A stretch of DNA of 64,000 bases, taken from contig JAJGOT010000132.1 in assembly GCA_022457155.1 (NCBI GenBank), positions 600,001 through 664,000 on the forward strand, given 5' to 3'. The position numbers were made by a program, and so were the translations under genes. Positions within the stretch are counted from its first letter, which is position 1. Each line of letters opens with the position of its first letter. Positions 1 through 64,000 of the stretch are shown here, piece by piece. The DNA comes from Cladopsammia gracilis (taxonomy: Eukaryota > Cnidaria > Anthozoa > Scleractinia > Dendrophylliidae). The notes beneath the pieces are model-generated. The model made no database searches. It had not been told where the DNA came from and saw only the letters and a list, made by a program, of their open reading frames with translations.

Positions 1-296
1 TACCATTTGAATGGAATTTCCGGTTATAAATTTCCGACAAATGGTACTGGACTTTCCTTACTGAAGGAAACACGGAACAGGAATGACCTGTACCATTTGT
101 ATTTTACCGAATGCCGAGAGACACTGGAAGTGAAAAACAAAATGACAGCGGGAAAAATTAACAGGCAAATACTTTTATAAGCTTACCCTAAAACGCGAAT
201 GTACGCTTTCAAGCCCTGCTACAATTCTTCAATTTTCCGAGAACAATCATTTATTTATCTACTTATTCGCTCAAGTTAACGCTAGAATTCCATCTT

Positions 297-431
297 GGGT
301 GTTTCTTGGTGTTGCGGAAGCCATTAATGGTTAGCTTTTGTGATGTGGTGTGGGTATTGTTCAGTGTCTTTCGAATCTTTTGTTTTACGTCATTTGGTGA
401 TCACACCATCCGCAACACCAAGAAACTACCG
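297..431. mobile_element. MITE with GGGT(A)GTTTCTTGGTG ends, copy 1
   Basis: A 135-bp element with inverted ends (GTTTCTTGGTGTTGCGG and complement) and a 7-bp flanking duplication CCATCTT (290-296 and 432-438). Same family as 15977-16108 and 59941-60062. Confidence 0.8.
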
Positions 432-1199
432 CCATCTTCGAGCTTCCTTATTTCGCGAAGAAGCCTGGTACTAGTGATGCGAACAAATGATACAGAAAAT
501 TCCGATCGTTCCGGTGAAAGCGAGCAAAAGGAAATACCTTGAAAGGTATTACCTTTTCCCCGGAAAATTTCCGTTGGGATGAACCGTTCCATTTGTTTTT
601 CCACCGGAATAACCAGGATTTTTTTTGTCATACAAATGGTAAACGCTTATTGACTCACTTTGAAATGTTTTACAGCTCTTTCTACGATACGATAAATTTG
701 ATTATCATGCAGGTATAATGAACTTGTTTGAAACACGGAGCAAAATAACTAAAGTAGGGAGCGATCTAACTACTCATATGGAGCGAAGTAACTTATTTGG
801 AGGGGGCGATCTGATAGGGAGCGAAGTGACCGGTTATCAGCAAAAGGATACCTTGTTTGTCTTAAAGTAGTATGACCCTGACATAGTCCGTGATCTGTTA
901 GGAGCAGGTGCTTGGATCACACTTCCAACTTTCTCTGGAATAACATTGCCTGACTTCCTACCGCTTGGACACCAACTCCTGTAGCGTATGATACATAAAA
1001 GGTATTAAAAGAACTTTACGACAGTTCCTAAAGGATGAAATACAATTTTCAATTTTCAAAATTATTCACTGTCACATCGGATTGAATGCCACACTAACTT
1101 AAAGAGGAGTTTGGGTCGTTTGGAAGTACACTGGAGTCATTAAGATCACATCATATTCATGAGCTCTATAATACCGACACCTCTAATACGGACAATTGT

Positions 1200-1690
1200 A
1201 TAAAACCAAAACAAAAGAAAATACTCTGGTCAATCACAACAGACGCAGACAATCCAATGAACCAATCAGAGCTCGGACCTCGAAACAAATACCTGTAGCC
1301 GGCACCAAGCGCGGGAAAACGCGTGTGAGCAAGATTGGTTTTGGGTTTACTTCTAATTGGTTTAGAAAGTGGCGGGAGATTTTTTTAGCCAATCACAAAG
1401 CGTGGTTTACTGTACCTCTAATAGGGACACCTGGCTCCGTCCCTTTGACGTACGTATTAGGGTGGTGTCCACTTGAGTGTCGTAAAACCAAAACCAAACA
1501 TTATTACTCTGGTTAATCACAACAGACGCAGACAATCCAATGAACCAATGAGACCATGAAGCAAATAAATGTAGCCGGCACCAAGCGCGGGAAAACGCGT
1601 GCGAGCAAGTCACGATTGGTTTTGGGTTTACTTCTGATTGGTTGAGAAAGTAGCGGGATATATTTTTTTAGCCAATCACAAAGCGTAGCT
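1200..1690 (+). repeat. Two tandem copies of a roughly 200-bp dispersed repeat
   Basis: Copies at about 1200-1410 and 1487-1690 share AAAACCAAAAC, CAGACGCAGACAATCCAATG, CGGGAAAACGCGTG and AGCCAATCACAAAGCG. Further copies lie at 3988-4125, about 10655-11395 (reverse, interrupted) and 39415-39655. Class unknown. Confidence 0.75.
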
Positions 1691-1696
1691 ATATAG

Positions 1697-4600
1697 TTAA
1701 CTGTACCTCTGTGTCAATGTCGGTGGAGGAGGTCCTTTGCGCGGTTTTCCCTTTTTCTCCACCCATTCCTGATAACGCTCTGCACTCTGAATACTTCTCT
1801 CATATTTCTCATCTTCTTTCTTCATAGCACCCTCATTTTCTGCCTTCCTCTTTTTCTTCGCCTCCTCTTTGATTTTCTCATCCTTGTTCTTTTTCCTGCA
1901 ATAAAGAACGAAGTTTACATGTAATACAATTCAATGTATAGAACTACTCAAGTGGGTCAACCAACAGTGAAAGTCATGTCTTAGAGTAAGACAAGAGTCC
2001 GCCACTTGTCTAAAACAAGAAGCAGTGTCTTTAATGTAAATATGTTATAATAAAATGCCCCATGATTTGCGCGGGCTCATACTGGTGACGTATGATGCCG
2101 TATGATGACGTATGGTGACGCATGATGACGTGTGGTGACGTATGATGGTGACGTGTGATGCGTGCTTTAAGGTGATCCGCAGTAAATAAATGTTATTGAA
2201 ATAGCTTGTTCGATTCGTATTGCGGAATATTGGTCGAGTTCTTTTTTTTGCAAGGGCGAGGTCCATAAACTTGCAAAAAATAAACGAGACCAATATTTCT
2301 CCAGACGAACAAGCTTGTTCAATAAAGTTTTTCCATTCTCGACAAACGCACACACCAAAGTAAAGCATATACTTGCATTTTTTAGGCCACTTTGGAAAAA
2401 AGTTTAACCAAAATTGTCCCCCAGACATAAGGAAAAATGTTTCTACTTAAAACAGTTTTCTTTTTGTTCAATGTTTCATGAAAGGAATTCGGTGAAATGA
2501 GTTCTTTTAACCCAATGCATGTACCCCTGAAAGGAGCCTGTTCACAGACTAATACCAAAAAGTTATAAAGTTGAATTACACGTAGCTTACCACTTGTCGA
2601 AAACTTTTTCTGCACTTTTGCTTTTATCTTGCTTTTCGTCTTCCTCTTTCCTCTTCTTTTCTCGTTCTTCCTGTTTCTTTTTATGGTGCTGTTCCTTAAG
2701 TTCTTCATCTTTCTTTGCTTTCCATGATTCAAAGTACTTTTTGGCGTCCCTTGCTTTGAGGTTTTTCTCTGTCTGTTTTTCAAGTTCTTTATTCATCGAC
2801 TCCTTCTTCTTGGCATAATCTTCTTTCTTTTTCTCTTGTTTCACTTCATTCCAGGATTCAAATGCTCTCTTTGCCTAAAGGAAAGATACAGATTTTTCAG
2901 CTTACATTAAACCACAAGTGGATGGGGGTTGAAATTTATGCAAGCTGTAGGAAAACCTTAAAAAATGCAGAGCCTGTTCAAGAGCTTAACCCACAATGGA
3001 CTTAGTATCTTATCCGGGGGGAAGTAGTAATACTCCTACATGAACGTCATTAAAATCATTTTTCAGACAAGTATGGTCATTACTTAGAAGAGTTTTCAAA
3101 TCAGAGTGTCGTAACACCCGGTGTAGCCAATCGATAAAAATCGGTACCGGTAAAAATCGATAAAAATCACTTGATTTTTATCGATTGGTAACGTAAATCG
3201 ATAGAAATCGATAAACAATTCGGTGTGTCAAATCGATATTATCGATTTTGCATGATTTTATCGATTTCTAACGGAAAACGTTCTTTGTTTTTTGTGTAAA
3301 AATTGCATCGATGAAAGGTATTAGTTCAACTGGTAAGGAAAAGACATCTATCAAATAATATAGACAAGCCCAAAATAACCAGACTTTCTTCCTTTTTCCA
3401 GTCTCCAAATCAATAAACATAAATAGGCCTGTCCTATACACCAGAACCTGTAATACACGTACTCGAGCTTGTCTTTAATCTTCTGTCAGGCTTCCTTAAC
3501 CTTCAAAATAAGCTATTTTTTGTTGGAAGTGGCCTTAAACGTAACGTTTTTCCCGCGCAAGACTCAGTCCTTCAGTAAGACTACTACAGTCATGTCATCT
3601 TTTTTTTCCTTTCCGTTTCCTTGATTTCTTCAGTTTGTCTTTCTTTCTCCACCTCTTCAAGTCTTGGTAACATTTACTTCACCTTTCTTACATTTTCTGC
3701 ATTGACCGACTATCCATTCCATTCCACTTGTTGTCTCTTGATTTTTATAAATAATCGCTAAAAGGCGATAATAATCGATTTTAAAGGCCAATAATTCCCT
3801 GGTTAAAAATCGATAGCAATCAGTAAAAATCAAGAAAAATCGATAAAACAAATGAGTATGTCATCGATTTCTACCGATTGATCGATACAATCGATATCAA
3901 TCTAATTGAATTTACCGATTTTTATCGATTTATCGATTGATAAATCGCTACCGATTTTTATCGATTGACTTCGCCGGGTGTAACACCAAAACCAAACTAA
4001 TCACTCTGATCAAACATAACAAACACAGACAAACCAATGAACCAATCAGAACTAATAGCAAGTAAGTCACGATTGGTTTTGGTTTTAGCAATCACAAAGC
4101 ATACCAAAGCCAAGGTTCTCTTTAAGCTTTAGAGTGGACAGTTGAGATATAATAGTAGGCGGCTTGGCAATTGAGTGCCGAAGGCACGAATTTCTAGGGT
4201 GGTCTGGAGGCATGCCCCCTAGAAAAATTTGAAAATCTAGAGGCTCAGAATTGCCATTACATGCATTTTTGGCAAGACATTTTTCATAAAACCCTCAACT
4301 GAGGGATTACCTTCAATGTGAAAACAAATTTACGACAAATCTGTCTGTTCATTAGTTTTTCTTGTAAGTAAGCTTACATTTTTATTTATTTACATTGCTT
4401 TGCACAACTTTCACTGTTCATTCAGATTTGTTTAACACATATTAACCCTTTTTACTGAAAAGTAGGCGGCTCAAAATTCGAAGTAGCCGATTTTTTAGCC
4501 GGTTGCCAGCACTTAAAATTAATATCCACGACACTTTACTCTGAATACTTTCAGAAGAAAATGATTATATTGATTTACCAGAGTTAATTACAAAAATTTC

Positions 4601-7600
4601 TTGAAAACCCGGCTTCTTATATTTGTGATGTCTATGATTGTAAACTTAAGTAAATCGAATTTATTTTTATTTATTTGTTTATTTATTTATTTAACTACTC
4701 GTTTTCTCTAGTCTTTCTTGTGATCTATCTGTATATGTATTACATACGTGTAACCACTGCTCGCCTCGACTAGCTAACCTGCTAACTGCGGGCAATGGAT
4801 ATTGCTTTCTGTAAAATCTGTGATAATTAATAAACAGTTGAACTTAATGAGAACCCTGCAAAGCAATTGCTAAATTGCTTTTGACATTCAAATAAAAACT
4901 GTTTTTAACAGCAGATAGCATTTACCAGTTTCTTGCGCTCTCGTTCTTCCTGTTCTTTTTCTTCTTGTTTCTTTTTCGCAGCAGACTTGTTTGCCACTTG
5001 TTCCTTTAACTTAACACTTTTCCTCTTCTGCCATTCGTCAAACACTGCCTGTCGTATTGAAGTGGTGTCCATAAGGCCACTGTGCTGTGAGCTTCTGGCG
5101 CTGTCTCCACCCCATGGCTCAGGACTGGTTTCTCGTAAATTTGTCATTGAAGATGATCTCTTAGGTGTGACTGACCCCCTGTGTAATGCACCTTTAGTGT
5201 CCGTCCAGTGGTCTGTGGACGTCTCTCTTTGATGCACTGATGTGGTCATTGTGTCAATTCCCTGGTTGGCTTTTAAAGGCCCTGATCTTTGAGGCTTTGG
5301 CACATCCCAAGCTCTTCTTTCATCGCCTGCAATTAAATTATATAGTGCTCAAGCATACAACTGTTCAACAAAATACCATGGATTGGGATTCAAAGTGTGC
5401 CATGGTGTCCAGAGACTTAAATTCAACTTAAACAAAAAGAAAAAAACAATCATAGGCCAGGTCACTGATGCCAATTAGGCTGAACTTTACGGCACAATTT
5501 CCTGCTGAAATATCGAATTTTGCTTGCCTAATGTCCTTGCTATATTGCCAAATCCCATTTGATTTCGTGACAGGCAGTCCAGAAATCAAAATGGCCATTC
5601 TAAAGATTAACTGTTAGTTCATTGTTTTCATCACTTTTGATGATTTTTCGTCCTTTTTCAAAATAATAATTAAAGAAAGCTTGAGTTTAAGCTGCCTCCT
5701 GGCCATCAGGACTGGCTTTAAGCTTTGGGGTTGCTTGGTTCACAAGGAAAATAGGTAGTCATACATGTTAACTCAAAATAGCCTTCCATGATTGTTGTAC
5801 TTGAGTTATTTTTCAAACTATGAGTTGTCTATCATACAGTGCACAAACAATTATTCATGAAAACACCTGCAAGTATGCATGCATGCATATGGAGTCTCTT
5901 CAAGTCATTGTTTCTTTGACTTATGTTTGAGAGAACAAACTGGTGAAAACTAATTGCCGGCCTCATATTTTACTAGCTAAGCTCAGGCTATCGGGCTAGT
6001 ACATGAGCCAAACCATGCAGAAACCAGGGCCTCACTTTACAGCTACATTGTATGTACTGATATTAGTTTACTTTTAACACACAAAATAATTCACTCACAA
6101 CAACTCAAACATTCATACATGTAATAACTGTCTTGTTTCTCACATATTACCTCTGTCACCTTTCACCTTTCCTCTGTTATCTGAGGCAGTTTCAATGACA
6201 TTTTCAGTTGAAGGAACATGCTCTTCAAAGGTGTCTACTATGTCAGATGTAGCTTTCTGTCGCAGCTGGGCCAGCAAAGAACCTTTCTTGACACTCATGG
6301 GTCTCTGAGGGGTGAGGCTCTTCTTTAACTGCACCTTTTGAGCCCCATGTTCATTTGCCCCAAAGGGACCTTTCTTTGCTAGGAAACCCTGCCGTGATGA
6401 CAGAGTTTCAAGACTTGATGCCTTCTTTATCACAGGTGCACTTTCTGGGCGCTTTGTATGTTTAACATCCTCTTCTAACTGTGAATGTCTATTCATAGAG
6501 TGATCAACCACTGCATGACTACGAGGTGATGGCCTTGGTGGTGTACTTGCAGATTTTTCCCTGGCGTCTGTAACTGTCCTACCATGGCTCAACTCATCAT
6601 CATCATCATACTTTTGTCTGCCATGTGAACCATTTTTGTATACACCTTTTCCAGAATCAACTCCATCATCATCATCATCATCATCATCATACTTTTTTCT
6701 ACCATATGAACCCTTTCTATATAAACCTTTTCCAGAATCAACTTCATCATCATTATCATACTTTTGTCTATCATATGAACCCTTTCTATATAAAACTCTT
6801 CCAGAATCAACTTCATCATCATTATCATACTTTTGTCTATCATATGAACCCTTTCTATATAAAACTCTTCCAGAATCAACTTCATCCTCACTTTCCTCAG
6901 AAGAATCTGCCCTTGTTACTGAAATTCCAGGTTGACCTTGCACTTTCTTAGGCTTCCTCAAGTTTCCATCTTCTCCATATGCCATCCTATCATTGTCTTT
7001 AAAAGGACCATTGTCCTCAAATGTTGAAGTTCTAATGATGGGAATCTGAGGTCTAGAATGTATTTCGTGTGTTTCCTCTAATGACTTTTTCCTTCTTGAA
7101 GGAGCCATTGGTTTCTCTGGTAAATTTTTAGTCCTTTCATATTCATAAATTCCATCATCTTTCTTTACATGTACATGTTTCTCATGTGTTTCTTCAAGAA
7201 CCTTTTTCCTTCTTGAAGGAGCCATAGGTTTTTCTCCTGGTACATTTCTAGTTCTTTCAGACTCAAACACTCTACCATGATCTCTCTCAGTGTCTTTTTC
7301 AGGTGATTCTTCAAGTGTCTTCTTCCTTCTGGCAGGAACCAAAGGTTTCTCTGTCACATTTTTCCTTCTTTCATGTTCATAAATTCCATCATCTCTCTCT
7401 GAATTTTTTGTCCTTTCATACTCATTAACATCAGGGTCTCTCTCAAATAACTTTAACTCGCCTTTCCTTGAGGACAAGGCAGGCCTTGCTTTTGGTACAG
7501 GTCTTGAAGAATTCATGTCAGGCGAAGAACTTTTCTCTTGATGATGTTGTCGAGGTGATGTCCTAGGAGGAGCGACTGGGTGTCTTTCCTTTGTTCTGGC

Positions 7601-8999
7601 TGGCCATGTTACAGAAGCCACATCATCTTCATCTGAAGAATGTTGGGATTTAGCTTCTAATTCTGAACGACCTGCTTGAAAATGTGATCGTCGAGGTGAA
7701 ATAGTGGGACGAGGTCTAGCAGCGGGTTTTGGCTCTCCTAGAGAAAAAAAAGGACAGTACATAAGTAATTCAATTATTTAGCTCTTCAACATACTGATTG
7801 GTTGGTCACCAATATTAATCTGTCGGTGAACAAGCACAGTTGAATCCCGATAACTTGAACCCTCAGTAACTCAAAACTCATGCTAACTTGAACCAAAATC
7901 GATTATGTACTGTAATTTTACCCTCAGTAACTCGAACCCTTTATTTATAACTCAAACCGACCCACTAACTGGAAGTGGTTCAGTTTTCCCTTCAGGTCAT
8001 TTTCTTTATATTGATACCCTCGATAACTCGAACCTCATCTGTCAAAGTCAAAACATAGAGATGTCATCCAGAACAGCTTATTTTGTTCTTGATCTTTATT
8101 CTTGACTGTTTGCGATAAAGCCACCATCTCAAGGTAACCTCCACTATAAGACAGTGAATTTAGTATCTTGTTCAATTTAGAATAATTTTACTTTTACTTC
8201 GGCTGTGGAAGGACTTAACTCCAGTTAGGGCAACTTGACATGGCAAGGGAGTGAGGTAACCATACTGCACACCATTAGTGTCTGGCTGAGAGCTATCACT
8301 GACTGGAACAGTCTTCCATCTAATTATTTATCGATAGACTCCGTCACAAAATTCAAGACCACCAATTCTCTGACCACATCTATTCATTGTAATTTTATTC
8401 CATTTTATTTGAGCTTTTTTCATATTTATTTCTGTACTTAATTTTTAGTTAGATTATTATTATTCTTTTTTTGGAAGCTTGCACTTATGTCACTGTGATG
8501 TTGCAAGGCAATAAAATTAATGTAAATGTAAATTTTAAATACACACTAAAAAAATTATCTTGCAATGCTTTTCGAAAAAAGATCCAAAAAACGTTACAAG
8601 ACTTGTACAGTGTCAATATACCGTAAATTACACAAATAAATATTGTACATTTAGCCCATTATTCGATCACTTTTGTGAATTTAACCTAAACTTAGAAACC
8701 CGACCTTCTTCTGAACTTCCTTTGATCATCCCCACAGAGCTTTCCTTTTCTTTAGTGCTTGTGTCTCTAAACAGCCCATCAATGGAATCTCCACTTCGTC
8801 CTAGTCCAGAAGTACGATTTATCCTTCCGAGAGAGTTCTCGGCGTCTGAATCTGACTCGCTGAGCTCATGACTTTCAAATGACACTCGCTTTGTTAAAGT
8901 TCGTTTTCCAGAGAAGTCGTCGTCATCCTCGTGTAAATTCTCATCTCCCACGGAGCCATAAGTCACTTTTTGTTTAACTAATGTCCTTTTGCTGGTCAT
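1697..8999 (-). CDS. MAP9: MAP9-like microtubule-associated protein, five coding exons
   Basis: Predicted exons are 8705-8999, 6151-7737, 4926-5326, 2591-2874 and 1697-1895. Phases agree and the total is 2,766 nt (921 aa). Family knowledge: MAP9/ASAP binds microtubules and acts at the mitotic spindle and axonemes. The match is in the last three exons, where lysine/glutamate-rich coiled coil carries a repeated aromatic-x-x-W-x-x-K signature: IRQAVFDEWQKRK, AFESWNEVK, YFESWKAKKDE, VFDKWKKNK, RYQEWVEKK. This spacing and order resemble the human MAP9 C-terminus. The N-terminal 600 residues are charged, low-complexity and poorly conserved, and the protein is longer than human MAP9 (about 647 aa). 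The ATG at 8999 is the first after an in-frame stop. The exon 1 donor (AAG|GTCGGG) is weak, and a missed small exon between 7.74 and 8.70 kb is possible. Divergent from the RCCD1-like gene. Confidence 0.72.
2083..2165 (+). repeat. Short GTATGATGAC-type tandem repeat
   Basis: About eight units of roughly 10 bp (variants of GTATGATGAC and GTGTGGTGAC), in the last intron of the MAP9-like gene. Confidence 0.7.
3000..3050 (+). mobile_element. SINE body fragment
   Basis: Contains ATCTTATCCGGGGGGAAGTA followed by GTAATACTCCTA, matching the body unit of the tRNA-derived SINE at 16120-16620. Confidence 0.55.
3119..3979. mobile_element. DNA transposon with ATCGATAAAAATCG ends nested in another repeat
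   Basis: Ends carry CAATCGATAAAAATCGG and its inverse, with many extra TCGATAAAAATCG copies near both ends. An 8-bp duplication GTAACACC flanks it (3111-3118 and 3980-3987), suggesting hAT-type insertion. It splits the dispersed repeat that resumes at 3988. No transposase seen. Confidence 0.7.
6589..6890 (-). repeat. Coding tandem repeat, acidic DSG-YRKGS units in MAP9-like exon 2
   Basis: Four consecutive units of about 23 codons inside MAP9-like exon 2 share the pattern DSG(R/K)-x-(L/V)Y-(R/K)-(K/N)GS-x-x-(R/K)(Q/K)KY followed by an aspartate run. Two units are almost identical at the DNA level (72 bp), and one has an expanded GAT tract giving about eight Asp. Approximate residues are 382-482. 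This is recent in-frame duplication in a disordered region. No separate function can be inferred. Confidence 0.85.
7050..7440 (-). repeat. Coding tandem repeat, PMAPSRRKK units in MAP9-like exon 2
   Basis: Three degenerate units of about 40-45 codons each contain an acidic 'YE-ERTKN' segment, then a basic (P)MAPSRRKK or LVPARRKK block, then LEE-hE. The mixed acidic/basic periodicity inside a microtubule-associated protein could offer repeated tubulin contacts, which is inference. Units are more diverged than the DSG array just downstream in the same exon. Confidence 0.7.
7840..8030. mobile_element. Non-autonomous repeat with TAACTCGAACC motifs
   Basis: Repeated AACTCGAACCCT / AACTTGAACC motifs in the first intron of the MAP9-like gene. 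The motif style (ATCCCGATAACTTGAACC) resembles pogo-related elements I remember from cnidarian genomes. Boundaries are not resolved. Confidence 0.4.
8229..8540 (+). mobile_element. LINE 3' end (reverse-transcriptase ORF tail plus 3' UTR)
   Basis: Plus-strand translation contains RAITDWNSLPSNYLSIDSVT then KFKTT, the typical W-N-x-LP...FK tail of CR1/L2-type LINE ORF2 proteins. It is followed by an A/T-rich tail ending in AATGTAAATGTAA. 5'-truncated; antisense within MAP9-like intron 1. Confidence 0.6.
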
Positions 9000-9378
9000 A
9001 TTTTCGTGTCCCGAAGACAATTTCTAACTGGAAAAACCGTTAATAAATAAAGTAAATCTGAACCATAATTTCGGATTTCGCATTCCACATCACGTTTGTA
9101 CGGTCTTATCTTCTGTTGAATTTGAAACGAACGACCGTCACAATTGCCGTACAACTTGAATAAACAAAATGTGATGAAAACCAACGAAAAATGTCCAGCT
9201 AATAACAACTTTCACACCAAAACAACAAAGCAACAAAGCGTTCAAATTATGTGAGCATTTACATTTTCCTTGGTTATTGCTTTGTATCCAGGCCTGCGAA
9301 GGAGAAGGCCAGGACGCTTGTCAAACAAAATGGCGGACGACTGGAAAGAAATCAAGCCGACATTTATCGACCATTTTA
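9000..9378. promoter_or_regulatory. Divergent promoter region between MAP9-like and RCCD1-like genes
   Basis: The two start codons are 379 bp apart on opposite strands, with no room for independent promoters. No TATA box stands out. The interval must contain both 5' UTRs and probably both transcription starts. A short upstream ORF (9330-9386) lies on the RCCD1 side. Co-regulation is inferred from layout only. Confidence 0.6.
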
Positions 9379-9386
9379 ATGGCTGA
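9330..9386 (+). other. Upstream ORF overlapping the RCCD1-like start codon
   Basis: An 18-codon ORF starts at 9330 in a better context (A at -3, G at +4) than the chosen main ATG at 9379. Its stop is at 9384-9386, so it overlaps the main start by 8 nt in another frame. If transcribed, it could reduce initiation at 9379 or favour reinitiation. No transcript evidence is available. Confidence 0.35.
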
Positions 9387-12300
9387 AACCGAACAAAGCG
9401 CTTCATTCAGGCCTAACATAAACTCTGAGGGACGTTTTCAAGTTTTTGGTTTTGGATACAATGGTTTTACACAGTGTGGTGCTCACAAAAGTGTGAGTGA
9501 AGATAGCCAAGTTGGATCCTCTTTGCTTACTCCTTTTCCTTTGAATGTTGACCGTGTTAGTAGTATAGCATCATCCTGGCCGACAACATTTTATTTAAAA
9601 GGTGGGTAGATAGGTACATGTACTCAACTGGAAAGTGATTTATCCTACGTATTTTGATGTAAGGGGAGGGTGGGGGGGGGGGGGGTTGGGGTACTCCCCC
9701 AAAATAATTAAAATACTTTTTATAGGTAAAAATTCATTTGAGCCATGCCCATCAAGTAACTGTATTTGCAAAGACCACTGTAATGAAATAGAAGCACCAG
9801 ATCCTGTAATAAAGGATCTAATCAGTTATTAAACAAGATTCTGGTTCCTTTTGGGGTGTTTTTGAAAATTTCGGATGAGTACCCCAGTCATTTTTATCCC
9901 CCCCCCCATCCCCTCAACAAAATGTTTGTGTAGTATCTTTACTCCCTCCCCTGGCTTTTCTTTTGCCATACTTCCATACATATACACTGTACATAATTTA
10001 ATTTCTCTAAAATGTTACCCTGTGACAAAACCTCACTTACAAAAAATTTATGGCTGAAGTTCAGTGGAATCCCAATTTTTTGAGCCTTCGATTTTTCGAA
10101 CTTCCGGATTATTGGAAACTAAAACTTGTTTCCTTGGGATTTGATGTCAGTCAGTGCAACCTTCAATTTTTCTAACTCCTGATTTTTCAAACCAATTTCC
10201 ATTTCCCATGGAGGTTTGGAAAATCGGGATTCCTCTGTACAGTATAAAATCTACTGCAGTACCTTGTAAAATAAAACATCCTTTTTCAAGAAAATGGAAC
10301 TATCAGTACCATGGGATGGATTCCTGGAACAAAAGAAGCTGGGGAACTAGAGAGTCTACTCCCAGATTATTCTGTCACAGATGCATGTTGTAGCTGGACG
10401 CAGGCTGCATTTCTGACAAGTGAAGGAGATTGTGTTCTTTGGAGTAATTACACTAATGAAAAGTCATATCCAGTGAAAGTCGAGGCCAGTAGCACAAAAT
10501 TAAAAGCTGTTGGCTGCAGAGAATCAAACTGCATACTTCTGACAAGTAAGCTTTTACCTGTTCCTTAAATGAAAATCTTAACCATCAGTCTGATTTCTCA
10601 TTACATGTGTATTACAGCATCAATTGATTGTCACGTAGAATACAGTAAAGTGGTTTTCAAGTGAGTGTCAAAAGTACTTTTGCAATTGCTTTGGTTCTGC
10701 ATTGCTACACTTTGTGATTGGCTATAAAAAATCTTGTGCCACTTAAAGTGCACCTAACCCCCAATTTTTTTCCTTTTAATCAACTCAATGTACGTTGAAA
10801 AGTCGAATAGTGAAATATTTCTTGTTTTTTACATCGCGTTAGTGAGTTATAGAGATTTGAATTTACTAAATGCTAATTAGATGACGTCAAATGCAGACTC
10901 GTTTATTATACAACTACTTGTTTCCACCTCCAAGTAATATTTTTTTTACAAATCGATTGACTATAAACAGTTTTTATTAGTATTTTTCAAATTAATTATC
11001 TTTAAGCTGTGAACTGTGTATTGTAAATTGAAGTAGAAAAATGGTAAAGTCTGCATTTGACGTCATCTAATTAGCATTTTGTACATTCAAATCTCTTTAA
11101 CTCACAAACGCGACGTTAAAAACAAGAAATATTTCACTGTTCGACTTTTCAACGTACATGGAGTTGATTAAAGAAACAAAAAATTAGGGTTTAGGTGCAC
11201 TTTAACTCAACCAATCAGAAGTAAAACCAAAACCGACATGACTTGACGTGTTTTCCTGCACTTGGCACTGGGTAAATGTACTTGCTTCAAGTTCTGATTG
11301 GTTCATTGAATTGTCTGCATATGTTGGGATTGGTCAGAGTGATTACTTTCAGTTGGTTTTGGCCATTACGATACTCATTTGAAAACTGCTCTACATGTGT
11401 GCTGAGAATTAAGTTAAGGAGATAAGGTCAGATGATATCTTTGTCACAAAGATTCAAACTTTAAGGCTTTTTTTTTTTACCACTGCCCAGTTGATCTTAC
11501 CACATCATTACCCCTAGCTACCATGAAATAACTTTGCGCATATCTATAGATGCTTATAAATTTCATGAGCAAAACATACCTCTATGAGGACCACTTTTAA
11601 GTTTCTGGAGCCCTGACCCATACCCTGCCCAAACTGCTAAGTAAACTGTCTGTTGCTGGTAGTTGCTTGATAATGAGTTACTATCAAAGTTAAAAAATAC
11701 ACTAAATGTATGAAGCATCTGTGTGTGGTATCAGCTAAGATTACAACAAGTCATCTCAGTTGTAATTTAACCTTTTTGGGAAAACTCCTTGCCATGTTAC
11801 ACTGTTTCTTTCTGTATTGTGCTTACAGAATAAATGAGGCTAAAAAGGATTAAATAAACAATTCTTTTTTTCCTGCACAGCTAGTGGGCAGGCAGGTTAT
11901 GCAGTCTATGAACAAGACCAGGATGACTCTGATTCAAACAAATCACCTTTGAACTTCAAACCAATGGACATCACTAAACAGATGACATCAGTTGCCTGTG
12001 GCAAGGAGCATGCTTTGTTGTTGTCATCATTAGGAGATGTGTATAGTCTTGGAGGTGGGAGGTATGCACCAATGTTTTTATTAGGGGTTATGTGTCATGA
12101 GGGTTTGGCTGTTTTGTTTGGTCAAAACAATGCTAAAATTATTAGTGTGAACCTCTACTCTCATGTGTTGCAGCAGGCCGGGTTGTTATATGTCAAACAT
12201 GAGGAATAGTGTTCCATAAAGAAGGATATTACCATCTTCCCGGCATGCACTGCAACTAAACTATATTATCAAATGGTGGCAACCCGCAAGCAGCTCATTT

Positions 12301-15300
12301 TACACAGACGCCGTTGAGGTTGGAGGTCAGTTGGTCATAGCAGAAACCTTTGAAAAGAAATCTATGTTAACCTATTTATTCTATTCACCTTTACAGAATA
12401 TTTTCCATTTCGGGTTGTGTTTACAGTTTGCTTTAAGGCTGCTTAACTTCCCAGACGGGCCAAAACCGGCGATAAGCGTTGCGTGGTAGACACTTGAAAT
12501 CTCTTCACAGATTCATGGAATCAATAAACCGTCTTGCCATTTCAAAACAATGCCGGCTTACATGTATATCAGAAGAAATATCCGTATATTTGCTTGCTTT
12601 GGATTATTGAATCTAACACTGGTGAACAGAGCCGGTGAAATAATTCCCGCTTAAAAATATAAAACAACAGCTACTCAGCTGGCTCAACCACTCTGCACGC
12701 GATTGTCCCGCTGTGTTTGTTTACGGTTATTTTATTTTTAGTTAAAAATCGATCTTCACTTTTCTTGCTATTTTCTGAGTTTTCTATGGTACGAGCATTA
12801 ACCATTCAACTTCATTTCATCTTATATTTTACTGTGACCAAAATAAAACTCAAATTGGTCCACAAATGCAAATAGATCTTCTCACAAATGACGCGCAACT
12901 TGGAGCTTGCCGGATGTAGTCACTTTCAATTCAATGCCGATAACAACAAACTGCCGCCAAAATAGATCACTTTCAACTTCAAAATTTGGGATGAAATCAT
13001 GGAGTCAATTGGAGTCAATCAGGTTTTCGAGAAGGTTTATAACTTAAATGACTGGAATTGGGTGTTATTTGGCGTTTGACTTGCCGTTTTTGAATCAATC
13101 CAACCAATTTAAAATATGCATCACCGATGACTACAAGCAGACATGTACGACAACAGTCAAACTATACCACGATAATTTTTTTCAACTGGTCCACTCCACT
13201 CTAAGAAAAACATTTCCTGGTAAATCATTAATAGAGGTATAAGGTTCGCATTGTTTTCTTTCGATGTCTTTACATTAAAGCGAGGAAATCCATGTACAAC
13301 TTTGTCTAAATTACGTGCATTCTTCGGTTCCACCGGAAGTCATTCACCTGAATTTTACCCAAAGCATGCTGGGAAGATGGTAATATCCTCCTTTGTGTTC
13401 CATCAGGATATCCAAACACCGAGAAGTGGGTTGAAAAATGATGTGCAGCCGAGTTTTTTCAACCCTCTTCTTGGTGTGTTTGGATACCTGATGAAACACT
13501 CTTCCTCGTGTTTGATATATCTTCTCAAACTCATCATTAAATGAGGAGAAAATGAAGGAATAAAATCACCAAAATCTTTGCAAACTAAGACCGGGTATTC
13601 AAACATCCTTCACAGTGGTGATTTCCTTCATGTAGCCTGCATAACAGGCATTATTGGGGCCGCTCAAGCGGGTTTTGGGGCTTCGCGCTCGTGTGTCGCC
13701 CTTCATGTTCGTGTGCCAAAACCCGCTTGAGCACCCCCAATAATGCCTGTTATGCAGGCTATCCTTCATGTTCTCACCATGAATTATTAATGAGTTTGAG
13801 AAGCTCTTGAGGAAATAAAGAAAGTATGTATCAAGAAAGCTGCAGTGTTCATCAGGTCACGAGTGCGGGACAAGTAAAAAATCTCAGTCCCAACAGGAAT
13901 CGAACCTATGACCTTCCATAAATTGGTTGGATGTTCCTATAACCACTGAGCTACGAGAGACTTGTGGTGTGCTAGTCTACTGTAGGCTGGAGATACACTA
14001 GGTTCATGTATGACATGCATTCTGTGTACTGCTAGGATCAGCAATGTCGGAAGCATCATGTGTGGTGATAAATAAAGAAAGATGGTAAATTTTATGCTCA
14101 GTAATGAATTCAGAAATGTAATTTTCATCATGTCACAAACATGGAATTAGTCTCCCAAGCAGCCGTTATTTGTCTCGTTATGCAGCGCTTGGGGAGGAGT
14201 GTTGCATGATGAGGCAAATAACGGCTGCATGGGAGACTAACGTGGAATCAGCAAAGAAAAACTCTGAGTCCCTGACAGCAACCTACATGTAAGATACTAG
14301 TATGACTATATGTAATATTTTTCAGCCGTGGACAGCTTGGCCGTGGTTTGATAGTTGAAGAGCAGAGTGCTGCAGTTATTCCAGCCCTGGAAGGAATCAG
14401 GATTCAGTTTGTAGCTGCAGGTGGATGGCACTCAGCGGCAATAAGTGGTGAGAAGAAAGTAAAAACACTTCTTGCAAAAACCGCGCAGTGACTGATATGA
14501 AGTTACTCATGAAAGTTATATTTGTAAGTCCAAATATACTAAAAAAGTTACTATTTATACCCTCTCAGCTTATTCCAACCTAAGTATACATTTAGGTTTG
14601 TGCAACTTTCCAAATTACATGCAAGGAAACTTGCAAGATAAATAACTACCGGGGTAAGTTATAAAATTTTGTGTTCTTGATTTTATACAGTTGACTTCAT
14701 GACTTTTGTATGTCTTTATTGTTTTTAAATAGTCCACTTTTGTTAGGATGCAATGAATTCGTAAACTGCTACATGAAGCAGTCCCTCTCTGGATAGTCAG
14801 TCGGGGAGCTTAAATCACTTGCATTAGGTCACCCAAGGGACAGTGAGGAGATGTAACTCCCACTTGCTCATCATGAGCAATTATAATCATTACCTACTCT
14901 ACTGTCCAGTGAGAGAAGGAATTCTTTTCAGGCTTTGAACAAGCTTGTATACTGTAAGCTCTCGTGGGGATAGGACAAGAAGAAAAAAGCATGAACAAGC
15001 TTGCATGTGCTTTTCTTTTTGCTCCATCCCTGCCAAGAGATCCTGTTTATTAACCAGACGTGTGAATACGCGCATGTGTAATGAACTGGTTATCGGTAAT
15101 GGTGGCTTAAATTCACTCGCTCACTCCTTCCATCAGCTGTAAACTTAGTGACATAATGCTTTGTTACGAATGTGTTTTGTTACAAGAACAATGTGAATCC
15201 ATCAATGGCAATAACTAATTTGTTGTAAACGAATACTAGAAATTGCAACCTTTTTTACATACCTCCCTGTAGAACTAATATTCGAAACTTATCAATTCGG

Positions 15301-15653
15301 TTTCAAGGACCTAAGTTTTTCAACTCGTTAAGTCATGAAATTCAAAACAGTGAAAGCATCCGTTTGTTTTGCAAAAGACTTAAAAAATTCCTTCTTTCTT
15401 AGTTCTTAGTCAAAAATACTCTTTGTTGAGCTACATACTTCTTCTTTGCTTTTCTTTTCTTTTTAAAATAATACATTTTATATTTCATGCTGTCCTCATA
15501 ATTCGTATGATTATTCTATATTGTCAGGAAGCCTATAGTGCATAAGCCCCCGGCTTCTATATAGGCTTCCTTGTCACTACCACATTAAACATTTTGTAGT
15601 CTATCGTCTTTTAAGTTATTATAAATTTCTAGTGTGTTGTATTATTATTATAA

Positions 15654-15710
<57 letters not shown>

Positions 15711-18700
15711 CATGTATATTTTTTTTAATGTGGTTAATGGCAAAATAAATAAAATGGAAAAATGGAAAATGAAAATGAATATAAATAACAAAAGGCTTAA
15801 AGATGTTTCACATTTGGAATCTTTAATGCAACATTAAAATCTATCTAAAAGGCTTTTTCAACCAAGACACGCATTTTGATGTTCATGAAAACATAAGCTT
15901 ATTTCAATATTGCATTATGCGTTGGCATTTCTTATTCACGGCTTGGCTCTTAGGAGCCTTTGATTTGGCAAGTTTTGGGTGTTTCTTGGTGTTGCAGAAG
16001 CCATTGTTAGTTAGCTTTTGTGTTGTAGTGCGGGTATTGTTCAGCGTCTTTTGACACTTTTGTTTTACGTCATTTTGTGATCACATCCACAACACCAAGA
16101 AACTACCCAAGTTTTGAACAGATGTGGATGCGCGGTGGTGTAGTGGTTAGCACGTTGGACTTTCAACCTGAAGGTCGTGTTGTTTCGTTAGACAAGAAAG
16201 TTTATTCCACATTGTCTCTCTCCACCCAGGTGTATAAATGGGTACCGGCGACAAAATGCTGGAGGTAACCCTGTGATGGGCTAGCATCCTATCCAGGGGG
16301 GAGTAGCAATATTCCTAGTTACTTCATAGTATATAAACCAGGTCACCCTGTGATGGACTAGCATCCCATCCAGGGGGGAGTAGCAATATTCCTAGTTACT
16401 TCGTGGTACAGAAACCGGGTTAAGCTCCGGCCTTGTTGTTTCCTTGGACAAGAAACTTAGCTCCGCATTGTTCCTCTCTGCCGAGGTGTAGAAATGTAGA
16501 AATTGGTGTAGAAATTGGTGCTGGGGTAATCCTGCACTGGACTAGCATTCCATCCAGAGGGGATTAGTAATATTCCTACTTGCTTTTTGCTATATAAACA
16601 TATAAACTAGGTTTAGCTCTGGCCCAGCTGGGGCTCTGCTCTTACTCATTGCTTGCCCTTCAAACTCACACATCACAAAAACTCCTGCTATTCCAGCCAG
16701 GCTAAAGTTCTCAACAGAATTACATGACATGTGTTATGTTGAGGAATGACTGCTCTTTTCCAAAGTTTCTTTTTATAATCATTGTGTCTTGCCCACAGAG
16801 TTTGGTGATCTTTACATGTGGGGATGGAATGAGAAAGGACAACTAGGTTTGGCTGTCAATCATGATGACGCTGATGACAGACAGTCATCCAGTGGTCAGA
16901 TTCAGTGTCAGGCAGTCCCTGTACCTGTTGACATTCCGGATGACTTGGAAGTTTTGACAGTCAGCTGTGGAACAAGACATACGGCTGCACTAGCTGGTAT
17001 GAATATTTCATATTGTACATAACACATGTTTTACCTTTTTATTAAGGTTAACATAAGAAGGCCAACCTCCTGTTTTTCCTGTTCAAGATGTTTTTGTAAT
17101 TTTACTTTGGCCACATCATCTTGAATAAAATGTTATGTCATGTTGTGTCGTGTCGTGTCGTGTTGTGTTATGTTGTTAGGACATTTTACACTTGTTCTAA
17201 ATTGCTCATGGGACAAAAGAGACGTTTACATGTATATGCAAAATGCACACAGAAAATGTTCATGCAGATTGTAAGAAGACATGAGATGTGAGATAACTCC
17301 ATAAATTTATGCAAAAATTGCTGGTTCTGCTGACCTCACCGTCACTAATCAACCCTTTCAATACAAAGACCAAAAGTGAGTGAGAAAATGAATCCCAACT
17401 TTAGTTTACAAATTATTGACAGCAAAATACATTATGCCATATGAAAGTACTGCTAAATCACTTTCATTTAAGTAATCACACTTCAAGAATTAAAAAGTTG
17501 AAACTGATTATTCAGAATGTTGCATTCCCAACTCAAGTCCTTTGGGGAAGTGTCAATCAGAGTTTGCCGTGATCAACCACACACTCCATTCAATAGAATT
17601 TTCCGACCTTTATTCCATGATCCTTGGGGCATGCAGTGAGAACTAAGAATTACAATAATTCGCATTACTAAGAAAATGACTAAAAATGAACAGACATTAG
17701 ACAACAAAACAAATAATAAGGGAAAATTCAAAGCCAGCTTAGTTAATAGTTCCCAACTCCAGGTGAGTAAATAGAAAATAGATGATATAGGGATCTCCAG
17801 TAAATTAGTCTCTTGACTCCTGCAATGTAGTTTTGACTCCTAAAGGCACATGCTCCATTACGAAAGTGATCGTATTTCTATTTGAAATTGTCAAAAGTGA
17901 TATAACATAAACAAAAAAAAAATATTAATAACGAGCCTGAACATTGCGTTATGTAGTTTTTAAAAAACAAAAGTAACGGCATAACGCAATGTTCAGGTTC
18001 GTTACACAGAAGATTTTCTATTCATCTCAAAGCTAAAAGAGCTTTTCTTCCCGTTCTCAGTTTTGCAAAAGGCAGATCTCCAGCTTTTTTATTCACCAAG
18101 GGGTGGGGTGGGTGTGTGTGTGTGGGGGGGGGGGGGGGGATAGGTGAAATTCTAATTTTCACATAATCTAGCTCCAATATCACTTCTAACATGGAACCAA
18201 AACACTTCTTGAAGTAATTACTTGTCATTGAGTAATATGTTATGCCTTGCTTGCTGTTTTGACTAAAGTCCTGACATTGAATTCTAGGTGATGGAAGTGT
18301 ATGGACATGGGGATGGGGTAAGGTTTTATTGGTTTAGCTATTTATTTTTTTATGTAACTTAGGTACTGTATTTCCTCAAATTTTAATTATGATCCCTAAC
18401 CCCCCCCCCCCCCCCCCCCTTCAAAAAAATTGCCCCCTTTAAGAATAATATTTGAAATACATAGGATACATAGGATAGCGCCAGCTAATTTGCAGCTATG
18501 CCACAAGATAAACTTAGATAAAAAAAAAGATGATAATATGAGCTAAGGTAGAACTATAAACTACTAAATGGCCCTTATGTATGTTGCATAACACACTCAA
18601 ATTTCACCCCCAAGACGTGTTTGTGAACAAAATTCTTCACGTTTACACTGTTCTTCTTTACTCGTTTGGGAGTTCGTTGTTGCAAAACTTCACAAGTTTA

Positions 18701-19424
18701 CAATACCATTGCGAGGCTTGGGGGTGAAATTAATTGGTCTGACGTTAATATGCATAAGGGTTATTAGGTAATATTAAGCAAATAAAAATATGCATTATCT
18801 AAAAGAGATTTTCCTATTTTAACTCTTATACAATACAATACAATACAATAACCTTTATTTCACGTCGAATTTAAAATAGCAAAATTGCTAATGTCTTCGA
18901 GAAAATAAATAAAATAAATAAATAAAAATAAGATAAATATGGAGTAATAAGATAAGAGTATAAACTTACAATATGTACAATTCCGTAATTAATAACAACA
19001 GTATTATCAAACTATTTACAACTAATTACAGAAAGGACAACAGTCGGTGTGGAATTCTAAATCGCGAATAGCCGACTTAAAAGCTGCAACTGTAGACAAC
19101 GATCTGATGGTGTTTGGAAGGGAATTCCATAATTTACTTCCATAGTAAGACAGAGAGTGTAGGCCACATGTATTGGTGTTAACACGAGGGATAATAAGAG
19201 AACGTGTACCACTAGAACATCTCAGTCTTGTTCCTAACCAATGAATTGCTTTCAAAGAGAAAATGTGTATTTGTTATGTTGCAGGTTGTTATGGCCAACT
19301 TGGGCACGGTGACAGGAAAAACAAATATACGCCGTCTCAAGTCGTGGCCTTCTCTTCGCTGAAACACAAAGCAAAGACACTCTGTTGTGGTGATTGGTCA
19401 ACGTTTGTGATAACTGCAAAGTAA
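9379..19424 (+). CDS. RCCD1: RCCD1-like protein (RCC1 repeats), seven coding exons
   Basis: Exons are 9379-9601, 10291-10545, 11881-12061, 14326-14447, 16799-16996, 18288-18317 and 19285-19424. All junction phases match and the total is 1,149 nt (382 aa; human RCCD1 is about 376). RCC1-type blades are visible: VFGFGYNGFTQCG near residue 23, VACGKEHALLLSSLGDVYSL, RGQLGRG then AAGGWHSAAIS, LYMWGWNEKGQLG, VSCGTRHTAAL, WTWGWGCYGQLGHGD and a C-terminal CCGDWSTFV. Family knowledge: RCCD1 partners the JmjC protein KDM8 in chromatin and chromosome segregation. Exon 6 is only 30 nt. The chosen ATG makes an N-terminus resembling the human protein, but the frame is open upstream to at least 9277, so the start is not certain. 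Confidence 0.85.
10062..10237. mobile_element. pogo/Tigger-like MITE
   Basis: Inverted ends CAGTGGAATCCCAATTTTT and AAAATCGGGATTCCTCTG, in RCCD1-like intron 1, stopping about 50 bp before exon 2. The interior is rich in TTTTTCGAAC-like motifs. A clean TA duplication is not seen on the left. Confidence 0.6.
10747..11201. mobile_element. 455-bp foldback element with TTAA flanks
   Basis: Ends AGTGCACCTAA and TTAGGTGCACT, flanked by TTAA at 10743-10746 and 11202-11205. Arms of about 170 bp pair nearly throughout. TTAA duplication suggests piggyBac or Kolobok mobilisation. It splits a reverse copy of the 1200-type repeat. In RCCD1-like intron 2. Confidence 0.8.
13395..13810. repeat. Dispersed repeat with internal inverted repeat, copy 1
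   Basis: Contains inverted ATCCAAACACCGAGAAG and its partner, then a tail (GAATTATTAATGAGTTTGAG). Shared with 36590-36900. Split by the MITE at 13633-13761. In RCCD1-like intron 3. Confidence 0.75.
13633..13761. mobile_element. 129-bp foldback MITE with 9-bp target duplication
   Basis: Near-perfect hairpin: TAGCCTGCATAACAGGC and its complement, inner arms TCAAGCGGGTTTTGG and complement. Flanked by TCCTTCATG at 13624-13632 and 13762-13770. A 9-bp duplication is typical of Mutator-like elements. Confidence 0.85.
13835..13965 (-). mobile_element. tRNA-derived SINE
   Basis: Read on the minus strand, an A-box-like TAGCTCAGTGG is followed by an exact B box GGTTCGATTCC (complement at 13896-13906), as in tRNA-headed SINEs. 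It has no tRNA-length acceptor stem and continues into non-tRNA sequence, so it is not annotated as a tRNA gene. Confidence 0.65.
15250..15480 (+). mobile_element. LINE 3' end
   Basis: Plus-strand translation has TNIRNLSIRFQGPKFFNSLS, then CKRLKKFLLS and a stop, a CR1/L2-type ORF2 C-terminus, with an A/T-rich 3' region. In RCCD1-like intron 4. Confidence 0.6.
15640..15705 (+). repeat. (TTA)n microsatellite
   Basis: About 20 consecutive TTA/ATT units in RCCD1-like intron 4. Similar tracts occur at 23245-23310 and 55742-55788. Confidence 0.95.
15977..16108. mobile_element. MITE with GGGT(A)GTTTCTTGGTG ends, copy 2
   Basis: 132 bp, flanked by AAGTTTT at 15970-15976 and 16109-16115. Same family as 297-431 and 59941-60062. 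Confidence 0.85.
16120..16620 (+). mobile_element. tRNA-derived SINE with three body units
   Basis: A tRNA-like head (GGTGTAGTGGTTAGCACG, degenerate B box) is followed by three imperfect copies of a unit containing GACTAGCATCCCATCCAGG and GGGGAGTAGCAATATTCCTA (16268, 16346 and 16531). In RCCD1-like intron 4. Confidence 0.7.
17929..18004. mobile_element. Foldback MITE
   Basis: Hairpin arms GAACATTGCGTTATG and CATAACGCAATGTTC around an A/T loop, in RCCD1-like intron 5. Confidence 0.75.
18826..19258 (-). mobile_element. LINE 3' end, minus orientation
   Basis: The minus-strand ORF at 19022-19255 has SLIIPRVNTNTCGLHSLSYY then GSKLWNSLPNTIRSLS and FKSAIRDLEF, a clear LINE ORF2 C-terminus. Its 3' UTR ends in a (TTGTA)n tail (AATACAATAC on the plus strand, 18828-18852). 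In RCCD1-like intron 6. Confidence 0.75.
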
Positions 19425-20420
19425 CCTTTCGTTTAACAATGTGCTGGACAATATATCAGCATGCAAGTTTTTGTTGCAAGTCATTGGTTCAAGTTTTTGT
19501 TGCAAGTCTTTTTGTTGTCTACTTGACACGCAAGAGCAGCCAACATTAAAATAATTCAAAAAATCTCAAATTTCATGTTATAAAATACTTAAAAACAAGC
19601 AGCACCACAGGAAAGTACTACTGGGGAGTTTTTATTTGAATGATCACACTTTGGAAATTTGTCCACAGACTCGAAAGTTAGAACCGCTTTGTACAGCATA
19701 ATAAACAGTACCACAGTTTCCACCTCGTTTACAGCACCACGCAAATAAGTTCAAACAAACAGTAAAGCTGAAAGATAAATCAAAGTATTTCAATAATGCA
19801 AATGTTCAGTTCAAGTTTTGGTGTTTAGAAATGTTATTGGCGAGCGTCGACAGTCAACTTATTTTCTCAACAGCGATGTTGTACTTGTACTAGCAGTAAT
19901 CAAAGATTATTGGAGTGTGTTCGAAACCTTAAATTCAAAGAAATCCAGCTTTGTTGTGGGCCCTTCTTTTCCTATTCATTTTAATTTGACTTTTTTTTTT
20001 CTGCTCTTATTTATTTATCACAAGCTGCCTTTACCAGTTATTTAGACACCTAGACTCTCTTTTAGAACGAGAACTATGTAAAACAAACAACCCTTTGATC
20101 TTGAGTTGCATGAAGCGAATTATCTGGCGGCTGAGTATATGTGAATCACCGCTCGGTTCGTTTTGTTTGATCCAGCACGACAGCATGCTTATTCTTCATC
20201 GAAGGCAAGAAGGTTGACAACAAAATTCCAACCTGCGGATTGATAACAATTCAATAAGATTACCAAGAAATTTCCGAGAAATTCCTCAAAAAGAGTTCTC
20301 CCGCAGAATGAGTTGTCACGTGGGCGCGAGTCTCGGATGATTCTTAAATGAAAACGAGGCCAACAGGCTTCTTGAAAGAGAGACCAAGACAAAAAGACAA
20401 AAGCACATCAAACATCTCAA

Positions 20421-20516
20421 TGTAGCCCTAGTCCGTTTTAATGTACGGCAAGGATACACGTAAAAGTGTATCTTCGCCGTTCATTACAACGGACTAGTCT
20501 AAAATTTCAGGCTACG
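20421..20516. mobile_element. Foldback MITE
   Basis: Arms AGTCCGTTTTAATGTACGGC and a complementary GCCGTTCATTACAACGGACT, with outer GTAGCC/GGCTAC. Confidence 0.75.
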
Positions 20517-20715
20517 TATTTTCATCACCCGAAAGAAAAATATACTGTTCATGGAATATAGAAATCAAGCAACAGGTGATCGTGGCAGTTCAGTGATCTG
20601 TCTATTATTTTTATAGAAACATAATTTGCATCAGAAGCTTATCTGTTATGAGCTTGTTTGCATAGATAGGCCGGGAGATAGGCTAATCTAACAACGGAGC
20701 TGTCAATCCATTTCC

Positions 20716-20774
20716 AACCTGGCCATCTGTAGCCCGAAAAAGTTGTTTATCTTCGGGCTACAGATGGCCAGTTT
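20716..20774. mobile_element. Short perfect hairpin
   Basis: Arms CTGGCCATCTGTAGCCCGAA and its near-exact complement around a short loop. Confidence 0.7.
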
Positions 20775-21923
20775 GAACGTATTTGTAGGAGTAATTTTCA
20801 ACAAAATGTGACCATTATTTGGAGTAGATGCCTCATGGCTTTTCAAAGTGACACTTGAAAAGGTATTCAGCCCGGGATTAACAGGAATTTCCCTGATTAT
20901 TGTTTTTTCAGTAGCCGAAAGGCCGTAATTTCTTCTATTTTCGTTGAATTGCTCACCATTCAACAGTGAAGCCCGCCATAAAAAAAAAAAACATTCTTAT
21001 TTTTAAAGGTAAAATAATGACTTCCAAAACAATATGTATGAAGAATGATCAAAGGTTGTGCTCATTGTATGATATACGATCCTAGTTCGCTAGAAGAAAA
21101 CTTTCTTCTGAATTATGTTTTTGGCTTTTCAGTATAGCCAGTTATCTTAAGAGATTCCATAGATATATACCTTATAAGTGACTTAGATTATGTTTGTTGC
21201 TGAATATGATAGTGACTAATAAAAACGTTTCACCACTTGTTTTTTGAAGGAGTAGGTCTACGGCAGAAATGGCTAGAAATGGTATTTCCGAGCATTTAAA
21301 AATGTTCAACTTCTTGGTAAGAGGCTCCAGCCATATTTGATCATATTTAAACAGCAAAGGTGAACATAATGGCTATTCATTCTTTTTACAGTAGATTCCA
21401 ACTCGCCCTACAAAACTGCGAAGGGCTTTAGGATCGGACCCCTTTTGTAGGGTGGGTGGAGGCAGGGGCCTAGCTACAAGGGTTTCTGGTGTATTCTTGA
21501 CACCCGTTGCGTTTGAAAAATTTATTTTTAACGATTCCTGTTATATTTATGTGTGGAAATCTGATTAAGTTTTCACATTTTCCACTTTGGAACTCGAATT
21601 AATGAGATAATGTGACACAGGCTTTCTGCATTTGTTTTAACAGCAGGAGCACTAAACAAAACAACTACTGAAGTTGAATATAAGTTCACTGATAAAAAGT
21701 TTATCCATTCTTACAACATTACAAAACATTTAATTCTATTTTTTATCATAAGTACTTAAAGTTTACTGAATGAAAAGCAAATATCAACCGAGAAAAATAA
21801 AGTACGGTTATTGTAATTTTCGTCGGCTTTATCCATTTTATAAATTGAAATTTGAGGTGGCTCCATTGTTATTTCGGGCGCACTCGTCTATGAAAAACGT
21901 TGTCATAAGTTTTTCGGCTCTAA

Positions 21924-22206
21924 GGGCTGGTTCCCACTAGCGACGTAATCGGAAGCAGAGTCGGAGTCAGAAGCGTAAGGAGTCTTACGTTCTAGTGGAA
22001 ATCAAAAAACGGAGTCGCAATCGGAATCGGAAGCTCGACGGAATCGGAATCGGAAGGATCAGAAGGTTTCCTTTTTCTTCCGACCCCCGCTTCTGCTTCG
22101 TCGCTTACTATCTGCTTCCGTCGTTTTGATTTCCACTAGATCGTTAGGTTCTTACGATTCCGATTTCGCTTACGGTTCCGCTTACGTCGCTAGTGGGAGC
22201 CAAGCT
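21924..22206. mobile_element. MITE with CCCACTAGCGACGTAA ends
   Basis: Ends CCCACTAGCGACGTAA and TTACGTCGCTAGTGGG. The left interior is purine-rich (CGGAATCGGAA repeats) and pairs with a pyrimidine-rich right interior. Flanked by TAA/TTA-like trinucleotides, suggestive of PIF/Harbinger. Confidence 0.7.
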
Positions 22207-22529
22207 TAAAGCGATGGCTATAAAACTTTGCGAAAACTAACAGCTATTATTTAGCAATAATATGATAAAATTGGATTTAACTGGGAAAAATATTTTTAGT
22301 GATAATCGAGCTTAAGTGAACCCCACTTTTTGAACAAAATCGCACCCAGTGAAATATTTTGCCGTTATATTTGTGTTCAATTTCTGGAATCATCTTACAT
22401 TGACTCAATACATACCCTTACCACGTTTCAGCAAAATCGGTGGAGCAGAAGTGCGGAAGTATTTATAACATCAAAATTTAGCCCTAAAATTATCTTAAAT
22501 ACTTGATGTTCTTTAACAATACAATCCAC

Positions 22530-23236
22530 GAACCCGGGAGAAGACTTCGCAATGCTTGCAAAATCTGAATTCTAAGCCGATAGCAAATCGTGCGCACCGT
22601 TAAAAAGTATTCACTGGTTCTGTAAATATAATACCCAAACCTGTTCAAATCTCCAATGCTGTGTTTTCCAACAGTTTTCGAAAATTTGATCCAGCAGTTT
22701 GGTGTCAGACTCCTTCCACATGAATTTCAAGATACTGCAATACTTTCATAGATTTTTTCTGCTTAGAAGGGCTTTCAATTGGAGAAATACTTTTGAGATT
22801 GTAAGCTACTACGCATCTGAGCTCAGGCGAAGCTGACAACTGAGCAGTTTTGTTTTATATGAATACGAAATTCCACGCGTGCTCATTTCGTATTCATAAA
22901 CAAAACTGCTTGTCAGCTTCACCTGATCTCAGATAAGAAGCATCTTACAATCCCAACAACTGTTTGGCCAATTTAAAGCCCTTCTAAGCAGAAAAAAATC
23001 AATACAAAGGTATTGCAGTACCTTGAAATTCGTGTGAAAGGAATTTGACACCAAACTGCAAGATAACCTTCGAAAAATGTTGGAAAACGCAGCATTGGAG
23101 ATTTGAGCAGGTTTTGGAGCATTTTATAATGTTTCCATAACTAGTGAATACTTTTTAACGGTTCGCACGATTTTCAATCGGATCAGAATTAAGATTCTTC
23201 AAGCATTGTTAAAGCCATCTCCCAGAAATTCGGGTC
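22530..23236. mobile_element. Large (about 700 bp) imperfect palindrome
   Basis: Two arms of roughly 340 bp pair almost end to end around a short centre near 22870-22886. Paired landmarks include CAAATCTCCAATGCTG/GCATTGGAGATTTG, CAGTTTGGTGTCA/TGACACCAAACTG and TTTCGTATTCATAAAC/ATATGAATACGAAA. No coding potential. Confidence 0.85.
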
Positions 23237-23240
23237 AGTA

Positions 23241-23309
<69 letters not shown>

Positions 23310-23416
23310 TTAGGGATGTTTAACAGATGATGAAAACTAAAAATTCAAACGCGCGACAGCAAACTTTGTAGTCGGCATCTCTCAAATTTGAACTGTTAAA
23401 TAAAGCATTTATACGT

Positions 23417-23704
23417 AGGTAAACGATTTTTCGTTTGTCTCACGATGGAGTCACTTTAAGATGTTGATCGTGACGTTTCGACTGCTATGACTGCTAGTCT
23501 TCATCAGGCGATGAGGTCGATTGGTTTTCGGGATAATAATGAGGATCGAAATGCACCAATAGCAACAAGCCAACGTGCTACAGAAGCGACACGTAACCAA
23601 TCGACCTCATCGCCTGATGAAGACTAGCAGTAATAGCAGTCGAAACGTCGCGATCAACATCTTAAAGTGACTCCATCGTGAGACAAACGAAAAATCGTTT
23701 ACCT
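23417..23704. mobile_element. 288-bp foldback element
   Basis: Arms of about 115 bp run from AGGTAAACGATTTTTCG to its complement and include GCCTGATGAAGACTAGCAG. The loop is unique sequence. Confidence 0.8.
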
Positions 23705-25105
23705 ATCTTACACACCACGATGAACAACAACCACATTTTTAGTAACATTTATACGTAGTATCCCAGGTTTACTGATTGAATGGACGTCTGCGAATTTTTT
23801 TTTTTTTTTATTATTATTATTTCAGCAAAACGTGAATTTTTTATGATTTTTTAAAGTCTTCGAAATTTGACGCCATTTTGGACCACCGTTCGCATTAGTC
23901 GCCTCGGTAGGACGGGAGCTGTGTTCGAGACTTATTCCCATCTCACTTGTAAATAAGCGGACATTTTTTTATTCTCGCCAAAAATGCCTGAAAGATGTGT
24001 CGCAGCGCGCTGCAACAACATCTGACCCCGAGAAGAATATTTCTATGCGCAAGATTCCTGAACCAAGGTCACAGGGGTTTATTATGAGCCCGTTGCTATT
24101 CTTTTCAGCGGGGCGGGTCGACCGCAAAAAAATAGGATTTCGAAATCGAAAATTACCCAAAAAATTGCACATGAATCGATGTTAGGAAAACAGGTAGTTC
24201 TCAAGATCGCAAAAGAGAAAGTAAACAAAACTTTCAAGGTTTACAAACATAACATCAAGCTACTTTTTGAAACTATCATTAAGGAATTTCACAAAACCAG
24301 TGTTTATCTCTCGATCAATTTATTACCAGTACACAAATAGTAAGGTTTGAAATATTATTGCGATTTATTTGAAAACAAACAGACAGAAGTTTTTTTATTC
24401 TTGCAAAATATATATGCCATATACCATATTTTAAGATGTCTATGTGGGATTTTCAATGCGATATCTTAAACGCGCTAAATTTCACTTTTACTGATTTCTA
24501 AGTTTCTTGTTTATCGTCGTCATGGTAATATCGATTTTGCCAGATAATATATCTTGCCAAACTTCGATTAAAAACTAGTTAGTGGTGAAAATTTCACGTT
24601 TATCTGACTTGGAGAAGACCGCTTAAAAGCCGATTGAAAAATGTTGGTATGGTCTCCAGAAAACTGTATCGAAACACCTTAATACCGAAGCATCTTAAAT
24701 TACGTTTTTGTTTTGTCGAGGTTGTATTATGCTTAATTGGTAAAACAAACAAAAAGTGCATGGCAAAGGGAATGCTCACTGTGGTTATTGCCTATATTTC
24801 ACCACACTAGGGTTGCATTTGATGACAGGAGATGAACAGTAAGATAAATCCGTGCTAATAATATGACAATTTAAACAATTTTTTTGAGGGGAGGGGGGGG
24901 GGGGGGGGTGTTAATAATGTTACTCCTCATTTTGTTGGGTTAATACTTTAAGGTTGTGTCTTTCTTTATAACACAACAATAAACCAGTAAACTTCCCAGA
25001 GGATTTTTTTTGCTTGCATGTATGCTTTTTTGTGCCAGTTAGTTTTGCTGTTGTTTCAATTTCAATAACGTATCAGTGTATAATGTTCGATGTTTTCTCT
25101 GTAAA

Positions 25106-25404
25106 GTACAGTACAGTGCAGTACAGTGTAGTAAAGTGCAGTACAGTGCAGTACGGTGCAGTACAGTGCAGTACAGTGTAGTACAGTGCAGTACAGTGTA
25201 GCACAGTGTAGTACAGTGCAGTACAGTGTAGTACAGTGCAGTACAGTGTAGTACAGTGCAGTACAGTGTAGCACAGTGTAGTACAGTGCAGTACAGTGTA
25301 GTACAGTGCAGTACAGTGTAGTACAGTGCAGGACAGTGTAGTACAGTGCAGTACAGTGTAGTACAGTGCAGTACAGTTCAGTACAGTGTAGTACAGTGCA
25401 GTAG
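25106..25404 (+). repeat. 10-bp GTACAGTGYA minisatellite
   Basis: About 30 tandem units alternating mainly GTACAGTGCA and GTACAGTGTA, so the higher-order period is 20 bp. Translation gives only YCTVLHC-type repeats. A poly-G/poly-C junction follows directly. Confidence 0.95.
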
Positions 25405-26600
25405 GGGGGGGCAGAACACTCCACTGCCCCCCCCCCCCCCCCGAATTACCACCTCTTGAGCCACATTCTGATACCTTTTAGGGTTTTCTTTTTCAAACAT
25501 TTCCCCCTTATTCACTACCCCCCTTATTTACTCCCTACCCCCCTTATTCACTCCGCTCCTGGGTATCACGCGGCTCCATTGTTTTCAGGGCTAGGGTCCA
25601 TTGTTGTGTTGTTTGTTCTATTGTTTCCTCAGCAAATCAGAGAAGACCTTGTAAGAGCTGCGTACTACTACTCACTTAGGGTATTCAGGAAGGTATCGTT
25701 TAAGTAATGCTCCACACAAGAACTACCGTAAACTTCATTGTTCTGTGGCATTGGCTCTTTCCCACATAGAATATCTTTGATTTCAAGAATACAGGAGGGG
25801 CTGATGGTTCATCATTATGTTTCAGTATAAAAATATAGAAAATCCATTTGCGTTAAATAAATTTAAGGAAATGTTCGTGCTTAACCAATCAGAATAGCAG
25901 AAGACAATACCTAATAATTTTGCTTATTTGATGAAGTTCCCCAAATACGATATCTTTTAAAAACTGCATGTTGTGCGATTGGGTTTCAAAATACTTTAAA
26001 CCTTAAAACAATTAGACAAAATACACCTTGAACCTTAACTTAACGTTTTAGCAGTTTTTGTGTCTAGGCCAATGAGATCACTAGTTGTATCAATGAAAAA
26101 AGTTGACATTGCATCGTGCATTGCCGTTCAGTACTTTCCTTTTTATGTGGATCATTACTTAAAGTGGGACGCAAATAAGAACTAAATATTTTTGACAATG
26201 CTTTTAAAATTGTATATTTTAGGGGCCAAAAAAAGCTTGCGCTACGCCCAGATTGGTCTCCTTTGGGGATTTAATTTAAACTTTCTGACGAGCATCTCCT
26301 TTCCTTTTATATGAGAGTCTCCCCTGCGGGGATAGTTCGAGATACAATACAAGCTCAGGCTACAACCGTGGTCAATACATTTGGGACACTTGCCATATTT
26401 TCATTCAAATCTGAAGAAAATCTTTATAAAATGAAAGGGCACTAAGAGCCATCTCGTGAATACGAAACAACGTAAGGTTAAGTCCACAGATCGGTTTTAA
26501 TTAATCGGGCTGGCTTTTTGCCAAAAGTCAGCGCGATTTATAAAATGAACGGTGTTTTGTAGTCACATATTGACACTCCGGGGGGGGGGGACTCACATAA

Positions 26601-26655
26601 CAACAACAACAACAACAACAACAACAATTTATTCAACAAGAAACAACAACAACAA
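26601..26655 (+). repeat. (CAA)n microsatellite
   Basis: Runs of CAACAACAA interrupted once by TTTATTCAACAAG. Confidence 0.9.
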
Positions 26656-27159
26656 TGTATAATTAGTATAATAATGAAAGAGTTGACTGATTTGTTTGCC
26701 CTGCAAATAGCTGGAAAGCTAATCGGGGCGGGGCAAAACAAGTACATGAAAAATACAAATATCTACAAAATCAAAAACTTTATACTATTGAAAAGCCTTG
26801 CAGATTGCACATAATAATGACACATAATAATGAATAAAAACACAGAAGTTAAGTGATCTACTCAAAAGTATAATATCACATATATCACATATAATGATGA
26901 GGTGGGTGCTCGTCGGAAGTTTCGTTGATTCTTGCTGCGTAGGCTAATAAATTGGTTGAAAGGTTGTTTATGTAAAGTGTATTTGCTGTTTATAGTAATT
27001 TGATGGAATTATGAAACAATTTTTGAATTGATTAAGGGTTCTTGGCTTGTTTTTATTTTTCTCATAGCATAAGTTGTTATGCAATATGTTGCAGACGTGA
27101 GCAGATCGGTTTGCATTCACTGTCCAGAAAGTTTTGAATTCTATTTTGGTTTAGACATA

Positions 27160-27280
27160 TCAACCTCGTTCCCAGGGTCTCTCTTCTTCCCGCCCCCTGG
27201 AGCGAGAGAGAGAGAGAGACCCTGGCTCAGGCTGGTCACGTGTCTCCCAGAATCTGGGAGATTCCAATTAAAGGACACGG
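27160..27280. repeat. Dispersed repeat fragment with GAGAGACCCTGG hairpin
   Basis: Contains CCAGGGTCTCTC pairing with GAGAGAGACCCTGG, and CTCCCAGAATCTGGGAG. From memory this resembles a common stony-coral dispersed repeat; unverified. Confidence 0.45.
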
Positions 27281-27926
27281 GGGAGGGGCGGCAAAGTGTG
27301 AAATTTGTCTGCTCTAGCTGGGCATTGCGAAACAAATGCAAAAGCGTTCGGCGGCTCGTGACAAATGTGAAGCGGCGGTCATCCGCAGACTTCGAAAACA
27401 TATCCACATGGTCCGGTTCTGAAAGTGTAAGTTGCTTTAGGATCAGAGGAATTGTCACGGCGCTTAAAGATTTACCGCAGTAAAGCTAATTTTGAACATG
27501 CTGCGGAATGCAATCCAATTTTATTACTTGACGCCGCTAAGCTCGCGCTCTTGATTTATGGCATTGTTCCGGACTGGGATGAATTATCGCTACATACTGC
27601 TTAACAGGCGATCTTCACGCTTCATTCGAAAGGCCCATTAAAGTGCTGCCGTCTGTGCTCGGGCGATGGCAAAGCAAGAACTGAGAAGCGGCCGCCACGG
27701 AACCAATGTTTGCCACGCTGATCAACAGTCACTTTTATAACAGGAAACGATCGAGAGAAGACAATGATAGCTTTTATTCTTCGTGTGTGAGGCAGCCGAG
27801 GTTTTCGTTTGTCATCGGGAACTTCCGGCAAATCATCGTTGATACGAAATGTTCGCGAGAGACCGCAAGATGGATATTTGTGTGTGTTGATTGGCTCCGA
27901 AGTATATTCTATAGTGCTTTGCACTA

Positions 27927-28107
27927 TTCTCTATTTTCGAATTGCCCATAAAACACTTTGTTTGCCCCCCAAATTTTGCATAAACTATTGTTTTTAAATG
28001 CTCTTGGGAGGACTGCATCGATTCCCAAGAGCATTTCAAAACAATAGTTTATGCGAAATTTGGGGGGGCAAACAAAGTGTATTATAGGCAATTCGAAAAT
28101 AGAGAAT
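27927..28107. mobile_element. 181-bp foldback MITE
   Basis: Arms of about 85 bp from TTCTCTATTTTCGAATTGCC to its complement, including AATGCTCTTGGGA/TCCCAAGAGCATT. Loop about 10 bp. Confidence 0.85.
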
Positions 28108-29566
28108 TACTAAAAATGGATAGACCCCCTACGTTACTCAGACAAAGTTTGCTGTCAGCTCAAAGGCTTTGTATGAGCGTGATGTGTTTTGGATATGAAA
28201 AATCGGTGAAATCAGCGGTAAACGTGATTTGAACGTTTGGGGGGCTTCAAATATAAATACAAGGCAATGTCTTGTCAGTAACTGTACATGTGCTCACACT
28301 GTGGGTGGCTCCTGGCCTCCTAAAATGTTCTGCAATATATTGGTATAGGATTTAATGGAGCCGAAACCAATTGTAGAATTGCATACCCGGGTTGCACACA
28401 TTTTAGGCATCCGACTGATGAACAGTTACGAAATTCAGATATGTTTGGTAGCCACATTTATTTGAAGTTTTTCCCCTTTGAATTACGTTAGGGAGTGAAA
28501 AACTGATTCAAGAAATGTAGATTTGGGCTTAAAAGTCAACAAATTGTGAGACGAGGCTGCACGCTGAAATCCGATCATCGATTAGCCCTCGTGCGATAAG
28601 AAAATATTTCACGACTTGTGCCCATGCAAAACGGAGACAAAGAGAAAAGTATTTTTTTGTATTCGGCTTCTTGTATGACTAAGATGTGTGCATCGCTAGC
28701 TTGGAAAAAGATGCGTAAATAGGTTCCAAATGATCCGGAATCTATTACTACACCTTTCAGTGGAGCCGCAATGGACAGATTATCATTTCTTTTCACCATC
28801 ATTGAAACCTGCCTTTTTTGCCATGGACCACCTTACCGCTTGGTTCTATATGCTTCGTTTCTAACGGCTCAGCTGTAAATGCTGCAAACTGAGCCTCTCA
28901 AGAGTGAAATCTTTCAGACAATAATATTGCCGCTCTCTATCAATTCTTTGTATTTTCACCAAAATTTGAGATGTTGCAAGAATAGTTATTAGGAATAGTT
29001 TTTGACCCTGATAATACATGGAGGAGTTTGTTTGTCTGAATCACAACGGGAGTCAAATGTAGGTGACGTCATTAGTGCAAAGCGCTATTGTTACTTACAT
29101 TCGGAAAACTCAGACGATGCATTCTCGACCCCAGAGCTCTCGGTTACGGATACGCTTGTCAGATTTTCTTAGTTATAAATAAATATGGAAAACCTCTATA
29201 TAGAAAACCTCTTTTGCTGCGGTTGATGACCGGTTATAAAATATTCAAGCAATATATGGTAAAGCCTTTAAATGACTTTTTTTACAATTTATTGACGAAT
29301 GTATTTTAGCAAGTGTGTCAATAAACTCATAGTATTGTATAAATGTTTATACGAAACACTTGGACAGCATCTATATATGAAAAGAAATACATGTGAGCAA
29401 TATTAGAAAATTTGGGACGAAAAGCGAGACACATGTCATGTCTTCAACCGTGACGGACAGTGTAACAGGAACCCATAAGCTTTAGACACATCTGTTAACG
29501 ATGACAGCTATTTAAACCTATTCATATGACCTATCACAGACAATATTTATCGAAACATTACAGTAT

Positions 29567-30583
29567 GTTGCCCAGTTTCCGGCCACTTTAGTTTGTAAGC
29601 GCTATAACTTCTTGTTTTTGTAAGGAAAATTTCTCAATTTCCTTTCAAAGACAGTTCATTTACTTACCTTTAAAATGTTCAATGGTTGGCGGCTTTCCTC
29701 AAGTATTAAAGAAATTATACCATTTTTCGCAAAACTAGTAAGTTGCCCAGTTTCCGGCCAGCTAGCCCAGTTCCGGCCACCGACTTAAAGTAAATTTTCC
29801 TTGAATCCTTTCGACGTAAACCGACTTGTAAGCCCCTTGATAATAGTGGTCGCCTAGTTATAAATATCAGGCAAGTTTCAATATTAAGCTTTGTCATCTA
29901 CCGTTTACTCAATATTCAAAATATGTATGACCTCGGTGACCCGGAAGCGTGTCTTCCGCGGTATGTTGACAGATTACTTAAACAAATACATATGACTTAC
30001 GTACTTTTAGTCACGCTATACATGCATTAGCTGTTGTTAATTCGTAATCTTTCTTACACTTAAACATGTATCTTTAATTTCTCGACCAGGAAATTTTAAA
30101 ATTCGGTTCTTTCACTCAATAAGAAATAGGTTTTGAGCAATGTGTCTTTTAGTGGCCGGAAACTGGCACACTAGGTCGAAATCTTCGCTGAAAGTTTGAC
30201 TGCTAAAATTTCAGAAACAGCTGTATTTTAGCTGATGATGATAGATTCCCTAATTACTTTCATCTTTAATCTAACATTTGTCTAAAAATTATGAAGCTCC
30301 TTGATAAATTTCCCGTGAAACGAACTATTTGTTTATCTACGGTAGTTTTGATGTGCAGTGAAACGAACCAAAATTAATCGATAAACGTTTAATCACCTGG
30401 ACAAAACCTGTCCTTCCTCGGCCGTTCCTTGCTCAGAAAGAGCGCCAAAACCACCAATGTATAGCGAAAATGTTCGGTTTTCTTTCGGAAAGCTTCGGTG
30501 GACGAAAATTTAAAACTCCGACGAACATAACCGACGTAAGTTTTTTTTGGCCGGAAACTGGTACTGGCCGGAAACTGGGCAAC
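29567..30583. mobile_element. 1.0-kb non-autonomous DNA transposon with repeated CAGTTTCCGGCC motif
   Basis: Ends GTTGCCCAGTTTCCGGCCA and TGGCCGGAAACTGGGCAAC form a 19-bp inverted repeat. Extra copies of the motif lie at about 29745, 29766, 30154 and 30548, facing inward from both sides. ACAGT lies outside both ends. No transposase ORF. Confidence 0.8.
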
Positions 30584-31170
30584 ACAGTGTATGACACAAG
30601 TCTTCGTATATAATTTTTTTACTTTATTTTTATATAAATTCTTGAAAAACACGTCATTTACACCAATAAAACATATTAAATTAAACCAACCTTTTTACAT
30701 TCAATCTTCAGCCCTTTCAAATATACAAGATTATAATAACATTCCATAAAACACAGATCCCTACACCACAATTTTAAAATTCACAGATTCTTCTGTTGCT
30801 ACATATCCATCGACACAAATGTTTGCAAATAAGATCTCAACATCAGAAAAATATCTCCTGTGGCACTTCAAAAGTAACAAAATAACCATTTCCTGAAAAT
30901 TGTGTCAAACTTATTCTAAAAATGTAAGCCTCAAATACAAAATAAATACGTTCAGTCTCTTGCTCACCTTCACTTATAAACTACTCCACGACCCAAACAA
31001 CATTTATCAACTCAATTTTTATATTTTCAAATTAACGACTATCACAAAATTAAACCCTTAACAGCCCGATTATAATACTCGCAGAGTTCTTGTAAAACAG
31101 ATTTAAAACCTTAGCGTGACATAAATATACATTGGGTGAAACGAGACTGTCTAGACAACTGAATGACGTA

Positions 31171-31251
31171 ATTACACTGGGGAATTAAAAAAGTTTACCA
31201 CCGCAATCACCTTTTAACACGTGATACACTGGGGAATTAAAAAAGTTTACA
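31171..31251 (+). repeat. Short direct repeat
   Basis: ACACTGGGGAATTAAAAAAG then TTTAC occurs at 31172 and 31224, 52 bp apart. Confidence 0.85.
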
Positions 31252-32562
31252 CATGATGTGAAAATTTTTATACACCAAATTGAAGAAACGTTGACTCGTG
31301 AAAAGCGTAAACCATGAACGATGAGACCGAATGGGATTCTGGGTAGGCAGCATTGGCAAGCTTGTAATATTCTATTTCTTGATAACCAAGATGTTTTCTG
31401 TGTTTGAGACATTTAAGAGCATGATTTGTGCATCCTGTGTTAATATAATGTATATCCTGTCACAGACGAAGATTAATTTTTCCAACTTCCCAGTAAACCT
31501 TTGATCACCTTTGGGTCGCATCGTTCATGGTTTATGCTTTTCACCCGACAACGTTTCTTCAATTTGGTGTATCTGTCTCCGTATACAAAATCTCGTAAAA
31601 CGCTTCACCAGATAAGTGGGGGGGGGGGGGGGGGGGGAGACAGGGGGAGTCAAAACCTCCCGCTTCCCGTACCCCGTTCTCCTGCCTCCCGTACCTTGTG
31701 TACCTTTGTCTCCCGACTCCCGCCTTTTCATGACCTATGACTTAACCGACTTGAAAAAGTTTCCAATTTCACCGGAACTAATGCTGTTTCTTTTTTAGCC
31801 CGAGTATGAATTTACGTTTTCTCGCACATAAAATTTTGTTTTAAGCCTCGGAGGACGTTAAATGGAAATCAAAAACGTTGTTGGGTTCGTGTTTTTGACT
31901 GGATGATAAGCAGTAATAAATAACGAACGCTTGCCTTTTTGAATTTCTCTCCCGCTTCCCGCCCTCGTAGAGATCCCGCATCCCGTCCTTTCTACTCCCG
32001 TCTCCCGTAACCCTCCTGCCCCTTGTTCTCCGGAGCTCCCCCCTCTGCCCCCTCCCCCCCCCCCCCCCCCCTTACAGATAAAAACCGGTAAAAAAAATTA
32101 TATATATATACCTGAATTTTTCAAAATGTGATCGCTACTTTTTGGATTCTACAGAACCGTGGTGGAACCGCGGCCCTCGGCAGCGGTTCCACCGGGGGAC
32201 TGGCTGATTAGTTTTGAGGGGGGGCTCCGTCAACCATGTTTGTGGTGAAGTCTACTGTAGTGGGGCTAACAGCCAACACTCATTTGGGGTCCCTCCAGTT
32301 AAATCCAGGGGGGTAGGGTGGGTCAAAACCTGTGTCTCCAGTTTAAAACTTGGTTACTTTACAGGCCTTTTTGCTTACAATTCGCAGACCACCCCTGGAG
32401 AGTGCTCAGTTGTCTTAGCCCAGGAACGGGTATCAACTCTCAGTGTTTGTTTGGGCAAGCGGAGTCTGACGGAAGGTATTTTCCAGCCAAACCTGGCATT
32501 TTCCTGGTCATTTCAATGCCTGTACAGTTTTGGCCCAGCAGACCGGTTTTCAAAAATCCAGG

Positions 32563-32644
32563 CAGATATATATATATATATATATATATAAATTCTAAGT
32601 AATAAAACGATGAACTACCTCTGAAGTCTTGAACCAATTTATTA

Positions 32645-32684
<40 letters not shown>

Positions 32685-32740
32685 ATACAATATTACGTTT
32701 ACTACATATTATTATTATTATTATTACTATTATTATTATT
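32563..32740. repeat. (TA)n and (ATT)n microsatellites
   Basis: Three low-complexity tracts: TA at 32566-32590, TA at 32649-32680 and ATT at 32707-32742. Non-coding. Confidence 0.9.
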
Positions 32741-34595
32741 ATTTTCTTCAGTTTGTTTGGTGATTTTATTGGCCTTTTAATAATAACAACTTTATTCACA
32801 ATTTAAAAAATATCTTAATTCCAAAAAATAAAAATAGAAATAATTGATAATAAAAATTCAAAATTCTATAAAATTACAAATTCCATGATGCAAAGATATT
32901 AAAATTATACAATCGAATTATAATAATGACGGCTAAACCAGTATCCATAAAACACCCTAAGTATAAAAGCATATATATAAAAACAACCGTGTATTTCAAA
33001 TATCCGCACTAGCTACATTTATTTATTTATTTATTTATTATTGTTATTATGCTCACAGAGCTTTAAAATGCTTGTTAAAAATTTCAAGTGGTGCAACCAC
33101 ATTAAACTATTCTAATGGTATTTCCATATGATGAATTTTGAGGCAATTTCCCATTGAACTTTCGCCCTCCTCAGCTTCAGTTATCTTCAATGATCAAGCT
33201 AGAATCTAAAAAAAAACGCAAAATTGATGTTATAAAGTGCAGAATTAGATTGATTAGAGTCAGATGGCTAAAAATCACTGCCTCAATACTAAAGGCAAGA
33301 TATATTGTACATATATATATAATTGCCAGCCCGGCTAACCGGGCTGGCATTTTGTCATGGAATCGCAAAGTTGATTTTTTTCCTTTTTTGCGTTTAACAG
33401 ATGTGCTGAGATCTCAGCAAAACTGAGCCAGCCCGGCTCATGTAATCAGGCCCTAATAGACTAAATAATTTTTTCCCTGTCGGCAAAACCATAATACATT
33501 TTATAGAAACCGTGAATGCAGGGGAGTACCAGCTTTGTAATTTAATTATTTTATAGAACGTGCATAGTATTATATACAAGTGTTGTATTATAATGGTTCT
33601 GACAGCGGCTAGGTGTGACAAATAATCTCAACAAAATATAATCTGAGTAATTATTTTATTGCCCAACAGGACAAAGATTCCTGTTTGTCTTAACATTTTC
33701 TAACTAAAATTTATTGTGCTCACCTTGAGAAATAGAAATAGGCGCCCACACGAAAACAATAGGCCATTTCCGAGATGCCTTTAGCCTCTCTATCAAAGTG
33801 AGGCTAGGTGCAAAACCTTTCATATGAAAATGAGTTTTCATTCACATTCAAATATGATTTTTTTTTCTTAATCGACGTTTGGCCTGTTGAATTTTCGGCT
33901 AAAGTAAAACTTTCTCTTAGTGTTCAGCAGCTGTGATATAAAACAAATCTAATCGTCACCGCTGTGCACCCTTGAGTTATGGGTGCATTTCCGAGGAGGG
34001 TTGCTAAGCACGTAAGAAGCTAGCGTCATTCATGCCTATCGCCTCGAGCATTTCGTACGTTTCTGTTGTGCTCAGGAAACCTCCCAAGTCAATCCACTTA
34101 ACATTTTTGTCGCATTTCGCATTGTTCGCTACCAGTTGAGTTAAGGCCTTTCCTCTGTTTTGCCCCAAACGGAGGAGTTGCAACACTCGAGTTGCAACAC
34201 TCGATGACTACATACAAGCATCCGTTTACCAAACATAAAACTCACGCAGTGTCCTCGCAATTGTATAAAATTAAAAGAACATTTTCCCTTGATAAAACTG
34301 AGTAGAACACGCTGAGCGCTTACCTTTTGTTAATTATGGAATACAGTGGCCAAAACCATTTTGTGGAAAAGGACAAGACCATACAAGAAGGTGAGGAAAA
34401 GCGAGGGAAACGGAGCTTGCCATGTGTTAGTCTGTTACCCCTACAGTGGTCACCGAAGTGTAAACGTTTGTGCAACTGTTCTTACTAAATGTCATTATAA
34501 CTTAGATTAAACATAAGCTTCCCATTCAAATAAACTGATTTCAAACTGACAGCGAGAGATTAGACCTAAATAAACTTTTACATGTGATCGTTAAT

Positions 34596-35552
34596 CTAGA
34601 CCATACAAAGTGTAATTACCTGTAAATCGTAAAGGAAACTCTCCTCTGGATGGAAATCGTTAAGACTGCTTGTAAATAGGCTGCAGAAATCCTGCGCTGA
34701 GCTTTCATAACTATCTGGGGCGCTTGTCATCGGAAGGGGGAACTGGGATCCACCGGAAACTGTCTGATGATGAGCAATGTGGCGCATAGAGAGTTCGGAC
34801 GGCGGAGGAGGGGGAGCTGGGAACGGAGGCGGATACGGGTACTCTGAAGTCCGGTGCCCCGGTTTAGATACTCCGCTATTCTCCATTTCAAACGCCGGTG
34901 GGAACATCAGGGAATTCATTGAAGAGCTATAACGATCATGAATGACGCTATGAAGGTGTTCTTTCAGCGTTTGAATGTAGTTGGTGGCGATCCGTAGCAG
35001 CTCTAGCTTTGTCTTTACTCGGGTTTCTTCGTAGTTTGGGATCGTGCTTCGTAATTCTTCGTAGGCGTCGTTCATCTTTCGGACGCGTTCTCTTTCATGC
35101 CGGTTCGCTAACATACGCTTTTCTCTTGACATTTGCCGCTTTGCGGGTTTCTTTGTTTGATCTTCCACAATAAATTCCATCATCGCTGTAAAAAAGAAAA
35201 CGGTTAAGATTAGAAAACGTATAAACAGATAGCGTGTTTGCTTTTATATGCTCCATTGATCGATTTCAGTGCGATTTTTAAAATGCTACGGGATGAAATT
35301 TAAATCTAACCTAATGTAATCGAATCGAACAGTATAGCAAACGAAACGCAAAAACATTCGCGTTGGATTGAAAGAAATGCTGTCGACATTTTTTGCAGTT
35401 TACGCATGCAGTTTTCCACCGAAAAAAATCACGTTTTGCTTTGATCTCGTTAAAACTGAAAATAATAATAGTTGAAATTATTCCTAGCTCGATACACCCA
35501 CGGTTTTTCCTCAGTTTGTAATCATCTTACCTTTTTGCTGCGAATGAGTCAT
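34596..35552 (-). CDS. Group-A basic helix-loop-helix transcription factor
   Basis: Exon 1 is 35531-35552 (MTHSQQK) and exon 2 is 34596-35185, joined in phase; 203 aa if translation stops at 34596. The basic region is NRHERERVRKMN, keeping the N-x-x-ER-x-R pattern that contacts E-boxes. Helix 1 (DAYEELRSTIP), a short loop and helix 2 (TKLELLRIATNYIQTLKEHL) follow. Helix 2 is closest by eye to the Atonal/Neurogenin/NeuroD class, with achaete-scute-like alternatives. The C-terminus is proline-rich, then Ser/Glu-rich. The sequence at 34620 is a textbook donor (CAG|GTAATT) in phase 0, so the last seven codons may be intron read-through and a further 3' exon may exist; none was identified. Orthology to a named bHLH is not assigned. 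Confidence 0.8.
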
Positions 35553-36154
35553 TAACAAGTCGTCGAATACCAAATGATGCAAGTCAACAACTTCAATGGC
35601 AATCCTTTTTTCTGCAAGAACGATCGATCGAACTCCCGTGAGTGTCAGTGCTTTAATCACGCGTTCACGTGAGGAGCGCAGTTTTAAAGCGAAAATCGAA
35701 CAACGTTGAAAGAAAATCGCTTTGCACACCACCTGGCAGCTCAAGTGTTTTAGGACACCAGCTGATCGATCCCAGGTATGCAGTAAAATTTATACATTGT
35801 CTAATTGTGGTCCTTTTTAAGTTGTTATGCTTAATAGAAATGTTATTGTTATTATTAGTATTATTTTGTTATTGTTATTATATCATTGCATTTGGAAATA
35901 CTTACCTGCCCGGTGTCGTAATGACCTACTCAAACCTGTAAAGAGATGCTAGACTTTCGTGGATCCTTCGATATGAATTATATACTACTTTGCACGTGCT
36001 GACATATTACGTAATGAGATGATATATATGAAATATATATAAGTATTACATTAAGTAGTATAAGTAGTATATTTCATATATATAACTGCGAGGATCATTT
36101 TTCATTCTTCATTTGATATTACGTAATGTTGACTTCAAATACTCGAAATTCCGG

Positions 36155-36505
36155 TGGGGAGGCGGGGGGGGGGGAAGGGGGGGGGGGGAGTGGGCTCCTA
36201 TATAAAAATGACAGGGATGCTCGTCGGCGTACCTTTTACGGGTCAGAACTTGTTGGTACCGTTTAGAGTGCTTCAATCTAAAATGACCACCGTTAGAATT
36301 ATTCCGGTACCTTTTAGGGTATTGAGCCGAAAAAAATATGACTGAATTTGACGTGGGTTGTTTTAGAATTGTTGCCTCTTAAATTAGGGGTAAAAATCCG
36401 TTCGAGCTACGCCCATCAAACGAGATTCTGGTACCTTTTTCGTCGTTTTTAAAAAATTTCCGGCGAGCACCTCCGTAATTTTCATATGGGATTCCCACCC
36501 CGGGT
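36155..36505. mobile_element. MITE-like repeat with TATAAAAATGACRGG ends, copy 1
   Basis: Shares CTATATAAAAATGACAGGGA, TCTAAAATGACCACCGTTAG, AATTTCCGGCGAGCAC and a terminal CATATGGGATTCCC with 57745-58055; the two ends are inverted relatives. A poly-G run lies at its left edge. Confidence 0.7.
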
Positions 36506-36589
36506 TCGTATTCTTCGTTTTCACATGACCTCATAAAGATTAAAATATCTAAACTATACATCCTACAAAGCTGTTTCTAACATGGTAAG

Positions 36590-36900
36590 TGGATACAAGT
36601 ATTATGTAATATATCAAACACGAGGAACAGTGTTTCATCAGATTTCCAAACACCGAGAAGTGGATTGGAAAAACGAGGCGCAGCCGAGTTTTTTTAAACC
36701 ACTTCAAGGTGTTTGGAAATCTGATGAAACACTGTTTCGAGTGTTTGATATAGCTTCTCAAACTGATCGTTAAATGCGGAGAAAACGAAGGAATAAAATC
36801 GCCCAAATCTATGCAAATTAAGAAACGATTTCAAAACCTCCTTCACGGTAGTGATTTCCTTTGTGTTCTCGACATGAATTATTAATGAGTTTGAGAATAA
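36590..36900. repeat. Dispersed repeat with internal inverted repeat, copy 2 (uninterrupted)
   Basis: Contains TTTCCAAACACCGAGAAG and partner, then the same tail as 13506-13810. It serves as the 'empty site' for the MITE nested in copy 1. Confidence 0.75.
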
Positions 36901-38225
36901 TCTTTCACAGAAAGTTTCAGGTTTTCACGATGTTTTGCTTCCGATTTACAAAGGTTTTAAATGTGTCACGCAATTCGTAACGTTATAACAGATAAGCTGT
37001 GAAAATAAACAAAATTGAATCAGCTGAAAGTTATTGTTTGCATTATAAGTGCTTACAAGCCCAGTTAATGGAGCTTATAACAAATACAATATGTTTTGAT
37101 TTGATTTTTGGTGTAATTAAGACTTTGAATTTTTGGCCGCCATCTTTAATTTGTGCCCCTGAGTGGGGCACAAAGATGGCCGCTCCATTCATTTCTTACT
37201 AAAAATGTCTAATACTCGTTCGCCTATAACTCTTGAACGAAATGCTATGGCGCTTCAAAATTTGGCCAAGATGTGTAGTTTTAAACTCTCTACAATTCCA
37301 TAAACATTTTGGATTCGAAATCTATTGTTTAATGCTCCTGAATTTTGATATGACGTAAGTGAAAGCCAAGAATACTAAGGAAGAGAAGCTGTCAAATCAG
37401 TGACGCAAATGCAAACATGTAGTGAAACGTGAGTAGATATCTACTCACGCGTGAGTCGTTGTTTTAACTCGCGTGAGTAGATAAGCCGTGTTTGAACATA
37501 AAGAATAACAATAAAAAATGTAAGCGTTAGTTAATGACGGACAAAAATTAAACCAACTACCAACTGATTACCGTCCAATATATAAACCAGACATAACCCA
37601 CAATTCCTTGATTTGCTCTGACGTAGGATTAGCTCTTAAACCATCAGATTTGGAACCTCTTCAAGTTGGCCGATTTACCTTATCAACTCAGTTGATGAAA
37701 TCAAATTTTCGTGGTCCAAACAAATAAAGTACCCGAACATTAAAATCCCAAATTAAGCCGAGTTTTCACCAGCGACATAAGTACAAACGCAAGCACAACA
37801 GGATTTAAAGGAGCTCTGTCGGAAGAATTTGGACGTTTTGGGGTTACATCTGCCCAAAATTAAAACTAAATCCGTTTGCCATATACTGTTTGGGTGGTCA
37901 GTGTGTATGATAAAAAACTCAAAATAATTGTATCTGACCTAAAACTTCAGAGTAAAATGATTGCGAATAATTAAAAGACTTTTTAAGATTCGACTAGGTC
38001 CCAAAGGGGTCCAACAAAAGGCTAGTAAGCCACAGGGAAAGGCTGACGTTCATTCACAGCGTTCGTGGTAAGAGTGGAATGTAAAGATTCCAAGAACAAG
38101 CGTTCACTCCACGTGATACAATACCCAGATACAGTTATTTTGAGTTTTTAACCTTTGTCATACATAAATTGTTTATAGAACACAAGTGGGAGATATAAAG
38201 TGAATTTTCGATGAGAGAAAAAATC

Positions 38226-38690
38226 ATGAGTAAACTGAACTCAAAATAATGAGTAAATCGTTGCATCCACAGTGACTCATTACATTGAGTAAATTGTAGC
38301 AGACATGTTGAGTAATTAATACTCATGGGTTTGAGTAAGTTTACTCAGATTGAGTTAACTTACTCAGCAGTATGAGTTAAAGTACTCAGCTATTGAGTAC
38401 AATTAACTCAAATTAAGAGTAAAACTACTCAAGAGAAATGCATCCATACTGACTCTTTATTTTGAGTAAACTGGTTATCTACTCATAAATTGAGTAAAAA
38501 TAACTCTACATTTTGAGTAAAATCGAAATTTACTCAAACACTGAGTTGAAATAGTACTCAAGGTATTGAGTAAATTAAATGAATAGAAATTACTCTACAT
38601 ATTGAGTTATATAAAAAATTTACTCACACAGTGAGTTTAAATAGTACTCAAGGTATTAAGCAAAGTAAAACGTGCTCTTCGTTTTGAGCT
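38226..38690 (+). repeat. Left TGAGT/ACTCA subterminal repeat block
   Basis: Roughly thirty short TGAGT(AAA) or (TTT)ACTCA motifs alternate in both orientations over about 460 bp, spaced 8-25 bp. Part of the array is itself tandemly duplicated: two copies contain TAGTACTCAAGGTATT. The arrangement looks like arrayed protein-binding sites rather than simple satellite. An inverted counterpart lies at 61330-61655. Confidence 0.8.
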
Positions 38691-39414
38691 ACATACAAAA
38701 TTGTACACTTTCTGATAACTTCTTAACATAACGTTGAAGTGATCATAAAACACGATAAAAATAGACATTAAAAACTATTTTAATGGGTTACCTAATACTA
38801 TTGCTTATTTTCCTTTTTAAAATATAATATATTTAAACAAAATAATTATAATTGTAGTATTTTCTCTTTCATAAATACCCCCAAAAACAAACTAAATGAG
38901 GAAATGACAAATCTATTTTTCTATTCCAATTTTTGCTAATTCAGTCTGCATGGCCCATCTCAAAATCTTTCTTATACCATGCAACTGTGATAAAGGAATG
39001 GCAAACCTCATACACTTTATATTAAATATAGTTTTTTGATTATCCAAAAAGATAATGTATGAGTGATATTTCATCAGTAGATTGTTGTACATGTTTAAAC
39101 TGCAACTGAAACATTTTTTTGTTTGTTTTAAATAATTTTTTTAGAACTGAAAACAGTAGACAGACTCATTTTTACCTTAGCTACAGTGCACTAGGGCTGT
39201 CATTAACATACCAGCATACAAGATTAAACCCGTAACACACTAACAGGTATTGTGGGTATGTGCACTGAATGGGACCTAACAAACAGGTTATCTTAAAAAC
39301 TGCAATTACTGTACAAGCAACCCATTTGATATGGGTATGTAATTGTAAAGGCAATACATACACGTAACTCAAATTGTAATGAAAGCCTTGCTGCACTAGA
39401 GAGCAGTTTTCAAC

Positions 39415-39655
39415 TGAGTGTTGTAAAACCAAAACGAAATAACTTTGACTCATCACAGAGGCAGATAATCCAATGAACCAATCACAGCTCGAAGCATAAA
39501 TACATGTAGCGGGAAAACATATGCTAGTGAGTCGTGACTGGTGTAATTTTACTTCTTATTGGTTAATAAAGTGGCAGCATTTTTTTAACCAATCACAGCA
39601 CAGCAATATTGTATTGCAAATTACTTTTGACGCTCAATTGAAAACTGCTCTTTAC
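39415..39655 (+). repeat. Copy of the 1200-type dispersed repeat
   Basis: Shares GTAAAACCAAAAC, CAGATAATCCAATGAACCAA and ACCAATCACAG with 1200-1690. It abuts the SAMD3-like stop codon and so probably forms part of its 3' UTR. Confidence 0.7.
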
Positions 39656-39673
39656 AGCACATGTTATTGTTAA

Positions 39674-42600
39674 TTAGTGTCCTTCTGATGAAACATTACA
39701 TTGTAATTCATGAAGAGAATTGATAAATGTGATTACGGAAGATGGCAGCTTTTTGCCATCCTGTATGTGCAAAATGCATTTTTGGAGATACAAAAAAAAG
39801 TTTGTTAGACCAGGAGGATAGTTGTACATAAACACATAGTATGCTGCCAAGAGAGCAAGAGCTGACTTAACAAGCGAGGCTTCAAAACTACAAATTATCT
39901 GTTTGTCAGCAGCCAGGTGGACGTTTCCTGGAGACATCAAGCTTCCAGTAAAGATCAGGAAGGGAAAGGCCTTTTCCCTACTGCTGGCAACAGTTTTGGG
40001 GTTGGTTTCTTCCTGATAAAGAAATATAATAAGGGACTTTAGTACCCTACAATATTTTAAAATCAGCCAGGGTGTGGGTGTTTGAAGTTGCTGTTAAGGT
40101 AGACACTTTTTTGTCTCAAAATACAGTTGTCTGTACCTGGAAATGCAAATAAGGATACACGAGCAGGGCTTGAAAAAAGTCTTGTCCGATTGTCCGGGAC
40201 AAGAAAATTTTCCCCACTTACTTGCCCAATGGGCAAGTATACGTACGAGTGACCTGTGAATTTATCTCAACTAACAATTTATTTATCCTTGTCCAGGCAA
40301 GTAACACTTAAGACTTTGAGCAAGCTGAATTTTTTCCCGAGCCCTGATGAGGGTGGTTGCTCAAGTTATTTAGTATTATTAAACACCAGTACACTGTTAA
40401 GTTATTTTTTTAACAACCAGATTTCTGCATTCTGTATGGTGTAATATTAATAAAACACTTTAAAAAAATAAACATTAATTACAAGCAATCATCTATATGT
40501 ACAGCTGCAAGCTTAATGACCATTATCATATAGAATCCTGTTAAACTCTTTAGCCAAACACCAAACTGTCAGTAGATACGATACTATTTATGTATGCTAC
40601 CTACAGTTCACTTAAAAACTGGATGTGACTGCTTTTTTATTTGAAACCTATCCGTTTCATGTTTTCTGAACCCATGACTGTTGTACTCATGACAGATCCA
40701 ACATTTAATTTTAGATTTAGGTATGGGCAATTATACTTACAGAGATGAATTGTACAAAATCTTTGTGTTGGCATGCCCCAGCCTTTGCCTGTAACAGGAA
40801 TGGCAAAACTGCCATTGCAATCTCAGACTTTTCATCTGGAATAATAAACAGTACAAGTACATGTAGTAAGATATGTGTGTTTCAGATATATTTTGCTAAC
40901 TTTATAATACAATATAAAAAATTAATGCCATTCTAAATGCAATATAAAATTTTTTAAGGCTTATCTTTTTTGCTCCACAAGACACTTGGATAACTTTATT
41001 AATCTATCATTGATTGAAGTCATCTTATTGTAATAAAGGGTTGTCGTCCCTTTTCCCTTCAAAACTCTTCACTGCAAAGTTCCAGTTCCATTGTGAGATA
41101 CACTGTTAAGATGGCTCACCTTAACATGCAGGGATGTAATTAAGGGCCAGTGGTCAGGAATTTTCCCTGGTCAACTTTGTACACTTCTGAACCCCAGCTA
41201 CCTTCATAAACAAACAAGGCAATGCTACTAATGTAGTTTTTCCCCTGGCTACTTTTTCCATTTTCCATTTACTTCAAAAAACAGCTGTAAACATACACCC
41301 CAGTTAGCACCCATGTCGGCATGTAAGAACCCTTTGTGTTAAGGACCCCAGGAGCATTGATGCGATGCGGTTTGCATTAAATTCATTTTTTACTACAACA
41401 CATCTATGTGCTGATAATAATACAGTAATTTTATATTTTGTTATTCTTTTACCTGCAGAGGGTTCCATATCAGAATCATCCTCAAACTCACTTTCTAGCA
41501 TTTTAAGGTATATCTTCACTTCTTCTGAGGCTTTTCCTTTTTTACTTTTGGCCATTTCAATTATACCATCTGATACTTGATCCAAGTTGGCCTTAAAACT
41601 GGTCAAAATACTGGTTCCCAAGCCCAGCAATCTTTCAAATTCTGCCAAAATCTGCCAAAGTGATGTACATGCACCAGTTAGAGATTGATACAGGAATCTT
41701 GATCACAGAATAGCAGCAAGGGTAAATATGGTGAACATACAGTGAAACCTGTATTAAGCGGACACCCTCGGGACCCTTGCTAGTGTCCGCTTAATAGAGG
41801 GGTCTGCTGAATACAGGTTTGTTTTACAATTAATACGGGAAAAAAATTTGGGGACCTAAGCAGCTAGTGTCCACCTAATAGAGGGTGTCCGCTTAATATG
41901 GGGTCTGCTTAATACAGGTTTCACTGTATATTTATTTAACTTTCAAGACGGAAGAGTAATTATCTGTAAAAAACAATAACAAAAAGATTTCTGATGGAAT
42001 AACACAGCAACATTGACATCAATGCATAAATCAGGGAACAAGGGCACACATCCATGTCATAAAGTGGTTAAATGACCTAGCAATATTTTAATATATTCTG
42101 GTGGTTGCAAACCTTACAGGTTAGCAGAAATGGGGTGACTAGTTACAGTACTAATTCTTGACCAACAAATCCATTCAAGTGGTGACAGTGAAATAAAAGA
42201 AAAACCCAATAAAAAAATTAGTTGCTGCAACCAGTCTTTTGCTGTAAACAGCAAATTATTGAGTTAGTTTCTAAAGAAACTGTGGTGCTGTGTTGATGGA
42301 GGGGAGCAACATGAAAATTTTCTTTTATCAACAGAGTTGATAAGGTAAATCGGCCACCATAAAGGGATTAAACAGCTGTTTTGAGTGCTAACCTTACATG
42401 TATAAAACACACAAACAAAAAAAAAACAGACATGTACACTCTACCTGAGATAAATCAAAAAGTGCAGGATATTCCACTTTCAGCTCTGCTATTGGAGTCT
42501 GCTTGTTCATGAGCCGTCTTCTATCTGGAAACGTCAACATCATGCGATTTTTGATTTTTTCCTTGTCAGGATTCCTTTTTCGCCATTCAGCCTCAAGAGC

Positions 42601-45600
42601 CTCTTTATGTTTTTTCATTGAGGCTTCATCTTCCCCTTCTGGGTAAGGTGGCTCCCAGTTTAAGGCACCACGCCTTAACTTTGACGAAACAGGTTTGGAA
42701 TTTCCCTCCCCTGTTTTCATTTTCTTTCTTAAAATAACTTCAGGATCAGAAGTTAAATGCTTTCGTTCATTCCTGAACTTTTCATACAGTTGGACAAACC
42801 AAGAATCCTGAATAGAAAAAAAAGGAACAGAATGATATACATTGAGTTATAAGAATGGACACTAAATAAATAATGTAAAGTTGGATACCGGTAAGCCACA
42901 TTCATGCTCTTAATGTATATGTTGTGGGTCAAAATTTGCCTTGGTTCAAAATTTTACTTTCCTTTTTGTTTTTGGGTATGAAAATGCATGATAATGTATG
43001 ACAATGAGTTTAAACAAAGGAAAGTAAATTTTGAACCAAGGCAAATTTTGACCCACAACATATACACACAGGGTAAACCACTGGGTAACATAGGTTCTCT
43101 TGCAGCTTGCTTTGATGAGAAATCAAGGCAGCTGGCCAATAAAGGCCTATTAGTCTATAAAATCACATACATCTTTAATGATAGTCAATTGTCACTTTAC
43201 CACTGATCGCCACTTTTCACCCACTGATAATTAAGTTATTCATCGAGGACGAGCCGAATATGAGCTGATATATATAACCAACGAGGTGCCGCGCAGAGTT
43301 GGTTATATATCAGCTCATATTCGGCGAGGCTGAGATGAATAACTGGTTTAGTAAATTTTCAAACACTCAAATAACTGGAAATTGGAAAAAAAATTATTTC
43401 CGCTCCAAAAAATACGACTGTCACATCAGTGAACAAGTGTCACATGACCGCTTCGCAAATCGAAAGCGAGTAAATGCTAACAAGCGGTGAGATCCCCGAG
43501 CTTCAAAGGATTTTCTTGTGCGCTTCTATAAATAACTTGGCCGAAGGAGGATTAAAGAGTGTAGGAAACAGAGCAAATTGTAAATCTCATGCTGTTTCCA
43601 GTCAAACTCTCTTTGTCTCTATTATAATTATTCTGACCTGCCGCGACAGCTGAACTTGTCAAAGTGGTAATAAATATTCAAAACATGCAGCCAGTTTCTG
43701 ACCCAGTAAAAAAAAAAAAAACAAATTGCAGTTCGGTTACCCTTGCTTTCCCTGTGTTCCAGGCTCAGAAGATATGGATATGTAACATTTAAATCTAACA
43801 ATAAAAATTATATGACTATTATTATTCATGAACGGACAATAAAACACTAAGCATGGTGAGCACATTGGGTCTTCCTTTTCGTAATGAGTCATTGCATCTG
43901 TCTTTGTTTCCTCGACTACCAGCTTTATTGTTTGACAAAAATTGTTTCATCAGTGATGTATTTCCTTTTTTGTCAGATTTTCATTTTGCAAAGTGCAGAT
44001 TTTCATTTTCCCACTTCACAAAGTGCAGATTTTCCCACTTCACAAAGTACAGATTTTCCCACTTCACAAAGTACACATTTTCCCACTTTGCAAAGTACAC
44101 ATTTTCCCACTTTGCAAAGTACCGATTTTCCCACTTCGTTCCAATTTGTTTTGCAATGAGCCTACTTTATTCTGTAAACTAGAATGCTTCCAAAAAACAC
44201 TTAACTTGCCCAGGATAGAATCTATTAGCCTGACAGAAAAATCTGCTACATGTAGCACATTACTGGACATTACTTTCTTTGCATGCTGCTGTCAGCTTCA
44301 AATTTTGCAACTTACAGTAGTTGCAAAATTGCATAATATTTTTGTACTGTCTGCATGTGGGCATTCAAAACTTTTTAAAGCAAATTTAAATTCACTGTAC
44401 GAGCTAATTGTTACATTGCTAAGGCAAACAATATAAAGCCCTAACTTACATGTCCGGTGCCAACTGTCTTGTCCTGGAGGGCAGGATATCTCCTGACAAT
44501 CAACTCTGCAACAGCAGTGAGCTGCTCTCTTGTGGGATATCTACAAAAGCCATTATACACACATGATCACTGTGATAGTATAGAGTGCATGGTCTGAGAA
44601 TATGTAATTGACTAAAAAAGCACAACTACACAGTGTCTCCACTCATGTCTTCCTAAAGCACCCAGATAGGTCACTACATAATTTTATACCGTAGGATGAC
44701 TTTCTGGCAAATTTGCGGAAGATTAAAAGTGAAAAAACATTTTGCTCTTACTCTGTTTATAAGCCAAGAACTTGAATTAATATTTCCATTGTACCAAAAA
44801 AGACCTCAGGCTAGTTCATTAACATAGAAATGTTGAATAGGAGTTAATAAAATTCTCATGTGAACCCAGAGGAAAACATTTCACAGTAATAATTGTGGCG
44901 CATGTACAATTAATTGTATGTATGCCTGAACTGACCACACCACATTGCAAGGCTACCAGCTGTTGCAACATGTTGTGTGCATTAAATTAGGCTATGTCTA
45001 CACTATACCAGATTCTTGCGTCAGCACGAAAACCATACCGGATAGGCCTTTCGTTCACACATGAAATGCTAGTTTCGGAACAATTTTTGTTCCGGAGCGC
45101 CACTGCAATGGGGCGCTCGTGAAAGTGAATCGTCACATATCCGATAGATTCTCGTGCCACTTTCTGGGGCAGTGTGAACAGGCGATCGAACCGAACCATA
45201 GCGGAAGTCAACAACTAGGAGCGAGGATTGAAACCCACTGAAAAAGAAGTAAATATCCAGTTCTGGGTCGTTTCTGTTCACACCAGGCCGGAGTGTTTTT
45301 CATGTAGACATGATAAGCTATCCAGTATAGTGTAGACATAGCCTTAGAAACAGCCCTGATTGAGTGTCAGTTGTTGTAAATTAACTAAAAACTGTAACCA
45401 TTTTGGTAAAAATCTGTTACAAAAAGCCCTAATTTATGCTGTGAGCTGAGTCTTGCTTCCTACAGTTCAATGGGGGAAAAGGGATCACCCTTGTGGGTAT
45501 TGCAGGACTGTATCATCAGAAACGTTAAAAATATTATTGTACAGTGAAGCTTGAAGTTTTTTTTAAGTTTGTTGTTCTTGTTACTTACAAAGTATAGAGT

Positions 45601-48600
45601 GAGAAATGCTCATATAGACTCCTTATGATAGACATGCGCTGTTTACTGGTAATTTTCTCAGCATCATCTTTTAACGCCCGTTCCACATCTGGCCGAAAAG
45701 CAGGTAATGCAAGAGAAGCAGGCCATGGCTTTTTTGCATTTAAAGTCACGCCGTCTGCCTTGGACTGACCTGGACTGACTGCAGGGCGCTTCCTTTGAAC
45801 AGAGTTGCACCAAGCATAGATTAACAAATGTATCAATATGCAGAAAAAATAATGCTTATGCAGAGGCAGAGACATCTGAACTACTGCTGGGCAATAATTA
45901 TTAATAGTGTCATGTAAATGTGTTATTGTTACTTTACATGACTATCAGGCCATAGTATTTCATATGGCACAGGACATAGTCTGGGTTCAATGATATATTT
46001 TCTGTAGTATTGAGTACTCTGACAGTATTCAACAACTCCACCTATGTATTGGAAAGCACATATACTTTTGAAATGGCTTATTGAAAATTTAGAGCTCCAG
46101 TTCTTATACCTTTTTATTACATTGTCAAGAATGATAATATAGAGATACTTGTACAGTAATTAGTTACATTACTCTCACTCCATGCCAATGAAGACAGTGA
46201 CCATAAAACCAACCAATGTGCATTCCTACAGTGCATTTTATTGACCTACAATTTTTATTCCTGCTACAAGAAAATGTGTATTAGTACTTCTCCTTCTGTC
46301 TCAAAATTAATAATACCCTTTACAGTGCTGGAAATAACAGTCGACTTGTTCATCAGACATTGTCTGACCAAAATCCAAAATTAAATTATGCTCGGACATG
46401 ATGACTGAGCATAAAAATTACTTAGCTTTTGCCTTGAAAGTCTTGTTAACTCATCGCATTTGATTCCAAAAACATTACAATAAGAATTTACATTGCTTGT
46501 ACCACTTATTTTCAATTGCTGTAAAAGGATCTCTTGAATAAAAAAAATTCAGAAAAGGCTGTGTCATTTGAAATTTATGTGCTACTTCTTATAGCACGTT
46601 GTGTATGCTTACAGATTGTGTCTTAGGAAAAATCCAAAATGGCGAATGTCCGACCAATTTTGTAATATGTCCGATCAAAGGACACATGTCCAGCTTCGAA
46701 ACAAGAAAAAAAAATTTTCCAGCACTGCTTTATGGCATAAATTATAGCCCATTTTCTATGTAAATTTACTGTTCATTTTCACTAGATGCCTTTTATGTTG
46801 TCCTGATAAAGTTTTCTGCTCTCTCAAACATATCGTATTTTCTTGATTAAATGCCGGGCCCCGAATAAACACCGGGTATAATAGAGGAAGTTGAAAGTAA
46901 GCTCCTCAAACGTTTATTTGTGGTATAATAAACTTAAGATTTAAGGGCAAGGTACACGGCTGCCAAGAAAAACGAATAATAACCCTTTCTTAAAAAATGG
47001 GCGGGCGAGAAAAAACTGCTGATTCAAGAAACGCCAGGTCCACTAGGCCAAGTTTGAAATGAACACCGGGGGTGTTTAATTGAGAAAATACGATAATACT
47101 GGAAATGAACTTAATTGGACACATCCTTTATCTTCTAAAACACCTTATAACCACAGCTGTGGTTTTCAATTGACTGTCAAAAGTAACATCTGTAAAGTCT
47201 TGGTTTCATCTTACAACAGCATTTAGCAACTGATTAAGAACAATGCCACTACCCCTACAGATACATGTACAGTTGAACCCTGCTTGCATTAAAAACACCC
47301 ACTGCATGCAAATAACAGAATTTTTTTCATACATTTCACCCATTTAAGTAGGGATATTGGGGCAACAGACCACCAATAAAATGAATACATACAACTTAAA
47401 GTTCATCTTCCTTTAATATGAACAAATCAGTTAATTTTAGGAATAAAAGTGTCTTAAAATTCACTTCTTCACCATCCAGACAGTTTTTGTGGTCGCTGCG
47501 AGATAATTTATTATGGTGCCCCCATCAATAGGATTCAACTGCATTTCAATCTATGGAACAAGAACTGGTAGATTTAATACAAGACTCAACAGCTCGGATG
47601 AAGTACATCTTACTGAAAATGGTTTTAAACAATGCTTTGCAAGCTCCTTGAGAGGCATGTACCTACTGTACTTATAAAGACTGGCTATCACTACCCCAAC
47701 AGAATAAATATCACTCTTAATGGACTGTGAACAGGTTCCCTCAATTACTTCAGGTGCAATGTGGAAGTGTTCCTTATAATACTTAGCTTTTTCATCTCTA
47801 GAAAGGACTTTCCTTTTCCCTTCATTAATTAAACATGCCTTTCCAAAGTCAATGAGCACGGGAGAAAACAGACCATTTGAACTCATTACAATTACAATGT
47901 TATCATTCTTAATATCATTATGGAGTATGCTCTTGTTATGTAGGTAGCAAAGGCCATCAGTAAGCTGAGTAATTATGTGAAGCCAGTGCTCAGAACCTAA
48001 AATAGAGACCCCTACATGTTTATCCTTGCTAATTACTTTTTGGAGAGTAACAGCCTCAAAACATTCATTTCCATAGTATTGTGTAACAATAAAATATGGC
48101 CTCTCTGTGATATTCATGCCATAAATCAATGGTAAATTTATATGGCAGCATTTGCTTAAGTATAATGCTTCTCTTTCAACAACTTTAGCTGCAGTAGATG
48201 CTTCAAAATATTTGACTGCCACTGGAGATGATCTAAATTTTTTTATATGGACAGTCCCAAATCTTCCTTTCCCAATTTCTCCAGCTCCTTTAATTTCTTC
48301 TAGCAATAAAGGATCTATCTTTAAAACTTCACCTTTTTTGTTACTTATTGCCTGGCTACTGGTACCATGAAAAACTAGCCTAGCATTTTTAATCTTTCCT
48401 TTTTCTTTCTCTGAGACCCTCCACATTTCAAAATATTTCTCTTTGATGGCTCTTTCAACTTTGACCTTGTTACTTAAGCATTTATTTTCCTCTTTTAAGC
48501 CTTTAATCAGTGCAGTCAATCCTTTCTTTAATTGCTTTGTTTGTTCTTTTTTTCTTTTGTTGCGAGCCAATCGCTGTCTTCTTTTACTTTCCAATGATCT

Positions 48601-50408
48601 TTTACATTTCTTCTTTCTGAAATTTATTAGGTATAAATAAGTGTTGTCCTCTTTGATGAGCAGCTCAGTCAATAAACTACTCAAAAGAGGTGCTGGTTAA
48701 AGGCAATGGAAATGCAACATTACACAGCAACAGAAACTGCATCAACACATATTTATACATGCCACGAGTCCTGGGCTTATAGTTCTCACTAACAAGCAGT
48801 TCAGTACAAGTACTACTTGAGTGAGCTACAGGTTAAAGGCAGCCAATGCCACCTTACTCAGTAGCTGTTCACAGCAAAATAAGAACAGGACTTTGGCGCG
48901 AAACAGTTAATAAGTTGACTGAATTTTGCACATCCTTAAAAAGAAAGGTAATCTCTCATTTTTTTTCCATTCCATTTTGCATGTATACATCTTACAATAA
49001 TGATGTACATTTTGGTGTTGCTTATAATTAGGTAGCATTTTATGCAAGTCTTACATCCTCCTCAGTGAAAGAAAAGCTAGCAAAAGACAAGCCTAGCAAA
49101 TTTATACTTAAATTTTGTGGCCAACAAATCCTCTTTCAATCAATTGCAAAATTTTCAAGCCACTCTTACAAAAGTGAGAGTTTTTTAATGAAAAGCCACC
49201 CCTTTTTAAGTTGAAATCAAATAGTTTAATTCAAAGTTCAATACCTGAATCAGACAATGTCAATAAAAAAGAAGTTGGGAATAATCTAAGATATTTATTT
49301 TAAAATTATATATACATGTCTCAGCTATTCATGCAGTTTTTGTTAAGCCTGCTTATTAAAAGTACTTTCTAAGGATCTGTTTAGATTATGACAAATATGA
49401 CTGTACCTTGTTTTCTGATCAGGTTTTTCAGCACAAGGAGTTTCAACAACAGCAGGAGACGAAGTCTGAACTTCAGCTATGATTACGTCATCATTAACAT
49501 CAGCTTTACTGAGTTCATTTTTCAGCTTCTCTTGTGCGTTAAGAAATTTCATCCGGTGGCCAATCCTTGGGATGAGCTGCTCTAAGGCCCTTTCAGTTAA
49601 AGATGAAACGGCTTCTCCGTCAATGTCATTATCTGTTGTAAAATAAAAAGTGTATTAGTGAATCTTAAGCATAAAGAAGAAAGTATATGTCTGATTCAAG
49701 CGTAGGTTGACTTTAGTTATTTGTACTTTTATCCTAAAGGCACTGTCTTTTCTACTTTCTTGGGTTTAAATATTCGGTTGGTCAGCTGTAGATGTCCCAA
49801 TATATTTTTGATCCCTTGAAAAAAATCACTAAGCTTAATTTATGGGTGGATGATTCTGAAGTTGCAATGGTACACAGGACATGATCTAACGTACATGAAC
49901 AATAACTTCCATGCATTGCAAACATTAAATTATGCGAATATTTATTGCCGATCGATCAATTTCATTGTAAGCCATTTATATTTAAACAAAATTGAAAGCG
50001 GGTTTTTGAGTCTCGTAACATCATTGTTTAAATCAGCAATGCTTTCCCGCCGAAACACACGTGTATGCAAATGAGCTGTTTAGCTATTTATAAAGTCCGA
50101 AGAAATTCACCTTTTTAAGTCGCCAGATACATGGCTTTTTCACGAAAGTTAAGCATTACAACCACAGATATGTTTGGTGCTTCATTAACCACGAACAAAT
50201 TTCACTAATAATGGTACTTGACCTTTTGTTAAGACTTAGAACATTCGAAACAAAGAGCTCGGTCAAGCGGACAATACTAGTTAAGCTTAAATTTAAACTA
50301 CCTACAATATATTGTCTGTGATTACTTACCGTAAAATTTCGAGGCATACTCTTCAAAACCGTTGTCAACGAGCCATGACCTCACGTCCTCAGCTGTCTTC
50401 ATAGCCAT
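39674..50408 (-). CDS. SAM-domain, SAMD3-like protein (long isoform), eight coding exons
   Basis: Exons are 50330-50408, 49407-49632, 45589-45792, 44450-44540, 42445-42807, 41453-41651, 40741-40835 and 39674-40012. Phases are consistent and the total is 1,596 nt (531 aa). Residues about 3-70 form a SAM domain (VRSWLVDNGFEEYASKF, then NDIDGEAVSSLTERALEQL and GHRMKFL). The rest has the motif order I remember from fish and cnidarian proteins auto-named 'sterile alpha motif domain-containing protein 3-like': LYTLYPTREQLTAVAELIV, YPALQDKTVGTG, W-E-PPYPEGED, MMLTFPDRRRLM, YPALFDLSQ, and a C-terminal ALLAAYYVFMYNYP. That family is multicopy, consistent with a mobile element. Its function is unknown; SAM suggests oligomerisation. 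The 3' flank (39415-39655) is a repeat seen elsewhere in the window. Confidence 0.72.
40164..40347. mobile_element. hAT-like MITE
   Basis: Ends GCAGGGCTTGAAAAAAG and TTTTTTCCCGAGCCCTG, a hAT-style terminus, in the last SAMD3-like intron. A clean 8-bp duplication is not seen. Confidence 0.55.
41740..41926. mobile_element. pogo/Tigger-like MITE with TA flanks
   Basis: 187 bp. Ends CAGTGAAACCTGTATTAAGC and ACAGGTTTCACTG, flanked by TA on both sides; interior GTCCGCTTAATAGAGGG motifs. Typical Tc1/mariner-pogo derivative. In a SAMD3-like intron. Confidence 0.85.
42917..43067. mobile_element. Foldback MITE
   Basis: Arms TATGTTGTGGGTCAAAATTT and complement, extending through TTGCCTTGGTTCAAAATTT. 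Lies in the SAMD3-like intron just 5' of exon 42445-42807. Confidence 0.85.
43231..43343. mobile_element. Foldback MITE
   Basis: Arms GCCGAATATGAGCTGATATA and complement, with outer TTATTCATC/GATGAATAA. In a SAMD3-like intron. Confidence 0.85.
43985..44135 (+). repeat. 24-bp minisatellite
   Basis: About six units of CCCACTTCACAAAGTACAGA plus TTTT with small changes, in a SAMD3-like intron. Confidence 0.9.
44990..45343. mobile_element. PIF/Harbinger-like MITE
   Basis: 354 bp. Ends GGCTATGTCTACACTATAC and TATAGTGTAGACATAGCC, flanked by TTA on both sides. In a SAMD3-like intron. Confidence 0.75.
46323..46727. mobile_element. hAT-like MITE
   Basis: 405 bp. Ends CAGTGCTGGAAATAA and AAATTTTCCAGCACTG, with CTTTA immediately outside both ends (46318-46322, 46728-46732). 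Between the kinase exon and the first SAMD3-tail exon. Confidence 0.75.
46831..47095. mobile_element. Terminal-inverted-repeat MITE with TATCGTATTTTC ends
   Basis: Ends TATCGTATTTTC-TGATTAAA and TTTAATTGAGAAAATACGATA, with inner CCGGG motifs. Possible TA duplication. In the intron downstream of the kinase exon. Confidence 0.7.
47551..50408 (-). CDS. SAM-kinase alternative isoform using an alternative terminal exon
   Basis: Exons 50330-50408 and 49407-49632 (the SAM module) can splice in phase 2 to a terminal exon at 47551-48616, giving 1,371 nt (456 aa). That exon starts at TTTCAG|A and encodes a basic coiled-coil stretch and then a protein kinase: glycine loop GKGRFG (about 217-222), VAVK lysine (about 237), HND-IKNDN catalytic loop (334-336), DFG (358-360), HIAPE and SDIYSVGV. 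The Arg of HRD is Asn, but the catalytic Lys, both Asp and Asn remain, so activity is plausible. The same donor also fits the SAMD3-tail acceptor at 45792. A separate unspliced kinase gene is the alternative, but the exon lacks a convincing ATG of its own. Confidence 0.65.
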
Positions 50409-50725
50409 GATTCGGTTTTTTTTTACAAAGGACGAAACGAAAAGCAAATTCTATTTGAAGCAGCGAAGTCAAAGAGCGAGAGATCGATAACCACAGTGAA
50501 ATTGGTTTTCATACCGTTAATTTTGCGCGCGATCTTTAGAGATCAATGATTGGTTCGCTACATCACATGGGATCTACGTAGTATCTCGTAGTATTACGTT
50601 TTGTTTACCCGCTGTTCTACGGCTGCGCAGTTTATGGAGCAAAGCATTGACGTCACGCTTTCTGCTTCCCTGGCGTTTGATCGGCGTTCGGTGCATTCCC
50701 GCAATGGCGGGAAATAGGTGATTTA
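50409..50725. promoter_or_regulatory. Divergent promoter spacer of the giant element
   Basis: A 317-bp interval separates the SAM gene's ATG (50406-50408, minus) and the transposase-like ATG (50726, plus). It lies close to the midpoint of the proposed element. It must carry both 5' leaders and probably both core promoters. No clear TATA box is seen. Confidence 0.5.
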
Positions 50726-51459
50726 ATGGCGTTCCCGTGTTGTTACTGTTCCAGCTTTGCTGGTAGTACATTTAAAAAACTCCTTAGTCATATAAAGTTT
50801 ATTCACAGTCATGAGCCGAATTTTTTGATAACATGTGGCGATTGTGGTCAATCATTTCAGAAGTTCAACTCATTTAAATCTCATAGAGGGGGACATTGGG
50901 GGGTAGCCCATACCGCAATACCGCAGCATAAAATCAAAAATACCGCAATACCGCAAGGAAAATCGACAAAATACCGATATCGCAGGTATGGATATCAGGC
51001 GGGTACAAATATTTTTGGAGGGATGTAGGATAAGCGATCTAATTACGGTCAGTTGCACGTTTTACGTAGTCGTACATGTAGTAAGACTTACCTCGTAGAA
51101 GGAACTAAAGCTTTGTCAGCAAATGACCACGTGACACTCGTATAACAGTTCCAGGTTGCATACCGAAAATGTTAATTGCTCTCTACTAGTGATATCCCTT
51201 TGTTCTTTTAACACTCCGAATGTGTGGTTCCAGAAAATATCCATACCCCCTCCACGGATGATCTTTCAGTTTAGACCCCCCCCCCCCCCACCCCACTGGA
51301 ATTTCCGTTCCAGGGGGGTTCTTTGACGAACCCCCACCCACAGGAATTTCCGACTTTTCTTTTTACCCTTTTCAAATTCACAACTGTGTCATACTTTAAA
51401 AAAACGTTCACTTGGTTTACACACAACATTTGTGACCTCTCACGCGAAAACGATACTGA

Positions 51460-51735
51460 CGGCTATCCGTTCGAGCCGTTCAAGTCGTTCAGTCTTGCCG
51501 TTGATCAGCCGTTCACGAACGGCAGGAGGCCGTTCGAACGGCTGTGATTTCGTAATTAGCCGTTTAAAAAATTTATTCAGCCGTTCGAACGGCTGCTGCT
51601 AGCCGTTCAAAAAAAATCTTCAGCCGTTCGAACGGCCGCTGCTAGCCGCCGTTCAAAAAAATCTTCAGCCGTTCGAACGGCTAGGGCTATCCGTTCGAAA
51701 AAAAAATATTCAGCCATTCGAACGGCTAATGGTTT
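51460..51735. repeat. Palindromic CCGTTCGAACGG tandem array
   Basis: At least four copies of GCCGTTCGAACGGC-like self-complementary units separated by A-rich spacers (AAAAAAATCTTCA). It lies inside the 2.47-kb inserted element and can form cruciforms or serve as arrayed dyad binding sites. No coding potential. Confidence 0.8.
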
Positions 51736-52216
51736 ATTCCGGAATCCGGAATTCGGAATCTTGAGCGTGAAATCCTAAAAGCCGGAATGAACCAAAACAT
51801 GAAAAATAAATAAATATCCGTTTAATATCCGTTTAATTTTTCGTACTTGACATCGCGTGGCGCAGTTTTCCTATTCCTTACTTTACCTTTTTACGCCAAA
51901 ATTTTGACTATAGCGTGACCTGATTGAAAAACGCACGCTGTGGTCTAGACTGAGTATAGTGCAACACATCGCGCTTCGTTGTCAAGCACATTCACAGGCT
52001 TAGCCAATCTATAAACAAGGTAGATGAGAGTGAAACTAAGTAGTCGCGATTTTAAATCTGTCACATTCCATCATGAGTTTATGAATGACGCTATTGTTAT
52101 ACGGTAGAGATTACACACGTCATCTAGGGATCTCCAGGAGTGTTAAGGATGATTTTTCAGGTATCCCATGACGCCTAACGCGTAATAATCGATCCTGATG
52201 TGTCAAATTTCCTGCG

Positions 52217-52983
52217 ATGGCGAGTACAAGTGGTGAAATTTTACTGACCCTCGCGAGACTTTTTCTTCGGTTCCAACGCGACAAAAGGTGAATCAAATCG
52301 TTATTTGGTTTCTATGTACATTAAAGTTTACTTATATATCATTTGATCCGAGCCTGTTTGCCTATGTATCGCAATATTTTGGTCTTTGTTTCGAGTGGCA
52401 TACAAGTCTGATTCGCTTCGTTTCTTTGTTGTGTTTTAACCCTTGATCTGTTTTGCGGTGTTTCGTTTTTAATCCTGGATACATTAGCATATAATTACGC
52501 CTGATAGTGCCCGGAGAGTGACTCTTTTAAATGCAATACAAGGTCCCCTAAAGTCCTCACGTTTTGTAGAAATTTATGAACGTTGAATTTGGGTCAAAAT
52601 CGGCGCCAAAACGTTGTTAAAATTCGCTTCGATCGCGTAGATTCTTTGCTTTGGTTTTTACAGTCGAAGGAAATATCGTATTTAGTGCAATTGCAGCTTC
52701 CTTTTATGAGTTTGAACAAATCATATGATCGTTTAACACTTTCCTTCGGTGCGAAGCTAATAAATCGCTTGATGTTTATGTTTTTACAAGTGATATGGAA
52801 GATGGCAATATTTTTTCATCTGCTGGAAATCGAAGTCTTAATTGTCATCGATGCCTTTCAATTTGTCCGTGTTCAGAAACAGACAAAGTCGCCGCTCTCT
52901 TTACTTTTTGGGGAAGCAAACGTGTACTTAATACCGTTAGGAACCTACAACAAGCCAGATTGGACGATGTGATATATGTTTGA
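52217..52983 (+). CDS. Candidate small two-exon gene inside the inserted transposon
   Basis: ATG at 52217 in a strong context (GCGATGG). Exon 52217-52287 ends at AAAAG|GTGAAT, and exon 52791-52983 begins after TTTTTACAAG. Both sides are phase 2, giving 264 nt (87 aa). The second exon has a Cys cluster (CHRCLSICPC) and ends DDVIYV. I recognise no family. It may be a captured host fragment or the start of a longer gene; a chance frame is possible. Confidence 0.3.
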
Positions 52984-54129
52984 CTGCTAAAATCTACGCA
53001 GTGGATGATGCGCTCGCTTCCAGCAACTCCATGGCAAATGACTGGTCACGCAATTTTAGTTGATGATATAGATCATCGCGTTGCATCATGGGATACCTGG
53101 AAAATCCTCCTTTGGAGTGTTTATTTCATAATACTATTTGGGGAATGACAGCAAAGGTCAGCAAATCATCAGCCCGTCAAATACCGAAATACCGCGCAAA
53201 AAAACCTGTTTCACCGAATACCGCAGTCCGAAATAATCAAATACCGCATACCGCAGTCTCAGACAATACCGAAATACCGCGTTCAAAAATAAAATTTACC
53301 GAAATACCGCATGAAAAATGGACCAATACCGCGATACCGCAAACCCCAATGTCCCCCTCCTCATATTCAGAGAAAGCACAACACGAGGAATCTTGCAGAG
53401 AGACCAGAAAATGAAGACATCGACGCAGACGACGACCCTGTGGACGTAAGCTTAAATTCAAGTGACGATGAGTACGGTTGTGAGGATCATGTGGGGCACA
53501 TTGATGCAGAAGACGAACCCATGAACTTCGTGAATAAAATGACGAGATTTTTAGCTTTGTTTATTTTAAAAACCAAGGAGGAAAATCAGTTAAGCCAGCA
53601 TGGTATCGATGCAGTTCTTGACAGCACAGGGAATCTGGTCGAAAGTAACTTGGAGCACCTGAAGGAGAAAATCACAACATGCTTAGAAAGAAACGGCGTA
53701 GATGTTGCAGATGTGGAAGGTTTATGTGATGTGCTTCAACAGCCAAGCATTTTTGCTCAAGCCAGACAACCTTTGATAAATGAATATCAACAAGTGCAGT
53801 ACTTTAAGAATAACTTTAACTTTGTGGTAAGTTTTTATAACCTTATGAAAGCTTTAACATGCTTATTAAACTATTGTCAGCTTGCGTTGTGCTTTTGCAT
53901 TGTGGTCTTAAGTTGAAACAGCAAGTGATACATGCTGTTTTTTTTACTGTCAAAACTTGGTGGAGCTGATCCATTTAGTCATTGAGAACTTAATGCACTT
54001 GGTGGTCCAAAAAAAGCTCTATGGCCTTTCATTGTTAAAATATAATTATAGTCAAATATAAAATTATAGTCAAATTATAAATCAAATATAATTTTAGTGT
54101 ACAAAAACTGGATATGAATATCGCCTATT

Positions 54130-54300
54130 TTCGCTTTTAAATTTCCTGCGCACCGCCATTTTGAATATTTATGACGTATTACGGTTGTCCAATTGTTGCA
54201 TACAAAAGAACTTCGATTCTTAACAATAGCGGCAACCGTAACACGTCATAAATATTCAAAATGGTGGCACGCTGAAAATTTAAAAGCGAAAATAGGCGAG
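54130..54300. mobile_element. Foldback MITE
   Basis: Arms TCGCCTATTTTCGCTTTTAA and complement, continuing through CATTTTGAATATTTATGACG. In the intron before transposase exon 54394. Confidence 0.85.
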
Positions 54301-55391
54301 TGGCACTTACATGTACGTATATAGCTCATATATGGGAGTACCCCCCCCCCCCCCCCCGCCTTGTATTGTAATAATGTGTCATACTATCAACAGGAGCCTG
54401 AGGAAATAGTGTTGAGTCAGCGGGCAGAGTATAGAGTTATCAGAGGGCGACAAAAACTGAGAATTGTGAAAGAGATGTTTCACTATATACCCATTTTGAA
54501 AACCCTTCAGGCTTTGCTCAATCAGCCAGACATTATTTCAGAGGTATGTTGATCTTGCTGAACAGTTCTTATGATTGTTCGATGAATTTTTTGCTTCCTT
54601 TTCATAGGCAGAGAGCCCACCACATGACCCGTGGATAAAGTGTCTACAATAATTTTGCTCATATGCACAGTGGTGCAAAGTTGTTTTGCTTCAAATAATA
54701 TTATTGTTCTGCTCGTATCCTCTGCAATAGCAACCTAATTGTTGCACTGTTTTAATACCAGTTAGGAATAAATATAAATATTGCAAAACGAACTGAGTGA
54801 CCGAATGATAAAACAATTATTTTGTTCAACCTTATCCACAAATAATTCTTAAATTATGAAATTGACACATTTTCTGAAGTATTTGTGTTCAAAATTGACA
54901 CCCTAAAGTCAACTTAATGGATCAAATCAGATTACATATACATGTAAGTCCCCCTTCTTAGGCAAATTTCATCCCTCAATTTTATCTGTTGTTCTATCTA
55001 CGTCGTATAAAGCTATCCATTAAGCACGCAGTAATCAAGGTCCCACCTTAAAGCCCAAACTTCAAATCAAATTACTGAGAGTGGATATGCCGATGCATCA
55101 GTACATGTAATAGAGGTCAAATATCTGACACATTTTTTGCACTGTATAAAGTAGTTTTTGTGTCACTGACTGTGCCTTTCATTTAATAAAAGGTGAGAAA
55201 TCCTCATCCAAGCACTGATGGCTGCTTAAGAGATTTTTGTGATGGTGAGGACTTCAAGTCACATGAGCTCTTTGGACATGATCCACATGCACTTGTCTTA
55301 CACTGTTACTACGATGACTTTCAAGTCACTAATCCTCTTGGATCAAAGACCAAAAAACATAAAATAGGTAAAGAAATATGGCGAAGGTTAA

Positions 55392-55480
55392 TACAGTAGA
55401 ACCTCCACTAATGGCACCTCTCTACAACAGCCACCTCTGTCCACAGCCGCCACTTTTTTCGGTCCTTGCATTCGACACAG
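55392..55480 (+). mobile_element. pogo-like repeat fragment
   Basis: Starts TACAGTAGAACCTCCACTAA, with GCCACCTCT and GCCGCCACTTTTTTCGG motifs. The opposite end is not found. It begins 25 bp after the donor of transposase exon 55193-55367. Confidence 0.5.
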
Positions 55481-55742
55481 ACATTAAGGTGAATAAGAGA
55501 AGGCAGTCCCAGCATACACAAAAAGTGTTCAAATTTTTCTACAGGACAACCAATGCAAAATTAGGATTGAGTTTTTCAAATGCAATTATTACCGGTATTA
55601 TTATTATTATTGCAGTAAAACTATCTGTATGCACAGTGTTATAAAGCGACACAGGGCGCAAAGCGTAACCTGTGCGCAAGAGCGAAACTTAAAAAAAAAA
55701 TAAATAAATAAATAAGTTACTAAAACCTGATATCGACAAATC

Positions 55743-55788
<46 letters not shown>

Positions 55789-57744
55789 ACGTATATTATT
55801 ATTACATTTTGTCCACTATTTAGATTTCCCTTCCTACAGTTGGGGTGTTTAGATTAGGTAAAGTTCATGCCTGGACATTTTAAACTACAGTATGTTTTAT
55901 ATCTTTTCAGGAGCTTTTTACTTCACTCTTGGAAATTTGAGTCCGCAGTACCGTTCAGTTGTCAACATTATTCAGCTTGTAGCCCTGTGCAAAGCATCTC
56001 TTATTAGTACTTATGGAATGAACAGAATTCTGCAGCCTTTTGTTCGAGATTTAAACTTACTTGAATCAGTAAGTATATGTACATGTAATAATTTTTTTTT
56101 AATCTGCATTAAGGGTACATTTGTATTTTTTTTAATGACACATGTCTCATGCAGCTTATTTTGATATTTTAATATACTACTTTCAGTCATTTTCATATTG
56201 ACATTCTTGTTTATTTCTTTTACATGTATCTTTGCAGGATCATGGTGTGACCTTCCGGTTGGAGGGTCAAGACAGGTTATTTAGAGGCAGCATTGGTCCT
56301 TTCTCCGATGATAACCTGGGAGCTCATGCCATTGGGGGATATGTTGAAAGCTTTACTTCCCTGCGAGTTTGTCGAGTTTGTATGGGAACAAGTGATGACA
56401 TCCAAACTAAGGTAACTAAATTATATATATAAATATATTTTTAATCTTACTGGTATGGCAAGGCTTCTGCCCTATTCCCCCATGTGCGGAAATTTTAACA
56501 GAACTGATGATGATAGGGGGAAGCTACACAGCATATGAATGTCCTGTAGTTTTTGAACCCTATCATGAACTAACTGTTTTCTTTTTTAAGTTCTGCAAAA
56601 TAAAACAGGTACCTTGAGATAACTTTAGATTTCATCCATTTTGTCAGTGTTGTAATAACTATACTTTCAAACTTAAATATAGTAAGTAATACTAGATGAA
56701 TATGTATGGAAATTTAACAAGGTGAACTACATGCACAATATTGATGTTGTATAGTTATGAAGAACAATAATTGCAATGAAGGTTATTAGCATTCCGATTC
56801 AATAGTATTTCTGTATCACTGATACAGAATAGCTGTTCTGAAATTACAAACCTTCATTAATTTGTTATTTCCTTTGTATTTTCCTTATGAATTTAACATG
56901 TATTAGTGAATTTTACAATAATTTTTACATGTATTTATAAAAACTGGAAACAAGTTAAATTCATTCATTCTTTGGCAATTTTTATTCATCCAATTTTTTT
57001 CTATGTATTGATCTTAGTTTACAGAGAATCAATACCAGCTAAGAACAAGAGTTGCTCACAACAGGCACTGTCAATTAGTTCAGGCTGATCCATCCTTAGC
57101 TTCTGCCTATGGTGTTAAGAGGAAATCTATCCTTAATCATTCACGGTACTTCCATGTTGTGGATGGACTTGACCTTGATGTGATGCACGATCAGCTTGAA
57201 GGAGTGCTACCACTTGAAGTTAAGCTGTTGTTGAAGAAATACATCAGAGAAGAAAATTATTTTACACTTGCCACCCTAAATGAGAGAATTGCAACGTTTG
57301 ATTATGGACCACCAGACATCAGCAACAAGCCAAGTGCAATAAAGCCACAGGCATTATCAAGCGACTCTACATCAATGAGTCAGTCAGGTACATTGTCAGT
57401 GTAGCATAATTTTATAGAGTACAATTTACTGACATAAATATTTAACCAAAGAAAGCCAACAAGTGTAAATTATCATTTTCTTTCTTCGATACCATCAAAA
57501 CAATCACACTTTTTTAGTCTTCACTGCAAAAAGTAAAATGATGGTAATACATGTGTTGGAGTTGGGGAAACAGGGGAGGGGCATTTTGTGCATACAGCTT
57601 TCTGAGTTGTTGGAGGTAAAATATTGGGTGATTTTACGTTTCTCTTTGAGTGCTAATACTACATGTACATGTTCTTCCTTCACTAGCACCTTTATCTACA
57701 ATTCCTGATTTATAAGTCAGATGCTGTATCTAGACTGCCTGGGT

Positions 57745-58055
57745 TTAATACTCCCATATAAAAATGACGGGTGGTGCTCATCGTTCCTTTTAGGGGTCAA
57801 AATTTGTAGATTGGTAGTGCTTAGGATGCTAAAATCTAAAATGACCACCATTAGAATTATCCCGTTACCATTTAGGGTATGAGCCGAAAAAATATGACGG
57901 AATATGACCTGTGTTGTTTTCGGATTGGTACCTCTTGGGGGTAAAAATTCATTTCAGCCACAACCCATCAAATGACATTTCTGGTACCTTTTAGGGTGTT
58001 TTTTGAAAATTTCTGATGAGCACCCCTGTCAGTTTTATATGGGAGTCCTCCCTCC
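57745..58055. mobile_element. MITE-like repeat with TATAAAAATGACRGG ends, copy 2
   Basis: Same family as 36155-36505: CCATATAAAAATGACGGGTG, TCTAAAATGACCACCATTAG, TTTTATATGGGAG. Fragments also lie near 9640-9950, 25470 and 54325. In a transposase-like intron. Confidence 0.7.
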
Positions 58056-59940
58056 CCAAACCCCAGGTTAGACTGCTCTTGTACATGTAAGTGATAACTT
58101 TTATTTCACAAGGGTTAAAGTTATCATTTAATTGCAAGAGTCAACTGTACTATACATTTGTTAATTGGTTATATATTGTTAGCTGCACAGATGTGGTGCC
58201 TGGCAAGAAATCTGCCACTTCTCATTGGGGACTTGATTCCAGATGGTGATGAACACTGGAATAATTTTCTTTGTCTTCTAAAAATTGAAGACATAGTATT
58301 TGCACCAGTGACAAGCACTCAGCTGGCAGCTTATCTAGCAGTTCTTGTTGAACAGTACCTTGATGAATTTAAAGAGCTGCATGATAGATCTCTGATTCCA
58401 AAGCACCACAACATGGTCCATTATCCAAGACAAATTGTCAGGTAAATAAAAAATTATAGTAAATTAATTGCTCTTTAATCAGCACGCGCCCGAAGGCCCT
58501 TCTTTTTGAGGCCTTGCATCAGTTGTCACAAGGAAGGATGAGTGTTAAATTGCTTTGGCATGTCTGTTATGTTGTTTAATGTGCTTTGCTTTGACTAATA
58601 AAAGCAGCATGCTGTCTATTGTACATTTGCCCTTTATCTAAATTGCTTTTCCTGTTTACCATATATATTATTATACTGCTATATATTTTGTCATCGTCAT
58701 ATTTACATCCAGCTTTCTTTCGAAACCAGCCCATAACAGTACAATAATCTATGTAATCCAACATAAAACAGTCGAGGGTTTCCCGTTCGTCTAGCCCCTC
58801 CTGCATTTGGGTACAGGAAATCCCACATGTTGAGCCGTCATAATACAAACAATTATGTAGTTTTTATCTACATGTAAATATTTAACTAAACCTTGGCTTT
58901 GTGTTTTAGAAGAGGACCACTGGTAAGAAACTGGGCAATGAGATTTGAAGCAAAGCACAATTATTTCAAGAGGCTCGTTGACAACATCCATAACTTTAAG
59001 AACATTACTTACTCTTTGGCTAAGCGTCATCAGTCATTGCAGGCATATCTGCTTCAAACATCAGCTGGAAATTTCTTACGAATGTCACTTGAAGTTGGGC
59101 CAGGTACTGGTTATTACAATTCTACTTTATTATTGTTACTGTTACTTTCAAAAATACTTCTACTTAATAATAAATCTTCTTTATGAAATAACTTTAATAC
59201 ACTTTATGCATACAGTAATGTAATATAAACCCTTTACTGGCAATTCCCTCAAATTTCATTATTTTTAATCAACACCAGAGGTTTGCAAAAGTTATAACCC
59301 ACATATGCAGAATGGTTTGTTCAGGTACTACTTGCTTGCCATAAAACAAATTTTATTGTAATGACCATAGCATAGTGACCATGTACCCCAAAGTTAGTAC
59401 AAATGTTGTTGCATGCACAAAACAGCACATTATATACATATAACATATGTATATACATATAACCAAAAATGATTAAAGGATAGTAATGGTCTGACTATTT
59501 TATAAGGCATTAAATATATTTAACTCATGTACTTTTTCATTCCCTTAGGAGGGAAGTCTACTGTTGGTGATTGCGGCCTTGAACATGAGTTGCGAGAGAT
59601 AGATCCCTCAATAACCGGGGAAAGCGTGCTTACACGGTAACCAAAAATGATTTGTATCAACTTAGCATTTAAGTGTTCAAATTTAAATTTAAAAGCCACT
59701 TTTTTCTCATCCTAATAAAAGATACTTAGGTTCTGGGTTAGAGTAACTTTTATAGGATGCAAACACAGATTCAAACAAGAGATTCTGACAAGTTGTTGTA
59801 AATGGTTGACTTGGCAATTTTTTCAAGATTTAACACTAGCTGGCTGGCATGACAATGCTCAGAAAGAACTCACTAAAACTCTGAGGTGAAGAAATAAAAA
59901 AGCAAGTTATTGCACTGGAAGGTGGATTTGGTAGCAAGCT

Positions 59941-60062
59941 GGGTAGTTTCTTGGTGTTGGAGATGTTAAATCACCAAATGGCATAAGACAAAAGATTCAA
60001 AAGACAATAAACAACACTATAGTAATTAACAATTATAGTTTCTGCAGCACCAAGGAATACCC
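59941..60062. mobile_element. MITE with GGGTAGTTTCTTGGTG ends, copy 3
   Basis: Ends GGGTAGTTTCTTGGTGTTG and CACCAAGGAATACCC. Flanks GCAAGCT/ACAAGTT match at 5 of 7 positions, so it is older than copies 1 and 2. In the last transposase-like intron. Confidence 0.75.
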
Positions 60063-60091
60063 ACAAGTTGGCTCAGACAAGACTGGTGAAC

Positions 60092-60094
<3 letters not shown>

Positions 60095-60139
<45 letters not shown>
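60095..60139. repeat. (TA)n microsatellite
   Basis: About 22 uninterrupted TA units in the last transposase-like intron. Confidence 0.95.
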
Positions 60140-60142
<3 letters not shown>

Positions 60143-61329
60143 TTTTATGTCAAAATAAATTAATATAAAATTGATGTTTCTTTTGTTGATTCATTTTAGG
60201 ACTTCATGGGCCAAGGTTTATGGAACCAAATATGCACGAGGCTCTGTGGTTATTGTTGGCTTGTATCATGGAGTTCCTGTTTTAGGAAAGGTGGATCAAG
60301 TGTTAATAGTTGATGGGGAAGTGGTCATCTTAAAATACAAGAAATTAAGAGTCTTGGAGTTTGTCAGCCATTTAAATGCTTATAAAGTTGTAGAATTGAA
60401 TGAAGTAGCCTGCATCAAACAAAAACAACTCCAGGATTTTCATCCTCTTAGTCTATGCAAAGGCTTTGGTCCATTCGCTCAAGAATTGTTTGTTGTTTTG
60501 AGGTACAGGGTGGACTGTTTGTAATAATGGTTGTAAGCTTTTGAGAGGAGGACACCGGGTTTTGTGGTGTCATGGTTTTGGCATTTCTTTTGTGCAATGT
60601 GCGAACGTATCTGCTTCCCAGGGCCAGACAATTTTCCCGTCAGGCCTGTGTATTCATCAGTGATTTATATACTTGACTTGCCTGCGAGCAAGTCATTTAT
60701 TTATTTTTTTGGAGGGGGATATATTTTGTAGAAAAAGTGAGGATAATTATATTACAGTATTTGTTTTTTTTTTAAATGTTCCATTCAGGTTAATATAATG
60801 GTCAAAACGAAAAAAAAAATGCCCTCTCAAGAATGCTTGTTCAGTCCTTTTGCAGCAAATGATGGGATGCATGCAAAAAAAATCTATAATTTCTGTTAAA
60901 ATTAATTGCTATATTTCTTGCCTCAAGGGTCAGGAACTAACTTTCATATACAACTCTATTTTTCCCTGTATACTTCTACATATTTGTATGTTTTCAAGCC
61001 CTAAGTAATGTTAAATAAAGTTAAACTTGATAGAATAAAGAATGATGTAACTGTTAAAGCAGGTGACGTAGGGAAACCGTCACAACCATGTAAAATGTTA
61101 CCTGTACACAAAAACCTGTATTATTTAAATTTCAATTTGTGTATATATTTCCCATCAAATTTAAACATGCATTAAATATCAATGAACTTTAAACTTGGTT
61201 TTGGAGTCATTATAGTACACTTGTGCATGGGTTTGTGTTGTGAAAAAAAATATATTATATATATCATATATATATATATATCATTTATGTACCCTTCTGT
61301 AAACAAATCTAATTGAAGAGGTACACTTT

Positions 61330-61655
61330 TTAACTGGATGAGTATTTTTACTCATTTGTTTGACTCACAGTCAAGTTACTCAAAATATAGTGTTGTTTTA
61401 CTCACTATGTTAAGTAAAAGGATTTACTCAATATTTTGAGTATAAGTGAGAAGCACTTACTCACTAAGTGAGTAACTGTTTACTCACATTTTTGAGTAAA
61501 TATGAATCGTACTCCATTAACTCAAAATAACGAGTTGTTACAACTCATTAGGTTGGGTAAAATATCTAACTCATATTCCGAGTAATCTTACTCAATATGT
61601 GGAGTAAAATGGACACTTTACTCAAAAAGTGAGTCATTTTAACTCATTTTGAAAA
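61330..61655 (-). repeat. Right TGAGT/ACTCA subterminal repeat block
   Basis: About twenty TGAGT/ACTCA motifs in both orientations occupy roughly 325 bp, about 0.8 kb beyond the transposase-like stop codon. Reverse-complemented, its outer edge aligns with the outer edge of the left block. It ends at an A/T-rich stretch and GCTGTG at 61668-61673, the proposed right terminus. Confidence 0.8.
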
Positions 61656-61693
61656 ATGCTTTTTTTGCTGTGCGAGTTTTCAAGGTCAAGCCC

Positions 61694-62006
61694 AAATCAT
61701 ACCGTCCAGAAGGACGTCGGACACCTTATTGAGACTTATATAACGGAGTAACTGGTTAGCTTTCAGTTGAGGTTAGGGGTAGCAGTTTATATAGTTAAAT
61801 TTAGAATTAAGCAACCCGAGAAGCTAGGTGGTACAGTGGTACGGTAGGCTATGTAAACCAAAGCCTAGCTGAGGTCACAGGTTCAATCCTGAGTGAGAAT
61901 TTTAGATTTTTCTTTTTTACACTTAAAAATTTATTGAAAATAAAATTCTAAGTGTCGACATTAAGTCTCAATAAGGTGTCCGACGTCCTTCTGGACGGTA
62001 TGATTT
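61694..62006 (+). mobile_element. 313-bp inverted-repeat element enclosing a tRNA-like SINE head
   Basis: Arms of about 46 bp run from AAATCATACCGTCCAGAAGG to its complement. Between them a tRNA-like segment (61815-61895) has A-box-like GGTGGTACAGTGG and B-box-like GGTTCAATCC. GCGAGTTTTC lies outside both ends (61672 and 62028). It sits 20 bp outside the proposed giant-element right end. Confidence 0.7.
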
Positions 62007-62229
62007 AGGCACAACCGAGTTTTTGCGAGTTTTCCAAGACACAAGACGCCGGATAAAGTTGAAAAATTTGACCCAATTTAATCAAGTTGCAATCCATTTA
62101 CATCCTGGCCAACTGCAGCCCACGACACTTAGCACAATAATTTTAAACAAAACTGGACCCTTATTTGTGGGTATAAATGTCTTTTGCCTTTTTAAAGTAA
62201 AACTAAAAATGGCGACATAGCCCCTTTAA

Positions 62230-63002
62230 AGTGCCTACGAAGTAAAACATTATTGATGCTCATTTGAAAGACTTTTCAAAATAATGAATAATGGCGTTTT
62301 CCGATTTGAAATATTTTTTTTCTTTTCAGAGATATTTGAGTTTTTGTGTTATACAAATTAGCAAATTGATGACGTCATGAATCTTTCCATTGAGAAGATA
62401 GATCACAAGATCAAGAATATCTCTGAAAATATAAGAGTGATATTATTGAAACTTGGCACCAATAATGACCTTCAAGAAAGGTACAACATGCCGCAGAGCA
62501 TGTTGTAACCATGGCAACACACTTGGCTCCAGTCCCTTTCTGTTGTAAACCATATATCTCAATTTTCTATCAAATCAGGCGAGACAGACAGTCCTGCTCG
62601 TAACACACATAGAGTCCATGTTGCTGTTGGTCTCCTAATAAACTCATTTAGAGTGAATGATGTTTGGTTAAGACAAAAAATGGGAAGGTCAGTTCTGCAA
62701 AAACTTGATCTGGAAACAAAACTGTTGCCATGGCAACAACACAATGAGTGTCATTTTATGTCTTGTCTGATGTACATTACTGGTGCAAAGTTTGAACAGC
62801 ACCGCTCCAATAGTTTTAAAGATATTCTATATTTTGTAAATTTGTCTTCCCTTAGAAGCATCTTATGACGTCATCACTTTTTGCACAAAAACTTGAATAT
62901 CTCCGGAATGAGAGGCAACATTTCAAAACAGAAAGCACTATTTTTCTTGTCTTCAAAAGGTCTTTCAAATAAGCTTCGGTTATTTTTTACTTCATGGGCA
63001 CT
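62230..63002. mobile_element. 773-bp element with AGTGCC ends and TTAA flanks
   Basis: Ends AGTGCCTACGAAGTAAAA and TTTTACTTCATGGGCACT, flanked by TTAA at 62226-62229 and 63003-63006. Inner pairs include GATGACGTCATGA/TATGACGTCATCA. Same terminal style as 10747-11201. No transposase. Confidence 0.75.
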
Positions 63003-63006
63003 TTAA

Positions 63007-64000
63007 GCCTGGGCCAAACGGGAGGCGGTGACGCCTTAGGCTCATCAGTATTCATTTTTGTACTAAGGGCGACGACTAAACACGACGACGCGACGACTAA
63101 TCACGACGATACGCGAAATATGCGTAAGGGAGTTTATAGGCGAATTTCACTATCGCATTATTCTACTATAACTACCAGAATTAATTTCATTTTCTCCTTT
63201 CTTATTAAAATTTTGTTATCTCAATACAACAGCCCTTATTAAAAACAGAAAACAAGAAAATTAAGGACTCTCGTAGCTGAAGCCATTGACGCCATCATGA
63301 AAATGGCTTATCGGTCGTTTGCGTAAGCAGTTTGTTCTTCTGGCTTTGAGCGCAACAGCATTGTTAGGATATTGCAGATAATGCCAAATTAAACGACTTC
63401 GTAAAATTTTGAAGTCTGGCGATCTTTAATAACCGTGTTATGGGAAAAAGGATATTTGGACAATTAGAGAACTTTGTTTGCGTCCGCCATTTTGGCGTAC
63501 CACTTTGTTACACCAACATGGCAGCCGAATTTACTCTTTTTGCGTTCGACGTTAGGAGAACGCCATCCTAATTTCAACCGGATTTGAGCATCCTGTGGTT
63601 GATGGGATACCTGTGCGTGCCTGGCGTGAAGAATCGAGATTTTTTGGTTCGATGGACGGGCGATGTTCAAAATCTGCGCCATTTTGAATAATTATTATGC
63701 GCGCGCACCAATTTTAAGCCCAAAAGCTGGCCAAAGAAATTGCGGGCTCCACCTTTTCAGCTGAAAAATACCTCGTGTAGCGTGGATATCTTTGGATTAT
63801 TCGGTAAGTGCAATCATTTTTCTCAAACTTCATGCGATGTTTCTTAAAATATTCATCGCTGCCTTACCATGAAAGTTTTTAGTACTCCAAGAGCATGTGG
63901 AAAGCCCGACGTCGGCGTCCCAACTACTGCAACTACAACAAACCGAAGACCTTCGCTGCTGTCCTGCTTTGAATTGGTCCTGCTTTGAATTACTCTGACC
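63007..64000. other. Distal unannotated segment
   Basis: No convincing exon. A CpG-richer stretch near 63470-63800 followed by a good donor (TTCG|GTAAGTGC at 63804) could be a 5' UTR exon of a plus-strand gene running off the window. This is a weak possibility. Confidence 0.3.

What the first reader, a model, noticed from the sequence alone, without database searches (positions are those of the whole stretch)
38200..61673. Giant two-gene DNA transposon: divergent transposase and SAM/kinase cargo between inverted TGAGT arrays
Seen: inverted TGAGT/ACTCA arrays bracket exactly two genes that diverge from a spacer near the midpoint, one with two zinc fingers and an apparent D-D-E transposase core, the other SAMD3-like. 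Known: CACTA-type elements have CAC ends, short subterminal repeats bound by element proteins, and often a second gene beside Tnp2. Inference: this is an autonomous-type giant element in which the SAM protein plays the array-binding or accessory role. SAMD3-like proteins being multicopy in fish and cnidarians (from memory) would fit this.
Basis: partly seen in the sequence, partly recalled or inferred. Interest (0 to 1): 0.9.

Follow-up and report, generated by a model that had tools for sequence, protein, structure and literature searches.

The report
Giant transposon with RAG1-like transposase, kinase
This is a damaged 23-kb copy of a DNA transposon, likely of the cut-and-paste kind, in a coral-like genome; it carries a transposase predicted to fold like the immune recombinase RAG1 and, back to back with it, a SAM/kinase gene that a distant sister element keeps in the same place, so the kinase gene is likely a working part of the transposon and not stray cargo.

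Summary
Confirmed as a real DNA transposon, EnSpm/CACTA-like, with corrections. The TGAGT/ACTCA arrays are far above chance (28 and 18 sites against shuffle means of 2.0 and 1.4). The array blocks recur: 28 of 40 scored left ends have a same-orientation right end 6-25 kb away. All 14 fetched relatives (chosen to fit a 10-kb limit) have CACAG..CTGTG ends and identical 2-bp flanking duplications; a paralogous empty site was found for one. None of the 14 matches the window's proteins, so they look non-autonomous. The window copy carries two divergent genes. One is a zinc-finger DDE transposase; a relative's predicted structure matches RAG1/Transib and ends in a BAH-like domain. The other is a SAM-kinase-SAMD3-like gene. 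A distant paralogue (contig C191; transposase pieces 31-57% identical, kinase 42%) keeps the same divergent arrangement and has, on the SAMD3-like side, an array whose word differs by one base (GTGTAA against GAGTAA). The SAM/kinase gene is therefore likely a conserved part of the element. This copy is broken: another transposon sits in its transposase zinc finger, and its left CAC end is missing. That the SAM protein binds the arrays, and what the kinase does, is inferred. The transposase copy-number search did not complete.

The parts
38218..38690 (.). left subterminal array: 28 TGAGT/ACTCA words, 15 of 27 neighbour steps 10-12 bp, mostly alternating in orientation; the terminal CACAGC is missing in this copy
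   Evidence: block matched at 40 scored of 71 candidate places in the genome
39674..45792 (-). SAMD3-like C-terminal exons: 45792-45589, 44540-44450, 42807-42445, 41651-41453, 40835-40741, 40012-39674; all joins in frame (531 aa with the SAM exons)
   Evidence: (third/fourth exon border wrong there), corrected and checked; relatives
47551..48616 (-). protein-kinase exon with basic N-terminal part; phase-compatible with the SAM exons (SAM-kinase model 456 aa)
   Evidence: Pkinase E 3.4e-27; model; relatives; catalytic residues
49407..50408 (-). SAM domain exons 50408-50330 and 49632-49407
   Evidence: SAM_1 E 5.1e-12
50409..50725 (.). 317-bp spacer between the two start codons, predicted divergent promoter region
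   Evidence: sequence; promoter activity not tested
50726..50886 (+). transposase first exon, two C2H2 zinc fingers, cut inside the second finger
50887..53358 (.). nested element (TIR AGGGGGACATTGGGG..CCCCAATGTCCCCCT) interrupting the transposase
   Evidence: flanks TCTCATAG / CCTCATAT suggest an imperfect ~7-8 bp duplication
53366..60523 (+). transposase remainder, 10 exons, 783 aa open: catalytic core and predicted BAH-like C-terminus
61330..61672 (.). right subterminal array (18 words) and terminus GCTTTTTTTGCTGTG

Best explanation
This is a decayed copy of a giant DNA transposon, likely cut-and-paste and by its features of the EnSpm/CACTA-related (CMCT) clade, whose core is two divergent genes: a zinc-finger DDE transposase predicted to have a RAG1-like core and a BAH-like tail, and a SAM-kinase-SAMD3-like gene that likely makes an accessory factor for transposition. 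Shown: arrays, ends and 2-bp target duplications in relatives, gene models, and the same divergent gene pair in a distant paralogue. Inferred: the transposase likely excises and inserts the element; the SAM/SAMD3-like product likely lines up along the arrays by SAM oligomerisation and helps bring the ends together; the same SAM exons join in frame to either the kinase exon or the SAMD3-like exons, so a SAM-kinase isoform would phosphorylate the complex or a host factor and regulate it; the BAH-like tail would tether the enzyme to marked nucleosomes. The 8-10 kb relatives without these genes are likely moved in trans.
Against: No second full-length copy with both genes near the window's sequence was found: C408 and C980 are truncated, and the next best kinase match after the window's own is 42% identical. 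The window's left terminus is not recognisable, so this copy's own target duplication cannot be read. Transposase copy number was not obtained. C191's transposase was matched only to about residue 459 of 783, and no GTGTAA array was seen on its transposase side in the 30 kb read. The right array is less regular than the left. The 14 copies read were short ones. No binding, kinase or transposition assay and no RNA were examined; the SAMD3-like part gave a poor model (pLDDT 55) and no structural match. The BAH match rests on a relative's model, with no sequence support in Pfam.
Confidence: 0.75

Rival explanations
1. The SAM/kinase gene is an anti-silencing factor, working like plant VANC proteins: it is recruited to the element's own repeats and removes repressive marks, and plays no direct part in cutting and joining.
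For: VANC proteins act on tandem repeats that diverge rapidly (PMC10398659, outline and abstract); here the array word differs by one base between two diverged families; a kinase fits a regulatory role better than a structural one.
Against: No DNA-methylation or chromatin data here; the arrays sit at the ends, as in Spm, where TNPA acts in transposition (PMC2613891, passages).
Confidence: 0.3
2. The transposase's own two zinc fingers read the arrays (about 6 bp, GWGTAA); the SAM/kinase gene only tunes host response or timing.
For: Two fingers would cover about six bases (recalled); the finger region is conserved between window and C191 (53% identity over 53 residues) while the word changes at one base.
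Against: In Spm a second protein, not the catalytic one, binds the repeats (PMC2613891, passages).
Confidence: 0.3
3. The SAM/kinase gene is a host gene captured once and carried as passenger.
For: SAMD3-like proteins are annotated in corals and kinases of this kind occur in many unnamed contigs; the 14 common relatives read lack it.
Against: Same order, strand and divergent position beside the transposase in C191 at about 40% identity, with an open kinase frame; C56 also has kinase pieces before a SAMD3-like exon.
Confidence: 0.12
4. Not a transposon: two host genes between unrelated low-complexity arrays.
For: This copy has no readable target duplication and no second full copy was found.
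Against: Paired ends with 2-bp duplications in 14 of 14 copies read and an empty site for one.
Confidence: 0.03

Closest known systems
CACTA / En-Spm elements of plants (maize Spm/En; soybean Tgmt*, 20.5 kb)
   Same: CAC..GTG ends, subterminal arrays of short words, very large size, a DDE transposase (tnp2) plus a second function; Spm makes two proteins by alternative splicing (PMC2613891, passages)
   Different: 2-bp instead of 3-bp target duplication; accessory gene is SAM/kinase/SAMD3-like and divergently transcribed; C2H2 fingers on the transposase
[quoted passage not shown]
   Same: CA..TG ends, 2-5 bp duplications, C(2)C and H(3-4)H between second D and E (passages)
   Different: no CMCT lineage in the passages read has a SAM/kinase partner; tree placement not done here
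RAG1 / ProtoRAG (BbRAGL) / Transib
   Same: catalytic core fold, by predicted structure of a 61% identical relative; RAG also pairs the catalytic protein with a chromatin reader (RAG2 PHD; recalled)
IS3EU elements with an alpha-kinase gene opposite the transposase (PMC12730594, passages)
   Same: kinase gene and transposase gene in opposite orientation
   Different: IS3EU has 6-bp duplications and TAYGG ends; the kinase here is a Pkinase-family enzyme by Pfam, not an alpha-kinase
VANDAL/VANC anti-silencing system (PMC10398659)
   Same: element-encoded factor tied to fast-changing repeats in its own noncoding DNA (abstract)
   Different: different superfamily and proteins; no chromatin data here

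Membership tests
CMCT clade of DNA transposons (EnSpm/Mirage/Chapaev/Transib/Plavaka) | 5'-CA..TG-3' termini | tested here: met
   14 of 14 fetched relatives CACAG..CTGTG; window right end met, window left end not recognisable
CMCT clade of DNA transposons (EnSpm/Mirage/Chapaev/Transib/Plavaka) | 2-5 bp target site duplication | tested here: met
   2 bp in 14 of 14 fetched relatives; not readable for the window copy
CMCT clade of DNA transposons (EnSpm/Mirage/Chapaev/Transib/Plavaka) | DDE core with C(2)C and H(3-4)H between second D and E | tested here: met
   Of 30 aligned homologues: D287 27 (3 gaps), D382 29, H613 29, H617 29, E637 29 (1 gap each); C402 26, C405 28; window RVCRVC and HHNMVH
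CMCT clade of DNA transposons (EnSpm/Mirage/Chapaev/Transib/Plavaka) | placement in a transposase tree with known members | not tested
   no tree was built
canonical EnSpm/CACTA superfamily | 3-bp target site duplication (PMC4158355, PMC2613891, passages) | tested here: not met
   2 bp in 14 of 14 fetched relatives
canonical EnSpm/CACTA superfamily | Transposase_21/tnp2 domain | tested here: inconclusive
   window protein 0 Pfam families at E up to 1; 8 of 30 homologues hit, best 7.1e-07
canonical EnSpm/CACTA superfamily | subterminal arrays of a short word at both ends | tested here: met
Transib / RAG transposons | 5-bp target duplication (recalled) | tested here: not met
   2 bp in 14 of 14
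Transib / RAG transposons | RAG1-like catalytic core fold | tested here: met
BAH domain proteins (C-terminal part) | BAH fold | tested here: inconclusive
IS3EU | 6-bp target duplication and TAYGG ends (PMC12730594, passages) | tested here: not met
active autonomous element | intact transposase frame and both termini in this copy | tested here: not met
   nested insertion 50887-53358 in the zinc-finger exon; left CAC missing

The most novel reading that the evidence does not exclude
An animal transposon lineage has built a regulated, chromatin-guided transposition machine: a RAG1-like enzyme with its own built-in histone-mark reader (BAH), and a back-to-back SAM gene whose alternative products are a filament-forming array-binding protein and a SAM-tethered kinase that licenses or blocks end pairing. 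This would be a one-protein parallel to RAG1 plus the RAG2 PHD reader, with kinase control on top.
Probability: 0.25. Interest if true: 0.88.

Novelty: new variant of a known kind. Interest (0 to 1): 0.7.

Why it matters
A protein kinase joined to a SAM domain as a conserved partner of an EnSpm/CACTA-like transposase was not found described in the open-licence papers searched here; Repbase and subscription papers were not searched. It would mean that these elements carry their own signalling step. The two element families in one genome, whose array words differ by one base, give a direct way to find which protein reads the arrays. The predicted BAH-like tail on a RAG1-fold enzyme would make target choice by chromatin testable outside the immune system. 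Some 'SAMD3-like' annotations in corals may be transposon genes.

Tried and rejected
Passenger-cargo reading: rejected as main reading after C191. Canonical CACTA filing: not made, because the duplication is 2 bp. Pfam on the window transposase and on its C-terminus: nothing. Structure of the SAMD3-like part: poor model (pLDDT 55), Foldseek without a significant match, sequence profile against PDB without a match. Profile of the transposase against PDB sequences: 43 weak or zinc-finger matches, no transposase. Open frames in the 8-10 kb relatives: one copy, L031, listed, longest 157 residues, not pursued; tblastn with the window proteins against all 14 found nothing, so a very distant transposase there is not excluded. 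Array scan of C191 with the window's word: none (20 kb); k-mer counting, then chosen after seeing the counts: GTGTAA. Literature: EnSpm + cnidaria + transposon + SAM domain 0 papers; CACTA/coral/transposon/EnSpm 108 papers, 15 listed, none followed for corals; SAMD3 + transposon 6 papers, none on the subject by title; BAH domain + transposase + CACTA 0; SAM domain/kinase/transposon/transposase/coral, 11 papers, 8 listed, none on the subject by title.

Rows dropped or not read: 30 of 64 transposase homologues were aligned; the kinase residue count used window, C191, P0072 and P0078-P0111, leaving out P0112-P0135. Of 28 paired ends, the window and 14 fetched copies were read; 13 were not (11 over 10 kb, among them C275 at 21.7 kb, and 2 shorter).
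Full report
The window is C199:600001-664000 of an 878-Mb genome in 1469 contigs.

Observation. The left block (38218-38690) has 28 TGAGT/ACTCA words and the right block (61330-61672) has 18; 2000 dinucleotide shuffles gave means of 2.0 and 1.4 and maxima of 8 and 6. In the left array the words alternate in orientation in 23 of 27 steps, and 15 of 27 steps are 10-12 bp, about one helical turn. The right array is less regular: 9 of 17 steps alternate and 6 of 17 are 10-12 bp.

Ends and mobility. The left block matched 48 times, from 40 scored of 71 candidates. The right block matched 40 times, from 40 scored of 247. Of 40 left ends, 28 have a same-orientation right end within 40 kb (27 distinct right ends), at 6.2-24.6 kb; random placement would give about 0.04. 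I fetched 14 such copies, chosen to fit the 10-kb limit; 13 other pairs, 11 of them over 10 kb, were not read. All 14 end in CACAG[C/T]AAAAAAAGC and its inverse and are flanked by identical dinucleotides: TA six times, CA, AG and TG twice each, CG and CC once each. The joined flanks of 1 of the 14, L031, match an uninterrupted relative of the same target repeat in C980 at 82% over 124 columns across the junction, with a single dinucleotide there (CA in place of CG); the comparison used only sequence already held. These are therefore true insertions. The three copies compared with the window by blastn (L031, L036, L043) share about 88% over the left 418 bp and 80% over the right 300 bp, plus 289 bp at 48620-48905. 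Transposase, kinase, SAM and SAMD3-like queries found nothing in any of the 14. They are non-autonomous by content, and mostly 92-99% like L031 in their main shared blocks, so likely fairly young.

Genes in the window. The plus gene starts at 50726 with two C2H2 fingers; the second finger is split by a nested element (50887-53358). The remainder, 53366-60523, joins in ten exons with GT/AG borders into 783 open residues. The minus gene has SAM exons (50408-50330, 49632-49407), then a 1066-bp kinase exon (48616-47551), then six SAMD3-like exons down to 39674. The SAM exons join in phase both to the kinase exon, which ends in a stop, and to the first SAMD3-like exon. I read this as alternative products; no RNA was examined. 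as run had a wrong border between the third and fourth SAMD3-like exons; the right one, 42445/41651, gives exactly the 531-residue protein searched.

The partner gene is conserved. SAMD3-like exon matches lie at six places (10 matches, 24 of 24 candidates scored); C980 adds a seventh by nucleotide match. C408 and C980 keep the left array and part of the SAMD3-like exons at 80-92% nucleotide identity; in 30 kb read at each no transposase or kinase was found by tblastn, and blastn gave only short further pieces, some in introns or outside the element, that may be interspersed repeats. C191 is the key locus. On the minus strand from 47216 it has the fingers and transposase pieces, 31-57% identical, matched to about residue 459. 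On the plus strand it has SAM exons near 47921 (first exon read by eye in the translation) and 48457 (tblastn), a 361-residue open kinase frame at 53274-54356, and SAMD3-like exons from 54673 to about 59925, followed by 16 GTGTAA/TTACAC words in 500 bp (word chosen after k-mer counting; mononucleotide shuffles: mean 0.32, max 3 of 2000). No matching array was seen on its transposase side within the 30 kb read. The same divergent layout, with an array beyond the SAMD3-like end, has thus been kept while the proteins diverged to about 40% identity. C56 has kinase pieces 15 kb before a SAMD3-like exon on the same strand. Two Montipora predictions contain SAM, kinase and SAMD3-like parts in one chain; the kinase part is incomplete in both, in P0073 only its beginning. 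In the genome the next best kinase match after the window's own is C191 (42%; 100 matches, 115 scored of 307 candidates; most others look like ordinary kinases). So close copies of the kinase gene are not present among the scored candidates, whatever the unread pairs hold.

Array word. Window arrays: GAGTAA 15 (left) and 12 (right), GTGTAA 0 and 0. C191: GTGTAA 16, GAGTAA 0.

Mechanism. Shown: ends and duplications in relatives, arrays, gene layout and its conservation. Predicted: RAG1-like core, BAH-like tail, active kinase (catalytic residues kept in 33-36 of 37 sequences). Inferred: SAM oligomers on the arrays help pair the ends; the kinase isoform regulates; the genes act in trans on the 8-10 kb relatives. 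Spm is the model for a separate repeat-binding protein and for alternative splicing (PMC2613891, passages); VANC is the model for an anti-silencing role (PMC10398659, outline and abstract). PMC12730594 and PMC4158355 were read as passages only.

Filing. It meets the CMCT-clade features tested and fails the 3-bp duplication of canonical CACTA, so I call it EnSpm/CACTA-like within CMCT and do not file it as canonical CACTA. No tree was built. Its closest working analogy is Spm: a catalytic protein plus a second protein for the subterminal repeats.

Noticed in passing
window 50887-53358: Nested element of about 2.47 kb with TIR AGGGGGACATTGGGG and 'taccgc' repeats inside both ends, inserted in the transposase zinc finger; flanks suggest an imperfect 7-8 bp duplication, as in hAT-like elements (recalled).
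   Followed up: partly
L031-L044 (G000, 14 copies): A family of 7.8-9.7 kb non-autonomous elements with the same ends, mostly 92-99% like L031 in their main shared blocks; a 289-bp piece like window 48620-48905, next to the kinase exon, was seen in the three compared (L031, L036, L043), hinting at descent from a gene-bearing element.
   Followed up: partly
P0069, P0065, P0076 (proteins): Coral genes named 'sterile alpha motif domain-containing protein 3-like' in public records are relatives of the transposon's own gene; the link to vertebrate SAMD3 was not examined.
   Followed up: no
G000 C275:554736-576430: A left/right end pair 21.7 kb apart, the size of a gene-bearing copy, not read; the kinase and SAMD3-like searches list no match there.
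   Followed up: no
window 61673-62005: Just outside the right end a stretch around 61703 (accgtccagaaggacgtcggacaccttattgagact) recurs inverted near 61963-61999, like the ends of a further short element; 61724-61895 recurs at 89% in C408 (L026).
   Followed up: no
window 37427-37490: ACGTGAGTAGATATCTACTCACGCGTGAGT..ACTCGCGTGAGTAGAT palindromes just left of the element, similar in word but outside its ends.
   Followed up: no
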